Source: Asterochloris sp. CNOR1
Taxonomy: Eukaryota > Chlorophyta > Trebouxiophyceae > Trebouxiales > Trebouxiaceae
Length of the DNA stretch: 64,000 nucleotides
Reading direction: 5' to 3'
NCBI GenBank assembly: GCA_963969365.1
Contig: OZ017759.1
Coordinates: forward strand, 1,054,001-1,118,000
Each line of letters begins with the position of its first letter. Position 1 is the first letter of the stretch. Shown piece by piece: positions 1 through 64,000 of this stretch. The translations under genes were made by a program, and so were the position numbers. A model generated the notes under the pieces. The model did not search any database. It was not told the origin of the DNA and saw only the letters and a program-made list of their open reading frames with translations.

Positions 1-79
1 TCTGTGCACTTTGACCAGCCTGTAGGCAGCCAATGAACAACAAAGCATTGCCAGCTGATGCGGTGTCATCACTGTGCAG

Positions 80-3000
80 CAAGCAAATGCGATGGGGCTG
101 GTGGTAGTCTCTGAAGAGGATGCCCGCACCCTGCTGGTGCACAAGGTGTCCCGCGAAGACATCTACAACCGGCAAGGAGAGGAGACCATCATAATGTGGT
201 CAGACCCTGACATCGGGACAGACATCGCGCTCAGCTTTCAGGAGGCGACAGGGTGCAATGCCATCTGGTGGGTAGCAGACCGCGCAGGCTGCAGTGTCCT
301 CAGATGGGTGCCACATTGCAAGGCACACCCGTCAGAAAGGGGGTTGTGGCAGTAGAGGGCATTGCGCATGTGTTTGGCAGCTGCACCTGGACAGCTGCAG
401 CAGTCTGCAGCCTTGGGAGTCATCCTGTCTCGTGGGACACACGTTATGCTCAGCTTGTAGGGGGCTGTGAAGCAAAGGCTATCCCATGGGAATGCTTGTG
501 GGGCCACAGCGCTCAGTTTGTTTTGACATGTGGTGGGCAGCTGCAGGGGGCTGCTCTTGTTGTGGGCTGCCATGCGCAAAGCATGTGTCCAGCAGGAGCC
601 ATGTTGCCTGCAGGCTGTGCGCTGCAGAACTGCCCAGGACAGGTGTTAGCAGGCTCTCAGCAAAGTGTATGTCCCTGCCCCCTGCAGGGAGCAGATCCAG
701 CACATACAGCGCGAGCCCCACTCCCGCTTGCCAGAGAATGTGCCCCCCGGCTACCACAAGCACGTCGGGATGGTGGACGAGCTGGAGGAGGTGCATCCCA
801 TGGAAGGTGAGACTCTGGCTGTGCGCTGTGATTGCCTGTTGCTTTGACACCTGATGGGGGGCCAGGTGCGGCAATTGAGCAGCCCCAGTGCGGGCACAGC
901 ATTGGTGTGGCTAGGGCTGCTGCACATCTGCTTCTTTGCAACATGACCAGGCTGTGTAGGGTAGAGTGGCCTACCTGACTCCTGCAGGGCATTTCATGAA
1001 GAGAATGTGCAGCTCCTGCAGTGACCCTTCTCTGGCACGACAAAGTAGACTGCTGCTATGAACCTTTGAATGGAGGGTTCTGAGCGAGACCTTTGCTGGT
1101 GCCTCCTGCAGAAAGCGCAGATGATGAGGATGGGGCTGTCATTGACCACCTGAAGCTGCCATTTCCAGACATGGGCAACCTGTCTCAGATTGCCAAGGTG
1201 GGAGCCATGCCGTCACAGCCAGACAGCTTGGAATCGGCAATTTGCTGTGCTGGGTGCAACATATTGACGCACACCGAACAACGAGCAGCAGGGGCTGGTG
1301 TCGAGCCTGGTGGGCCCAGCCACCTCGCCGTCCATTTTCCAGGCCAACCTGCCAAGAGTGACCCCAAGACCCAAACATCGAATTTGCGGGCAGACTTTTG
1401 AGAAGCTGCAACCTGGGCAACCCTGTACATGCTCAGACCCACCAGTGCAGCACCCCTCTGAAAGTCTGTGCTCACCACACCATTTCGGGTGATGGCCACA
1501 CTGGACCTTGAGCGCTCACAGTCTTGTGTCATTGCTGCTGCAGATCCTCACAGATGTCCCGCACTACCATCGAGATGCTGTGTCTCAGCAGCTGCGGCCA
1601 GAGGTGGTGGAAAAGCTTCTGGACATCTTCAAGGTACCTGTATCCAAGCAGCTTGTCAGCCAGACCAGCTGCACCTGCAAGGCCAGACACTGCATGCATG
1701 ACCCCCGCCCTGTACTGCATCACTGCCTCCTGCCACCAGTGCCCATGAGCACCTTGCCTGCCTGCAGCAAAACCAACCTCAGGCGTCAGTGGCAAGCCAG
1801 TCAGGCTGCTGCTCCTAAAACAGCCCTCCGCACTGCTGTCTGCCAGCTGCACATTGGAGCCTTGCCTGGCAGCAGACTCTGTGACCGAGGCTCAGACTTT
1901 TGTGATGAGCCTGCCTGCAGCAACTGGACGACCTCGAAGAACAGGAGGGCCTGGGCCACATGTACCAAATCATGAAGGGCGCCATCATGCTTGCTGACAC
2001 CAGTGAGTCATGATTGTGTGGTGTGCTTGAGCTGCCCTTCAGCATGGCAGACAGCCAGATCTGGGCCATCCAAAGTGGGGAGCAGGCGGTCCTGTTTGAC
2101 AGGAGAGGTCTGACGTTGGATTGTGCTTTGCCTGAGAGGTTCTGACTGTTGCCTGGCTGGCCGGAGCTTTGTCCACGTCATTCTTGGCGGCCTGGTGACC
2201 AGGGCTGAACCTGACATCGACCTGCTGGTGCCAAAGATGTGCAGCCGTGTGCACCTCCTTCAGGCTGACTGCGCCCAAGTTTGGCAGCAGTCTTGCCCTG
2301 TGAGGGCATGGTGGCTTGTGCTTGCTCACCCAGTTCTGTGCCTGCACCTGGCCCTCCCAACAAACATGCTGTTGCTGGGAGTGGCTCTCGCCACAGGACA
2401 TCGCAGCGCTCCCACTGGCCAGGCCTCAGCCCTGCCCTGCTATGCTGCAGGTGTGCTGGAGCTTCTGCTGGATGAGAGGCATGTGATGGAGGTGGTCGGG
2501 GCTCTGGAGAACGACCCTGACAGCACCCAGCGCCAGGATCACCGTGGCTTCCTTCAGAAGCATGCTCTATTCAAGGAGGTCAGTAGCTTGTGCCGCGGCA
2601 CGAGGCTCTGCCTGGATCAGTCAGCTGCATGCAGTGCAGTGCACTGCGGGCGGCATGGCAAGAGAGCTTTGACCAGTATGGCTGACAGCACAGCATGTGA
2701 ACAGGCCTTCAGAGCTGGAGCTCATTCATCCTTTCTGCATTGAACAACCTGGCAACACAGGTGCTGCAGCAGAATCCCTTCTGCATCCTGCTTGTTTTGA
2801 ACAACAAGTGCCTGCAGGTGGTGCCCATCACCAACCCTGAAGTGAAGCGCAAAATCCATCAGAGCTACCGAATGGGCTACTTGAAGGATGTGGTGCTGCC
2901 CAGGGTAAGCCCGGGCAGAGCGTGGGCATCGTTGTCAGTGTCTCAGCTGCTGCGTGGTGAGCATGAGCTGTATGCACTGCGGTATGACTGTCCTGCAGCC

Positions 3001-6000
3001 TGTGCAGCATTCTTCCCGGGTGCATTGTGAGCCAGCAGCTGGCCTGAGCAACACTGCCACCCTGAACCCCTCACCTGCGCTGGTGCTGGCCTGCCTGTCA
3101 TGAGGCAAGCATGGCAGACTGCCTTCGCGCCTCAATAGCTTGAGGAACCTGGCGGCGCGGCTGCCCATTCATACCCTGCCTGCAGATACCGACAGCAGGA
3201 AAATTTACTGCAGCTCAGTACCCATCCACAAGCAGAGCTTGCAGCTCACCCATTGCTGGTGTGATCTCTGCAGGTGCTGGATGACAGCACCTTTGCTACC
3301 TTATCGTCCCTGATGCTGTTCAACAGTGTGGACATCCTCCAGGGCCTGCTCAAGGACCCCAGGTTTTTCCCCGAGCTGTTTCGGCGCCTTAGCACAGTCA
3401 AAGCTGGGGTGAGAACCACTTTTCCCAAGAGAGACACTCACTTAGCGCAGAACCTGTTGTGATGCCCTGCTTCTGCTGATGGGCGAGTAGTGGGGGCGTG
3501 GGCCTTAGTGGGTGCAGGCATGGCTTGAGAGGCTGATGCAGCCTCTGTCTCATGCCTCTGGCTTGTCGTGTGATACCTGACAGCCCTAGCTCTGCCCAGT
3601 GTGACGCAGTGCTTGCCAGGAAACCCTCTGCACACCCTGTGTCACGCTCAGCTTGGAGCCAAAATGATCACAGCCCAAGTTCCTGATCATATTACACTGA
3701 CCTGATTGCAGGTTTCACTGCCTGCACTTTAGTTGAATCCTGTCACTGATGCCCTGCAGGAGGCAGAGTGGCTAGACCTGGTGCAGTTTCTGCAGGAGCT
3801 GTGCTTGCAGATGAAGCACCTGCAGCCTTCTCTGCGAGCTGACCTGCTAGCGCAGATGGCCAAGCTGGGGCTGTACGAGGTGGGCTTGGGCTGAGCTGGT
3901 GGCTCCTTGCAGGAAGTGCTGCTGCAAACTGTTGGATGGGTGCTGGAGCAGATGGCCAAGCTAGGTGGCTTTGAAGCTGGTTTTGGCTCTATGGGGCCCT
4001 TTTTGCATTCCCTGCTGCTGCAAACTCGCAACAATCTGAGATGCAGCTGATGACCAAGCTGAGGCGTGCAGTGTGAGCCCAACTTGCATCTCAGCTGGAG
4101 CTTGCCTGATCACTCAGCACTTGAGGACTGAGGCCCTGGGCAAGCACGCCCCAATGCCGTTGCTATCCTTCTTGAGACGTGACACGATCGTTGACCCATT
4201 CGTCCTTGGTCACTGCGCCAAACAGCAGCGTCTGCCACTTCTGTGGACTGTTGTGTGCACAGACTGCACCTGGCGCTGTGCCTCAGCAAGGCTACAAACA
4301 TCCTGCAGTCTGTTGCACAACGTCAGGCTTGCTGTGGCATCCAACATGGCACATCTTACTGCCAATCGCTCAGCATGAGCTCATTGCGGGCAAAGCCACT
4401 TACATAGTGGACGTGGAGCATGCCTGCTGCTCTGCAGGTGACGGTTGACCTTGAGCTGGAGACTTGCTCCCCGGTGCACCTGCGTGCTGATTGCTGTTCC
4501 CTGTCATGCAAGACCCCCATATTTCCCTGTGTTGCAGGTAATGACTGATGTCATCCAGAAGGGGTCTCCCCAGGTGCAGCTGCGCGCGATGGACGTCCTG
4601 CTCTCGGCGCTGCAGCACAACCCGCCCCAGCTGCGCGCCTTCATGCTGCAGCAGAGGGACCACACCCTCTTCACATCTCTCATCACGTGAGTGCCAGCCT
4701 GCTTGCTGGTGAGCCTCCAGCATGCTGAACTGCATCCGCTGAGCTGCCCATTGGTTTGTCTATGCAACACCCTGCAGCACCCTTGCTTGCATCCAGGGCG
4801 CTGCACCCGTGCGTCTGTCATGGAGGCGCCTTCAGCGAGACAGTTTCAATGCAACAGCCTTGCAGTGCCCTTTCGTCCCAGCCTGGCCTGCCAAAGTGCC
4901 TGTCCCACACCACATGTCCCTGGGTGCCATGCAGGAGCCAGGCAGCATGGCGTGCTCTCGCAGGTGTCTTGTCTACAGGGTTTGCAGAGGGTCTGTGACT
5001 CCTGTTCTCGTGGCGCCCAACTCCAATCTGCTCCAGTGTCTTCAGACATGCCATGCACCGTCTTGAAGCACAGCGCAGACAAGGGCATGCAGGAGCAGGG
5101 TTCTGAATGTCTTCGGCGCCTGCCAACATCTCCCTATGCCTACTGCAGGGCGCTGAAGCACGGTGCAGATGGGGGCCTGCAGGAGCAGGTGGTGGAGATC
5201 CTGAGGCTGCTACTGGACCCAGAGTCCATGGACCAAACCTCGGAGCGCAGCGAGTTCCTAGAGGTCTTCTATGACAAGTACATCCAGCAGCTGATTGGGC
5301 TGCTGGAGGGGAAGGGACGGAGTGGGCCCAAGTGCGTGGGCAGCAGCTCTGTGCTGGGCAAGCGGCGAGAACGGGAGGACGACAGCGGTGAGCACTGCGG
5401 TAGCTGGGCTGGACAGATGTGGCAGCATCCTGCCTGCCGATGGAGTGGGCCTGCTTCAGCAGCCCAAAGCACAGCACACTCCTTTTGTTGTGCAGGGGCG
5501 CCCAAACATGCAGGCAGTCATGCGGCAGTGCCGAACGGCATCCTGCCTCTGAACGGTCACGCCACCCCGAAGGAGCCCTCAGAGTCCGCTTCAGCAGCTG
5601 CTGGTGCCCAGCAGCCCCAGGCTGAGAATGGCATCAGCAGGGCAGGGGCTGACCTGAGCACCCCCTCTGCTGCCCAACTGTCAGCTGAGCCAGAGGACAG
5701 CAGAAGCGAAACCGTCAGGCCCAGCACGCTGGGCCTTATTGTGGACCTCCTGTGCTTTTGTGTACAGCATCACTCCTTCAGGATTAAGTACTACACGCTG
5801 CGGAATAATGTGGTCGAAAAGGTGGGCAAAAATATCAGTGGCAAAACTTGGTGCATGGCACTTTGCAGTCAGCTTGTCATTGTCAGGATGAGTACATGTG
5901 GTCAAAAGGTGCGCACAGGGTTGTTGATTCTGGACTGTCCTGCACCAAGCCTCTCGGCAAGCTGCTTGACATGCATGTCCAGTGGCATCGCCAGCGTCAG

Positions 6001-9000
6001 CACTGCATGACTGAGGGCAGCCATATTTGCAAGAGGGACGCCTAGGTCACTAGCAGTGCCCAGAGGTCAGCATGATGTTGAGGCAAGCAAGCACAGCAGC
6101 TGCAATCATGCGGCTGCTTAGGGTGCGTATCGCCATTTGGGGCCACCCTGCGAACCATCATGCACTGCGCCTGCCATCTTGCTTGAATTGAAGTGGCTTG
6201 GAGTCCTTTGCAGGTGCTACAATTGCTTCAGCGTCGGGAAAAGTATCTGGCGCTTGGGGCTATCCGCTTTGTGAGGACCTGCCTGGGGCTGAAGGATGAC
6301 TTTTATCACAGGTGCGTCCTGTCGTTTCTATCCCACTGCCCTGCTTGAGAATGAGACATGGATGCATGTCCTGAATGAAACCCTTGCTGGCCACCACCGG
6401 GTACGGCTGCAGTGACGAGCACTAGCATGTCAAGTATTCTGCAAGGACCTGGCCGACCCTCTGTCCACAGTGGGCACCTGCCTCCCTTTTTGACCGCCCA
6501 TCCTTGGTCTGGATTTGAAGATGTCACGCCCCCACGCTGATGAGGCAGGGCAGACAGGCAGGGCAGCCCCTGCCGTGCTGCACTGCCTGAGGGCAGGGCA
6601 TGGCCTGTTAGCCCCTACAAGGAATGTGCCTTGCTTTGACAGCACTATTTGGGCCGGGGTGACCAGCACCAGGGTGCATCATGCGCTGTGCGGATCTGCC
6701 CTTCTCTGACCGTGACTGCCTGGTCCTGAGATTTAGCATTGGCACAGGTTTAGCATTGGCCACCCTGCTGTGTGAGCATTTGCTTGGACCTCTAGGGGGA
6801 CCTGCGTCAGAGGTGGAATCTGCATCAGCGCCTGCTGCGTGCCGCTTTGTCAGGGAGCACCAGAGGGGTTTACTGCCATGCAGACAGGCTGGGGTGCCCA
6901 GCGCCAAAGGGGAGCGCCAAAGGGGTTTGCTGCCATGCAGACAGGCTGGGTTGTCCACTTGCAGTCATGGTGTACCTGCTTTTGGCCACTTTGCTGCAGC
7001 ACCTGCTTTCTGCCAGCAGCTCGAGTGCCAACCTGTGTGCATGTGCTGACAGCCAAGCTGCATCATCTGTCCCTGCAGGTACCTGGTGCGCAACAACCTT
7101 TTTGAGCCCATTGTGGCCATGTTTGTCAGCAATGGCAACCGCTACAACATGATTTACTCAGGTAATGGGGTCGCTGAGTTAGAGGCACCAGACCCTGTCA
7201 TGCGTAAATGTGCTGCTGCTGCTGTGCACCGGTGTTGGCACGGCTTGCAGCTGCAGATTATGACCTGCGTTGTGTCAGTGTCAGCACAAGATCTGGCAGG
7301 GGCAAAGCATGCTGCCCTGCTGCTGTGCACCTGTTCCATTCCAGACGGCGTCTTTGATCTGCACGACTTGTGCCATCCCAGACAGCAGTGTTGGGAGGCC
7401 ACCCTGCAGCTCTAAAGTGCACAGGCAACAGCCCACTGCCATCCCCAGACAACCGATGCTGCCATGTGTGCCTCAGTGGTCCCCCTCACAAACAGGCGCA
7501 CTCACCTGACAGCAACTGCTGAGCTGAGCAGTCATGCTGCCTGCAGGGGTTCTGGACCTGCTGGAGTTTGTCAGGAGGGAGAACATCAAGATACTGGTGG
7601 CTCACCTGGCAGAGGACCACCTGGAGAGGTGCACTGCCTCCTGAAGATGGTGGCCCGCCTCCTCCTGGCATGTTGGCTGATTCTGGCATGCAACAGTCCA
7701 CCTCAAGCAGCAACAACATGCAAACCTTGGCTCCCTGCTGGCCAGGCCGCCAAGCCAGGGGTCCCAGGCATCTGTGCGACGCAGTGTCCGTCTGCAGGAC
7801 TGGCGTTGCTGGGTGCCTGGATGACCGTAAAGCAATACCTGTGTGCAGAGCTGCCTGTGCTGTGTGGTGTCGTAGCGGGGCTACCTGTAGGGAAAGGGGA
7901 TGCTCTGCCTGGCTGCAGGATGCGCCAGGTGGATGTGAAAGACATTCTGGATGCGCTGCAGCTCAAGCATGACCAGAATACGGAGAGGCCTGCGCACAGC
8001 ATGTGAGTGCCTGCTCTGGGGGCTGGACTGGGCGCTGCCCTGCTTTGATGGGGAGGCAGTCCTGTGCTCAGAAGCCAGACAGGAGGCTCTTGGCCTGGCA
8101 GCTGTCAGGGAAAACAGTGGAAAGTCACCCTTTGGAGCTGCAGCTAGCATGAGGGTCAGCAGCACACCTGACGCCAAAGCGCAGCTGGGTGACTCTGCCA
8201 TGCGCCGCTGCCTGCAGGGCAATGGCAAACGCACTGCAGCCCCGCCAGAGGCGTGATGTTCGCGCCATGGAGCGGGAAGAGGAGGTGAGCCGTCCAGGGA
8301 CTTTCCTGTGCCCCTGCAGCCCCTGCATCCAGCGCTCCTGTTGCCAGCAGCCCTTCCATGTTCAGCAGTGGCTGTGTAGTCCTGTGTGGTGTTGCTCTGT
8401 CTTAAGAGCTGATGTATGTCCTGTGCTGTCAGTGGACCAGCTCCAGTCCCAGTCGGGCACTGCATGCTCCTGTCCTTGCTGCCTAGTCACTGCCGCTGGT
8501 TTATGTGTGCCGGGTTGTGTATGACTGTCCATTATGTCTGCCATGCTTGACACTAGGTGCCATGCTTTGCATTCTTTCTGTTCTGCTGCTGCCTACCCAG
8601 CCTGCCCAAGGTCAGTGGCCTTTGCTGACACATGCATTGACACCGGTCTAGCCTGGTGCAAATCTTGAGACTCCATGGCTGCAGTCCTATTTTGATGAGG
8701 AGGACGAGGATGAGCCTGCAGCTCAGCCCGGCCCAAGATTTGGGCGCCAGCCGCAGCCTCTGGGGCTGTCACCACAGCAGCAGCAGCGGCGCACACCCCA
8801 GGTTGGGCCCCCAGGCACCAGCCCTCTCAGATCTGAGGCTGCAGGTGGGCTTGACGACGCAAATCTACCTTTCATCAAAGAGCTGGCCGGTGTCATGAGT
8901 GCCCAAGCTTCTGCTCATGCCCAGCACCAGCAGCACTGCTTTTTTGTGTCGCCTTCCTGGTTAAGGCTTGCCGCTCTGATGAGGGTGGACACTGCTTGTT

Positions 9001-9137
9001 GGACTAGACTGCAGCAGCTTTGGTCTTCCAATCTTGCTCTTCTGTGCGCAGGACGCACCACTAGCCCTGGCAGTTTGTTAGGGACCAGTGAAATGAGCAC
9101 AGGATCCCTTGTAGACTATGGCAGCGATGAGGACTAA
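80..9137 (+). CDS. PSY2: Protein phosphatase 4 regulatory subunit 3 (PSY2/SMEK/PP4R3), 5' end outside window
   Basis: This is the scaffold and substrate-recruiting subunit of the PP4 phosphatase complex, acting in DNA-damage recovery and other nuclear processes. Nineteen exons join in frame: 80-267, 688-806, 1112-1197, 1544-1633, 1921-2002, 2451-2578, 2818-2904, 3274-3408, 3760-3879, 4538-4686, 5149-5387, 5496-5821, 6214-6311, 7078-7160, 7547-7628, 7919-8003, 8218-8284, 8685-8889 and 9052-9137. The first encodes the end of the N-terminal PH/EVH1-like domain (SREDIYNRQGEETIIMW, ALSFQEATGCNAIWEQI). The middle is the SMK-1 domain and ARM-like repeats (MEVVGALENDPDS, SFRIKYYTLRNNVVEKV, YLVRNNLFEPI). 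Exons 11-12 hold a low-complexity insert. The tail is acidic (SYFDEEDEDE) and ends VDYGSDED. At least one N-terminal exon lies left of base 1. Family assignment is secure; the 7919-8003 and 8685-8889 boundaries are the least certain. Confidence 0.93.
3900..4060 (+). repeat. Decayed copies of the PSY2 exon-9 end inside the next intron
   Basis: The stretch near 3946-3985 (gagcagatggccaagctagg and following) resembles the exon end at 3849-3882 (gcgcagatggccaagctggg). A weaker copy lies near 4010-4060. The copies are not in the inferred reading frame. Confidence 0.5.
5059..5125 (+). repeat. Decayed copy of the PSY2 exon-11 start
   Basis: Bases 5060-5124 match 5149-5213 (cttgaagcacagcgcagaca against gctgaagcacggtgcagatg, then a shared tgcaggagcag), offset by about 89 bp. 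The copy lies in the intron just before the real exon. Confidence 0.75.
6862..6952 (+). repeat. Short intronic tandem duplication
   Basis: Within a PSY2 intron the string ctgccatgcagacaggctgg occurs at about 6873 and 6929, a period near 56 bp. A shorter doublet of tttagcattggc lies just upstream at 6731-6762. Confidence 0.75.
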
Positions 9138-9839
9138 GAACACTCCACAGTTTGCTGCTGATTTGTGACAGACTGCTGAGCTTCTTATATGACACTGCTC
9201 ATGTTCACTGAAGCCCAATATGTGCACACTGGAAGATTGCTATGAATAAGTTGACAGCTAGTCACTCTGAAGGACAAGCAAATAGTGCAAAAGTTGATCA
9301 GAGATACGTATCAGAGATACAAACGCTGCTTGATCTCCATGGAGGGAAGCTCTGGAGGCAAGTAAACAGACCTTGTCAACTGAATCTGTGAATGTTACAT
9401 TGCGGTCCACCATGCACATCAGATGATTTGACCATCCAAGAGACAACTTTGTTTCAGAGCCAGACTGTCCATGGTGGAGTACACAGGAAGCATTCAAATT
9501 TGTGCCTGTGCTCATGCGTTGTCACGGCACCTCTGCAGCAGCTTGCAGCATCCTGGCCTAACACTGCTTGGCAGCAAGCAACCAATGTCCCACAGCATAT
9601 ACCAGCAGTGCCACTCAAGCAAGCTGTGTTGCCTGCCTCAGCGCAGCACACGGGGGTGAGTGCTGCCCCAGCATCCAGTGGGCTGCAGCAGTGTTGCCAC
9701 CTTCATGAACTGGCTGCATAGCATCTTGCCATGCCGGGAAGTCACTGCGGGGCGTTGTAACACAGCGGGCTCCTAGCTGCGCTCCTCAAGGTTCAACAAC
9801 CCAGAACGAAAGTTAGGCGCCAGAACTCATATTGAGGAC
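9138..9839. other. Intergenic: PSY2 3' UTR and EFCAB11-like promoter
   Basis: No coding exon could be supported here. A TGTAA poly(A)-type signal at 9756-9760 could end the PSY2 transcript. The next ATG follows about 80 bases later, so the downstream promoter must be short or overlap the PSY2 3' UTR. Confidence 0.5.
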
Positions 9840-10428
9840 ATGAGGGCTTCTCAGGAGGCATTCCAGGCGTTCAATCATGGGGACAAAGGATACCTGGACA
9901 AACATGGAGTCAAGTGTGCCCTGTTGGCCCTCACAGGCCGACTTCCCTGCAAGGCATGCAGCACTGTGCCATGCTGCTGAGACCAGATGCGTGCCTCCTG
10001 GCCACAGTAGTCAGCAACATCACCTTGAGCTGCAGGCAGAGGTGCAGGGCCTACTGCAAAGCTGCAGAGGCCAGGTTGAGCTGCAGGCATTCACTGATCA
10101 TGCCAAGGCAAGCCTCTAACCATTATGTGGGTGCTGCCGCTGCGCAGGTTCACTGCGCGGAGCTCCCAGCTCCTGTGTGCCTCTGCAGTTCCACCTGGCA
10201 TGCACAGACCCCACAGAGCTCCTGCGACACACCTTCAAGGCATTTGACATCCATGGCCAGGGCTTCATCACGCGGCAGACCTTTCATGAGGTCATGAAGG
10301 CTGCAGCCCCATTCACTGCTGAAATCATAATTGACCAGGTGTTTGAGGCAGCAGACACAGATTCAAATGGCCTGGTCAGCTTCAGGGAGTTTGCCAGCCT
10401 TATGCAGGAAGCTGACCAGCTCCGCTGA
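9840..10428 (+). CDS. EF-hand protein, EFCAB11-like
   Basis: This is a small calcium-binding-type protein with EF-hand helices and no other domain. The ATG at 9840 opens the segment FQAFNHGDKGYLDKHG, a first EF-hand whose loop lacks most acidic ligands. The last exon, 10189-10428, carries two more. One is degenerate (FDIHGQGFITRQTF) and one has a canonical loop (DTDSNGLVSFREF with D1, D3, N5, G6, E12). The order 'degenerate hand with GYL, then AFD..G.GF/IT, then a good loop' fits vertebrate and algal EFCAB11. Calmodulin is unlikely, since that has four regular loops. The middle exon or exons between about 9955 and 10188 are not resolved; a piece near 10080-10110 may belong. Function is unknown; calcium binding is inferred for the last loop only. 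Confidence 0.65.
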
Positions 10429-10751
10429 GGTCATGCTGGGCAGCCATTGCTTTGTGCCAGCAGACTACGAGCATCCAGCAGCAGCCATCCCTGAACTCTT
10501 GGTCACTGTGACCTCTACTGTCAGCCTGATGCGTCCAGCTCTTGGCAGCCATTCATGCATGCAGCTGCAGCTGTGACACAGACAAGTCAGAGACCTACAA
10601 TCTCTTGAGGGGCTTGCAAGGTACAACTGGACTTACATAAATTCTCTATGGCTATGCATAAAGTGGGCGCCAGGAGCTTGCAGCTGACGCCATGCACGGA
10701 CAGCTCTTGCACTGGCATGAAGCAGCTCTGAATCTACTGTGGCTTAGCAAG
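10429..10751. other. Convergent 3' intergenic region with TGTAA for UTP23
   Basis: This is the tail-to-tail spacer between the EF-hand gene (+) and UTP23 (-). On the minus strand TGTAA lies at 10637-10633, about 115 nt past the UTP23 stop, the expected place for a chlorophyte poly(A) signal. No clear signal was seen for the plus-strand gene. Confidence 0.5.
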
Positions 10752-12630
10752 CTAGGCAGCAGCCTTCTTCTTGCGCTTCCTCCTCTTGCTTCCCGCATTG
10801 GAGGGCGCAGCTTCAACCCCCATAAGCTCCTTTGGGCTTATACGCGGCTTCAGCTTGGGCTGTTTCTTCTTGACAGCAAGTGGGTTGGGCCCCTTGGCTT
10901 TGCGCTTGTGTGAGTAGATGCTGGTGTTGGCAGCCTCCTGCTGAGCACGAGCTTTGAAGGCTTCTGCTGCCTGCTGCACCGCCTCAGAGGCTTGCTCATG
11001 CCGCCCAGGCTGCCCGGTCTGGCTTTGGGTCTGCAGGCACAATACAGAAACTGCTGCACTGGACTATATCTGCAGCGAACACAAGGCAGAGGGTCTGCAG
11101 ATCAAGTCCTCTCAGCAGTCAAAGACGACTACAGCCGCCTACAGGCCCACAGACTGCAGCAGGCACAGGGCAGAGGCATATGCAGGCAGCAGGCACACAG
11201 CAGCACCTGCAGCATGCAGCATGCCGGCTGGAAAAGCAATCCCCAGCAGAGCTCAGTGCTGCTGCTGAAAGGGCACAGCAAAGGCGTGGGACTCTACAGC
11301 GTCTCACGTGCAGAGCGAAAGCTGCATCCTGCAGCATGCCTGCTGGGATGCAGTCATCACCTGCTCGGCCCACTGCTGCTGCTGGGTTGTGGGCTGCTCA
11401 AGGTGCAGGCCATCTGCTGCCACAAAGAGCACTGGCCCTGCTGGCACAGCGCCCAGATGGCCTCTAAGCTGCCTGTCCTGTGTGCCCACAAAGAAGTGCC
11501 CAGCATTGTCTTTGCCTGCACCACTGCAGTCTGCGTTACTTTGATATGCACCAGGGACGCACTGCATCAAAGTCATGGTGGGGCTGCATGTCGCTGCTTG
11601 AGGCTGGTGGGACACCAGATCGGCAATGCACCCATGTAAGGCTGTGGCCAGGAGGGTGCAGGAGCCTGCTAAAGGCATGTTGCACAGCACGCTGGGCGAC
11701 AGGGAAGGTACGCGGTTGGCAGCTGCCCCAGACTTGGCCTGTTGGGAAGGGTGCAGGAGGTTGCTTTCAGGTAACAGAGACAGTACACCCACCAACAAGG
11801 GACTGCAAGCAGTCCACAGCTGCCACCGGGTGGTCCTCATGGCTGCATCTGAAGAGGTGCAGCTTCCTGCTTGCTGCCAGCGAGTCTGCATCATAAGTAT
11901 GCTGCCTAAGGCTTCGTTGCAGGCTCAAGCTGCAGGTGTTACACATGTACCAAGCGGGATGATGCTGCTGTCAGACTGCCAGGCTGACACGCATGCTCTA
12001 CGCACAGCAAAACCATGTCCTGTACGTCAAGCAGAGCAGTGCTGCCAGAAGACTGGCAAGCTGGCCAAAGGGTTGAGATGCGGCTTCTGAAGCCCTTAAC
12101 AATCTACTCCCAGCAGCCAGCAGCACTGCTGCTTGACACGTCCTGGTGCACAGATGGGAATCAAAATTCGCTGCAAAAGCTACTGTCAATAATCATGGAG
12201 AAAGCTGTAAGTAGTACCTGAGAAGTCAGCGCCCAGCGCCTTCAGCTCTTGTTGGCAACACCTCGTCGTGAATAGACGTACTTGACCACCAAGCAGGCTG
12301 CCGATGAGCTGAGTGACTTCCTTCAGGCTGCGGGAGGGCAAAACTTTGAAAGCCCTTGCAGATGTATGGCCAGAAGGGCAATGGCCGTATAAGAGCAGTG
12401 CACTAACCCTCACTTGGTGATCAACATGGCGTGCACAAAGTTTCCATCCATGAGCACCTGCACTACAAACAGAGCTAGTCGACGGTGAGGCTGCTTGGCT
12501 TCCAAATGCTCTCAGCTTGACTGCCAACTTGACTGCCACAATACAGCACCTTGTAAGGCTCCCTGAAGCCATGGTGTATCTTGAAGAACTTGACAGTCCT
12601 CCGGGTATGCTTATGCTTCTTCCTGCGCAT
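10752..12630 (-). CDS. UTP23: rRNA-processing protein UTP23
   Basis: UTP23 is a nucleolar PIN-fold protein of the small-subunit processome, needed for early 18S pre-rRNA cleavage and snR30/U17 release. Exon 1 (12630-12550) reads MRRKKHKHTRRTVKFFKIHH and then GFREPYK. Exon 2 (12457-12414) gives VLMDGNFVHAMLIT and exon 3 (12327-12218) LFTTRCCQQELKALG. Near 11900-11780 comes LAASRKLHLFRCSHEDHP followed by VDCLQSL, matching the Cys/His zinc knuckle. Near 11510-11370 comes HFFVGTQDRQLRGHL, the PIN-domain FVATQD-type motif. The last exon ends in a basic tail with KAKGPNPLAVKKKQ, the UTP23 signature. The frame joining exons 3 and 4 is not fully resolved. UTP23 PIN domains usually lack the full nuclease acid set; this was not checked residue by residue. 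Confidence 0.9.
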
Positions 12631-12839
12631 CCCGCCTCGATAATTGTCTGCATTGTTAGGTCACATCCGGTGGTGGCCGCTGCTCCTCAGCTGCCTGCGG
12701 CAGTTGCGCGGTTCACCATTGATGACCCGGACTGCGCTCTTGCTGGTCGTCCGATTCACTGGAGTCGCTCAAAGCTGACCCCCCAGAGTTCTGATCTTAG
12801 GCAGGGGAAGAAGAACCATGTGACTCGGCTCGCGATGCA
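12631..12839. promoter_or_regulatory. Bidirectional promoter region, UTP23 / M14 carboxypeptidase
   Basis: Only 209 bp separate the two divergent start codons, so both promoters and both 5' UTRs must share this DNA. No TATA box or other named motif is evident. It contains an imperfect palindrome, ctgcctgcggcag. Confidence 0.5.
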
Positions 12840-15800
12840 ATGGGCAGCAGGTTCAAAGACACCGTGCCTGCTCAGAGATGGGCAGGCCCCAGTCCGCTTG
12901 CCTGTGTCATTGGACTTTTCTGCCTAGTGGCATTCCCTGCCTGGGCTCAGGACGATCCCCATGGACACCAGGCCGGTGTTTGGCAAGAGACAGCTGCTGC
13001 AGATGGTACACCTCATCACCCAGACTATGGCATGTACAGAACTATGTGAGTCGATATATGCAGTGACGCTGTGCTCCAGGCTGACGCAAGTCTGGGAGCT
13101 ACACCGTCATACCCTTGGAACCTGTGTGGACTGTACTGGCTTCGTGCTGGCATGACTGCATGGCTAGAGGCGTCTCTGTGACTTCATGGTGGCCAGATAC
13201 ATGCCTGGCCCTCAGACCATGCTGTGTAGAATTGCAGGCAGGGGCGGCCCTCCAGTGCCTGAATTCTAGACCTCAATCATGTTTCATCCTTGAATCTGCC
13301 CTGTTGATGCAGTCTCCCAATCACTGCATGCGCCTGCAGGAAGCAGTCTCTGGACAGGGTGCGCAGCATTGTGGAGGCCAACCCCAGCACCATGGATGTG
13401 AGCAGGCTTCCAGTTTGATTTTGTATCGCCTTGCTGTCAATTCAACATAAGTTCCTGGGAGACTGACATCTGCATTCTGCAAGCAGATCACGGACATCCC
13501 CCTGGCAGAGCAGGACTATGAGGCAGTGGTCACGGTGAATGAATTGCTGCTATGCAAAGCCATATTCGCAAAGCAAGGTTGACACAGGAGGTGCTTTTCT
13601 TGGACATCTGGCTCTTGCTGTAGGTGGTCACAGTGGAGCCTGGAGGGCTGTCCCATGATCACAGAGGCAAGATGCGCTTCCTCCTGGTGAGATCCGTAGC
13701 GTCATGGCTCAGTGGTGCAGCAAACCCCCACCTGCCGTGATGTTCACTGCACATTGCATCTGCATAGAGCCTATGCCTCCTGAGCAGAGCAGCAGCGCTG
13801 GGTCGAGCAATCCCCGACGTGCCAAATCCTGGCATGAGGAGTGCATGTGACATATGCTTAAGCACAGCTGGCAGCATCACATGCTGCAGCGGCAGGGGCT
13901 CAGCTGCCCCCAGGCTGCCAGCCACAAGGTGGACATCCCTCTTGCACAAGCACATCCTGGTGCTGGGCTTGAGCTTGTTCGGGCCTCCGTTGGCTGCTGG
14001 CCAAGCAGTGCACATGCTGCTGCAGGAAAGCAGGAGCTTCTTTCGGGCTGGCTCCCAAACGCACCAAATTGCCACTGCAGGACTTTGGCGAGCATGGCAG
14101 AGAGCTGGTGACAGTGGAGACAGCCATCAGGCTGCTGGAGTTGCTGAGCCAGCATGCGCAGGTCACCAGCGGCCCTTCAGTCAGCAGTAAGCGGCGGCTG
14201 CAGACGCAGCGGCAGCAGGAGGTGCTGCTGCCTGCAATGGCCACACATCCCATTGTCTCTGGCAAGGAGCACGCAGGTCCTGCCGATCAAGGCCACCAAG
14301 CCTTGCCCAGCACAGAAGCGCTGTCGCTGCAGGCCGATGCCGAAGCAAACAATGAGCATGTTGCTGAGGCAGAGGCTGAACAGCTGCTGAGCACACTGAG
14401 CAGCTCTGGGCCAGCAGCTGTGCGAAAGCTGCTGGCCCACCCCAGCAGGCCGCACAGCGCTGCAAGCACATTGCAGGCGCTGCTGGAGCAGAGTGTTTTC
14501 AAGGTTTGCTCCTGACGTGCACCCTGCTGTCGCAGTTGGTCTGTTCTGAGCACTGTGCTGGCTTAGCAGTTCAAGCATGCTGCAGGCGCTCCTGCAGCAG
14601 TTGTCTGCTTTGGCAGTTTGAGGGAACGCTATAGTCATGTGTTGGCATGGCTCTGCAAGCATGCTGCAAGCGCCTCCGAGACAGTCCGCCCTCAAGGCAG
14701 GCTATGTGCATGGGCAGTAGTTGGGTGCTGGCATGTCTTTGCAAGTATGCCGCAGGTCTTGCTGATGCAATCTCTGTTCCATGCAGGCTGTCTTTTGTCT
14801 GTTGCATACCTGTATGGAGGGCTGCACATTTCTGTGCTGTCAGATAGTGTCCGTCCTGCTGGCTACACCTGGCTTCGACTCATCCTTATGGAAAATTAGA
14901 GCATGCAGTACACACTGAGCGGCAGTGCGTTCCCTCTGTGCAGTGCCCCAGACTGAGATTCGCCATTCAATCCTGGGCAATAGCTGCAGCAGGGTAGCTG
15001 CAGGGCCTCGCCTGAAAATAGCAGTCACATTCGTGTGCTTCCCCTGGCTGTAGAGCAGCCCAATGGGAATAAGTTTAGAGCCTGTAGGCGTTGCCTGGCA
15101 GGAGACCACGAATTTGTGCTGGCCTGCACCTCAATGGCAGCAGGACAGGGCTGTGACACAGCAACCTCCTGGCTGCAGATGACCCCTTCAAATGGGTCAA
15201 GGGCAGCAGGGGCGCAGGGCAGTTGCAGAAGTGCCCGCCTCTTGGCAGACATGCCTACAACTGTGTGGTGCCCTGTAGCTCCAGTGCAGCAAAACGCCGC
15301 CATGGCAGCAAGACATAAGGCTTTGCATAGTCCGCTGAACTTGCCTAACGCAAGTGCCATCTAGCCTGAGCTGCCCTACAACTTGGTTGGTCCTGGCTGC
15401 AAGATGAGGCCATGACCTTGCCATCCTGTGGCGCAGATAATTCCCATGGAGAACAGGGGCGGCCGCCGCCGCGTGGAGGCTGGGGAGCTGTGTGAGCGCA
15501 AAAACGGGCGCGGGGTGGACCCCAACCGCAACTGGGATGTCCACTGGGGCCACAAGGAGCGGGACTATGACCCTGCAGAGGAGTTCCCTGGGAGGGCGCC
15601 CTTCAGGTGACTGTCCTCCATGGAGCTGTGCATCATCGACGTGGCCACCTTTGGCTCAGTCAGGGCTGCTGTAAGAGCTGGAGGTGAGGGACGACCGTCC
15701 GCTCTAGCCACAATGAGACGGCAGTACTGGGGCCACAAGGAGCAAAACCTATGACCCTCAAACAACTTACAGGGAAAACACACTCCAGGTGTCTTTCTTG

Positions 15801-17778
15801 TCGGCAGCTGCATGCCTCATGTACAGGGTTTTTGTTGCTGGGGGAGGGCTGCTATAAGAGGTGCAGGTGCGGGCGGTCTGCCCCGAGAGGACTTTCCGCT
15901 GGCTCCACAAGCAAGGGGACTATGACTCTGCAGAAAAGTCACCTGGCAAGGCGCCCTCCAAGTAGGTCTCCTTTGTGGGACTGCTGCTGTTGTGGCGGCG
16001 ATCGTCCTGCCTAAGGTCTTGCACCCTGCTTACAAGTCAGGGGGAGCACACCTTTCAGGTAGGTGGACGTGCTGCAACAGTGGCCACTCGTCACGGTAGG
16101 AGTTCCCACTGTATGATTATGGGGCAGCATGTCCCTTGTGCAGGGAACCCACACTGGCATGTCCTTGGAGGCCCGCCTTGGCAGCTACAGCACAGGTCCT
16201 GTAGCATTGGCGGAGAGGCTCCTCCGGCTGTTGAAGCCTTGCATGTGTGCCTCTCAGAGCAGCCGGGCTGCTGTGCATGCCATTCCTGCTGTCACTCTCT
16301 GCTGTGTAGTCAGCCTGGAACACGCCTGGTCCTGCCTCTGGCGCAGATGTTTTGCCTTCATGTCTGGCTGAGGGTTCACTCTGTCAAATCAGAACATGTG
16401 CAGCAGTACAGCAGGCCTCGTACAGCCCACCTGGACTGCCACTCCCTGGTGCAGTAAGCCTGGGAAAGCCCTGATCCTGGAACAGGCACAGACCTTTGAG
16501 CCTCATGTTAGGCTGAACTTTGAATTTCTGCCAGAGTAAAGTATCTTCGCTGTCACTGCATGCTGTGTGCATGTCATCACCATTGCCATCCCCTGCTGTC
16601 TGGTGAGCCTGAGACACCTCTTCTTCAGTCCCCAGCACATACTATCTGCGCCCCACGACTGGCTGCACTTGCATCCTGCCACAACACGCCATGTGCTCAG
16701 GCGCAGCATGCCACATTGAGCCCATCAAGACTGCCATTCCCCTGCTGTGCAGTGAGCCTGAGACAGCCCTGATACTGGCCCTGGCGCAGACCTTTGAGCC
16801 CCATGTGTGGTTGAACGTGCACTCCGGCATGGAGGCTCTCTTTATGCCATATGACCACCGGGCTGACATCCCCCCAGGGGAGCAGGCGCTGGCCACACTG
16901 CACATCTTGGAGGATCTCAACAAGTGAGCGGGGACTGGAGTAGCACTGTGCGGTGCACAGCAACAGCTGAGTGCCAGTGAATGGCCTCAACTAGTTGAGG
17001 GTGTCCTGTTATCTTGAAGAGTTGTATGCTCTTCCTCCTGAAGGCATTGAATGTGACAGGTGATTTGGTTCTTGAGCAGAAGGACAGATCATGTATGTGC
17101 CACCAAAAACACGCTGAACCCAGCTGTACTGACCCTACCCACCTGCCGCTTGTATGCAGGTCGCACTGTGGTGGTCGGTGCGCGGTGGGCTCCGGCGGTC
17201 GCTCTGTGGGCTATTTAGCTCATGGCACTGCCACAGATTATATGTACGAGGTCCTGGGAGTACCCCTTTCGTTCACTTGGGAGATTTATGGCGACCTGAA
17301 GGCAGACTACACCGACTGCTTCAGGATGTTCAACCCCCTAAATGCTGCAGTTCTGGAGGCAGTGGTTCAGAACTGGGCCTCAGCTGTGCTGCGCTTGGTG
17401 GAGCTGATGCCCCTCCACCCCCACATGGCCACTTTTCTGAGAGAAACGGGGCACAACGTGTCGTCCCTTAGAAGGCATCGGCGGGGGGCCACAGAGGCAG
17501 CCAAGGGCATGGCCCAGGCTCAGCAACAACTGAAAGAGCAAGAGAGCAGCATGCAGGCTGCCGTGGCAGGGCTAGGCTTTCGCACAAGGAAGCAAAAGCT
17601 GCAGATGAGCCTGCAGGGTAAGGTGGCTTCAGGGCAGAAAAGGCAGCCCAGTACCCTGATGTATGGCCTTTCACTTGGGCTGCTCGTCTTCATTGCTGTT
17701 GCCCTTAGATTGATGTATGATCGGCCAGTGTGCGCGCAATTGAGACAGGCCATGCGCAAACGCCAAGATCAGAAGTGA
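12840..17778 (+). CDS. M14 zinc metallocarboxypeptidase with signal peptide and C-terminal membrane anchor
   Basis: This enzyme removes C-terminal residues from peptides. Eight exons join in frame: 12840-13045, 13340-13397, 13487-13534, 13624-13686, 14081-14503, 15437-15606, 16753-16923 and 17160-17778, giving about 585 residues. The N-terminus has a hydrophobic signal (CVIGLFCLVAFPAWA). Zinc ligands are the HxxE of FGEHGRELVT and the His of LNVHSG. NGRGVDPNRNWD holds the substrate-binding Asn-Arg pair. The catalytic Glu sits in SFTWEIYGD. Between the first ligands and the NRNW exon lies a polar Ala/Glu-rich insert (exon 5). The C-terminus ends in a coiled segment and one hydrophobic helix (YGLSLGLLVFIAVALRL) with a short basic tail. 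It resembles the plant At5g42320-type group rather than the SOL1/CPD group; that subgroup is inferred. It is probably a secretory-pathway or surface enzyme with a lumenal catalytic domain. Confidence 0.9.
14569..14790 (+). repeat. Three decayed copies of the M14 exon-5 end
   Basis: The exon end at 14460-14503 (around ttgcaggcgctgctggagca) recurs as degraded versions at about 14573-14610 (ctgcaggcgctcctgcagca), 14655-14695 and 14743-14785. Spacing is near 80-110 bp. All lie in the intron after the exon. Confidence 0.65.
15725..16062 (+). repeat. Two to three decayed copies of the M14 exon-6 end plus its donor site
   Basis: The real exon end 15541-15608 (ggggccacaaggagcgggac ... ccttcag|gt) recurs at 15725-15790 (ggggccacaaggagcaaaac ... 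ctccag|gt) and 15899-15965 (ctccacaagcaaggggacta). A shorter version lies at about 16020-16061. The DNA between copies also aligns (gggctgctgtaagagctgga against gggctgctataagaggtgca), so units of about 175-180 bp were duplicated whole. Confidence 0.85.
16285..16752 (+). repeat. Three decayed tandem copies of the M14 exon-7 start plus its acceptor
   Basis: The exon start at 16753 (tgagcctgagacagccctga, preceded by tgctgtgcag) is mirrored upstream with starts at 16310, 16455 and 16604. The steps are 145, 149 and 149 bp. Each copy keeps the polypyrimidine and acceptor context and about 75 bp of exon-like sequence. Only the last copy keeps the open frame containing the zinc-ligand His. Confidence 0.9.
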
Positions 17779-17852
17779 GCCCCATCTGCTACAAATTTGA
17801 AACCAATCATGCCGCACTGAGTGTCACAGCCCCACGGATTGCGTCTGAAGGC

Positions 17853-17857
17853 TTTAC
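17853..17857 (-). other. TGTAA poly(A)-type signal of PEN-2
   Basis: The minus-strand TGTAA lies about 85 nt past the PEN-2 stop, inside the 163 bp convergent spacer shared with the M14 gene. Confidence 0.5.
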
Positions 17858-17941
17858 AAGCCCTTGCACAAACACCTTCTGAGTCCCAAGACTTTCTGGT
17901 GTTCTCCTGACAGTCACAGCCCACTTCTCCTCTTCAGAGCA

Positions 17942-18620
17942 CTACAATGTGAGGCCTGCACCTTCCAGGTCCAGCTGACCAACATCAAGTTTGTTGAATC
18001 TTCCGTGGCCCAGCAGCTGTGGCCCGCCTGTAACGCAGCTCAGACTGCACTTGTGAGAGAAGAAGTTGGCGGCTGAAGCAACATGAGAGGCCTGGAACCT
18101 ACCCAGTGCAAACGTGAGTGACCATGACACAAGCACTGAGGTCAGCAGTGAGAAGGCTGCCAGCGACCAATGAGTATCTGCAACAGCGCAAGTAACATTT
18201 ACTCAAGGAAGCCGCATGTCTCTGCAGACTGTCTCAGATGCTGCCACTTACATCGCTTCACAATTGCATTGCCATTCTTGCCCCGGAAAGCTGGCCAGAA
18301 CAGCCAGATGTTGACAAGCCAGATCCAGGGCAGGAAAGCGCAGCCAACAAAGAACACTGCGGGCAGGGCAGAGGAGAACTCAGCTTCTGGCCATTGTGTC
18401 AGTCTCCAACTTTGTTCCAGCTCAGAGGCAGTCAGGGCTCACTCTGCCTGCTCAGGCGCTGTGCCTCAGCTGGCTGCATGTGCAGACCATCCACAGTCTG
18501 CACAAGAGGCTCATCTGATGCTGGTTGCTGATGCTCCGAATGCTCTTGGGGTGCGGCAAGCTCATCTTCAGACTGCAGCAGGGGCAGATCCTCCCTTTCC
18601 GAAGCCTGACTCTGCTGCAT
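17942..18620 (-). CDS. PEN2: Gamma-secretase subunit PEN-2
   Basis: PEN-2 is the small membrane subunit needed for presenilin maturation in gamma-secretase. Four exons on the minus strand (18620-18443, 18356-18252, 18177-18103, 18027-17942) join in frame to about 147 residues, close to the plant PEN-2 length. The first exon is a polar N-terminal arm ending in an AQRLSRQ helix. Exon 2 holds the diagnostic CAFLPWIWLVNIWLFWPAF segment, matching the LPW/FLWFVN core of the family. Exon 3 gives the second hydrophobic stretch (LLTSVLVSWSLTFAL). Exon 4 gives the short C-terminal tail (GGPQLLGHGRFNKLDV), which resembles the Arabidopsis tail. It is divergent with the glutaminyl cyclase gene. Confidence 0.92.
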
Positions 18621-18891
18621 CGATGCCAGCTCCAGCTTGTCAGAGCCTACTCAGCAAAGAGCTCTTTGGGTGGCCTGTAACGTATTGAAAAGAGCGGGGA
18701 AGCGCTTGCTTTCCTGGATGACCTAAACTGCATGCCAACCAGACGGAAGAGAACGACACCATTCAGGAGGCAGCTCATGCGGCACTGGCCTCTCAAACTG
18801 GTAGGAAAGCTTTGCAGATGACTTTCTTGATCTGGTTCTTGCCCCTGTGCAGTACCTCCAACAACTGATTGCTGCTCGAGGTTCATATTGC
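18621..18891. promoter_or_regulatory. Bidirectional promoter region, PEN-2 / glutaminyl cyclase
   Basis: A 271 bp spacer separates the divergent ATGs. No recognisable core motif was seen. Confidence 0.45.
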
Positions 18892-21719
18892 ATGATCAGT
18901 CCAGTCTGTATGCAGGTAATAGTATTGGTGGCCTCCCTTGTGTGTATTGCAGCCATCAGGCCAGACAAGCAGCACAGCAGGAGAACTATAGACAAGCCCC
19001 TGGTATACGGACACAGAGTGGTGCAAGCCTACCCTCACGATCCAGCAGCCTTCACTCAGGGACTGGAGTTTGAGCACAGGTGCATTGAGGGCGGGCAGTC
19101 CTGCAAAGACATTTTGTGGGAGTCGACAGGTGGGCTCAAACATACAGGGTGAAAGTCTGCAATTTGAGTGGGAACACAGACACAGGCAACGACGCACGGT
19201 GAGCCAAGGCTCAGCGCAGCACAGCAGGCCTGGCTGCTTTGGGGTGTGACACAGGGCGTGACTCAACCAGAAGCAGGCTTCTGCTTGACAGGACTGCCCC
19301 TGCATCTGCACATCAATTCTCAGCAGGCAGGCTGCAGAAGGCTGACCCTGAAGCAGAGCTGCCCTTGCGCCTGCTGCCCCTGCAGACCTCAACAACCACT
19401 GCAGTGTGCTACAGCAATCTGCTGCCCTGCAGATCTCAATGGCCTGGTTAGCGAACAGCCTTTTCACCCTGCACCGACCTTAACATGCTTGCCCTGCAGC
19501 CCCAATGAGCTGCAGTATGTCGAAGTTGTGATTGTCACACAAGCCTGGCTCCACCCTGGTCACCTCTTGTCTGGTGGCCCTGCAGGCCTGGTACAACAGT
19601 TTGGATCAGCGTCGGGCTGCATTGCGGGGGTCGTCTCCAAGTGCAGAGGAACGTGCAATGCTGGGGAGCTGGGCTCCAACAACGACCAACTGCTGCCTGC
19701 TGCATCTGCAGACATGCGTATGTTATATGCTTCATGCTCCAGCGGAGTGCGGTGTGCTGTCTCTGCAGGTCTCAATGGCCAGTCCAGTGTGCGGGAGGTG
19801 GAATTACAGACTGGCAAAGTGCTGCGCAAGAAAATGCTGAGCAAGCTGGACTTTGGGGAGGGCCTTGTCAAGTTCAAAAACAGGTGGCCATGCAGGCGCT
19901 GCTGCACCTGGCTTGTTGCTCTGTGTTGCATCTGAAGAGCCGCCGCTTGGCTCTGCACACCTGGTTATGAACTGGCTGGGATCAGCTGTTGTAGGCGTTG
20001 TGGGGTTGCCTGGATGCCTTGAACCAACAGGCAGCAGTGTATGCCTGCTGGGCACAGCAGTGCCATGTGGCTGGTGAGTGACTCTCGTTCTTGGTGACCC
20101 AGTCCCAACACGGAGGTGGCAACAGGTGTGCTGGAGATGTATTCTTGGGCCGGCCAAGGTGCTGTATGTGGCTCACCTGCTGTGCAGGCTGTACCAGCTG
20201 ACCTGGCAGACCCCAAAGGGCTATAGCTACAACGTCGACAATTTCGACGATACACGCTCCTTTGTCACGCCCCTCCAAGACGGGTGGGGTGCAGCCACGG
20301 ACGGCAAGTCCCTCATACTGTCAGATGGCAGCTCCAGGCTGACATGGGTCGAGCCAACAAGCTTTGCCAGGGAGCGCACCGTTGAGGTGAAGGATGGCAA
20401 GCGAGTTGTCCGGAACCTCAATGAGGTGAGAGGTGCAGCGTTGCTGCTCTCAGGCCATGACTCTGGACAGCAGGCACATCGCCTCTTGGGGTGGAGAGGT
20501 GGCTGCCCGCACAAGCACTACCCCTGTGTGGCTACCTGGCGCAGCAGGGTGCACGGCGGCAGGGGTGCTGTTCGAATGAGGTGAGGGTGGCTTCCAGCGC
20601 CGCCATCGTCTGCCCTATGGCTGCTGCACCTCTCTCAGAGCAGGCTGGCTGCTGCAGCTGCTTCACCGTCAGCCTGGCACAGCATAGCATTGCACATGCG
20701 TTGCAACCCTTTGCTCTCATGCTGCTGCTGAGCCCGCAGGCTGCTGCACAGCCTGCTGCCCTGCCTGCAGGTCTCACGCTGCTGATTTGCCTGAGGATGG
20801 GCATGCGCTTTGCCAGTGCTGCAGCACAGTCCCCAATTCTTGACACATCTGCTGCCTGCCTGCAGCTGGAGTGGGTGGAAGGCGAGATCTGGGCCAATGT
20901 GTGGCTGACTGAGTGCATAGCACGGATAGACCCCGCCACAGGCCGAGTCAAGTGAGGCCAGCTGGCTCCACGCATGCCTGCATGCTGTCCCTGCAGCCGC
21001 TTCAAACTGTCCAGGTCCTGCAGCCGCTTCAAACTGTCCAGGTCCTGCAGCCGCTTCAAACTGTCCAGGTCCTGCAGCCGCTTCAAGTTGTCCAGGTCTT
21101 GCAGTTCATGCCTTCCATCTGTCCTTCAGCTCCTGCCTGCTTGCCATCTATACTGCCCCTGCTGCTGAACACCTTACTGTCATCTGTGGAAGTGCTTGAG
21201 CTGCTTGCATGCGCAGGTCCTGGGTGGTCTTGGATGGGATGCGCAGCAAGCTTCAGAGAGAGGCTGGGGTGCAGACAACACCCATGGATGTCCTCAATGG
21301 TGAGTCTGGTAGCTGCCACTCAACTATCTGCGCTGCCAGGCTAAAGGCGCTCTGCCCAGTGGGACTGCCACATGACTTGTGATGCTGTACCCTTTTTTGC
21401 TTCCCCCTACATCTGCCCCAAGTGCCCAAACTGTTTGCTGCAGAATTGATGGGGACTGCTGCCCTGAGCAGCATGCCGAGCACAGACATGCAAACTATGC
21501 CAGTTGGCCTGCCCATGTCAAGCAGGCCCAGTTTGCCAAGCTCTGTGCTGATGCTGTTGTCACCTGCATGTAGGGATCGCCTATGACAAGCAGCGTAAAC
21601 GTATCTTCATTACCGGCAAGAACTGGTCAAAGCTGTATGAGATTGAGGTCATGCTTCAGCAGGACAAATTTGGCCAGAAACACAATCTTGATGATACTCG
21701 AATGCTCTGTATCAAGTAA
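18892..21719 (+). CDS. QC: Plant-type glutaminyl-peptide cyclotransferase (glutaminyl cyclase)
   Basis: The enzyme converts N-terminal Gln of peptides to pyroglutamate in the secretory pathway. Six exons (18892-19129, 19769-19883, 20188-20425, 20866-20951, 21217-21299, 21574-21719) join in frame to about 301 residues, the usual length. The ATG at 18892 puts a hydrophobic anchor ([14 protein letters not shown]) at the N-terminus. Family motifs follow in order: [68 protein letters not shown] and [18 protein letters not shown]. These are blades of the five-bladed beta-propeller seen in papaya-type QCs, unrelated to the animal zinc QCs. The annotated stop (taa) follows CIK; a further 3' exon cannot be ruled out because the stop overlaps a gtaag string. 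Confidence 0.93.
19378..19530 (+). repeat. Decayed copies of the QC exon-2 start plus acceptor
   Basis: The acceptor and exon start at 19762-19800 (ctctgcaggtctcaatggcc) recur at 19379 (ccctgcagacctcaacaacc), 19425 (ccctgcagatctcaatggcc) and 19494 (ccctgcagccccaatgagct). All lie in the intron before the real exon. Confidence 0.75.
20992..21105 (+). repeat. 27-bp minisatellite, four units
   Basis: The unit starts ctgcagccgcttcaaactgt and ends ccaggtc. It occurs three times almost perfectly and a fourth time with changes, then a fragment (ccaggtcttgcag). It lies in the QC intron between 20951 and 21217. Being a multiple of three it stays open on both strands, but nothing else suggests coding. 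Confidence 0.9.
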
Positions 21720-21894
21720 GCCTTCCAGGCCACACTGGCCTTCAGGAAAGTCTGGCCCACTTCCCCCTCAGTATCACAACATGGTCACAACGGATGTCAT
21801 ACAGTCTTATCAGGCGCAGTTGGAAAAGAGCTGCATTGCTGTTGGAAGCTGCCAACACTATGAGGGGGCTGCATGCTGGCATGCTGATGCTGCC

Positions 21895-24360
21895 TTAGGG
21901 GCCGAGGCGATCCATGAGGTGCTGCAGATCCTGGGTCGAAGCCATGCCAACAGCTGCCTTCCTGCGGATGACCTCCTTCTCAGCAGTGACTTCAGCTGCA
22001 AGGCGCAGAGAGAACGAATTTGCTGCTGTATGGAGCTGCAGCAATGGCATGGGCAAGAATGACCCATATCTGCAAGTGCCTGCAGCTGTGCCGCAGAGAC
22101 CACAGGTATGCTGCTTGGCAGGCTTGGGCACAGGCAGTGGCAAGCAAGTTGCAGATGTAACACCACCGTGCTGCACCCTATGTAGCACGTCTCACTGCAT
22201 GGCTTGCGGTGGCAAAATGGGAAAGTGCAGGGGCCCTTGCATGGCACCCTGCACACATGGGCAAGGGCAGCGGCACAGCACCAGCTGCCGTCAGTAGGCT
22301 TGGCAATCTCATGCGCCTGGCAACCTCCAATCGTCTCACCATTAGCTCCAGTGGCGCCTGCCAGGGCCCTGCTCTCATGTTTGCGCCGCAGCTGGGCAGC
22401 CTTGTTCAGCAAGGGCTGCAGCTTGAGGGCTGTGCTGGCAATTGCGGCAGCATCCTGCACCAAGTTCTCCTTGCCGCCAGCCTGCTGGCCAGCCTGCACA
22501 GCCAGCTGCTGCGCGCCACCTGCACGTAAGTATACTGGCAGTAACGCACATGGTGAGCACCTGGAGCATCAGAAGCAGTTGGCAGGCTGCCTGCGGCATA
22601 CCCACCCCCAACCCCTCTTCCCCCCTTCCCTTCCGCAAGTGCAACGCAGTGAAGCTGCGCACCCAGTAACATCTAGCCTGCTGCACATTAGCCAGGTTCG
22701 TGGCTGCCCTTGGGGCTCGACCATCCTGCACGCAGGCTCTGGATCAGACAGGGCTCCTGCCAGTGCCAGGCTAGGCCCAGCACTGCCTCAAAGCCTTGTT
22801 TCCAGTCGTTGCATGACTGTATTGCTACGCACTTGCCTCAAGACCCAGCATTATGGACACGCTTCAGCTAGCAACACCATGGCAGCTGTGAGGGGCCTCA
22901 GCCAGGGCAAGGTTGGCCAGGTGACAGTGCACCAAAGTCAGGCTTGTGCACACAGGCCAGAGATGTGCATCATAGGAGGCCGGCAAGGCACCCCTGGTGA
23001 AGTGCAAGGCTGGCCCCGCCGATGTGTCTCACCAAACATGCGCAGCTCCTTATCCAGAGCTGCTGTCTGCTGATGCAAGTGCCTCGTTGCAGCTTTGGCC
23101 TGCATGTGTGGCAGAAACATGAGCATTGGTGAAGGGCAGATCTGAGACAGCTGTCAGTGGCTGTGGCCAAGCATTGTAACCGGTGGAGCAAGCTGCAGGC
23201 ATTGGCATAGGCAGGAACATATTGCTGCACTACCAGCAGGCAGACATGACTGCAGATTGGCCATGCGCAGGCTGCCGAGCTGTGAGAGCGCTGCATTCTC
23301 AGACGAGGCTGACAGAAGCACAGGCAGCAGCACCAGGCTGCAGGGCACCAATGTGACTGACGCAGGTGCTGTCGTGCAACTGTGCAGAGTGCAAGGGGGC
23401 CTTGTGGCTGTCACAGCCCCATTGGCAGCAGCATGCTTGCATGGGCCCCTTCCTGGCCCTGTGCTTGTGCGTACAGCCCAAGCAGAGCAGCAGCCCATCA
23501 GGCATCAGATGCTGCACATCTGGAGGTTGCCGCAGGAGCTTTGCTGTGGTGTCCAGGGGCAGAAGTGCCCCTGTAGCTGTCACAGCCCCAATGGCTCCAA
23601 ACAGCCAGGACCTGCCTGCATGATGTCCTCCCTGGTCCTGTGCAGCTCGATGTCCAGGGGCGGCTCTGCCTCCTCATCCACCAGGGGCATGCTCACCTGA
23701 GGGGTCTCCTGCATGCGGACACAGACAGTCTCAAATGCTTGACGCCAGCAGTGCCAGCAGTATGCTTGACGCCAGCAGTGCCAGCAGTGACTGCAGCTGT
23801 ACATGCAGCCATGCAGGGGTCAGGGGCTGCTGTTTGTGCCTGACAGACGCTGCTGCCAAGCTCTGGCAGATGCGGGCAGTGGCACCACAGCACAAGCTGC
23901 TGAGCTGCAGCACTCTCCTATGCAGCTGGTGGTGAGATAGGGTCCACATGGCCGTGACTTGTTGCGTCCTGGACATGGGGCGGGGCATACCTGCGCCACG
24001 TCCAGCCCAGCGGGTGCTGCCAGGCAAGTGTGCACCGCAAAGCGCTCCCAGTTGCCAAGTTGCCTGTGCAGGCTCGCCTGCAGCCTGTTGTACAGCTGGG
24101 CACTGCCCTGCAGGTGGTACACAGCGCTGAGGAAAGGGTGCACCTTGCCACCTGCTGGCAGCCGCTGCTGCTGCTGGCAACATCTCTGCAGACAGAAATA
24201 TCACCTGAAGCACCTCCTCCTCCTGAGCCTCCGTCAGGGGCAAAGACGTGAGCACGCAGCTGCATGAGGCACAGCTTTCTGTGAGGTTGAGTTGTAAGGC
24301 ATACCCAGCCACCTGAGAAGCACTCACGATTCGAAGGCGTCTGTTCCGTCTGCTGCATAC
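21895..24360 (-). CDS. Coiled-coil protein, possible MIS12-like kinetochore subunit
   Basis: Five consecutive minus-strand exons join in frame: about 24145-23991, 23708-23616, 23099-23033, 22519-22340 and 21995-21895 (stop). They read VHPFLSAVYHLQGSAQLYN, LGNWERFAVHTCLAAPAGL, PLVDEEAEPPLDIELHRTRE, HLHQQTAALDKELRMFG, STALKLQPLLNKAAQLRR, and end DLQHLMDRLGP. The layout is an N-terminal helical part, a WE.F.V....PAGL stretch, an acidic-proline linker, an ELHRTREDI start of coil, then heptad-like helices. This matches plant MIS12, which recruits the NDC80 complex at centromeres, in order and spacing. The match was made by eye and is weak in identity. The N-terminal exon is unresolved (a candidate ATG lies at 24360). 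The intron from 23615 appears to use a GC donor (CAG|gcaggt). Any other short coiled-coil protein remains possible. Confidence 0.5.
23398..23650. repeat. Tandem duplication in an intron of the MIS12-like gene
   Basis: The stretch ttgtggctgtcacagcccca at about 23401 recurs as tgtagctgtcacagccccaa at 23572, followed in both by tgcatg ... cctggccctgtg or cctggtcctgtg. The period is about 170 bp, and the second copy runs into the real exon edge at 23616. Confidence 0.65.
23736..23789 (+). repeat. Two 27-bp direct repeats
   Basis: atgcttgacgccagcagtgc and the following cagcagt are repeated perfectly in tandem within an intron of the MIS12-like gene. Confidence 0.9.
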
Positions 24361-24693
24361 TGATTCACCTGCATGCCGTGCCAATCAGCTGGGCTGCCAT
24401 GACATCAGGATAGTCTGCAAACAGTCAGGCCTCACTGCATTCAAGACATCTCCAGTAAAGGACACCGGCTGGAGGTCAGGCGCCCGGTCACGGCTCGTGA
24501 ACACGCTGGCACCTCCTTGCATTGTAGCAAGGCTGTGACTGTCTTATCGATCTCCGTTGCTGCTGCGAGAGACTGGCAGTCAAAGTCTGCCTTGCGCTTT
24601 CTGGGGTCACATGCCACAGCTGCCACAACACCTGATCTCAGCGCAGAGAGTGCGATGGCATAGGACACCGTGCAATCTGCGCCGATCAGCAGC
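24361..24693. promoter_or_regulatory. Bidirectional promoter region, MIS12-like / NUP155
   Basis: This is the spacer between the NUP155 start at 24694 and the candidate start of the minus-strand gene. Its left limit depends on that unresolved first exon. No motif was recognised. Confidence 0.35.
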
Positions 24694-27600
24694 ATGGCTG
24701 TGGCCAGCCGTGCCAGGCGGACAACTCCTGGCGCAAGAGGGCAGCAGCAGCAACAGCGCTGCCCTGATGAGAACCAGCTGCAAGGGGCATACAGCATCTC
24801 GGACTGTGCAGAGGGCTGGAGCCTCATCAGCAGCACAGCATGCTCAGACGGGGCACCCCCTGACCTTGTGGAGCAGTTGAAGAAAAAGGCAGAGTTTACA
24901 GAGCTCCCACAGCAGGTGCATTCTTTCCTGATGGGAAGGTCGATGAGCTGCGTACCCTGCGGCAGTCTACCTTGTGCGGGGCATAACGATCTGATACTGT
25001 CAGAAGGCTGCGCTGCGTGCACAGTTCCGGGCTGGCAGTCGCTTGGAGCAACTAAACTGCAAATCATTGCCTCCTGCAGTGGCCTCCCGTGGTGGAGTTG
25101 CGCAGGGAGAGCTCAGCCCCGCTGCCAGCCTGCGTTCAGCAGGCCTTTCGGCAGCATGAGAAGAGCGCCAAGGTCATGCTATTGCCTGCCATCAAGTGCG
25201 CCTGCGCCGCAATCGATCTGCAGCTCTTCCTGTGGAGATATGACAGGTTAGGGTTTCTTCTGCTGGGCTACATGGCATCGGCAGGCAGCCTCGCTGGTCA
25301 AGCCTCTGCAGCCTCCAACAGCCTCTATTACTGCCTTGCTAACCCAAGACCTCTCACGGGCATGCTCTGCTGCTGAAGTGCAGCACCCCAAGAGGACTGG
25401 CGGGCGCGCTGACTGCAGCTTGCATTACCTGACTGCAGCTTGAGTTTCATGAGGTCGGCGCCTGGCAGTGGTGCACCTGCAGGCATAATGCTCCAAAGAA
25501 TGAGTCTGTGCAGCACTGTGGCTTGCTTGGCCAGAGCTCTACCTGTAATGATGCAAGACAGGGGAGCCGCCTCTGAGGGGCAGCAAGCACACAAGCTGCA
25601 GCGCTGTTGCTTGTATGACAAAGCTCAGCATTCCGACTCTCGGTGTGCAGTGTTGCAGGGCAGGGGAGCAGCTCATCTGGCTGCAAAATGAGTTGCAACT
25701 TCTCAGCATGTTGATATCAGCAAGAGCCCCGTGTGCATTGGTTTGTTGCTCCTGCTCATTGAGGCAGCAATAAAAATTTGCAAGCACCGTCCATGACAAG
25801 CTGAGATACAGCTCTGTACACGCTGATGCAGAGCTGGGGAGCCGCTCGTGTGGAGTAATAGCACAGACACAATCCTCCATGTTGAGGTGGTGGACAAGCC
25901 GCAGCAGCTGCAGTCCACTTGCAAGCATGCACTGGTGGTGTGCACTGCCAAAGAGGTGAGCCAACCCTCAAGACACAACCCAATCTTCTTTTGCCAGCTG
26001 CAAGCTCCTGTGGGTATGTCAGACCAGCCGAGCACCATGCATCGCCGAGGCCTGCTTTCAAATCGGTGGGTTTTGCATCACCAGGATGACCATGGCAGAG
26101 CCAAGCACTTGTGGTGTGTTGCGGCCCAAGCAACATGCAGAAGCCAAAGGCAGGGCACAACCTGGGAAGCATAAGGCAGTCCGCTGGTGTCCAGAGGACA
26201 GGCTGTCTTCTTGGCCTGCCGCTCCCTGCAGGCGCTGCCTGTCTCTGTTAAGCTGCGGGAACACCATCCTTGATGGTGTGCTCTGGGGCTCCTTGGAAGC
26301 GCTGACTGAGCACCAAAGCCTGCGCTGCTACCACTGTCTGCCAAATGCTGCTACCCTCTGCAGATCATCGTGCTGCTGGTACATGAGGGCGACCAGCAGC
26401 CTGCCCTGACAGAGCCTAAGGGCCTGCGCTGCTACCACAGCTTGGAGGTGCTCAACTGCGGGACCACGTTGGGTAGCCGTGTATTTTTGGGAGGCGCCAA
26501 TGGCAATCTATATGAAGTTGTGACTCAGGTCAAGTCTCTTGAGCTGGTGAGTTCAATCCGGTGAAGGCCAGCCGCAACGTTATAGAGTCTGCAGCAGAGC
26601 ATGGGAGAGAGATGAGGGGCTGCCTGTCCACCAGCCAGATACTGTCCAGATGTCAGAAGCCTGGATGGGGACATGAGTTGTGGGTGTGCTTTCAGCAAAG
26701 CGGCTGAGCATCTGGCTCCCCTCCGTCACGCAGTCAGGTGCCATTCAGCTGTCGAATGCCTGTCTGCATGGGGAGGAGGGATGCAATGGCCTGGCTGGCA
26801 TTCACCATAGTGGGGACAGCGCTGTCCTGTTTGCCAACCCAAGCCGCTGTGCAGCTTTCACTGCCTGCCATGGCCGGCTTCAGCAGACAGTGGATTCTAG
26901 GTTTGCCCTGTCATTCAGCCCAGGTTGAGTGTCCAGCCATTGAGGACTTGTGTGACGTCGAAGGATGTTGCAGACTGAAGATTCGGAAATGCGTACCCTA
27001 AGCTTGGGCAGTCTGGCAATGCTGCCGACTGGGGGAGGTGTGACTGCAGTGCGCTTGTTTTGGCTGAGTGGTGAATGTGGCAACCTGAAGACCTGCAGGC
27101 CAATGCCTCCAGATGTGCTGGAAAGGCATTGTGTGCCCACAGTGGGCTGGAACGCTGCAGCTAAAGGTGGCCGGCCCTGACCACTGCAGTTCTTGTCATT
27201 GCAGGTGTGTTGGACAGGCATCCGGCACCAACACTCTGCCAGAGAGCTCTGGGAGCAAGCAGTCAGCACCCTGCCGGGCTTCTGTTCCAGGTCTAGCCTC
27301 ATCAAGCAGCTGGTGACAGACCCAGAGCGCCGGCTGCTCTATGCACTTCACGAGAACAATCTTGTTCAGGTCAGCAGTATTGTGCCTGCTGCAATGTGAT
27401 GGGTTTCTTCTGCAGAAAGAGCATCTCACCAACATTGTGGTGGTGGGGGTTGACATTATGCAACAACCAGCAGCTCATGACAGACCCAGAGCGCTGTGCA
27501 CTGTGACAACTCAGTAGCAAGCCAGCAGCATGCTGCCTGTTGCCAGCAACTTGACATGCAGCCATGCACCAGGCAGGGGCCTGCTGCAAGCTAGGAATGC

Positions 27601-30600
27601 TGCTGTGCGGTGGCCAGGCTGTACTGTTGGTGCTCTGTTTGTGCTGCTTGAGGCATCATCACATCAGCTGTGTCAGGTGTGCCTAAGTGGCAGTCTCGTT
27701 GACCCAGTGCACCACTATTTGAGGTGGCGTAGCTGAGTCTGGCCTACCTGATATGCAGCCGCTTTGGCATCACTGGTACAGGCAAGGGCACACACCTGCA
27801 GCAAGTTTTCCCTACACAACCTCCACTGGGTCTGGCTGCCTTTTGATGCAAATATCCGGCCTTGCTGGTGGACGCAAGGGGCCCACTCACTCACATCTTC
27901 TCACTTTGTTTCACGCTGAGTCTGGCTGGCCTGTGTTGCAGGTGTTCAGCATTGCTAGTGGATTCAACGGCATGCTTACTCACGTTCAGTCAATACCTGA
28001 CTTGCGCAAAGCTGCCAGGAGTGCAGCACGAGGTAAGCCACCTTGCAAAAGCGGCACCGCAAAGCACTGTCTGCTGCCACCTGCGGTGCATGCAGTGCCA
28101 GCCAATGCTGTCAGGCAAGGCTGATGAGCATGGCGTCTCGATGCTGATGGGCTGTGGCAGGCTGCAGCTGCACAGGAGACCTGAGATCATGCCCATCCGC
28201 ATCTGTCACATTCGGGGTGCTATTCTTCCTCAAACTCAGCTGGCCGTGCAGGCACAGAGGTACTGGACGAGAAGGGCCGGGAGGATCAGAGAGAGCACAT
28301 TGTGCTGGTGGCCCCTGTGCCTAAGGTCGAGTCCTCCAGGTGGGTAGGTTGTCTGGTACATTCTGAGGTTGAAGGGCCCAGTTGCAACAGCAGGCGTGCT
28401 CGAGCAGACCTGTCAGTGAGTACGCTTTCTGGTCCACAACCTGCTGCCAGACCCATCGAGGACTGTGTCCCCAGCATGTCCAGTGTGACATCCTGAGGAA
28501 TGCCACGCCCAGACTGTCTTGTGCATTGCTAGGTCAGGTGTGTGCCTGCGTCCATCAGGCACCCTGACACTGATCAGGGTGCGCCTCTTCAGGATGTGCC
28601 TCTACAAAGCTGCTCAGCTGCTGATACCCCATGAGCCCTGATGTGCCACCTGCAGGCTGCTGTTCTTTGTGATGACCACGGATGGGCGCAGGGCCTACTT
28701 TGGGACTGCCATCAGGGACAGCACTGCAGATACCCTCAAAGCCTGCAGCATCACAATGCTTGCTGCCAGGGACGCAATCCCCTGCAGAGAGGTCAACAGC
28801 AGCAGGTGGGCAAGATATTGGCGCAAGGACTCGCAGCAACGTGTGGCATCATGTAGCTTTGCCTTGTTGCTTGCCCATGTTTGCATTTCAGCAATGAAAC
28901 ACACATGCCACCACATCTCCCAAGGATATTGTTTCCTTACAGCCTGCCAACCGCAGCTCAAGCAAGCTGGCTCAGCACTGTTCCTAATGCTGCCCATCCT
29001 TTTTTAATCTGGTCATGCCTACAGGCCGCTCAACATTGAGGCGGCCTGCTACACGCGCGGCCTGCTGCTGGTATCGGAAGCTGTGCAGAACGGCACTGCA
29101 TCGCGGGTGCTGGCAGTTGCCAAGGACCTGTCAGTGTCTGGCGGATCGGGCAGCAGAGAGCAGGCACCTCCTTACAAGGAAATGGTTGATGAGATGAATG
29201 GAGGTCGACCCCTCCTCCCAGGTGAGCTGTGCTGGTCTTGGTGCAGACCACATGCCATCATCATGCAGATCAGGGCCCCGGCTATGGTTCACCACTGGGC
29301 AGGAATGCACTCGCTGGCTAGCCTGTGCCTTCATTGCTGCACGTCTTTGTCAGGCGGCAAAGAAACGTGGTGTGTCCCACATATGGCTCAAGAGATGCAG
29401 CTGCGCAGCTGCTCAGCCACAACAATCTCAGATTGCAGGTGTCCTGCTGCAGGTGGGGTCTTGGCTCTGAGCCCAGCGCTGACGGCTCAGCAGCTCCGGG
29501 ACCTCAATGAAGCAGGACTTACAGACGAATTTGCAGTCCAGCAGGAACAAGAGCCTCTCAGCTTCGTGGCTCTCACCGATGGTGGTGAGCTTGCACTTGG
29601 CAATGAGCAGGGGCAGCATGCTTTGCAGCCTGCCCTGCAGCACTTCAATAGTAACGCAGCTCAGCTGGTGCATCAGAGCACCTCTGGAGCCACCACACAC
29701 AGAGGAGTCCTTTTAAAGGCCTACCCTGCAAACGGCACCGTTCAGTCCCGTGCCCTGCCGCTCAATCTGGTGGACCTCAGCTCATCAACAGCAGGAAGTG
29801 TGCAAGATGCAGCAGGTCCTAATCTTAGCGCCATCTGCCCACATAGGGACTCAGCAGCTGGCAACGCGGCGGCCACTGGACATCCTCCGCTCCTGCCTAC
29901 TTGCCCACAACAATGGCCATATGGTTGCAGAGCACTATGGCCCAGCAGAGGCTGCTGCCATGTGCATGACGCTCCTTGCTGGAGCTGATGAGGTGAGCAA
30001 TAAAGGCTGATGGCAGCAGAACGCTCAAGCTTGGAGGGCCACTGCCCTCTCTAAAAGCCATAGGTACCTTATCAGGTTTGTCAGTTTCTGATTAGAAGCA
30101 GGCACATGAAGCTGTGAGTGTGCCACCTGCATACATTCGTGGTTAGGCAGCATTGAGCTCTGCCAGATGCACAATCACCTGGCTCTTACATCATGCTGAC
30201 AGCAATCAGGGGCTAGCCACACATGCTTACTTCCTGATGTTTGCGGGACTGAATGCAGGCTCTGCACACAGCGGCCAGCCAGCTGCTGCATCACCAGTCA
30301 GCAACTTCTCCAGTCCTGGAGGGCCTGTGCCGGTGGTTTGAGCGCACCCTGCGCCACACACACGGCCTACAGGTGTTTGAGACAGGCAGCCAGCAGCCTA
30401 GTCTGCCAAGAGACCAGATGCAGGTGACATAAATAGCTGACTGGCATGGCAAGGCCACTCCTGGCCTCCGTGGAATAGGACCCCTAAAGACACTTGCATT
30501 GATGCACTGTCTGCATGGATTCCATGTCAAAACCGCGTGCTGCTGCCTCACTCTCTGCGACATACCATGTCCTTTCACTTTGTCCGCCCATTGCAACACA

Positions 30601-33600
30601 GCTGCCTCCATTCTGCAGAAGCTGGAGCATGCATCACGTTCTCTGGTCAACAGCGCTGCGGGGATGATCTGTAAAATTGAGTCTCGTCTCAAATCGCGCC
30701 CACGGGGTCAACCAGAGGTCCAATGGGGCGACAGCCAGGGGGATGAGCAACCTGGCAAGCGCCAGAGGGTTGCATCAGAGATCGATGAGAAGGAGGTCGA
30801 CAGGTTAGACATCACTGCTGCTTGAAGGCTGTGCACTGCTGCGTATGTGTGGCTCGCTGTGCCTGGCATGCACCAGAGTGTGGGATCAGAGGCAGCTTAC
30901 AGGTCAGGGGTGTCTTTTCGCCTCTTAGTGCTGCAAGCGCTGGAGACTGGCACCCAAGGCAGCTGAGAAGAGGCTGTTAAGTCCTCTGTGATGTAGATGT
31001 AGCGTTCTGATGAGTAACATCTTCACAAGTATACAAATGCATTGTGACACTGGCCTTGTTCATGCCAGCTCCCCGTCTTTGTGCCAGTCCGCTGAGTCAG
31101 GAGCCTGGCCGCAGATAGCCACAATGTATGCCGGCTGGTCAACAGTCCTTGGCGCTGACTGAAGCTTGCATATTACTCATGTCTGATGTGCTACAGTTTG
31201 TTGAGGTGCAGGCTGCAGCACGGTGCGCAGCAGATTGCATTGCCAATATAAACACCACCAAAGACATCTCATGTTGTGCTGCAGCTTGAGATGGGGCAGG
31301 CCAGCTGACAGAGGGCCTTGGCACATCATCAGAAGGTCACACAGAGCTCATGGTGTGCTGCAGCTTACGGAAGGTGCAGGCTGCGGCCCAGCGGATAGCA
31401 GATGGCCTGGCCATCCTGCAGATGCTGGCAGACGATCAAGGGTCAGCCATTGCTGGCAGGCTCAGCGAGCAGCAGAGAGATGACCTTACCAAAGTGACAC
31501 TCCAGTCCTGGGCTGCTGGGCAGGATGGCGACAGGCTGGCACGCAAGCTGCTATGGAAGCTTCTGCGCTCAGGTGCGTTCTTTCCGCATATCACCCGTGG
31601 GGAGGTGCTGCATTGAGATGTCATCTGCAGCCAGAAATAGCAGAGGTGTGCAAGCCCTTCCAAAAGTGCTACCCGTTACAGTGGCAGCTTCCCTATTGCA
31701 CTCAGCCTGCCACCCTGTGTTGCAGCCAGCGATGGCAGGGAGCTGTCAGCTACCTTCACAGAACGCTGCCCAAGCTTCTGGAGGCCGGTAGACAGGACGC
31801 AGGCTGCTGCAACCTTTGAGCTGGAGGCAGCTCAGAGAGCAAGAGCGCCTGAGGGGATAAGGCGGCACTGCACTGCTGCCCTCACAAAGTTTAATGAGGT
31901 CAGTCCATGCTATTTGGCGGGTGCAATTCCTGCATTGCAATGCTGCCCAGGGCTGCCAGATGTCCAAAGCTGCCAGCTGCCCCAGCAGAGACCATCTGCT
32001 CCTCTGCTGCTTCCTGGCAGCCGCAGCTAGTTGTGGCAGCTGCACCAGCTTGAGTTGTGGCTGCTTTGTGAAGACGCACAACCTGTTTCTTGGAGGCCAT
32101 TTGCAATTACACACAGCCAGTCCGCCAGGTGCCTGTTGTGCAGCAAGGACATCGACGGGCGCATCACAGGCTGGGCAGCATGCGGGTACAAGCCCCCTGC
32201 CCTCCGTGTTGGGGCTGAGATGTGGGCCACCTACGCAGCTGCATGCCTGCCCACTCCCATACTCCTTGCCTTGGACACATCAGTGACCGAAAAGCCCTTT
32301 GGTGCAGGTGGCTGTCCTGGTGGACTTGCACGAACTGGTGCCGCAGCTGGCTGAGCTGCAGGCCTGGGGTGGCATCGTCCAGCTGGCGTGCAGCAAGGCT
32401 GCAGCCCTGGCTCCTGCACAGAGGCCACAGCAGCCTCCTACAGACCAGCAACGTCAGGTCAGTGCAGGGGTCAGCTGCTCTTTGGGAGGGCCGGCTTCTG
32501 ATGTCTTCCTTGCACATGCTGCTTGTGTCACAGAGCTGGCAGGGCTGTATGTGCGGCCCGTTCCACCTGTGCAGTCCCAGCCCACATGCTACCATTCAGA
32601 CAACAGCACACTGCCAGTGCCTGATGTTGAGGTGCTCATATTCTATTTATGGTGCCAGTTGCTGATTGTCACGCAGGACTGCTACCAGCCAGTGACAGAC
32701 CTGTTCAGGGCGCTGCACAACCCCCATGCTCAGGTGGCAGGTGCCTGTAGACCGCTTCAGCAGCAGCATGCACGCGAGATGGCTTTGAGCAACCTGCTTC
32801 AGGTGTGCGCCTGCTGAATATGGTGTCCTTCAGAGCAGGATCGGACACCCCCCCTGACTGTGACATCATGCACAGCCTGTGTACACTACACCATCATCAG
32901 GCCTGGCTGGGTGGTCCTCAGTGTCAGCAGAGCACAGCCAGAGGGCCGCATGGCACGCACCTGCTGCAAACGTGTACGGCATGCTGCAGTGAGTCAGCTC
33001 AGCATTGCACATCAGCAGCAGTCTCACCCTCTGTCTGTAGCAGCTGTGCACGGCACATACGCACGATGTTTGTGGCCTGCAGGTGGTGCCATGCAGCCCT
33101 CTACACAGGGCTGTCAGAGCGGCTGTGGCAGGCCCAAAGGCTGACTTGCACCTGCTTCCCTGGCCTGCCGGCAGTGGCACAGAGCTGTCAAGGCTGTTTT
33201 CTGACCGTGGCTGCTGTGCTCCCAGGTGTCTAACGCCAAGCACTGATTTTGAGGCCTGCAGGTGGTGGCACAGAGCTGCCACGACAGCCACTTGCGGCAG
33301 GCCGTCTTTGACACACTCACGGAGTTGAGAGCCTTTGGTGTGCTCGTCAAGGTGGCTTTGCAGTCCTTGTCGGGACCCAGGCACATCAGAGCCCACCTTC
33401 AAAGAGCGGGAGGCATTGGTGATGATGGGGAGATGCCCCAGGGGCAGCACCTGGATTATGAGCAGGCGAGCAGCCGCAACATTGCTGCCTGTAGCTGGAC
33501 GTTTTGCATGCACCACAGCGCAGCACACCTGATGCACAGGTCTGGCACTGATGAAGGTATGCTGTGGGTGGCAGGTGATGTATGATGCGGTGTTTGTCTT

Positions 33601-36600
33601 TTTGGGCGTAAGCTGATAGGCCCGTGAAAGCTGCCAGCACCCGGGGGCGTGAAGCAGGGCCTGTCTGGCGCACACTGGACGCGCTCACATCTGCAGACAC
33701 CAGTCTCACCCTGATGTGGGAACCACCATGCAGTCCCCGTTACCGTGCTTGGAGACACTGCCAAAGCTGTACATTTGTTACAGTGCGACTGCTGTGCTGC
33801 TGGTGCCCCTCAAGCTTGCCCCTTGAGGCCTTGTCATAGCAGTGCCAGGTGGTGCAGAAGAACCTCCGCATTGTGAACATCACTCTATTTAAATCATATC
33901 TGCAGAGACTGTGTTTGGAGGCTTTGGTGGCGCTCTACCAGGGAACAGCCCAAGCGCAGGAGCTGCCCCACACCCAGCAGCAGATGGAGCATAAGAAGGC
34001 AGCCAAGGTGTTGGAAACACTGGCAAAGGCGGTCTATGCCCCAGGCCAATCTGTGGACCTGCACTGCCGCCGGGGCTGGCTTGCCGCAGCGTACGACCAG
34101 GTGTGTCTGGCGAGGCAAGCCACAAGCAGGGATTATGCATGTTAGCTCAAGTGGTGCCACTTTTCTTGGTACAATGCAGACTTGACTGAGGTTGACATTG
34201 ACATGGGGAAGGAGCCTGCACGCTGGTGTTGTCTGTGCTACTCTTGGCGCATTAGGCCTGGCAGGGACCCTCAAGCAGCACTTGTCTTGCGTGGTCCTTC
34301 ATAGCTGTCATGTCACTCCTGAGAGTCATCAATCTCTCTGATGGAAAAGCACCTGCACAGGCGGGCACGCTGACCAAACAGGAGCACCCACTTGTGCACT
34401 GCATTGCCTGCAGGCAGTCCAGGCCGAGGATGAGGGTGCCAGGGCGTCCCTGGATCAGGGTGTCAAGTGCCTCAACCTGCAGCTGGCTGCCATCCAGCAG
34501 CTTCAGGCCATGCAGCAGGTGAGCTGTGGCCAGTGTGCTGATGTGTGCTGCACCAGTGTTGCTGTTTGCCGCTGTTGGCAGCCACCTCGCACGGGAAGGC
34601 CATGCAGCAGGTGGGCAGCTGCCAGACTGCAGGTGTCAGCTGCAATGGGCCCCTGTGCGCCGCGTTTGTCAGCAGCGGCCATGCAGCCGCTATCAGGGCA
34701 GGCGAGCTGCTGCCATATGACAGGGCGGCAATGCAGCACATTCATTTATCTGAGGGCCACATCGTGTGCCAGATGATGCGCCAGATGGCCCTTGTGCCAG
34801 CCCAGGCGGCGCCGGAGCTGCAAGTCCAGCCCTGTTTGCTGGTGCAGGGCGCCACGATGGACGAGAGGGCGCGGCTGCAGCAGCACCTGCGTGACCTGCG
34901 GGCAGGACCTCTGCAGCTGCAGGAGCTGGGGAACCAGCATCTGGTGCCCCTGCAGCTCTGGGGCCTGTGCCTGCGGGCAGTGGATGGCTCAGGGTTGGAC
35001 GAGGGCGCCTCTGAGGGCTACCTGGAGCACTTGTGGGACCTACTGCTGCTCCAGGTGCGATGAGTCTTATCCGATAAGTGAGGGCCCACAGGGTGAGGCA
35101 GGAGTGTCCAGGTGTACTGCAGGTGCACCTGTGGAACCTCCTGCTGCATGCATCACAAAGCAACAACCAACAACTCACCTAGCCGCGGGGGTAAGAACAT
35201 CAGGAGAGATGCATTGAGAGGGTCAGGAGGTTGGCCTGCCATCCAGGGCCTGCTGTCTGCAGTTGGGGACCCACAGGGTGAGGCAGCAGGTGGCTGATCA
35301 GGCACACATGGCCCTCCGAGGTTTATCTGGGGTACTGAGAGAACACGCTACCGTTCCAGGTATGTGCTCCAGCTGGGTGTGCTGCATCAGGTGTCTTGTG
35401 CTGCCTGCCTTGTGCAGGCAGGGCTGCCTGAAGCACCTGGGGCATCTTCCCACATCTCCAGCTGGGCACAGGCAGCTGATGTGCCGTGCTGGCTGGCTTA
35501 CCATAATGTACCGATTGACTGACAGCAACAAAGGCCAGCCAGCATGCACCAATAATTGAGCACACTTTGTCCTCAGGGCCGCACAGCAGACTTTCTTTGC
35601 TGCTCCTCCCGGCACAATGCTGCTGCAGATGCACTATTGGCTCCCAGGGTCCTTGACACTGCAAACAGGGCAGCTCCTGCAGCTCAGGGTGGTAGGTGGC
35701 ATTGGTGCACTCACTCACTGTTGCCTGCATCGAAGGCCCGTAGTATACCCTCTGATGCCCCCTTCAGGGGCACATGCAGTGAAAGCCCTGCTGCACCCTG
35801 TGATGCCCTGTTCAGAGGTCATTGCTGACACTGCGTGGGACTGCATGCTGCCCACTGGCTGCAGGGGGAGGCAGTGAAGGCCCTGCTGGACCCTCAGGTG
35901 ACCCTGTCAGAGGCCGCAACAGACGCCGCCTTGGCTGAGGCCTGCCGGCGAGTGAAGGATGTGGGGTCCCGACTGTGCGGCCCCGCCCTGCTGCTGGCCC
36001 ATGTGGCTGCTAGACTGGAGCTGCTGGCGGCAGGGAAGTGGCCGACCGTCTCTGGCAGCGCCCAGCCTGAGAGGGTCCCAGCAGCGGATCACCTGCAGGC
36101 CCCGCTGGCCCTGGTGGAGGTGGGTCACTGCAAGCTGCAAGCCCCGTACAAGGTGGCTGTGGTGTTGGGCACAGTCCGCTGCCACTGCACAGGCGGCTGG
36201 CTCTGGGTGGAGGTATGTGGCCGCTATCTGTAGTGCCTCAGCTAGGAAGGCAGTGTTGAACACCAGCAGTCGCCTTTGGCTATCGTGAAGGTGGGTGTTA
36301 TGATCGCTGCAAGTCGCAAGGTACCTGTGCTAGCACTGGAAGCCTTGAGTACGTGGCTTCCTAGGAGGTGCCACTGGCTATGTGAACGGCGTGACTGCAA
36401 GCTGCAACTGAGTTGGGGTTGCGCTGCCAGAGCGCAGGAGTGGCTTTGACTGCGTGCTTCCCGAGCACGGCTGAGCTGGCTCTTGTAGGGCAGTTGTGAG
36501 GGGGCCAGTTGACCAAGTTGCTTGCATTACTTCTGAATAGCGCCACTGGCTCCCGCCGGCTTTATGGCACCTGTGCGTCAAGCAGAATTGGCATTGCTTT

Positions 36601-37251
36601 GAGTAGCGCACGGGCTTTTTACTGAGCCTCAAGACTTGGCATGTCAGTGGTCTGCTGCATTGCCAATGTGCTGGTCCCTGCCCCAGCACACTCTGCAAAG
36701 GACAGCATGGAGCTTGGGCTCAAATCATTGGCCCATCCTGGTGCAGGCCTGCAGGGAGGACACAGATGCAGTGGAGGAAGCTTACTGCACTCTCCTCTCA
36801 CTGCCAGGCAGCGACCCGAGCGGGCAGCTGCTGCGACCCTGGCGCATGCGTTCTCAGCTGTTTGCCAGTCTGATCAGGGTGTGGGGCTGGCAGCGCCAGC
36901 ACATACGCGCCAAAACCTTCAGGGCGCAAGCTGCAGAGAGCACCAGGAAAAGCCAGGCAAGGCCAATTTGCCTGACCAACCTGGTTGGCTTGTGCACTTC
37001 GCTGCACTGGAGTGTCCCTGGTGGCAGTTGTGGCATCTGCAAATATCTTTTTCTCTAAGGGCTTCAGGTGCATCTATCCTGTGCAGTTTGCCGCCCTCAA
37101 TCAGAGGATCACCATGTGGAAGCCAGAGGTATTCAGGAGCCTGCCAGGCGGTGGCCAGGAGCTGCTGCGCGACATGGACGACCTGGTCATGCAGATACAG
37201 CAAGAGTCCCAGTGGCCAGCCCTTGAGGATGCACTTGACAGTGCTGCATGA
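24694..37251 (+). CDS. NUP155: Nucleoporin NUP155 (Nup170/Nup155 family)
   Basis: NUP155 is a large inner-ring scaffold of the nuclear pore with an N-terminal beta-propeller and C-terminal alpha-solenoid. Exon 1 (24694-24915) starts MAVASRARRTTPGARG and ends FTELPQQ. The exon from 25080 reads WPPVVELRRESS and IDLQLFLWRYDR, the WPP...LFLWRFD hallmark of plant NUP155. Later exons keep the family order: ILHVEVVDKPQQLQ (25.9 kb), GTTLGSRVFLGGANGNLYEV (26.5), LVTDPERRLLYALHENNLVQ (27.3), REHIVLVAPVPK (28.3), FVMTTDGRRAYFG (28.7), IEAACYTRGLLLVSE (29.0), RRPLDILRSCLL and GPAEAAAMCMTLL (29.9). The solenoid runs from about 30.6 to 37.2 kb (ERCPSFWRPVDRTQ, VAVLVDLHELVPQLAEL, VKCLNLQLAAIQLQAMQ, LQLWGLCLRAVD, NQRITMWKPEVF). 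It ends LEDALDSAA. Some exons, mainly 25.3-25.8, 30.2-30.4 and 35.0-35.7 kb, are not resolved. The gene spans about 12.5 kb, mostly intron. Confidence 0.9.
26290..26345 (+). repeat. Decayed copy of a NUP155 exon segment
   Basis: Bases around 26301-26338 (gcgctgactgagcaccaaag, then cctgcgctgctaccactg) match the exon at 26403-26443 (gccctgacagagcctaaggg, then cctgcgctgctaccacag). Confidence 0.75.
27465..27512 (+). repeat. Decayed copy of a NUP155 exon segment
   Basis: cagctcatgacagacccaga at about 27470 matches cagctggtgacagacccaga at 27307, followed in both by gcgc. It lies in the intron after the exon, offset by 163 bp. Confidence 0.85.
27731..27940 (+). repeat. Two decayed units before a NUP155 exon
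   Basis: Units begin at about 27733 (ctgagtctggcctacctgat), 27827 (ctgggtctggctgccttttg) and 27919 (ctgagtctggctggcctgtg). The third holds the real acceptor and the exon FSIASGFNGMLTHV. The step is about 93 bp, and the second unit keeps a recognisable echo of the exon (cttgctggtggacgcaa against attgctagtggattcaa). Confidence 0.8.
35740..35836 (+). repeat. Decayed copy of the VKALLDP exon of NUP155
   Basis: gcagtgaaagccctgctgca at 35776 matches gcagtgaaggccctgctgga at 35873, then ccct and tgttcagaggtc against tgtcagaggcc, offset by about 98 bp. A still weaker copy may precede it at 35740-35770. Confidence 0.8.
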
Positions 37252-37462
37252 ACACCTGCCATGGACGTCCTGTTGTGCAGCCCCCTCGTAACGGTAAATT
37301 CATCCTGACTTGTTACAACATCATTGCTTCTCTCAGCAGGTTGAATGATTGATGTCACTGGAAATGGTCCCTCTCAAAGTGCCTGGAAGCATTGGCAAGG
37401 CAGGACTGACATGCACAAGAATGGGCTCTCTCAAAGTTGAAGGTAGATCTGGGCACTGTCAC
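37252..37462. other. Convergent 3' spacer NUP155 / PDH E2 with TGTAA on the minus strand
   Basis: TGTAA on the minus strand at 37317-37313 lies about 146 nt past the E2 stop. No TGTAA is seen for NUP155 in this 211 bp spacer. Confidence 0.5.
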
Positions 37463-40400
37463 TCAGTAGGTTAGCTGGTCAGGGCTCTCCAGGACTGCCT
37501 TCAGTGTCTGCATGAACTCAGCAGCCTGGGACCCATACACTATGCGGTGGTCACATGTCAAGTTGATTCTCATCTGGCGCTCCACACCAATCCTGCCCTG
37601 GTTGTCTGCTGTGACAGTGGGCTTGCTGCCTGCAACTGCCAGAATGGCCGCAGTGCCTGTAGAGCAAGGCAAGCCAGCTTTGCTATGGCCAGTCTACCAG
37701 AATGAACTCTGCGCAGCAAAGGAAATACAGTGCACCAATGAGGCCTCTATGTCAGACCATGTCTGTACGAAACAATATGGGTGCAGCCCACAAGGTGCAG
37801 AAGACTGGGCGTCAACCTATTGTTACATCCCAGTCATGCCTTGAGTTGGTGCTTGCAACCGTCAGTGTTTGTGAGCATGTTGAGGTGAAGCCTTTGGTGA
37901 AGCAAGGCGCATAAGAGCTCAGCCCAACCTCAGGTTCTCACCTCGGGGCAGAATGACATCAAAGGTGCTGACAATGCAGACAGCGACCTCCTCAACTTGG
38001 AGTAGTGAGTCAGGACATGTGGCCCTCTCACCCTCACTCATGAAGATGCTTGTGCCCGACCAGCACCTGTTCCGAGGCCTAACACCAGCTTGGTCCTGCC
38101 CGACATTGCAGCAGTGTCCGCCATCTGACCTGGGGGCAGGATGGCGTCAAAGGCGTCTGGGCCGTACATGCCCATGTTGGAGATGGTGAAGGTGCCGCTG
38201 TTAAACTCGTCGGGTGCAAGCTGCTTGCTGCGCGCTCGCTTCACCAGGTCAGCCCAGTTGCGGCTGAGCTGGTAGATGTCCGTCTTGTCAGCGTCCTGCA
38301 GAGGGCAGGTGTACCCAGTTGTAAGTTCGGCATGTCGTGTGCGTGGCCAGCTGGCGAGTGTCTGTCAAATTAGTATCCTGCAGGGGTGAAAGCATCTGCC
38401 AACATGTCAGGTAAGGCGCTGTATCTTTCGCCAAAGGGTCTGCCCAGTCACAGTGGATGCAATGTGTGTGCATCCCGCGGGATCAGAAAGGCAAGTCCCA
38501 TCTAGGGCTGAGGGGGCCCTGATGGCACCAGAGCTGGGTGACAGGGAGCTTTGCAGCATGCCAGCCATGCTTGAATGCAAACCACCAGTTGTGCCAGAGC
38601 ATGGGCATAGGCAGAGCTGCAATGTGCTGCCAGGGCCATGTGACAGAGCCAGATCACAAGGGAGGACTCCGCGTGGGATCCCTGCAGCTCCTCACCGAGC
38701 GCCAAGACGAGAGGAGCTTCAAGCCACAGCCAGCAGCACTTCTGCTGCTGCTTCAACAACATACAGGGCCATGTTCACCTTCAGCATGGGCGAGAGCAAC
38801 ATCGACAGCAAAACAAAACTGTGCGTAGACGCCAATCAGACAGGGCCAAGCTCACCTTGAGCACAGGCGTGATGAGACCGCCGTCAGGCATGGTGACGGC
38901 CAGTGCAACATTGACGTGCTCATTGTAGGTGATGCCCTTGGCATCTGGCGTACACACTGCAGGCAAGGAGAGCTTCGTGCATGTGCACAATCCTGAGCAG
39001 GAATGATAGCTGCAAGGACTGCAAAATCTCACTGCAGGGCTCCGATACATGTCTGGACAGTCCCTGCTTGACCAAAACCAGCAGGGTGGCTGCAACAGCT
39101 GCCCGACATGGCCCAGCATGTGGCCAGGCAGCAAGGGCTTTGCAGGCCACGCTTGAGCGGGGAGCCCTCAGGTGGTGCAGCCATACTTGCGCAGACAGCT
39201 TAAGAGGCCGCAGTAGCGCAGGCCAGCCCTTCTACAGCAATGTGCCGCACCTTCACAAAGCGATGAGAACAGGCACAGCACTCAAGCAGCCTCACCTGCA
39301 TACAGCAGGGGGTGCTTCTCCAGCGCCACAGCAGCTGCCTTGGCCAGCAGGGCGGTCATGGTGACCCCTTTGGGCTTGAGCTTCTTGGCCAGGGCCTCCA
39401 GCTGGTCAGTGGTCACTGTGTAAGCCACGCGGAACTCAGGCACCTGCAGCACAATCTGTACTCCATTGTGTGTACTTTCTTGGCCACTCAGAGCAGGGAC
39501 GAACATCACTGCCTAGGTCACGCAGAACTCTGGCGCCTGCACCAAGTACCTGATGAGTCAAATGCATTATTACGTCTGCAGAGCAGTCGAATGTCACTCT
39601 GTAAGCCAGGCAATACTCAGTCACCTGCTAGCACAGCATGTCACGAAGTGATGAGCAAGTGGGCGCAGCAGAGCATGCAGCTGGTTGGTGGTCACTTTGC
39701 AGGCCATGCAGTACTGTCAAGCACCTGCATTTCACAACAGCCTGTGCAGATGATGCAGCTACAATGTTCAACCCCCACCCATTGCTGGTCCAACTTGCAC
39801 AGGTGTGCACCTGCAAGCTGATGCTTGGCTCCCTGCCCGTCCACAGCCGCTCCAACAGAGTGCATTGAAAGGCAGTTTCCAGACTTTCCACCATGCATTC
39901 TGAACAGGCCCATTATAAGGGTGTGAAGGGCTGCGTGGCAAAGCAAGCCCACCTTTAAGTCTTGACCATGTCCTTTGGAGATGGCCATATGCAGCAGTGT
40001 GACAGGCAGAGTTGCATTGCATTGCAAGCCCACCTTCAGGCTCTCGACCATGTTTTTGGAGACAGCAGACTGCAGGGATGTGAAGGGCTGGGTGGTTCCC
40101 CGCAGCTCTGCCACAGTTGTGCCCGCAGTGCCGGCAGCAGGCGCTGGCGCAGCAGCAGAGGCCGGGGCTGCGCTGGGGCCCGGTGGTGGGGGTGCAGGCT
40201 TAGTGGGCGCTGCGGCTGCACCATTGGTGCTGGGGGGTGCTGCTGGCCCCTTCTTAAATGCCTCAATGTCAGAGGCTGTGATGCGGCCTGCAGGGCCACT
40301 GCCTGCAGCACGGGCAGGCAGGCGCAGTTCAGTCGCTTGCGTGAGTCATACCTCGGTGATTCTGGGAGGTGCTGCTGAGCCCTTCTTGGATGCCTCACGG

Positions 40401-42313
40401 TTGCACGGAGTGATGTGACCAGCTGCTGTCTACAGCAGGGGCCGGGCAGGCGCATGCATGTGCAGGGGGCAGACACGAGTGCCTTCTGGAGTGTTCCACT
40501 GGGACAGGCCAAGCAGGCGCAAGTCAGTGCAGTGCAGATGGCGTCCTGTGACGTGGCATTACGATGACAACTCCTGCTGCTGCAATCGCAGCTGTCCAGA
40601 CCTGATGCAGGAATCCGCCCTGCTTGCATAATGTCAGTATCGAATTAATGCAGGGTGCAAACTGCGCCTGGTGCCGCAGAGCACCACACAGGACAGCTGA
40701 TTGCAAGCGCTTGACCCACTTCAAGGCCCTCCCCAAGCTCTCTTGCACAAACGCCAGCAACTCAAGGAAAGCCCACCTGCCACATTGTTGAGGTCAACCC
40801 CCAGGTCCTTCGCAAGCTTCTTGGCATAGGGAGTGGCGACCACCCGCCCGTCAGTACGTTTCTGCGGTGCAGGAGCTGCTGGAGGCGGCGGAGGGGGCGC
40901 GTGAGGGCTGGGAGCTGCAGCGCAGGACAAGCGACCGCAGATATTTGGGGTTGTAGGGCAGCTCTTGGCAGCATGCATGAGCTTCAAACATGCAGTGCTC
41001 CCTGGGTGGCTATGGACAGGCAGCAAGGCATCCCTGCTAGCTTGCAGGAAAGCGCTGCTGCTGTGTGCTGAGCTACTGCATGTCCCAGCCAGCTTGTGAT
41101 GGCGCATTCACTGGAGAGAAGCAGTCAACATTCTTCATTCCATGACATGCCCACCTGCTTGTGAAGTGGGGGGCTCAGAGGTGGCATTGCTGGCCACTGC
41201 CATGGCAGGCTGCTTCTCCTTTGCTTCTTCCTTAGCCTGCAGGCACATAGGGAACGCATGTCGGGGACTGCACCACAAGAAGCAGCGATGGGGGACCACA
41301 AAGACAGCAGGGGGCACAGGTAGCAGCAGGGACAGGTGCATCACAGCCGAGAAAAAGACAGCCGGAGCCCAGGCCACCTCACTAGTCCACCTGGCGAGGC
41401 TTCTGGGTCTTGGGTCTTTCTGAAGCAGGTTCATCTCCTGCTTGGTAATGCCGGCTGCCTCACTGGTGGCAGCATCTTGCACCAAGTCCTGTGACGCAGG
41501 TTCAACTCCTGCTGGGGCTACATGATGGCAGAAGTTAGCTGTGGATCCTGTGAAGCACACTCACCTCCTGCTTGGGGGGTGCTGCTGCACCATTGGTGGC
41601 AGAGCCACCCGCCTTGCTCTTTGCCTCATCAAGGTCAGCCTCAGTCTCCGCTACAAAGGCAATGGGCTCCCCAACGTTGGCTGTGCCGCCCTCCTGGATG
41701 ACTATGGCTCCCAGAATCCCGTCCTGGACTGCATGCCAGAAGTGGAACAGCACTGAGGGGCCCCCTTGGCATAGAGTGAGCTGCAGCAGCCCAAGCAGTG
41801 GGGAAGCGCTGGATCAGGCCCAGGGCAAGGCAGAGAGGAGTTTGCAGGGGCCAAGGACAGGCTTGTGCGCACCAGACTGCGACATGCACTCCAGAACACC
41901 TGACGCAGGCCCTGTTATTGATTGTACCACGCTGCATGGATGAGCAGTGGTGCACCTGTCATCAGGGCAGAGGTGCACAGCTTGAATCTGATGCAAGCAC
42001 CACAGGTCAAACAGGTAAACTGCAGTGGCTCACAGCTCTCGACATCCATGTCTGCTTTGTCAGACTCCACGACCACCACGCTCTCGCCCTTGGTAATCTT
42101 GTCACCCTCTGTCTTCAGCCAGGAGACGATCTTGCCCTCAGTCATGGTGGAAGACAGGGCTGGCATGAATATTTCCTTTACAGCATTCCTAGGGGCCATT
42201 CTGATCCGCTGGGCCCTGCGCACTCTGCATGTGCAGAGAAGTTGGGCCCCTGCCAGCGCAGGGCTAGCCTTGCTTTGCAGGCTCTGCATGCTGGACTGCA
42301 TGTGGAATTGCAT
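37463..42313 (-). CDS. Dihydrolipoamide acetyltransferase, E2 of plastid pyruvate dehydrogenase
   Basis: E2 transfers the acetyl group from lipoyl-lysine to CoA, making acetyl-CoA for plastid fatty-acid synthesis. The minus-strand ATG at 42313 opens a basic, Ser/Ala-rich presequence of about 38 residues. The lipoyl domain follows (FMPALSSTMTEGKIVSWLK, lipoyl Lys in VESDKADMDVE) and continues in exon 41728-41565. Pro/Ala linkers lead to the E1/E3-binding domain (VVATPYAKKLAKDLGVDL, exon 40914-40777, then GPAGRITASDIEAF, exon 40302-40034). The catalytic domain spans exons near 39443-39299, 38962-38856, 38298-38125 and 37657-37463, with TFTISNMGMYGPDAFDAILP and DHRIVYGSQAAEFM. The tyrosine in DHRxxYG, in place of the DG of mitochondrial E2, is typical of the plastid form. 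It ends ESPDQLTY. An extra open stretch at 37988-37937 resembles the DAFDAILPP exon end and is read here as a duplicated remnant, not an exon. Confidence 0.93.
37937..37998 (-). repeat. Decayed copy of the E2 DAFDAILPP exon end plus donor
   Basis: Plus-strand ggggcagaatgacatcaaag at 37945 matches ggggcaggatggcgtcaaag at 38133. It lies in the intron downstream, in gene direction, of the exon. Confidence 0.7.
39480..39730 (-). repeat. Three decayed copies of an E2 exon start plus acceptor
   Basis: The real exon edge at 39443 (plus-strand gtcactgtgtaagccacgcg ... caggcacctgcag) recurs with edges near 39535 (ggtcacgcagaactctggcg), 39623 (tgtcactctgtaagccaggc) and 39723 (ggtcactttgcaggccatgc). 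The steps are about 92, 88 and 100 bp. Confidence 0.85.
39865..40018 (-). repeat. Two decayed copies of the E2 exon end SKNMVESLK
   Basis: The real exon end at 40034 (plus aagcccaccttcaggctctc, gaccatgtttttggagacag) recurs at 39945 (aagcccacctttaagtcttg, accatgtcctttggagatgg). A weaker version lies at 39867, sharing the downstream gtgtgaagggctg. The step is close to 80 bp. Confidence 0.85.
40350..40456 (-). repeat. Decayed copy of the E2 exon TASDIEAFKKG
   Basis: Plus ggaggtgctgctgagccctt, cttggatgcctcacgg (from 40365) matches gggggtgctgctggcccctt, cttaaatgcctcaatg (from 40233). The match continues through gtgatg and cgggcaggcgca, about 131 bp away. Confidence 0.85.
41421..41540 (-). repeat. 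Two decayed copies of the E2 exon end PPKQE plus donor
   Basis: The real donor region at 41560-41600 (tcacctcctgcttggggggt, then cattggtggcag) recurs at 41431 (tcatctcctgcttggtaatg, then cactggtggcag) and 41503 (tcaactcctgctggggctac). The steps are 57 and 72 bp. Confidence 0.75.
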
Positions 42314-42673
42314 CAGGGGAGACAGAGGTGCGGAGTAGGCTGCACAGGGCGACCTGATCTGTCTAAGGGCCTGAAAGATGGGTGGCGAGCATCAAACACT
42401 CCTGCATGAACGGTGGTGATCGGCCATAGGTGGCCAGCGGTGGCCGTATGTACAATAAGGATAAACCCCAAGTAGCCAAGATGTGCGCTGCTGGCGGGTT
42501 GGACGCAAATGGTATAGAGGTCAGCACTTGTTTGAGTTTTTTCTCCGGGACAGCAAATCGCGTGAAGCACTGTGTCCTCTCCCAATGGCATAGCGCAGTG
42601 ATTGCCTTCCACCTGCAGTGGACTGGCACTTGCCAGGGATGGCACTGATGACACTCACAGATGATGACTTGCC
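42314..42673. promoter_or_regulatory. Bidirectional promoter region, PDH E2 / giant surface protein
   Basis: A 360 bp spacer lies between divergent ATGs. It contains a doublet, ggtggccagcggtggccgta, near 42429 and no other recognisable motif. Confidence 0.45.
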
Positions 42674-45600
42674 ATGCCAGTAATGACAGCTGGCATGGTG
42701 AAGCGTTGGTTTCTCATCCTTGCTCTGCTGATTGGGCAAGCAGCAGCACAGCTAGAGGCATTGGCACCAGCAAGCCTTGTGGAGGCACCACCTGCTGTGG
42801 GGGAGGCGGAGCCACCAGCTGCAAGCGCAGCGCCAGCACCCAGCGACCCCACCGATGCTGCGCTCATGAACCAACTGTCCCAGCAGCTGCGCAATCCTGC
42901 CTGGCTGGCCAACCCTGGCCAGCCCTGCGGAGGCAGCTGGCAGGGCGTCAGCTGCAGCGAGGCTGGCAGGGTCACCAGCATCTCACTGGCAGCCTACAGC
43001 CAGCTGGGAGCCATCCCAGAATACCTCTCAGGGCTCATGGGACTGCTCAACCTGACACTCAGCAGCATGCAGATGAATGGCACCCTGCCAACCTCCTGGG
43101 GGACTGCCTTTCGCCAGCTGCAGTGGCTGGACCTCAGCGGCAACAGTGAGCATTTCCTGTGTCGCACTGATGTTGGGACCTGTTGCATTAGTGTCTGCAG
43201 CCAGCTTTGCTGGCTAGTGGCTGCCCTTATTGGCAATAGCAAGCTTCAGTTTGGTCAGAGGCTGGTGCTCAGTGTCTGCAGTGTGCCTACAGCCAGACTT
43301 CGACCAGCTGCAGTGGACTGCAGCGGCAATGGGAAAGCTGCCTGTGTTGCACAGATGTGGATGAGACCTGGTGGAGTGTGTCCTGCAGTAATGCCTACAG
43401 CCAGGCTCTGCCAGCTGCAGAGGCTCGCCCCCAGCAGCAGCAGTGGATGCTACCTGTGGTGGAAGTCCTGTCTGCAGCTTGCCTCTGCAGAGCCAGCAAT
43501 GCAGCTTGCAGCGTGGGGGAGATGCGCAGTATCTGGAAGTTTGAGCTGATGCTTTATCACGCACCAGGATTTGCAGCTCACCTGTGGCCCACTTGCAGAT
43601 GCGCTGATCGTCTAGGTCAGCCAGCCTTCCACATGGCAATGCCCCTGTCAGGGCTTGTCAATCCAAGATCAGCAACCTCGCTGAAGCCATGCAGGTGGAG
43701 GGATTGTCATCCCAAACAAATGTCTTGCTTCTGTTTAACCTAGAGCAGACTGCTATGCAGTTCTGACAGTAGAGGCAAGCCCTTTCACCATCCAGCATCT
43801 CTGACACGAGGAGCCAGACTGGTGTACAGCAGTGCACGGCACTAAATGCATGCAGGTCTGACTGGGACGCTGCCTGCATCCTGGGGCACTGAGGGAGCCT
43901 TCCCTGCGCTGATGCACCTCGACCTGCACAATGCCTTTGTGTCTGGCAGCGGCAGCACCCAGAAGGCTGGGGGCAATGCCCGCAAGATGATCCAGAGCAA
44001 CGCTGTCACCCAGCCCCTGCCTGCAACCTGGGGCATGCCAGGCACGCATTGCTGTTGCGTGATGATGCTGAGCCCTCAGCTGTGATCCATGCCATGTTGT
44101 ACTGCCGTTTGCATTGTTTTGCCTAGCAACAAAATGCTCCTCAAGTGTGCTGGATTGCCATAAAATAAATCTGCGGATCTCCTGCTGCATCTCAGCAATG
44201 TGCCACTGCCTGTGCAGGTGGTGGCCTGCTGAACCTGAGCTATCTGGATCTCTCGCAGTGTAACCTGACAGGCACCCTGCCACCAGGGTGGGGTGCAGGG
44301 TGGCAGCGCCTGCAAACGCTGAAGCTGGGGCTGAACGGCCTGTCTGGCTCGCTGCCCCTTGGCTGGGGCAGGAGCAGTCTGGCCAGCCTGCAGATGCTCA
44401 TGCTGGCCAATAACACCTTCACAGGCGCCATGCCTGACAGCTGGAGCTCCCCAGCCACCTTCACGCACCTGCAGGCGCTGGATCTGTCCCACAACAGCCT
44501 GTCGGGGCAGCTCCCGGCAGCTTGGGCAGCCCCCGGGGCCTTCCCCAACCTCACCTCGCTGTTGCTGTCAGACAACAGCTTACAAGGCAGCCTGCCGACG
44601 GAGTGGGGTCAGGCAGCCGCCCTGCAGAATCTGTCCCTGCTCACGCTGCAGAACAACCAGCTGTCTGGGGGTGTGCCAGCTGCTTGGCAGCTCACAAAGC
44701 AGGTGGGGACAGCCTTCCTGGGAAGAGGTCAGTCCAGCTATCGTCTGCCAGCAATAGTTGCTTGTCTGGCTCAGACCACCCCTGCAGCCGTTCCACAGCA
44801 GGACCGCGTTGACTCCTGCACGTCAGATGCTGTTGCTACCTTGCTAAAGATCTGGACAATTTTGTCAGCCGTGCACTACGTGATGGCTGCAGGCAGTTCA
44901 AAAGGTGCTGCTGCCAGGCAACACAGGCATGTGCGAACCTGTGCGGGCCAGGCTGCAGGGCTTCCTGGCTGCCACGTCACAGGCAGCCAGCACCAGCACT
45001 ACCAGCAACCTTGTGCAGATTGGATGCCTGGAGGCTGGCTGCAGCTGGCAGAGCATGACATCCGCGCTGAATGCCAGCGTGCCTGGGGAGTCTGAGGGAT
45101 GCGTCATCAGCATGAATGCTACTGGGCAGTTGGCTGCAGGGCCAGGTTGCACCCTGCCAGCTGGTGAGTCCCAGCAAATGCTGAAAAGCGTAGCAGCATG
45201 CTGCCAGGCTGACCGATGGGGCAAGGAGCTTCCTTGCTCAACTGATCAGCTGCTTGCCTGCCCTGTGCAGAGAGTTACCTGGAGCCCAACGGCACAACAA
45301 ATGAGGGCCTGTCAGCACAGTATGTGGTCTCTAATCAGACGCAGCTGACATTGAAGGGCCTGACCTTCAGCAATCTGGTGTCCATCGGTCTTCAGCCCCT
45401 GACGGAGAGCTCTAGCGGCCTCAACAGCTCTGTGGGGTTCAATGCTCCCGGCAGCAACATGTCGAGTCCCCTCATTGATTATGAGCCAGCAGGCACAGAG
45501 GCTCCCGTTGCTGTCAATCAGACAGCCCCCCTCATCATATTCAACAGCACTGTACACCTGGACAACTGCAGCTTTGCTGGGAACACCGGCTTTGACTTTG

Positions 45601-48600
45601 GGGGCGTTGCCATCCTGAACAACTCAGTTGTGCTGGTCAGCAGCAGCAGCTTTGTCGGCCTGCAAGGCAGAGTGGCAGGGGCTATGCTCCTGACAGCTTC
45701 CAGTGCAGCCTTGGTGGAGGCGTCGACCAGCTTTGAAGGCAACAAGGGGACCTGCTTGGCAGGCGGTGTGCTAGTCAACTCTGGCAGCCTCCTTGCAGTC
45801 AGGGACACCCTCTTCTATCGGTAGGCACATCTACTTGGAGGGGACCACAGCCTGAGATCACCGCAATGACAGTGTGCACCACAGCATGGCTGAAGCTGTT
45901 TATCTGGAGCTCATGTTTATAGTGAAGCATTGCTGTTTGTGCACTTGCAGGAATGTTGCTGCTGGCCAACGTGGTGGGGGAGCTGTGCTTGTGTACAACT
46001 CCAGCCTGTATGCTGAGAACACCACATTCAGCCAGAATGCAGCCACAGCTGCCAATCTGTACAACATCAGCATCCCTGCCCCAGCCAAGAACTCAGATGA
46101 CGCCCTGCCAGGAATGACCTGGTGCGGGACAGTAGGCGGAGTCTTGCCCCAGGATGAAATCTACGGGCTGACCAGCCCATCTGGAACTGCTGGGCCTCTT
46201 GTCAATGAGCACCTGTATGCTTCTGCGCCAGGTAAGCGACATCAGTGGAAGCCCTTGCTGTGCTGATGCCGCAGCTCATGCTGGCATGCAGGCGAGACGG
46301 CTTGCGCAGCATTAGCTGGCCTTCACGTCTCGCGTTTGAACTGCTGCAGGGAACCCTGACCCAACACTGGCCACTGGTGGGGGAGCCATCTTTGCCGCCA
46401 GCCACAACTACCTGAACATCAGCTCCAGCCTGTTCGCAGACAATGTTGCAGACCGCCTTGACATCACTGACTTTGCGGCAGGCAAGGCACGATGTCAACA
46501 TGTTCTGTGACGCAGAGATCTTGGCTGGGCGGTCATCAGGTCTCAATGCTGGTCATGCAGGGCGGGGGGCCGGAGGGGCCATCAGCATAAACAGCGATCC
46601 TGTGATTGATCCCTCCCCTGGAGTCTGCACAGCTGGAGTGGTGGACATCAAGCACACCACGTTTGTTGGCAACCGAGCAAACAGCGGGGGTGCCGTGATG
46701 ATGGCTGGCGGTGGACACCAAGCAACATGCTTCCAGAGCACCAGCTCCCCACAAGTGGGCTTCGGAAGGTGCAGCAGGATCCTGCATGCCTGATCCAGCT
46801 GATCAGAGGGCTTTCTGCATGCTAGCACACTCAAGATGAGACATCTCAAAGATGTGGGCATTGGTGGGTGATGCAGGTATTCTGGAGACTACCTTGCTAG
46901 CCTCACCTCCACAAGCTATTCGTTTTGTGACCCTCCCAACAACTACGCCAGTGTAGACAATTGCAGCTTTCTCGCAAACTCTGCTGTCCTGGGTGGTGGC
47001 TCCATGAGCTTGCTTCAGGTGAGGAACGCAGGTCTCATTGCTTGCCCTCGCCGACCTGACAGGTGTGTAAACATGGCTGCTCTTGTGTAGGGATACTCAT
47101 TGACAGTGACTGGCTCAAGCTTCTTGGGCAGCTCTGCACCCCTGGGAGGTGCTGTTGCCTTGGCCAATGGCTCAGGGCTGGCACTGTCAGGTGCAACCTT
47201 CAGCGGCTGCCAGGCCAGCCTTGGAGGGGCTGTCTATGCCGAAGCCCCAACCGAGACCCAACTGCAGGCCATCCTGGCCCCACCTTTTCCCACCAGCCTG
47301 GCAAACCCCAGCACAGTGTACACTTACGGCAGGCAGATGGGATCAGCCCTGTCAATGGTGACATGCATGTGAGCAGCTGCTCCGGTCAGCCTTGCATAGG
47401 CAACAACGCCTGCAGCTCATGTCAGATCCAGACCAAGTTGACTGCTGCCTTGTGCAGCATGCAGAGCAACATTGCAGGGCAGGACGGCGGGGCATTATAC
47501 ATGTATGGAGATAGTCAGCTCTGGAGCCAGGGGAACACATTCAGCAACAATTTTGCCAATGGCCAAGGTGATCTGCAGCACTTGGGCTGCATTGGTGATC
47601 TGCTTGGGCTTCAGGTGTTAATGAGCAGCACACTCACATCTGTCTGCCCTGTTGGAGGTGGTGCTTGGAGCCTGGAGAATGCATGCCAGCAGGCATCTGT
47701 CGGCGATGTCTTCCTTAACAACACAGCACTCCTGGGAGGGGCTGTGGCGTTTATGAATCCAGCAAGCAAAAGCGGCAGGCAAGGGCATGACTGAGCCCCA
47801 CAATAGTGAAGGTCCTGGCATACTCTTTGCCCCCCTATGTGGTGCAGCCTAGCAAGCTGTACCTGCATGATGCAATCAACAGCTGCCCCTAGCACATTGC
47901 AGGTACTGGATTGCAATACAGAACGCAGCTGGGACAGGGCAGGTGCTGCAATTATCCTGCAATGACCAGAGCGCCCTACAGGCCTCCAGACTTTCGGGCA
48001 ACAAAGCTGGGCTCTCTGGAGGAGCTGTCTACCTTGACAATGCACAGGTCTGCAGCGCTGGCCTTGGAAAGCTAGAATGCACAGGTCAGGACCCAGTCAG
48101 TTAACAATGCACACCTCGCAACTATTGCTGCGTGCGCTGCAGGGAGACTGCAGAGCCCTGCTGGACTCCAGCAATCTGACAAGCAACCATGCTGTCAATG
48201 GCGGTGCTGCGTTTGTCAGCAACAGCCCATGTGTCACGGTCAGTGCATGAGCAACCTTGACAGCGCTGCTACAAAAAGCAGAGATTACTGTGGAGCTTGA
48301 CTGATCCTGAGGTCTGTGTCTGCAGATAACATCTGCAGTGCTGTCGCAGAACACAGCAGCAAGTGGCGGTGCACTGGCTCTGAGCAGCGTGCAGAATGTG
48401 ACTGCCCAGAACATAGTTGGCGTGGGCAACACAGGCACATGCGGTGGCTTCATGTTCATGGACAATTGCTCAAACCTGCAGGTAGGGCTGTAAATTCGGA
48501 ACACTTCATCTGCAGCACATTGAAGTGTTGTGCTTGCTGCAGATGTCCTACTCCTCTATGAGCAACAATCATGCAGAGACTGGTGGGGCCCTGGCACTGC

Positions 48601-51600
48601 AGCAGTATTCCCAGATCGACCTCAGCAACCTCATCGTGGAGGTGAACATCTGAAGTCAGATGTCAGCACTTCTGGCATCACTCTGCTCCACAACAGGAGT
48701 GCTTCAGCTGCTGATCTTTCGCCATCTGCAGGGAAACAATGCTTCAAAGTATGGGGGCGCCATTTATTCGATGCAGCCCACCATCAGCATCGCGGACAGG
48801 GATCACCTGGACCCATCCCTCTTCACAATTGGAAACATGCACATCAGTAACGCAACATTCTCCAACAACTGGGCAAACTCTGGTGGCAGCATCTATGTTT
48901 TGGGCAACGGTGCCAATGTGACGTTAATCAGCTCAAGCTTCACTGGGTGAGATCATTTGCCCAGCTGGTCTATGGCATATTGGCTATGCTGCCTGCATTG
49001 TTGATCCTAGCTTGAAGCAGAATCCTTTCCATCATGGTTGCTCATGCAGGGGCCACGCGGAGGATGTTGGGGGAGCCTTTGTCTGCAAGGACTGTCCCCA
49101 AGTTTATCTGGGGGCCTCACAGTTCATCAGCAATCACGCAGTGCAGACAGCTGGTGCTTTCAGGTAGGCATGGGAGCTGCAATTCAGTGATGTACAATTG
49201 CAAAAGTTCTGGTATCAGCCGGGGTCCCTCTTTTGTGATGCAGGTGTGAGCAGTGTCTGGTGATCATGGTGGAGCGAGTGCAATTCACCAATAACACTGC
49301 AACCCATGGGGCAGCCATAGACCTGAACAGCACAGTGCCAATCCCTGTCATCATTACCCAGTCCTTGTTCGATGCTAACCAGGCCAACATCCTGACAGCA
49401 GCACAGATTGCTGACAACGTGACGCTGGCTCATGCTGGTGATGGTGGCGGCCTGAGATGCCTGGGAGGTGAGAAGCACGCAATCCTACCAGTGCTCACCA
49501 ATGCAGCTTGCGTGTTGAACGCATGCAACTGGGCCAGCCAAATCGTCTGTCAATTTGCAGGAGACCTCTATCTCCTGGAGAATATCTTTGAGGGCAATGT
49601 TGCTACAAATGGGGCAGCTGTCTATGCTGAGCAAGGCTGTGGGCAGGTATTGTGCTTGTTTTTGGCCTCCTTGCCCTGGCTGGCAATCAGCTGTTGACAA
49701 GCCTGTTTGTCTATCTATTACGTCGTCTTCCAGACGGGCCTCTTGTGCATGCAGAGCAGCGCCTATGATGTGGGATACTGCTCAATGGCCAGCGGGATGG
49801 CAGTCCCTCCCAGCCTGCAACAGTCGGCTGGAGTTGATCTAGCAGGGGTTGATGCGGCCAGCAGTGCAGCAGTGGACCCTGCTGTTGCAGCACTGGTGCG
49901 CTACAGCAGCCTCATTGGTGCCCAGCCCAACTGCTCAGGCATACACCTGAGCCAAATCGAATTTTTGGCAAATTTGGCCGTGGGTGGTGGTGGCGGAGCC
50001 ATCTTCTGGAATGGACCGGTGGACATGCTGATAGTCAGCTGCAACAGTCAAGCACTTGTTGGTAGGTCATGTGCTCATGCTTTTGTTGGGCTGCTTCACG
50101 AACGTGTCCTTGTCCAAGGACCTGCTCACAGATTCAGCATGGTTCAAGCATGATCAAGGCCTGGCATGATGCCAGGTAGACCAGCTAACCTCCAACTTGT
50201 GAAGACCTACCACTGCAGACCTTTCCAGCCCAGCAAATGGAACGGCTCCGCCTACAACCTGCGCTGGCTGGGAGGGAAACAATTCAACACTGGGATTTGG
50301 GCACGACTTGGCCAGTGATGCTGCAGCCGTTGCCCCAGCCAATCCTGCGAGCGCCTCTGTCTCTGGGCACGCCAGTGGTCAGCCACTGCCGACCATCAGT
50401 TTCGAGGTCATTGACCATTTCGGCAACCTCGTGTCAGGTGAGCAGACCAATTCTGGCGTCTTATGGTAGCAGTTGGTCCTTCCAACCTGCAGCTGCAGGC
50501 CGACAGATGTACCTCAGCTTTTGATTTAGCTGTGCCTTTGTCCTTGTACAAAGTCGCGACATGCTCTGCAGGAGGGCTCTCTCAAGCAAATCTGCTGATC
50601 AGTGCCAGCAGTCCAGATGCAATCTTGGGAGGGCAGCAGCTGGCCCAGGCTGTGGAGGGCGTGGCAACTTTCAGCTCCCTAATTATAACTGCAAACGAGT
50701 CCATTGCGTCTGGGCCCCAGAACTACACAATCCAGTTTGCTGCAACCAGCAACCCAGACATTCAACCCTGGAGCATCTCTGTGAACCTCAGGTGTGCGTG
50801 GCCCAAGAATTGCCTTCCTTGCACAGTTCATGCAGTGAGAAAGATACATGCAAGCAGGACACAGGCTGGCAGTCTTTACTGCACCTGAGCTGACATTGCA
50901 GCCTTCAGGACTTCCTGGAATCAGCTCTACTACATGCTGATGTCTTTCATGTCTTTGCAGGGGCTGCTTGCCTGGTGAAGAGTTTGCAGGCCCAATCTGT
51001 AGGGAGTGCCAAGAGCAGACATTTAGCTTCCATCCCGGGGACAATGGTGGTCTGTGCAGGTAGTTTTGCGCAAACTGCAAGGCAGCTTTCGCCTGCTACA
51101 GCATGAGCGTCTCCCTTCCTGAGGTCGCTTAAACGTAGCTCATTGCTACTTTCTTGACAATGCGAGTCTGTCTGGACGTCCATGGTGCTGAGCAATGGTC
51201 ATTGTCGCATGCAGGTCTTGCCCCACAAATGCAGAGTGCCCCGGAGGTGCAGTGCTAACTCCTGTAGACAACTATTGGCATTCAGCGTACGATTCAGCGG
51301 CCGTGCAAATCTGCCCAAACACATATGCATGCAAGTAAGTCGTTGGGGGGCAGTGCACATGGACTTTGCGCTACCTGCCTCAGCCACAATGCTGCTGCTG
51401 GGCCTCGACTGGCATTGCACCCCATGCTTCCATCCCACCCCAAAGCAGCTTCTGTTCAGGTCAAACATGCTTGTCACACTGCAGTCTGGGAACATCTACA
51501 GGCAACAGGTTACGCATAACACGGCTGCAGAACTGCCAAGAGCAGTACTATGGCAGCACACCTGATGATTGCACCAATCCAATGGCTGTCTGCGATGACA

Positions 51601-54600
51601 ATGGCAATGTGGTGGACTTGAACTGCTCTGGACAGGATACAGAGGGGATGTACATGGAGCCCTACAGCCAGCTTATGTGCAGAGAGGTCTGGCCCTGTCG
51701 TTTGATGTGTTTGCGTGCATCCTACTTGACAGAGTCTGCCAAGTGGCACAGCACTTGTGTATGTGACTCTGCAGAATGTTGTGGGCCCATGGGCTGAAAA
51801 GTCTGGCGCTTTGCTTGTATTGATGGGCAACAAGTGGTAAGTGGCTCTGCTGCTGACCTGCAGGGTTACGATGGACTGGCCTGCACCAACTGCGCCAATG
51901 GCTGGGGCAACAGCCGCACATTCCACTGCAAGGCCTGCTTGCACAGCCCGGCCATCAACACCTTCTTGATCTTCCTGGCGTACATGGCGTCCTTCCTGGT
52001 CTGCTGCTGGATCATCCGCAGCAGTCTGGCCACTGCACACCAGATTGGAACAGAGCAGGCTGATGAGTTTGAGCAGGTGTCAGACATGATGAAGGTGTGG
52101 CAGCAACACAAAGATTGTATTCATGCAGAACAAGCAACCCGCTAAATGCATGTGCTTCAGCTTGACATCTGGTGTCAGAAGGTGATGCCCGCCAATTTGT
52201 TTGCTTCTTGCTGCACTGGACTGTGCTCCTCAAGATGCGCATCTGCTTTTTGACTGTTGACCAACACTGACAACATTGCTGCTCTGCAGGTCATGGTGAA
52301 CCACATACAGACCAATGCCATCTTGGCTGGCCTCAACATCAACTGGCCTACCACTCTGCGAACTGTGCAGAATGGCCTTAACATTGTTGCAGCCTCGGTC
52401 GTCAGTGGGGTGTCCATGGACTGCAGCCTGCCTGACTGGGACAGCCCCTGGATATCCTCAAACGAGTTTGAGACGCTCCTCTCCATCCTGGTGCCCATTG
52501 GAATGACGATGTTATTTGTGCTACTGTGGACCCTCAGGTCAGCATGGGCTCATGCGCTTTCAGCTGCATGAATACTGCTCTGTGCATGCACATTCACTCT
52601 GGGGTGGCATGCGCCTTTGTGAAGCCTCGTGGTCAACTCATGCCCGATCCAGCATGGGTCACAGTCTTCGACTTAGCACATTCTACGTCTTGACTGCCAG
52701 GTGCAGGCCAGCTGTGTGCATTGGCCTCGGGGCTGCTGAGGCCATGTTGCCAACCTGCATCGCATGGATACAGGTGGTCCTGGCTGTGGACTTTTGGCAT
52801 GGGTGACGCGTCATCAGGGCTGCCACTGGCGCGCAACAAGAGCTACGCAGAGGACCAGCGGCTGACTGATGACTCAGAGCTCAGTGGCGCTGACTGCAGG
52901 GCACTCTCTAAGCGCATGAGCACCCTCGTCAATCCCCAGTCCTTTGGGTTGGCAGGTTTGTTCATCTCTGGGCCCAATGTCTGACAGTGCAGATGCCTGG
53001 CATGATATGCCAGATATTGCAACATTGGCTTGTGGCTTGACATTGAGTCTGGCAACAGTTTGGACGCGCATAAGTGCCTCCCACCACCACTGCTTTCCCC
53101 AGTCAAATGACATTGGCAAAAATAAGTCATGTCCCTTGTGGTCAGGACATGATTTCAGGTCTGAGGGTGGAGAGGAAGAAGGCTTCGACGAGGCTGCCAT
53201 GGCTCTTGACGGAGTCCTTGGAGACCAAGACACTCCTACAATTGGCAAAGCAGTCACCCCTGCAGGACCTGTTGCTGAAGGCTTTGAAGGTGAAATTTAC
53301 GCTTCATGCAGGTCGCCTTTGCGCAAATGTGACCCCTGATCAATGGCAGAATCCCCCAGACACTGAAAGCCACAGAATGCTTGTTGATCAGCGTGATCGT
53401 TGAAGTGTGGCCTGAGTTGCCGCAGAGACTGATCATGGCCTTGCATGTTATGCAGGTCACCAGCCTGAACACGCGTCCCAGCTTGGCTCTGATGAGCAGG
53501 ATGGGTTGCTGCCAGATGCCGCTCAGGCAATGATGGAGGCACAGGAGCATGCCTCTGCAACAGCGGCTTGGGTGGCTGGGACGGCTACTGTGCATGCTGG
53601 CAGCAGCACTGCGGACAGGCCACCAGAAAGCTCCCCTGCTGCTGCTGCTCCAGATAGCAGCAGAGGAGACGCGGCCCTCTTGCCTGGGGCTGAGCTAGGT
53701 GCTTCAGGGGCTGAGGTGGCAGCCAGCCAATCTCATGCAGATCTGGGGTTCCACAAGTCAGATGCGGTTGATGCAGACAAGCAGCAGGTACGTCTGCACT
53801 TACTTTTTTGGGAAGATTTTGTTGGCAGCCCTCCTTGGTACCAAGTGGACTTTTGCCTGATCGCTGCCTGCCACCGTCATAGGACAAATGCTGCTTCTGC
53901 ACCACGGCATCACATCAGCGCTTGCAGCTCCAGGTTACATGAGTGTCTCAATTGCTGTACTCCCTTCCGCGCAGGGTGCTGAACCTGCTGCACTGCGCTT
54001 CCTGGGCTCTCACATCACCCGAGCAGACTCTGAGACCTCAATCGGGTCAGATGCTCCACTGATGGGAACCTCACCTGTGCGCTCCTCAGCTCCAGTGTTG
54101 GCGGACATTCATACCAGCAGCAGCCACCACAGTGCCCTGCAAGGCAAGGAGTGGTGCATCTGCCTGAAGCTCAATTGCTTGTACTGCCCTGCCATGTGAA
54201 GGGGGTTTCTGTTTCAGCCTCTGTGCCCAGGATGCCATGTTAGGTGCCCACTCATTGAGATCATGTTCACGCACATACAGGCTTGCAATGTAGCCACACT
54301 GATGCCAAAGCAGTGCTGAGGAACCTGGGCAGCATATATGACAATGGTGTGCCCTGCTTCAGGGCCAAGCACCCAGCAGCTGCGCTTCCAGCCCACGCCC
54401 TCCATGCCACGAGCCAGCTCCCGTTTCAGCAGCCTGCAGTCTCCTTCTTACCGTTTTGAGAGCCCCACTGACACCTCCAGCCATGGACGCCCAGGAGCCT
54501 TGGGGCATTCTGAAGCAACCCCTTCTCCAGTGCCAGCACCCGGCAGGGAACTCATCGCTAGCAGCAAGCACAGCAGCATTGCCTCCACACACAACACGCT

Positions 54601-57437
54601 GGGCAGCAGCAGTAATGTGCTTGGTGGCAGCAAGGCCAGACACAGTGCCCTCAAGCCCAGTGGCACAATGATTGGGTCTGGTCGCCATGCCAAGAGGGTC
54701 ATGATGTTCGAAGACCTTGCCCAGGTGGGTCCAAGATGCATTTGGCTTCTGTGCATCTAGAGCACTTGTCAGAGCCGTGCTGGGGGTGTGCCTGGATTGT
54801 GTCTGCTGCTAATGCATTTATTCTGAGGCATTCCTGCAAGCCTTGAGTCTGAGCTGTAAGTTCCAAAGCTGCTTGTGCAGGCAACTCCAAGCTGGGAGGC
54901 AGCACAAGGCCCAGGTGGCACAGCGCCAGGTGCAGACAACCAGCACACACAAGCTGCAGGACTGGTGGTTGAGGATGGAGCGGCGGGCGCCATGCGGCAC
55001 CAGGCATGTCTGCAGCCTGCGCACAGAACTGAGCTGGGCTTTCAAAAGTCTCTGACACACAGCCATGAGGACGATGCAAGCATGAAGCCTGGCACAAGCA
55101 GTCGGCATGGGCACCCAGAGTCGAGGCGCTATGGCTCATTCTTTGCCAGCAGCGTCCGTGGCAGCCTGCGGCATCTGGCCACCTCATCGACCATGAAGTG
55201 GTCCAGCACCTTGGGCAGGCACAAGGTCAGCTGCACACCTTGCCGTGGAGCCCTACATCCTAGATTGCTGCACATAACTTGCGCCAGCGTGCAGACTGCA
55301 GGATCCCTCATGCACAGCCTCCACAGGCTGCAGCAGGCATTTGACCACTCGTTGCAGACAAGAAGTTTCTGTTGGGCTGCAGGTTGTGGAGTACTGGGCC
55401 TATTGCCGGCGGCGCCTCATCACCTCTATGGTGGTGGTGCTATTCTTTTTCTATCCAGACCTGTCTGAGAATGTTGCTAATGTCTTCGCTTGCTACCCCA
55501 TGCAATTTGGCACCTACAGCAATGGCAATAATGGGGAGGTGAGGCAGCATTGTGCCTGTTTTATAAAGACTGCATACTGCCACCTGGCTGCACTTTGTTG
55601 TAAACATCAGCCGCAAGCTGGGTAGCCAGCTGTCTGGTCTACATATGCCTTGTGCAGGTGCACACACCTGAGTGAGGCACACGAGGTGCCTTGACTCCCA
55701 GCTCATGCAGCTAGCACCTCAGCTTCCAGGGTTCTCATGCCACAGTGCTGACTGCATGCGAGGCGGTGTGCTTCTTGTCCCTGCAGCACACTGTGTTCTA
55801 CTGGACCCAGGACACAACGCAGATCTGCTTTCGCGGCAGCCACTTCTGGCTGACCATGACTGTTGGCATCCCTGGGGCACTGCTGATCTGCATTGGCATC
55901 CCAGCAGGATTTGCAGGTAAATCATGGTCAAGCAGCCCCGGCTAGCTGCACAGCTGCCCGGGAGCAAGCTGACAGCTGGGTTTGCCTTGGCTGATGCATC
56001 ACCAGCACTCCAGCAGGCTATGCATTCAACATCTGGCCTGATCGATGTTGCTGCGCCATTGCTTGTGAGCAACCTACGCGTTGACATCGCAGCAACATGA
56101 TGCAAGGCGGCACTGTGTGCTGCACACAGGCATACTCTACAAGAACAGAGACCACTTGAATGACCCTGAAATAAAGAAGACGTATGGCTTCCTGTACTCT
56201 GGCTATAAGTGAGTATTTGGTGCATCATCACAATAGCACCATTTGTCGTGCTGCTCATTAGCATTACTGTACTTCAGCGTCTTGGAGCCAGGTAATGCGA
56301 GCCCCAGGCACCTCGGGGCACATGTGGTCGCTGAAGCGCCCAGCACATCTTGCGGTCCTCTCTGATAGGATGGCAGCCTTCAGACACTTTGTGCCTTGCT
56401 GCAGGCCTCAATACTACTTCTGGGAGAGCGTGACCCTGTCGCGCAACCTTCTGTTGGTGGTGCTGGTGTTTGTTGCACCAGGCATGGGGGTAGGTGCCTC
56501 TGCAGCATGTCTGCTGCACGCAGCCCTGTCACCCCTGAAGGAAGCCCTGCTGACCCACTAGCTGCTCATAGCCGCTGCTCAGCTATTCTGAGCAGAGCGC
56601 TGATTGCACTCTTGCCTGGTGTTGTTGGACGCTGTGCTCGACCTTGTGGTGGTGCTGCGCCCTCCTCTAGAGATCTGCCTCATGGGATCTCTGCTGCCTG
56701 CAGGTGTACATCCAGGCCCATCTGGTGCTGGCTGTACTGGTCGTTTCGCTGCTTGTGCAGGGGCGGCTGCGACCCTTCAGCGAGCCCATCATTGACCACA
56801 TGGAGCTCATCTCCGTGGGTAAGCTGGTGCTGGGCCAGCTGTAGGGGCTGAGATTTTGAGTTATTCCATTGGCCGGCCTCCTGTGCGACCAGTGTTGTGC
56901 CTCCTGTGAAGCGATAGCTGTGTCCCTTACATCAGTCTAGGCAGCCCCTGCAAAGGCAGTTTGAGTCATGGGTCCTTGTCTTGTACACTAAAGGTGCAGC
57001 TGAGATCATGTGCCTCTGTTACTGAAGGCATGCTGGTCTGTGAATGAGCTTGAGGGATACGCTGTACCTGCAGGGTCCATCACGCTGAGCATGTACATCA
57101 GCCTCTACTTCTTGAGTTACAGCCAGCCATTGTCCTTGCAGACCCAGCAGGTGGGTCAGGCATTGTGCTGTATGGCAGGGCAGCTGCTTTCTTGGGGCTT
57201 GATCACGCGGCCTGTTCAGTCTCTGTGCATCCTGTGCAGGGGTTGGGTTGGGTTCTGGTGGGAATACTGGCCTCCACTCTGGGTTGGTACCTCAAAAACA
57301 TCTTTGGGCGCAAGAAGACAATTCTTGCACTCTTGCGGAGCACCAGGAGTGCAAGGAAAAATCTGGCACGGCTTCGCACATTGATGCGCAGTGGCAGAGA
57401 TCCTCGGCGGCAGCGCAGCCTCAGCTCTACTCAGTAG
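42674..57437 (+). CDS. Giant LRR / beta-helix / cysteine-rich / multi-TM surface protein
   Basis: Not assignable to a named family. The ATG at 42674 opens a signal peptide (WFLILALLIGQAAAQ). A leucine-rich region follows, with an LRRNT-like cap (CGGSWQGVSC) and plant-type repeats such as LPTSWG...LQWLDLSGN (43.1 kb) and LSGSLPLGWG, LQALDLSHNSLSGQLPAAW, LLSDNSLQGSLPTEW (44.2-44.7). From about 45.3 to 50.0 kb come Asn/Ser/Gly-rich repeats of the polymorphic-membrane-protein beta-helix kind (NCSFAGNTGFDFGGVAI, TFSQNAAT, FVGNRANSGGAVMM, FSNNWANSGGSIYV). Next are an Ig-like strand region (FEVIDHFGNLVS), a Cys module (CLPGEEFAGPICRECQ) and GYDGLACTNCANGW. About eight hydrophobic segments follow (LIFLAYMASFLVCCWII, LLSILVPIGMTMLFVLLW, MVVVLFFFYPDL, GIPGALLICIGIPAGFA, NLLLVVLVFVAPG, LVLAVLVVSLLV, MYISLYFLSY, VLVGILASTLGWYL). 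A Ser/Pro-rich loop lies between TM2 and TM3. The end is basic. Exon boundaries in the beta-helix part are only approximate. Confidence 0.8.
43300..43445 (+). repeat. Decayed copies of the first LRR exon end
   Basis: The exon end at 43117-43146 (cagctgcagtggctggacct, cagcggcaac) recurs at 43309 (cagctgcagtggactgcagc, ggcaatgg). A weaker copy lies near 43410 (ccagctgcagaggctcgccc). The intron between also shares cctgtgtcgcactgatg against cctgtgttgcacagatg. Confidence 0.7.
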
Positions 57438-57819
57438 TAGTAGTAGCCTGGATTGGAGTACAGTGTAGCATGGAGAGTTCCCTCCCTTTCCTTGCTTATG
57501 TTTCCTTGTTTTTGTTTATCTCTTCTGGCCTCTTGCTGGCAGCCGCTCCCTGAGAGTTGCATTTTCCAGCGCAGCTGGTATGAGCCAGCTGTCTGTTGTT
57601 GTACACGCTGGTGTTCAACCCTGCATCAACACATGATGCTGCAAATTGTGCAGCTGAGACTATGGCATAAATGAGTCGTTCGAGCTTCAAGTTCATTACT
57701 TTATTTTATTTCAGCTCCACACGTTTGTACACATGCAGGATAGTGACTCTTCACACAAAATTGGCTATGAATCAGGGCAAGAACCAGGCTGAGCGTGTTC
57801 AGAAGAGATTCAGTCTTGG
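57438..57819. other. Convergent 3' region
   Basis: This is a tail-to-tail spacer of 382 bp between the giant surface gene and the DUF1279 gene. On the minus strand an AATAAAATAAAG string at about 57715-57704 could serve the DUF1279 gene. A run of four tag triplets follows the stop of the plus-strand gene. No coding sequence was seen. Confidence 0.45.
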
Positions 57820-58756
57820 TCACAGGTCCTGGGCATCATCTTCTGGCTTGGGCTGCTTGCCAATGAGCTTGGCAACCACTGGCGTCAGGGCCACAGTGGG
57901 AGGGAACCTCACGGGCGAAAGTGCCTTGTGGGCAGCATAGGCGATGGCAAAGGTGCCGACCTTCTCCCCTGTGTCAGATGGCTTTAGTCCCACACGAGCC
58001 AGGACTGCATTGACATCGATTCCTGCAAAGCCAGATGTACAGCGTCAGAGGTCTCTGATAGGGCCAGCTGTTGGGCCCAGGCCAGTATACATGCAGCCAG
58101 GCTGCAACACAGCTGAGGCATACCAGCTCCTGCCCAACCTGCTGCAAAGATGGGCAACACTCGGCGCATGCAGCTGCAGGACTGTGCGCAGCACAACAGC
58201 TGCCTGCTGCGCTCATGACCATGTACAGTTGTCCTTCAGACTTGAAACATCACCCTTCCAGGACAACAGCATGACCAACTAGCTGGTACTATGTTTGCCA
58301 TGGCATCCTTAGCACGTGGCCGAGCTCCATACAGAGGTAGGTGACCACTCAGGCCTGTCTGGCTGCTGATGCCAGAGCCTGCCAGTGCAGCTCTAGCATG
58401 CAGTGGAGCTACTCTTTGAAGCTGGCTGGGGTGCTCACAGCCTGCTTGCCTGCCAAGACTGCATGGGCCTTTGACAAATTATCATCTGCCATTGCATTGT
58501 CAGCATGCAGCAGATCTGCAACCAAAGCTGGCTGGTGGACCCAGCCTCACCTGAGTTGACGAGCGCATAGCACAGCCCAAAGGACACCAGCGCAAAGCTG
58601 ATGCTGGTTATGAGGTAGGCGCTGCCATAGCGGGCAAGCAGGTCCTTAGCCTGCTGCCCCTTGCTCTTTCCCTTCTTGTCCCCCTCCTTATTGGTGAACA
58701 CCTTCCAGAGGCCGGCCTCCAGGCCCCACTTTTCTGTTGCCTCCTGTGCGGAATCC
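57820..58756 (-). CDS. DUF1279 / FAM210-family membrane protein (5' exon unresolved)
   Basis: FAM210/DUF1279 proteins are small organelle membrane proteins; plant members are predicted plastid proteins of unknown biochemical role. Two minus-strand exons join in frame. The first (58756-58552) reads QEATEKWGLEAGLWKVF, a lysine-rich NKEGDKKGKSKGQQAKD, then LLARYGSAYLITSIS and FALVSFGLCYALVNSG. The second (about 58023-57820) reads IDVNAVLARVGL, the diagnostic TFAIAYAAHKALSPVRFPP, then TVALTPVVAKLIGK. Two hydrophobic helices flank the conserved AHKALSPVRFP motif. The targeting-peptide exon must lie upstream on the minus strand, right of 58757, and was not identified. Confidence 0.88.
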
Positions 58757-59911
58757 TGTGAAAATAGCAGGGGCCATTAGCTGAACTCAGGACTTTGAGC
58801 AGCATCCTGTGGAGATGAGACGCCAGTGATGCATCAAATGCTGAATGCCCCGGCAGTGGATGGCTGGACGCCTGCTGTGCATCATGTTGGCCCGCATGAG
58901 AGTGTCCTTTTGCTTCTACCTTCTCTTTTGTCTGCTGCTCGGCGCGTGCAATGCCCCTCTGCCGCTGGCACCTCAGCTGCCTGCAGCAATGGCGTCAGAG
59001 CTGCAGCAGTGCAGCAAGCTAGAGAAAACAGCTGTGCCGCACAGATCACCCACCTGCTTGCAGGCCTCACCGGCACCAGAGCTGTACCCCTTGGGAGCTG
59101 TCTGCACCTACAAGGTCAGACAGCCCTTTCACCTATGGCGTACCAGCAGTCACAGGAGTATTCACTCCCTAAAACTCACCTGTGCATGCTAGATGGTGGC
59201 AGGCCGTGTCTGGTGGAGGGAGCTGTGAGCTGCATCATCTTAAATTGCTTGCCACGCTGGCAGCGGTTGCTGGTGGCGGGATTCTGGATAGCTGAGTCCT
59301 GGCAGGCAAAGTTTAGAGCAATCGGGACTGCTTGCTAACGCAAAGCACTAGGAGAAGGGCACGGTGGCACGCTCGTTCACCTGTTCATAGACCTAGACCC
59401 AGGCTAGGCATCATGTCAGGCTTTGGAGCCAGCAGGCCTCGCATGCTGGTCTGGTGAGGCTTTGGAGGCAAGGCTTTGCGTCAATCATCTCTGCAGGGTC
59501 GCCCCTGGCTCAACCCTGTCTCCTGATGCATGCAGCTACCTTTGTGGGCGGGAATATGGCAAGTCCTGGGCTGTGTGGCAGCTTCCTGCCTGAGCATCAG
59601 CTGTGAATGTGCGCAAAGCTTCCTGCCTGGCGTGCAGGCACGAAGTCCCTGCCCATACACATTCCTCAGTGCCAGGCAAGCAGCTAGACAAGCTGTTGTG
59701 GCTTTGCATGACCGCATCTGGCTGAAGGGGGGCCATACTCGTGAATCTGGGCTCCTGAGGGACGGTGCCTCACTCATCAAGGTGGATGAGCCTTGCGTTC
59801 TGGTCCCTGTGCCTGCTGCACGACTGCTGCACGCAGGACCGCTGCATGCAGGACAGCTGCAAGTGCCCCTCAGTCTGCTGCCTGACCTGCATCTGCTGCT
59901 TGCTGCCACAG
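58757..59911. other. Divergent region holding unresolved first exons and shared promoter
   Basis: This stretch must hold the first exon(s) of the DUF1279 gene (-), those of the ZC2HC1-type gene (+), and their promoters. Several open frames exist (for example a cysteine-rich one at 58845-59192) but none carries a family motif or clean splice phase. No start codon is assigned. Confidence 0.4.
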
Positions 59912-62900
59912 AAGAAATGGCAGGAGCAGGAGGACCTCAAGCCCCCCAAGGAGCGCAGGTCAGCACATCGGCTGCTTAAAACTGGCTGCCTACCAGCATG
60001 TAGGGCTGGAGTATCTGAGCAATTGCGAGGCTTTGCTTGACACACGGCCAACAAGTACATAACACAGGGAGGGCTGTGGCTGCTCCACTTTGTGGCGTCC
60101 AGGCACCTTGCCGTAACGGCCATCAGCCTGGCATGGAGCTTCCTGCACAGCCATTGGTGTGCTCTGAGCTGCCGTGTGAGTCACCCTAATCTATCATGGC
60201 CGGTGCACTGGTCTAGTGGGGGTCTCCTGCTGCGTCACCTGAGCAAATGCTCTGACAAAGCATTTGCAGCAAAATCTGCTGTGTGGACATCTTCCAGTGG
60301 GCAGACTGCTGTGACAGCGCGACCTCTTAGCAGGTCGTGCATTGGTGTCGCCCCAGCGATGTGGCAGAGTCTCCACACTGGCTGGGCAGGGGAACTGCAT
60401 GCTGTGATGCAGTTCCTGCTTCACTGGCAGGACAGCCTCCACGGGCGGGAGGCAGAGCCAATCGTCCGCATCTTACTGTCAGCGTAGTCCACCGAGTGAG
60501 CGAGGGCCTCTTGCTGCAACTGCAGGAAGCTGCCTGAGCCTCCTGGGTGCAGGCAGAGCTGCCCAGCTGCAGATATCTGTGCTGCCTGATAGACTGTGTT
60601 CTCTGCTGCATTACAGGAAGATGCCAGAGCCTCCCAAGGAGATGGCAGAGCTGCCTATTGGGGGGGCCAAGATGTCCACCGCGCAGCTGGACGCCTACAA
60701 CCTGAAGGCGTTTAACACTTTTGAGACCGAGTCCCTCAACACTTGCCCCTACTGCAACAGGACCTTCAAGTGAGGCAGGCAGCAAAGTGCCCCATGCATC
60801 CCCCCGTAACACCTCTCTGTTCAGCAACATTCCCTAAGTCTTACCCCCACTCTGATTGTGGTCCACTGAGCTCTGTCACCCTGGAATGCCACTCTCCAGC
60901 ACAGCACCCATCTGCCTCACCAAACAACACAGGCATGGGGAGCCCAGGTGGTCGCCCTGTTCGCCTACGCACAGATTGTGTTGGTGTGTTGTCGCCCTGC
61001 TTGACCAGGTGCCCGTACCTCTGCAGTGATGTGGCCTGGAGCAAGCACCAGAAGATGTGCACTGCAGCGAAGCCCTTCAGGCCGGCTGGGACAGGCCTGG
61101 GCAAGGAGAGCCTGAGCACCAAGTTGGAGCCGGGCCTGATCGGGGGAACCCAGCACGCGCGAATGGTGCTGCCCGAGGCGGGAGAGCGGCTGCGGGACCG
61201 TGTGGGCCCTGCTGCCGCCACCTATGAGGTGAGCTGGCCAGACAGCTCTTTCAACCTGCCATCACGTGCTTTTTTACAGGGCTCATGCTGGCAAATTGTA
61301 TGTGGCCCAATCTGCGTGTGCCCTGCCCTTGCCACACGCCAGGTGGGCTGGCCTCTTCAGGCTATGCCTATGATCCCCTCAGCTGCACATAATGCCTATG
61401 CGGGCAACATCTGTGTCCCTGCTGCTGCTATTGTGAGGTGAGCCTGCCCGCGCTGTGAGGGAGCCACTGCCACATCACAGGTCAGCTGGCCCAACCCAAA
61501 GCCCGCACAGGTTGGGCACCTGTGCACTACACTGGCCTCTCCAGCCTCATTGGCCTGTGCCTGTAACACCCTTGAGGTGAAGGCAGGGCTGGGCCATTTG
61601 TGCAGAGGATGTGGGGCCATATGGCCCTCGCTACCGCCACCAATGAGGCTGGCCTGCGCCTCCACTGTCTGTCTAGTATGGTGTGGCAGTGGGCAAGCAT
61701 TCGGGACACAGCTGATGCTTGAGACCGCAGACAGGCAGCGTGGGAAAAAATGAGCGGTGCCTGGGCGGTCACCCGTGCAGTGTGTCCCTGATTGGCTTGA
61801 TGGCATGCCTCCATCAAGCAGGCCCAGTGTGGCATAGCTGCACCTGCAGATGTTGCCGCCTTCATGCAGCTGTCCTTCCAGGTCGCCTTACTTGTGGTGA
61901 TGGCTCTGCTGCCTACTGATAAGTGAGCTTTCCCACACATGCTTTGTGCCAGCAGATTGAGGCTTCAGCAGTCACTGGCGCCTCCCGCAAGGTGCTGGCC
62001 GCTGCAGCTGACCCAGCTGCTGGGGCCCCTCCTCTGCTGGGCCGGACAGCCAAGCCCAAGCCTGCAGCGGCAGCACCAGTGGCAAGTGTTGGCGCTCTGG
62101 GTGCCACAGGCAACCCTGCCGCGCTGAGCAAGGCGGCCGGGCCAGCAGCCGCGCCGCGAGCAAGTGCTGCTGCACAGGGTCCACCACTGCCAGCTGATGG
62201 TGAGTACTGCTGCCTTGGGCAACCACCAGTAACATCAAAAGTTGTCAGCCTTTCAGGAGGGCTTAGCATGGTTTTACAATGGGTGGAGCAGGCTCTTCGA
62301 CCTCCTGGCGTCGTCAGTGGTGCAACCCGGGCTGTCTGGCGCCTACCACAGGCAGATATCCTCACCGTCATGTTCTTGACAAAGGGCAGCAGAGGTGCTC
62401 AGCTGTGCAGCTGCACTGGCAGACGTCAGCATGCAGCTGTGCAGTTCTGGACATCCGTGACGCACAGCAGGCAGGCTCAGCGTGTACTGGCATTGACAGG
62501 CAGCTGGATGCAGCGTCAAATGCCATTGAGGAATGTGCCATGCTCTACCTCTGGTTGCTCACAGCCTGTCACGTGCTTAATGTGCAGTGACAGCGCTTGT
62601 GAAGGAAGTTTTTGAGGCACCTGTTGGAGCCGCAGGAGTGAGCGCAGTTGCAAAGTACCTGCAGGTGGGCATGTACTGGCTGTCTGCTGCAGCATGCCAG
62701 AGTCCCTTGCTGTCAAGGCGCATGAAGAACGGTATCATTGATGAAGTATGCAGTGCAGGAGCAGCATGTCACAGCTGTCGGAGATCTGCAGTACTTGCAG
62801 GTGAGTGGCTTAGCTGTCAGTGCGGTTCTGGTCTGGTGTAGCCCAACATTTCCGTGTTGGCTGTAGCTGGACTGGCTGACAAATGCCCTGGCTCCTGCTG

Positions 62901-62956
62901 GCATTCCACCGCTGCTGGCTAACAAGTTCCTGACGCTGGCAAAGCAGAAAGCATAA
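59912..62956 (+). CDS. C2HC/C3H-type zinc-finger protein, ZC2HC1-like (5' exon unresolved)
   Basis: Exons 59912-59958, 60617-60769, 61027-61228, 61956-62199, 62588-62663 and 62867-62956 join in frame. The start reads KKWQEQEDLKPPKERRKMP, followed by EPPKEMAELPIGG and AFNTFETESLNTCPYCNRTF. The zinc finger is CPYCNRTF...SKHQKMC, split by the intron at 60769 and completed by DVAWSKHQKMCTAAKPFRP, the typical C-x2-C...H-x3-C followed by KPF. Only one clear finger is seen. The C-terminal half is an Ala/Pro-rich linker (TAKPKPAAAAPVASV), then a conserved-looking helical end (DVTALVKEVFEAP, KYLQLDWLTNALAPAG, LLANKFLTLAKQKA). The start is not identified. Other members are linked to cilia or are uncharacterised, so no role is assigned. 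Confidence 0.82.
61395..61670 (+). repeat. Decayed copies of the ZC2HC1-like exon end plus donor
   Basis: The exon end at 61208-61245 (ctgctgccgccacctatgag|gtgagctgg) recurs at 61419-61450 (ctgctgctgctattgtgagg, tgagcctgcc). It recurs again at 61628-61660 (tcgctaccgccaccaatgag, gctggcctg), both in the following intron. Confidence 0.65.
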
Positions 62957-63258
62957 AAGCGAGGTGATTGCTAAGCTTTGCACTGTATGCCTGAACACAA
63001 ACTTTTTGTACAGCTGTATAGAATCACCAGTTACAGTTAGACACTTTGCGGGAGTTTCAAGGCAGGAACCATTGCCTGCACAGCAATCTATTGACATGCG
63101 TACAATAAGGGCCAGCTGGTCAGTTAAGAGGGGCGCCAATCACTGTAGGGTCCAGCGCTTTCTGCATGCAGCAGCACCTGGACTTACAGACCAGCGGCAG
63201 CTGTGTGTGCAGTCTTGCTGATGCACCAGCAAGGAACAGGTATGCCTTTCAAAGCATC
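62957..63258. other. Convergent 3' spacer with TGTAA on the minus strand
   Basis: This is a tail-to-tail spacer of 302 bp. The minus-strand TGTAA at 63188-63184 lies about 71 nt past the stop of the right-edge gene. No coding sequence was seen. Confidence 0.5.
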
Positions 63259-63983
63259 CTAGGGCACAGCAGGAAGCGTTGTGCTTGCCTGGAGAGACTG
63301 GAAAAAGATAGTGGTAGCGAAGAATGCTATGAGTGACATAGTGGCAGGCCAGACCTTGGGGCCTGGCCATGCAGCCTCATCGCCCTCTGTGCCACAGGAG
63401 AAGGTGGGTCAGATATCAACCTATCACACAGTACCAAACACACCATTTGAAGGAGTCTAAGGACCACCAGCTCTTGAACAATGAAATGGCACTCATCACA
63501 CTGAATACGTGGCGAAGAGCCGCTATGGCAGCACTCAGGTACACGCATGAAACTCTGCAGTTTGGCGCACCTGTATCAAAGATTCTTTTGATGTAGCTTG
63601 CCAGCAGAATGGCGGACACTCCTGTGCCAAGAGCGAGGCCTGCCTCTGCAGTGTCACTTGACTGCACAGATGCGACCGCCTGTAGTGAAGAAACATTCCA
63701 AATTGTCAAGTGCACCGCAAAAGCAATTGGCAATCTCACAGGCAATCCCAGCATTGATCAAGAAGCGAACAGCTGGACCAAGCAAGCTGAGGTGCTGTAC
63801 TCAGAGCACTCTGAAGGACTACTGCAACGCTTGACAAGCCAATGCCTCTAAGCCGTCAATTGGGACGCTTCAACAATGCCTCACCGCAGCAACTCCTATG
63901 CTAGTGACAATGGCCAGAGGCAGCGATGGTCGCCCTGGTGCCCCCTTTGGCAGCTGGGCCCTGTTCCATAGTGTCTCCCCCAT
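63259..63983 (-). CDS. Small three-TM protein of unknown function
   Basis: Not recognised. Three minus-strand exons (up to 63885, 63679-63571, 63386-63259) join in frame with good splice sites (GCG|gtgagg, tacag|GCG, ACAG|gtgcgc, cacag|AGG). The ATG at 63983 gives about 112 residues: MGETLWNRAQLPKG, PSLPLAIVTSIGVAAAVASV, ALGTGVSAILLASYIKRIF, DTEGDEAAWPGPKVWP, SLIAFFATTIFFQSL, ending LPAVP. Three hydrophobic helices with a short acidic loop suggest a small organelle membrane protein. The frame stays open to the window edge, so the true start may lie further right. It fits the alternating orientation of the region. Confidence 0.7.
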
Positions 63984-64000
63984 GACCGTGAAGACTGTAC

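Follow-up and report, generated by a model that had tools for sequence, protein, structure and literature searches.

Introns of several genes in the window, a 64,000-nucleotide stretch of contig OZ017759.1 of the green alga Asterochloris sp. CNOR1, appear to hold decayed copies of the edge of the adjacent exon. Are these copies real and, if so, were introns in this genome built by repeated duplication across exon-intron junctions, as the original prediction held, or do the copies record small duplications that occurred at roughly random places?

Exon edges were compared with their own introns in (i) a sample of 314 kb from three contigs, the window included (479 donor-side and 479 acceptor-side edges), and (ii) a 30-kb stretch of a fourth contig (41 edges per side). 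Gene models came from a gene finder self-trained without RNA. In the 314 kb, 49/479 donor-side and 37/479 acceptor-side edges resembled their own intron at p<=0.01 (4.8 expected in each case), compared with 4/479 and 3/479, respectively, in the reverse-complement control, 2/99 in the exon-middle control and 8/472 in the neighbouring-intron control. The counts were 44/479 and 39/479 with an edge-untrimmed control pool, and 20/456 and 17/457 when exon bases only were used at p<=0.005 (2.3 expected each). A significant exon-edge copy was present on at least one side in 80 of 479 introns, about 10 being expected by chance. The fourth contig gave 9/41 donor-side and 8/41 acceptor-side edges (reverse-complement 0/41 and 1/41), as well as 26 direct-repeat pairs vs 0.69 expected. 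This confirmed that introns contain copies of exon edges, many of them including the splice site, and that intron-to-flanking-exon similarity is above that of the controls.

All seven genes named in the original prediction contained at least one such pair. Pfam confirmed nine genes in the window; PSY2/PP4R3 was assigned by PF04802, QC by PF05096 and the ZC2HC-type gene by PF13913. No match to PP4R3 was found in 14 control genomes, and no PDH E2 of a related organism in the viral contigs searched. The following sites were identified (window coordinates, steps in bp):

3845-4026, plus strand: PSY2/PP4R3, end of exon 3760-3879 with donor (3845-3930) and decayed intron copy (3941-4026); step 96, identity 0.66, score 28.
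5064-5189, plus: PSY2, start of exon 5149-5387 (5154-5189) and, in the intron, its decayed copy (5064-5099); step 90, identity 0.83.
6853-6957, plus: PSY2, intron-only duplication without a junction; step 57, identity 0.90.
14456-14789, plus: M14, exon end with donor 14503/14504 (placed by eye; the gene finder ended the exon at 14419), decayed copies near 14565, 14638 and 14718; steps 109, 84 and 86, scores 20, 22 and 22.
15540-15983, plus: M14, exon end with donor 15607/15608, two decayed copies from ~15726 and ~15895; steps 183 and 172 (self-blastn 15540-15608 vs 15895-15963, E 2.5e-8).
16299-16829, plus: M14, three decayed copies of acceptor and exon start (~16310, 16455, 16604), followed by the true exon at 16753; steps ~145, 149 and 149 (self-blastn 16409-16518 vs 16704-16816, E 4.2e-18).
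19372-19792, plus: glutamine cyclotransferase (QC), exon 19769-19883, its start present in decayed form in the intron (19372-19409); step 383, identity 0.76, score 20.
25651-25853, plus: NUP155-like, start of exon 25832-25955 with an acceptor-type copy at 25651-25680; step 173.
26299-26438, plus: NUP155-like, intron sequence 26299-26334 matching a segment that lies ~40 bp into exon 26364-26546; step 104, identity 0.81.
30751-30891, plus: NUP155-like, intron sequence 30862-30891 matching a segment close to the end of exon 30619-30803; step 111, identity 0.83.
31204-31413, plus: NUP155-like, acceptor-type copy for exon 31364-31596; step 168.
33162-33281, plus: NUP155-like, acceptor-type copy for exon 33262-33465; step 91, identity 0.86.
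34479-34644, plus: NUP155-like, end of exon 34414-34518 with donor, and copy; step 92.
35776-35934, plus: NUP155-like, acceptor and start of exon 35865-36119, and copy; step 95.
36087-36296, plus: NUP155-like, donor-type copy for exon 35865-36119; step 171, identity 0.74.
37936-38153, minus: PDH E2, donor-type copy (37936-37965) for exon 38130-38295; step 188, identity 0.83.
38760-38872, minus: PDH E2, donor-type copy (38760-38795) for exon 38856-38956; step 77, identity 0.81.
39390-39715, minus: PDH E2, intron 39444-40033, acceptor and start of exon 39296-39443, copies at 39506, 39593 and 39669.
39861-40095, minus: PDH E2, same intron, end of exon 40034-40302 with donor, copies 39861-39938 and 39927-40012; steps 157 and 81.
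40225-40423, minus: PDH E2, acceptor-side edge of exon 40034-40302 (40225-40291), copy 40357-40423; step 132.
41421-41602, minus: PDH E2, intron copies of the donor-side edge of exon 41565-41728, at steps of 59 and 130.
43113-43458, plus: LRR gene, exon end with donor (43113-43161), copy 43410-43458; step 297.
61185-61648, plus: ZC2HC-type gene, end of exon 61027-61228, copy 61604-61648; step 419.

Some pairs match the exon interior and not its outermost edge (e.g. 26403-26438 and 30751-30780). Copies occur within the predicted extent (14460-61670) and also earlier, in PSY2 at 3845-4026 and 5064-5189. The spacings run from 40 to more than 400 bp, not from ~57 to 180 bp.

With a spacing of 40-500 bp and an ungapped score of at least 18, the window contained 47 direct-repeat pairs. 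In 28 of them an exonic or junction copy was matched with an intron copy, and the others were intron-only (13), intergenic (2), exon-exon (2) or between M14 segments called exons by the gene finder (2). When orientation was examined, 49 direct matches were found vs no inverted ones, and none in each of five local shuffles (49 rather than 47 because matches were grouped differently in this test). Contig C7 gave 33 direct vs 2 inverted matches, with 0-1 in local shuffles; the inverted test covered the window and C7. Match density at spacings above 1000 bp was ~100-fold lower than at 50-200 bp. This drop with distance, together with the absence of matches in inverted orientation and in shuffles in the window, excludes chance. 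The pairs thus have the direct orientation and short spacing of local tandem duplications.

Throughout the 314 kb, 178 pairs were found at 40-500 bp spacing, including 54 intron-only, 13 intergenic and 82 exon- or junction-to-intron pairs (44 of them junction-intron), and the pattern was present in all four genome stretches sampled. Tandem arrays with a period of at least 9 occurred at 29.1 (intergenic), 24.4 (exon) and 27.2 (intron) per 100 kb. Their densities were thus similar in the three compartments. Most arrays had a short period (at least 40 in only 5/88), 71/88 had fewer than 2.5 copies, and periods were multiples of 3 in 17/22 exon arrays and 19/46 intron arrays. The duplications occur irrespective of gene structure.

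It is highly improbable that gene models, low complexity or local composition produced the pattern as an artefact. The self-trained gene finder did take at least two decayed M14 copies as exons, and coding repeats (LRR) produce exon-exon pairs; however, the reverse-complement, inverted, local-shuffle and neighbouring-intron controls were flat or nearly so, and nine window genes have Pfam support. In the M14 gene, splicing across the copies at 16299-16829 yielded one continuous M14 match. Decayed exon edges with splice motifs within introns can pass for exons, as happened here, and are a hazard for annotation.

The decay of the copies was examined in the ungapped pairs, in which mismatch against the exon was 0.204, 0.190 and 0.262 at codon positions 1-3 (p=8e-5), with 415 transitions and 415 transversions. 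The changed codons comprised 137 synonymous and 334 nonsynonymous cases vs 88 and 383 for random changes. From these codon-position and substitution counts it follows that one copy is constrained and the other largely free. The claim that only one copy keeps the frame is borne out in part: 54 of 86 exon-to-intron alignments had a frame-shifting indel or an in-frame stop, but 32/86 had neither, over a short length. A 60-bp exon-only set gave mismatches of 0.209, 0.211 and 0.234. Gapped 120-bp queries gave flat values (0.281, 0.271, 0.280; transition/transversion 0.63) and were judged to be padded by chance alignment; the ungapped pairs were therefore relied on.

The spare copies might be functional, serving as alternative exon ends, decoy splice sites or mutually exclusive exons under selection. 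Many do include a splice site, and both nonsynonymous changes and stops (9 vs 13.6 under random changes) are fewer than expected, but constraint on the true exon alone predicts the same. Mismatch at codon positions 1 and 2 is near 0.2, little below that at position 3, and over half of the alignments are broken. The high splice-site retention seen initially (TGCAG acceptor, 101/110 positions) was set aside, as those pairs had been selected for extending past the junction. Exon-anchored copies (only 13 donor and 8 acceptor cases) did not clearly exceed the rest in retention, and for both reasons no claim is made on it. Function of the copies is, on this evidence, very unlikely.

The reading that we favour, with a probability of about 0.75, is that small, direct, local duplications are frequent and fall at roughly random places, the spare exon edge decaying and the true edge being held. 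The duplicated units would span tens to a few hundred bp, probably head-to-tail. Within exons they would mostly be purged by selection unless the frame is kept; intergenic or wholly intronic ones would be tolerated, both copies decaying. Duplications straddling a single splice junction should likewise be tolerated, since splicing that stays with the outermost site (the first donor or last acceptor) would leave the protein unchanged. The spare exon edge and splice site would then become intron and decay, with selection holding the true edge. Such duplications would be nearly neutral, with break repair or replication slippage as their presumed molecular cause.

As regards head-to-tail arrangement, similarity continued across the gap (20-130 bp) between the matched parts in 18/91 pairs vs 3.8 expected, whole-unit continuity not being demonstrable in the other 73/91, and at least 5 of 7 inspected stretches looked head-to-tail by eye. 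Ungapped similarity beyond the junction fell to background within ~15-30 bp. Given this fading and the 73 pairs, some duplications may be spaced and not strictly tandem. A distinct spacer between the copies of young pairs was considered and rejected, since in the cases inspected it proved to be a further copy or a portion of the unit that had diverged.

A different account is that splice junctions or transcription (e.g. R-loops or nicks at exon edges) attract duplication starts, so that introns grow mainly from their ends and exon edges are a leading source of intron DNA. Junction-intron pairs were indeed in excess (44 vs 18.8 under random relocation; 0/1000 shifts as high). The ratio of junction-intron plus exon-intron pairs to intron-only pairs was 1.52 (95% CI 1.08-2.14), ~1.8-fold over the lowest neutral expectation as a point estimate. 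Neutral simulation gave 0.84-1.41; with lengths taken from intron-only pairs it gave 0.84-0.94, below the observed interval, and it neared 1.52 only if practically all junction-spanning duplications were tolerated and lengths were taken from all or junction pairs. On the other side, intron-only pairs did not cluster at junctions (48 pairs, median 72 vs 76.5 bp, p=0.61), intergenic DNA and intron interiors hold pairs and arrays as well, and selective freezing of the exon copy explains most of the excess. Junctions as preferred duplication sites are thus unlikely, although there is room for a modest bias beyond neutral expectation.

According to the simulations, random duplication combined with selection and a slower decay of the exon copy would yield about the junction share observed; junction-spanning pairs would be conspicuous chiefly because one of their copies is frozen by the exon, which keeps the pair recognisable longer than an intron-only pair. 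Against the favoured reading, intergenic pairs were fewer than modelled relative to intron-only pairs (13:54 = 0.24 vs 0.32-0.54). The share of pairs with identity of at least 0.9 was 0.12 for junction and 0.17 for intron pairs vs 0.25-0.37 at a constant rate, and 0.31 for intergenic pairs (13 pairs). Young pairs are in deficit within genes, though not between them, which also speaks against that reading.

With respect to intron growth, recognised copies made up 4.8% of intron bases and at least 20 bp in 94 of 497 introns; a few introns consist largely of them, but describing introns in general as built from copies was too strong. Introns with copies were longer (median 446.5 vs 270 bp), which supports the lengthening of introns by short local duplication. 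The idea of growth by repeated junction-spanning duplication therefore stands as regards local duplication, decay of the spare copy and longer introns, but not as regards targeting of junctions, given the intron-only and intergenic pairs.

The copies could also be scars of intron birth, an AGGT-bearing exon segment having been duplicated in tandem (the Rogers/Hellsten model). This is the least probable of the explanations considered. Duplications including exon sequence are present, but steps do not track intron length, and the expected in-register similarity of donor and acceptor one intron length apart was absent in the 360/497 introns tested (mean 5.97 vs 5.89 in the control, none reaching 16). 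There is no sign that the duplications created introns; very old births would be past detection. A comparison of 497 introns for families common to several genes yielded only 6 cross-gene matches of 24-41 bp.

As a rule it is difficult to follow how an intron lengthened, since its sequence decays with nothing left to compare it with. In these introns the constrained exon edge is a preserved template, and the rate, size and age of the lengthening duplications can be read from one genome. Short local tandem duplications were reportedly found to be a main class of small insertions by Messer and Arndt in 2007.

The comparisons below draw on excerpts of the cited papers. Pervasive decayed exon-edge copies in introns were not reported among the matches listed, in the titles and abstract openings of mostly non-subscription literature. 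For short local tandem duplications a break-repair mechanism has been described (PMC8355091); they are likewise direct, local and mostly of two copies, and break-repair fill-in is a plausible cause here. In contrast to them, the copies in Asterochloris lie 40-400 bp from each other, have for the most part decayed and are recognised mainly through constrained exon edges. Tetrahymena LRR genes (PMC6564038), with arrays of whole 90-bp exons, were set aside. The introner elements of Micromonas (PMC3488318) also represent repeat-derived intron sequence, but cross-gene families were absent among the 497 introns compared here. Rogers and Bendich (2025; PMC11782384) described direct repeats of 4-30 bp at intron borders, pairing both intron ends; these too lie near splice sites, whereas the present copies are longer and lie in the intron adjoining their own exon.

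Vertebrate repair-mediated duplications capturing nearby DNA (Pace et al., 2009; PMC2671141) measure 50 to 619 bp and are closely linked, and their donors include exons and splice sites, as here; at least one is in opposite orientation, an arrangement not seen in this window. Repair of this kind would leave microhomology, deletions or filler at the breakpoints, which in decayed copies are blurred. In the human genome 824 were counted, 4 with a partial exon/intron donor, by a pipeline exploiting repeats; since methods differ, these numbers are not comparable with the 82 pairs that link an exon or junction to an intron in our 314 kb. The gain of introns through AGGT exon segments duplicated in tandem (Rogers; Hellsten 2011; PMC4974935), with cases in Drosophila (PMC2891723), likewise involves a small tandem duplication that leaves the protein unchanged, but its in-register signature was not above control in the 360 introns. 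In the potato RdRp gene, intron gain occurred via a duplication crossing an intron-exon boundary (PMC4974935). There, as in Asterochloris, the tandem duplication spans an intron end and an exon start; in potato a new intron arose, whereas here an existing intron appears only to lengthen.

Intron structure was analysed in an assembly of 56.4 Mb in 21 contigs. The main sample (314 kb) joined the window to 200-kb and 50-kb stretches of contigs 1 and 7, respectively; a further 30 kb came from contig 17, and all stretches combined represent ∼0.6% of the genome. Introns were taken from models predicted from the sequence only, by a self-trained gene finder, while the contig 17 genes were decoded with the existing gene model, unaltered. 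The main sample consists of introns (53.8%), exons (28.7%) and a remainder of 17.5%, and its 497 predicted introns carry strong signals (donor GTGAGC, acceptor TGCAG). Of the 15 window models, 9 were compared with Pfam, which supported PP4R3 (PSY2), M14 peptidase, glutamine cyclotransferase, E2 subunit, nucleoporin (N and C domains), LRR, C2HC finger, FAM210 and EF-hands.

The original prediction held that introns of seven genes contain worn tandem copies of the adjacent exon edge together with its splice site, and took this to be how introns grew. The test it proposed, whether introns resemble the exons flanking them more closely than chance allows, bore out the similarity. A donor-side query comprised the final 60 exon bases and 6 intron bases, and was scored as successful if its own intron outscored all 100 foreign intron stretches of equal length. 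In the 314 kb, 49 of 479 donor-side and 37 of 479 acceptor-side edges matched their own intron, against an expectation of 4.8, with a copy on one or both sides in 80/479 introns. The controls yielded 4/479 and 3/479 (reverse-complemented edges), 2/99 (exon middles) and 8/472 (neighbouring introns of the same gene). The excess persisted with lower counts for queries of exon bases only (20/456 and 17/457 at p ≤ 0.005; 2.3 expected). Donor and acceptor matches were found in each region: 16/92 and 12/92 in the window, 24/303 and 16/303 in contig 1, 9/84 and 9/84 in contig 7, and, at p ≤ 0.01, 9/41 and 8/41 in contig 17 (reverse complement, 0/41 and 1/41).

The clearest case is the intron of the M14 gene at 15608-16752, in which two decayed copies follow the exon end and donor at steps of 183 and 172 bp, and three copies of the acceptor and exon start lie upstream of the true exon start at 16753 (steps of ∼145, 149 and 149 bp). 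With these copies spliced out, the protein gives a single uninterrupted M14 match in Pfam. Both ends of the PDH E2 intron at 39444-40033 are likewise represented by copies.

Some spare copies were miscalled as exons by the self-trained finder, among them the decayed M14 copies at 15867-15961 and 16455-16535, a likely origin of annotation errors in this genome. In the glutamine cyclotransferase model (18910-20955), the Glu_cyclase_2 match ends at profile position 201 of 249, and the model probably lacks its last exon or exons. Immediately downstream, at 20990-21104, lies a 27-bp unit in 4.3 copies (96% match).

Across 82 pairs, the exonic portion showed mismatch rates of 0.204, 0.190 and 0.262 at codon positions 1, 2 and 3, respectively (p = 8e-5). 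Changed codons comprised 137 synonymous and 334 nonsynonymous cases, compared to a random expectation of 88 and 383, and 9 stops were observed versus 13.6 for random changes. This pattern fits selection on one copy, the other being unconstrained. A frameshift or stop was present in the spare copy in 54 of 86 gapped exon-to-intron alignments; ∼10 of all 86 are expected to be false matches.

In 94/497 introns, at least 20 bp fall in a recognised copy. All recognised copies together account for 4.8% of intron bases, and 10.1% lie within pair spans; these figures are lower bounds, because older copies may be too decayed to recognise. Median length was 446.5 bp for introns with a significant exon-edge copy and 270 bp for those without. 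The claim that introns of seven genes contain decayed exon-edge copies stands, while the view that introns in general are built from them goes beyond the recognised share.

Similarity of this kind is short-range. In the window, ungapped self-matches (score ≥18) were ∼100 times denser at 50-200 bp spacing than beyond 1 kb, with a similar drop in contigs 1 and 7. Direct matches outnumbered inverted ones in the two regions compared (49 vs 0 in the window, 33 vs 2 in contig 7), and composition-preserving local shuffles, five per region, gave 0-1 matches.

The 314 kb contained 178 direct pairs: 44 junction-intron, 38 exon-intron, 54 intron-intron, 13 intergenic, 18 exon-exon and 11 others. Junction-intron pairs exceeded random relocation (44 vs 18.8), with no excess of exon-intron pairs (38 vs 34.2) and too few intergenic ones (13 vs 24.2); relocation, however, takes no account of selection or unequal decay. 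In a simulation, duplications fell uniformly; any that lay within an exon, spanned two junctions or crossed a gene end was rejected, all others were accepted, and the exon copy decayed slowly. The simulated junction to intron-only ratio was 1.20-1.29 (0.84-1.41 under other settings), compared to (44+38)/54 = 1.52 observed (interval 1.08-2.14), so that most of the junction excess requires no targeting. A modest bias, ∼1.8-fold above the lowest setting, may exist. Against targeting, intron-only pairs (n = 48) showed no greater proximity to junctions than pairs placed at random, and the density of tandem arrays with a period ≥9 was about equal in intergenic DNA, exons and introns, although these are chiefly of short period (≥40 in only 5/88). 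Periods divisible by 3 occurred in 17/22 exonic and 19/46 intronic arrays. A perfect 2 × 27-bp tandem duplication lies at 23735-23788, within an intron of a gene predicted on the minus strand. On contig 1 (605552-605617), a perfect 31-bp tandem duplication sits within an older decayed exon-edge copy, a place where duplication has recurred.

We favour small local duplications at roughly random places, tolerated in introns. Several results run against this reading. Pairs with identity ≥0.9 made up 0.12 of junction and 0.17 of intron pairs, whereas a constant rate predicts 0.25-0.37; the 13 intergenic pairs (0.31) showed no shortfall. Duplication may formerly have been stronger, or the decay model may be wrong. 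Whole-unit tandem continuity was demonstrated in only 18/91 testable pairs, ungapped similarity beyond the junction was lost within ∼15-30 bp, intergenic pairs were fewer than simulated, and the sequence-based gene models took some spare copies for exons.

Of the known kinds of intron creation, two were tested on the 314 kb and do not fit: AGGT exon duplication (360 of 497 introns) and introners (497 introns). Among the open-access papers listed in our literature searches, we found no report of decayed exon-edge copies this dense, nor of their use to record intron growth. Small tandem and repair-mediated local duplications, some containing splice sites, are already described (PMC2671141, PMC8355091), as is a new potato intron created by duplication across a boundary (PMC4974935).
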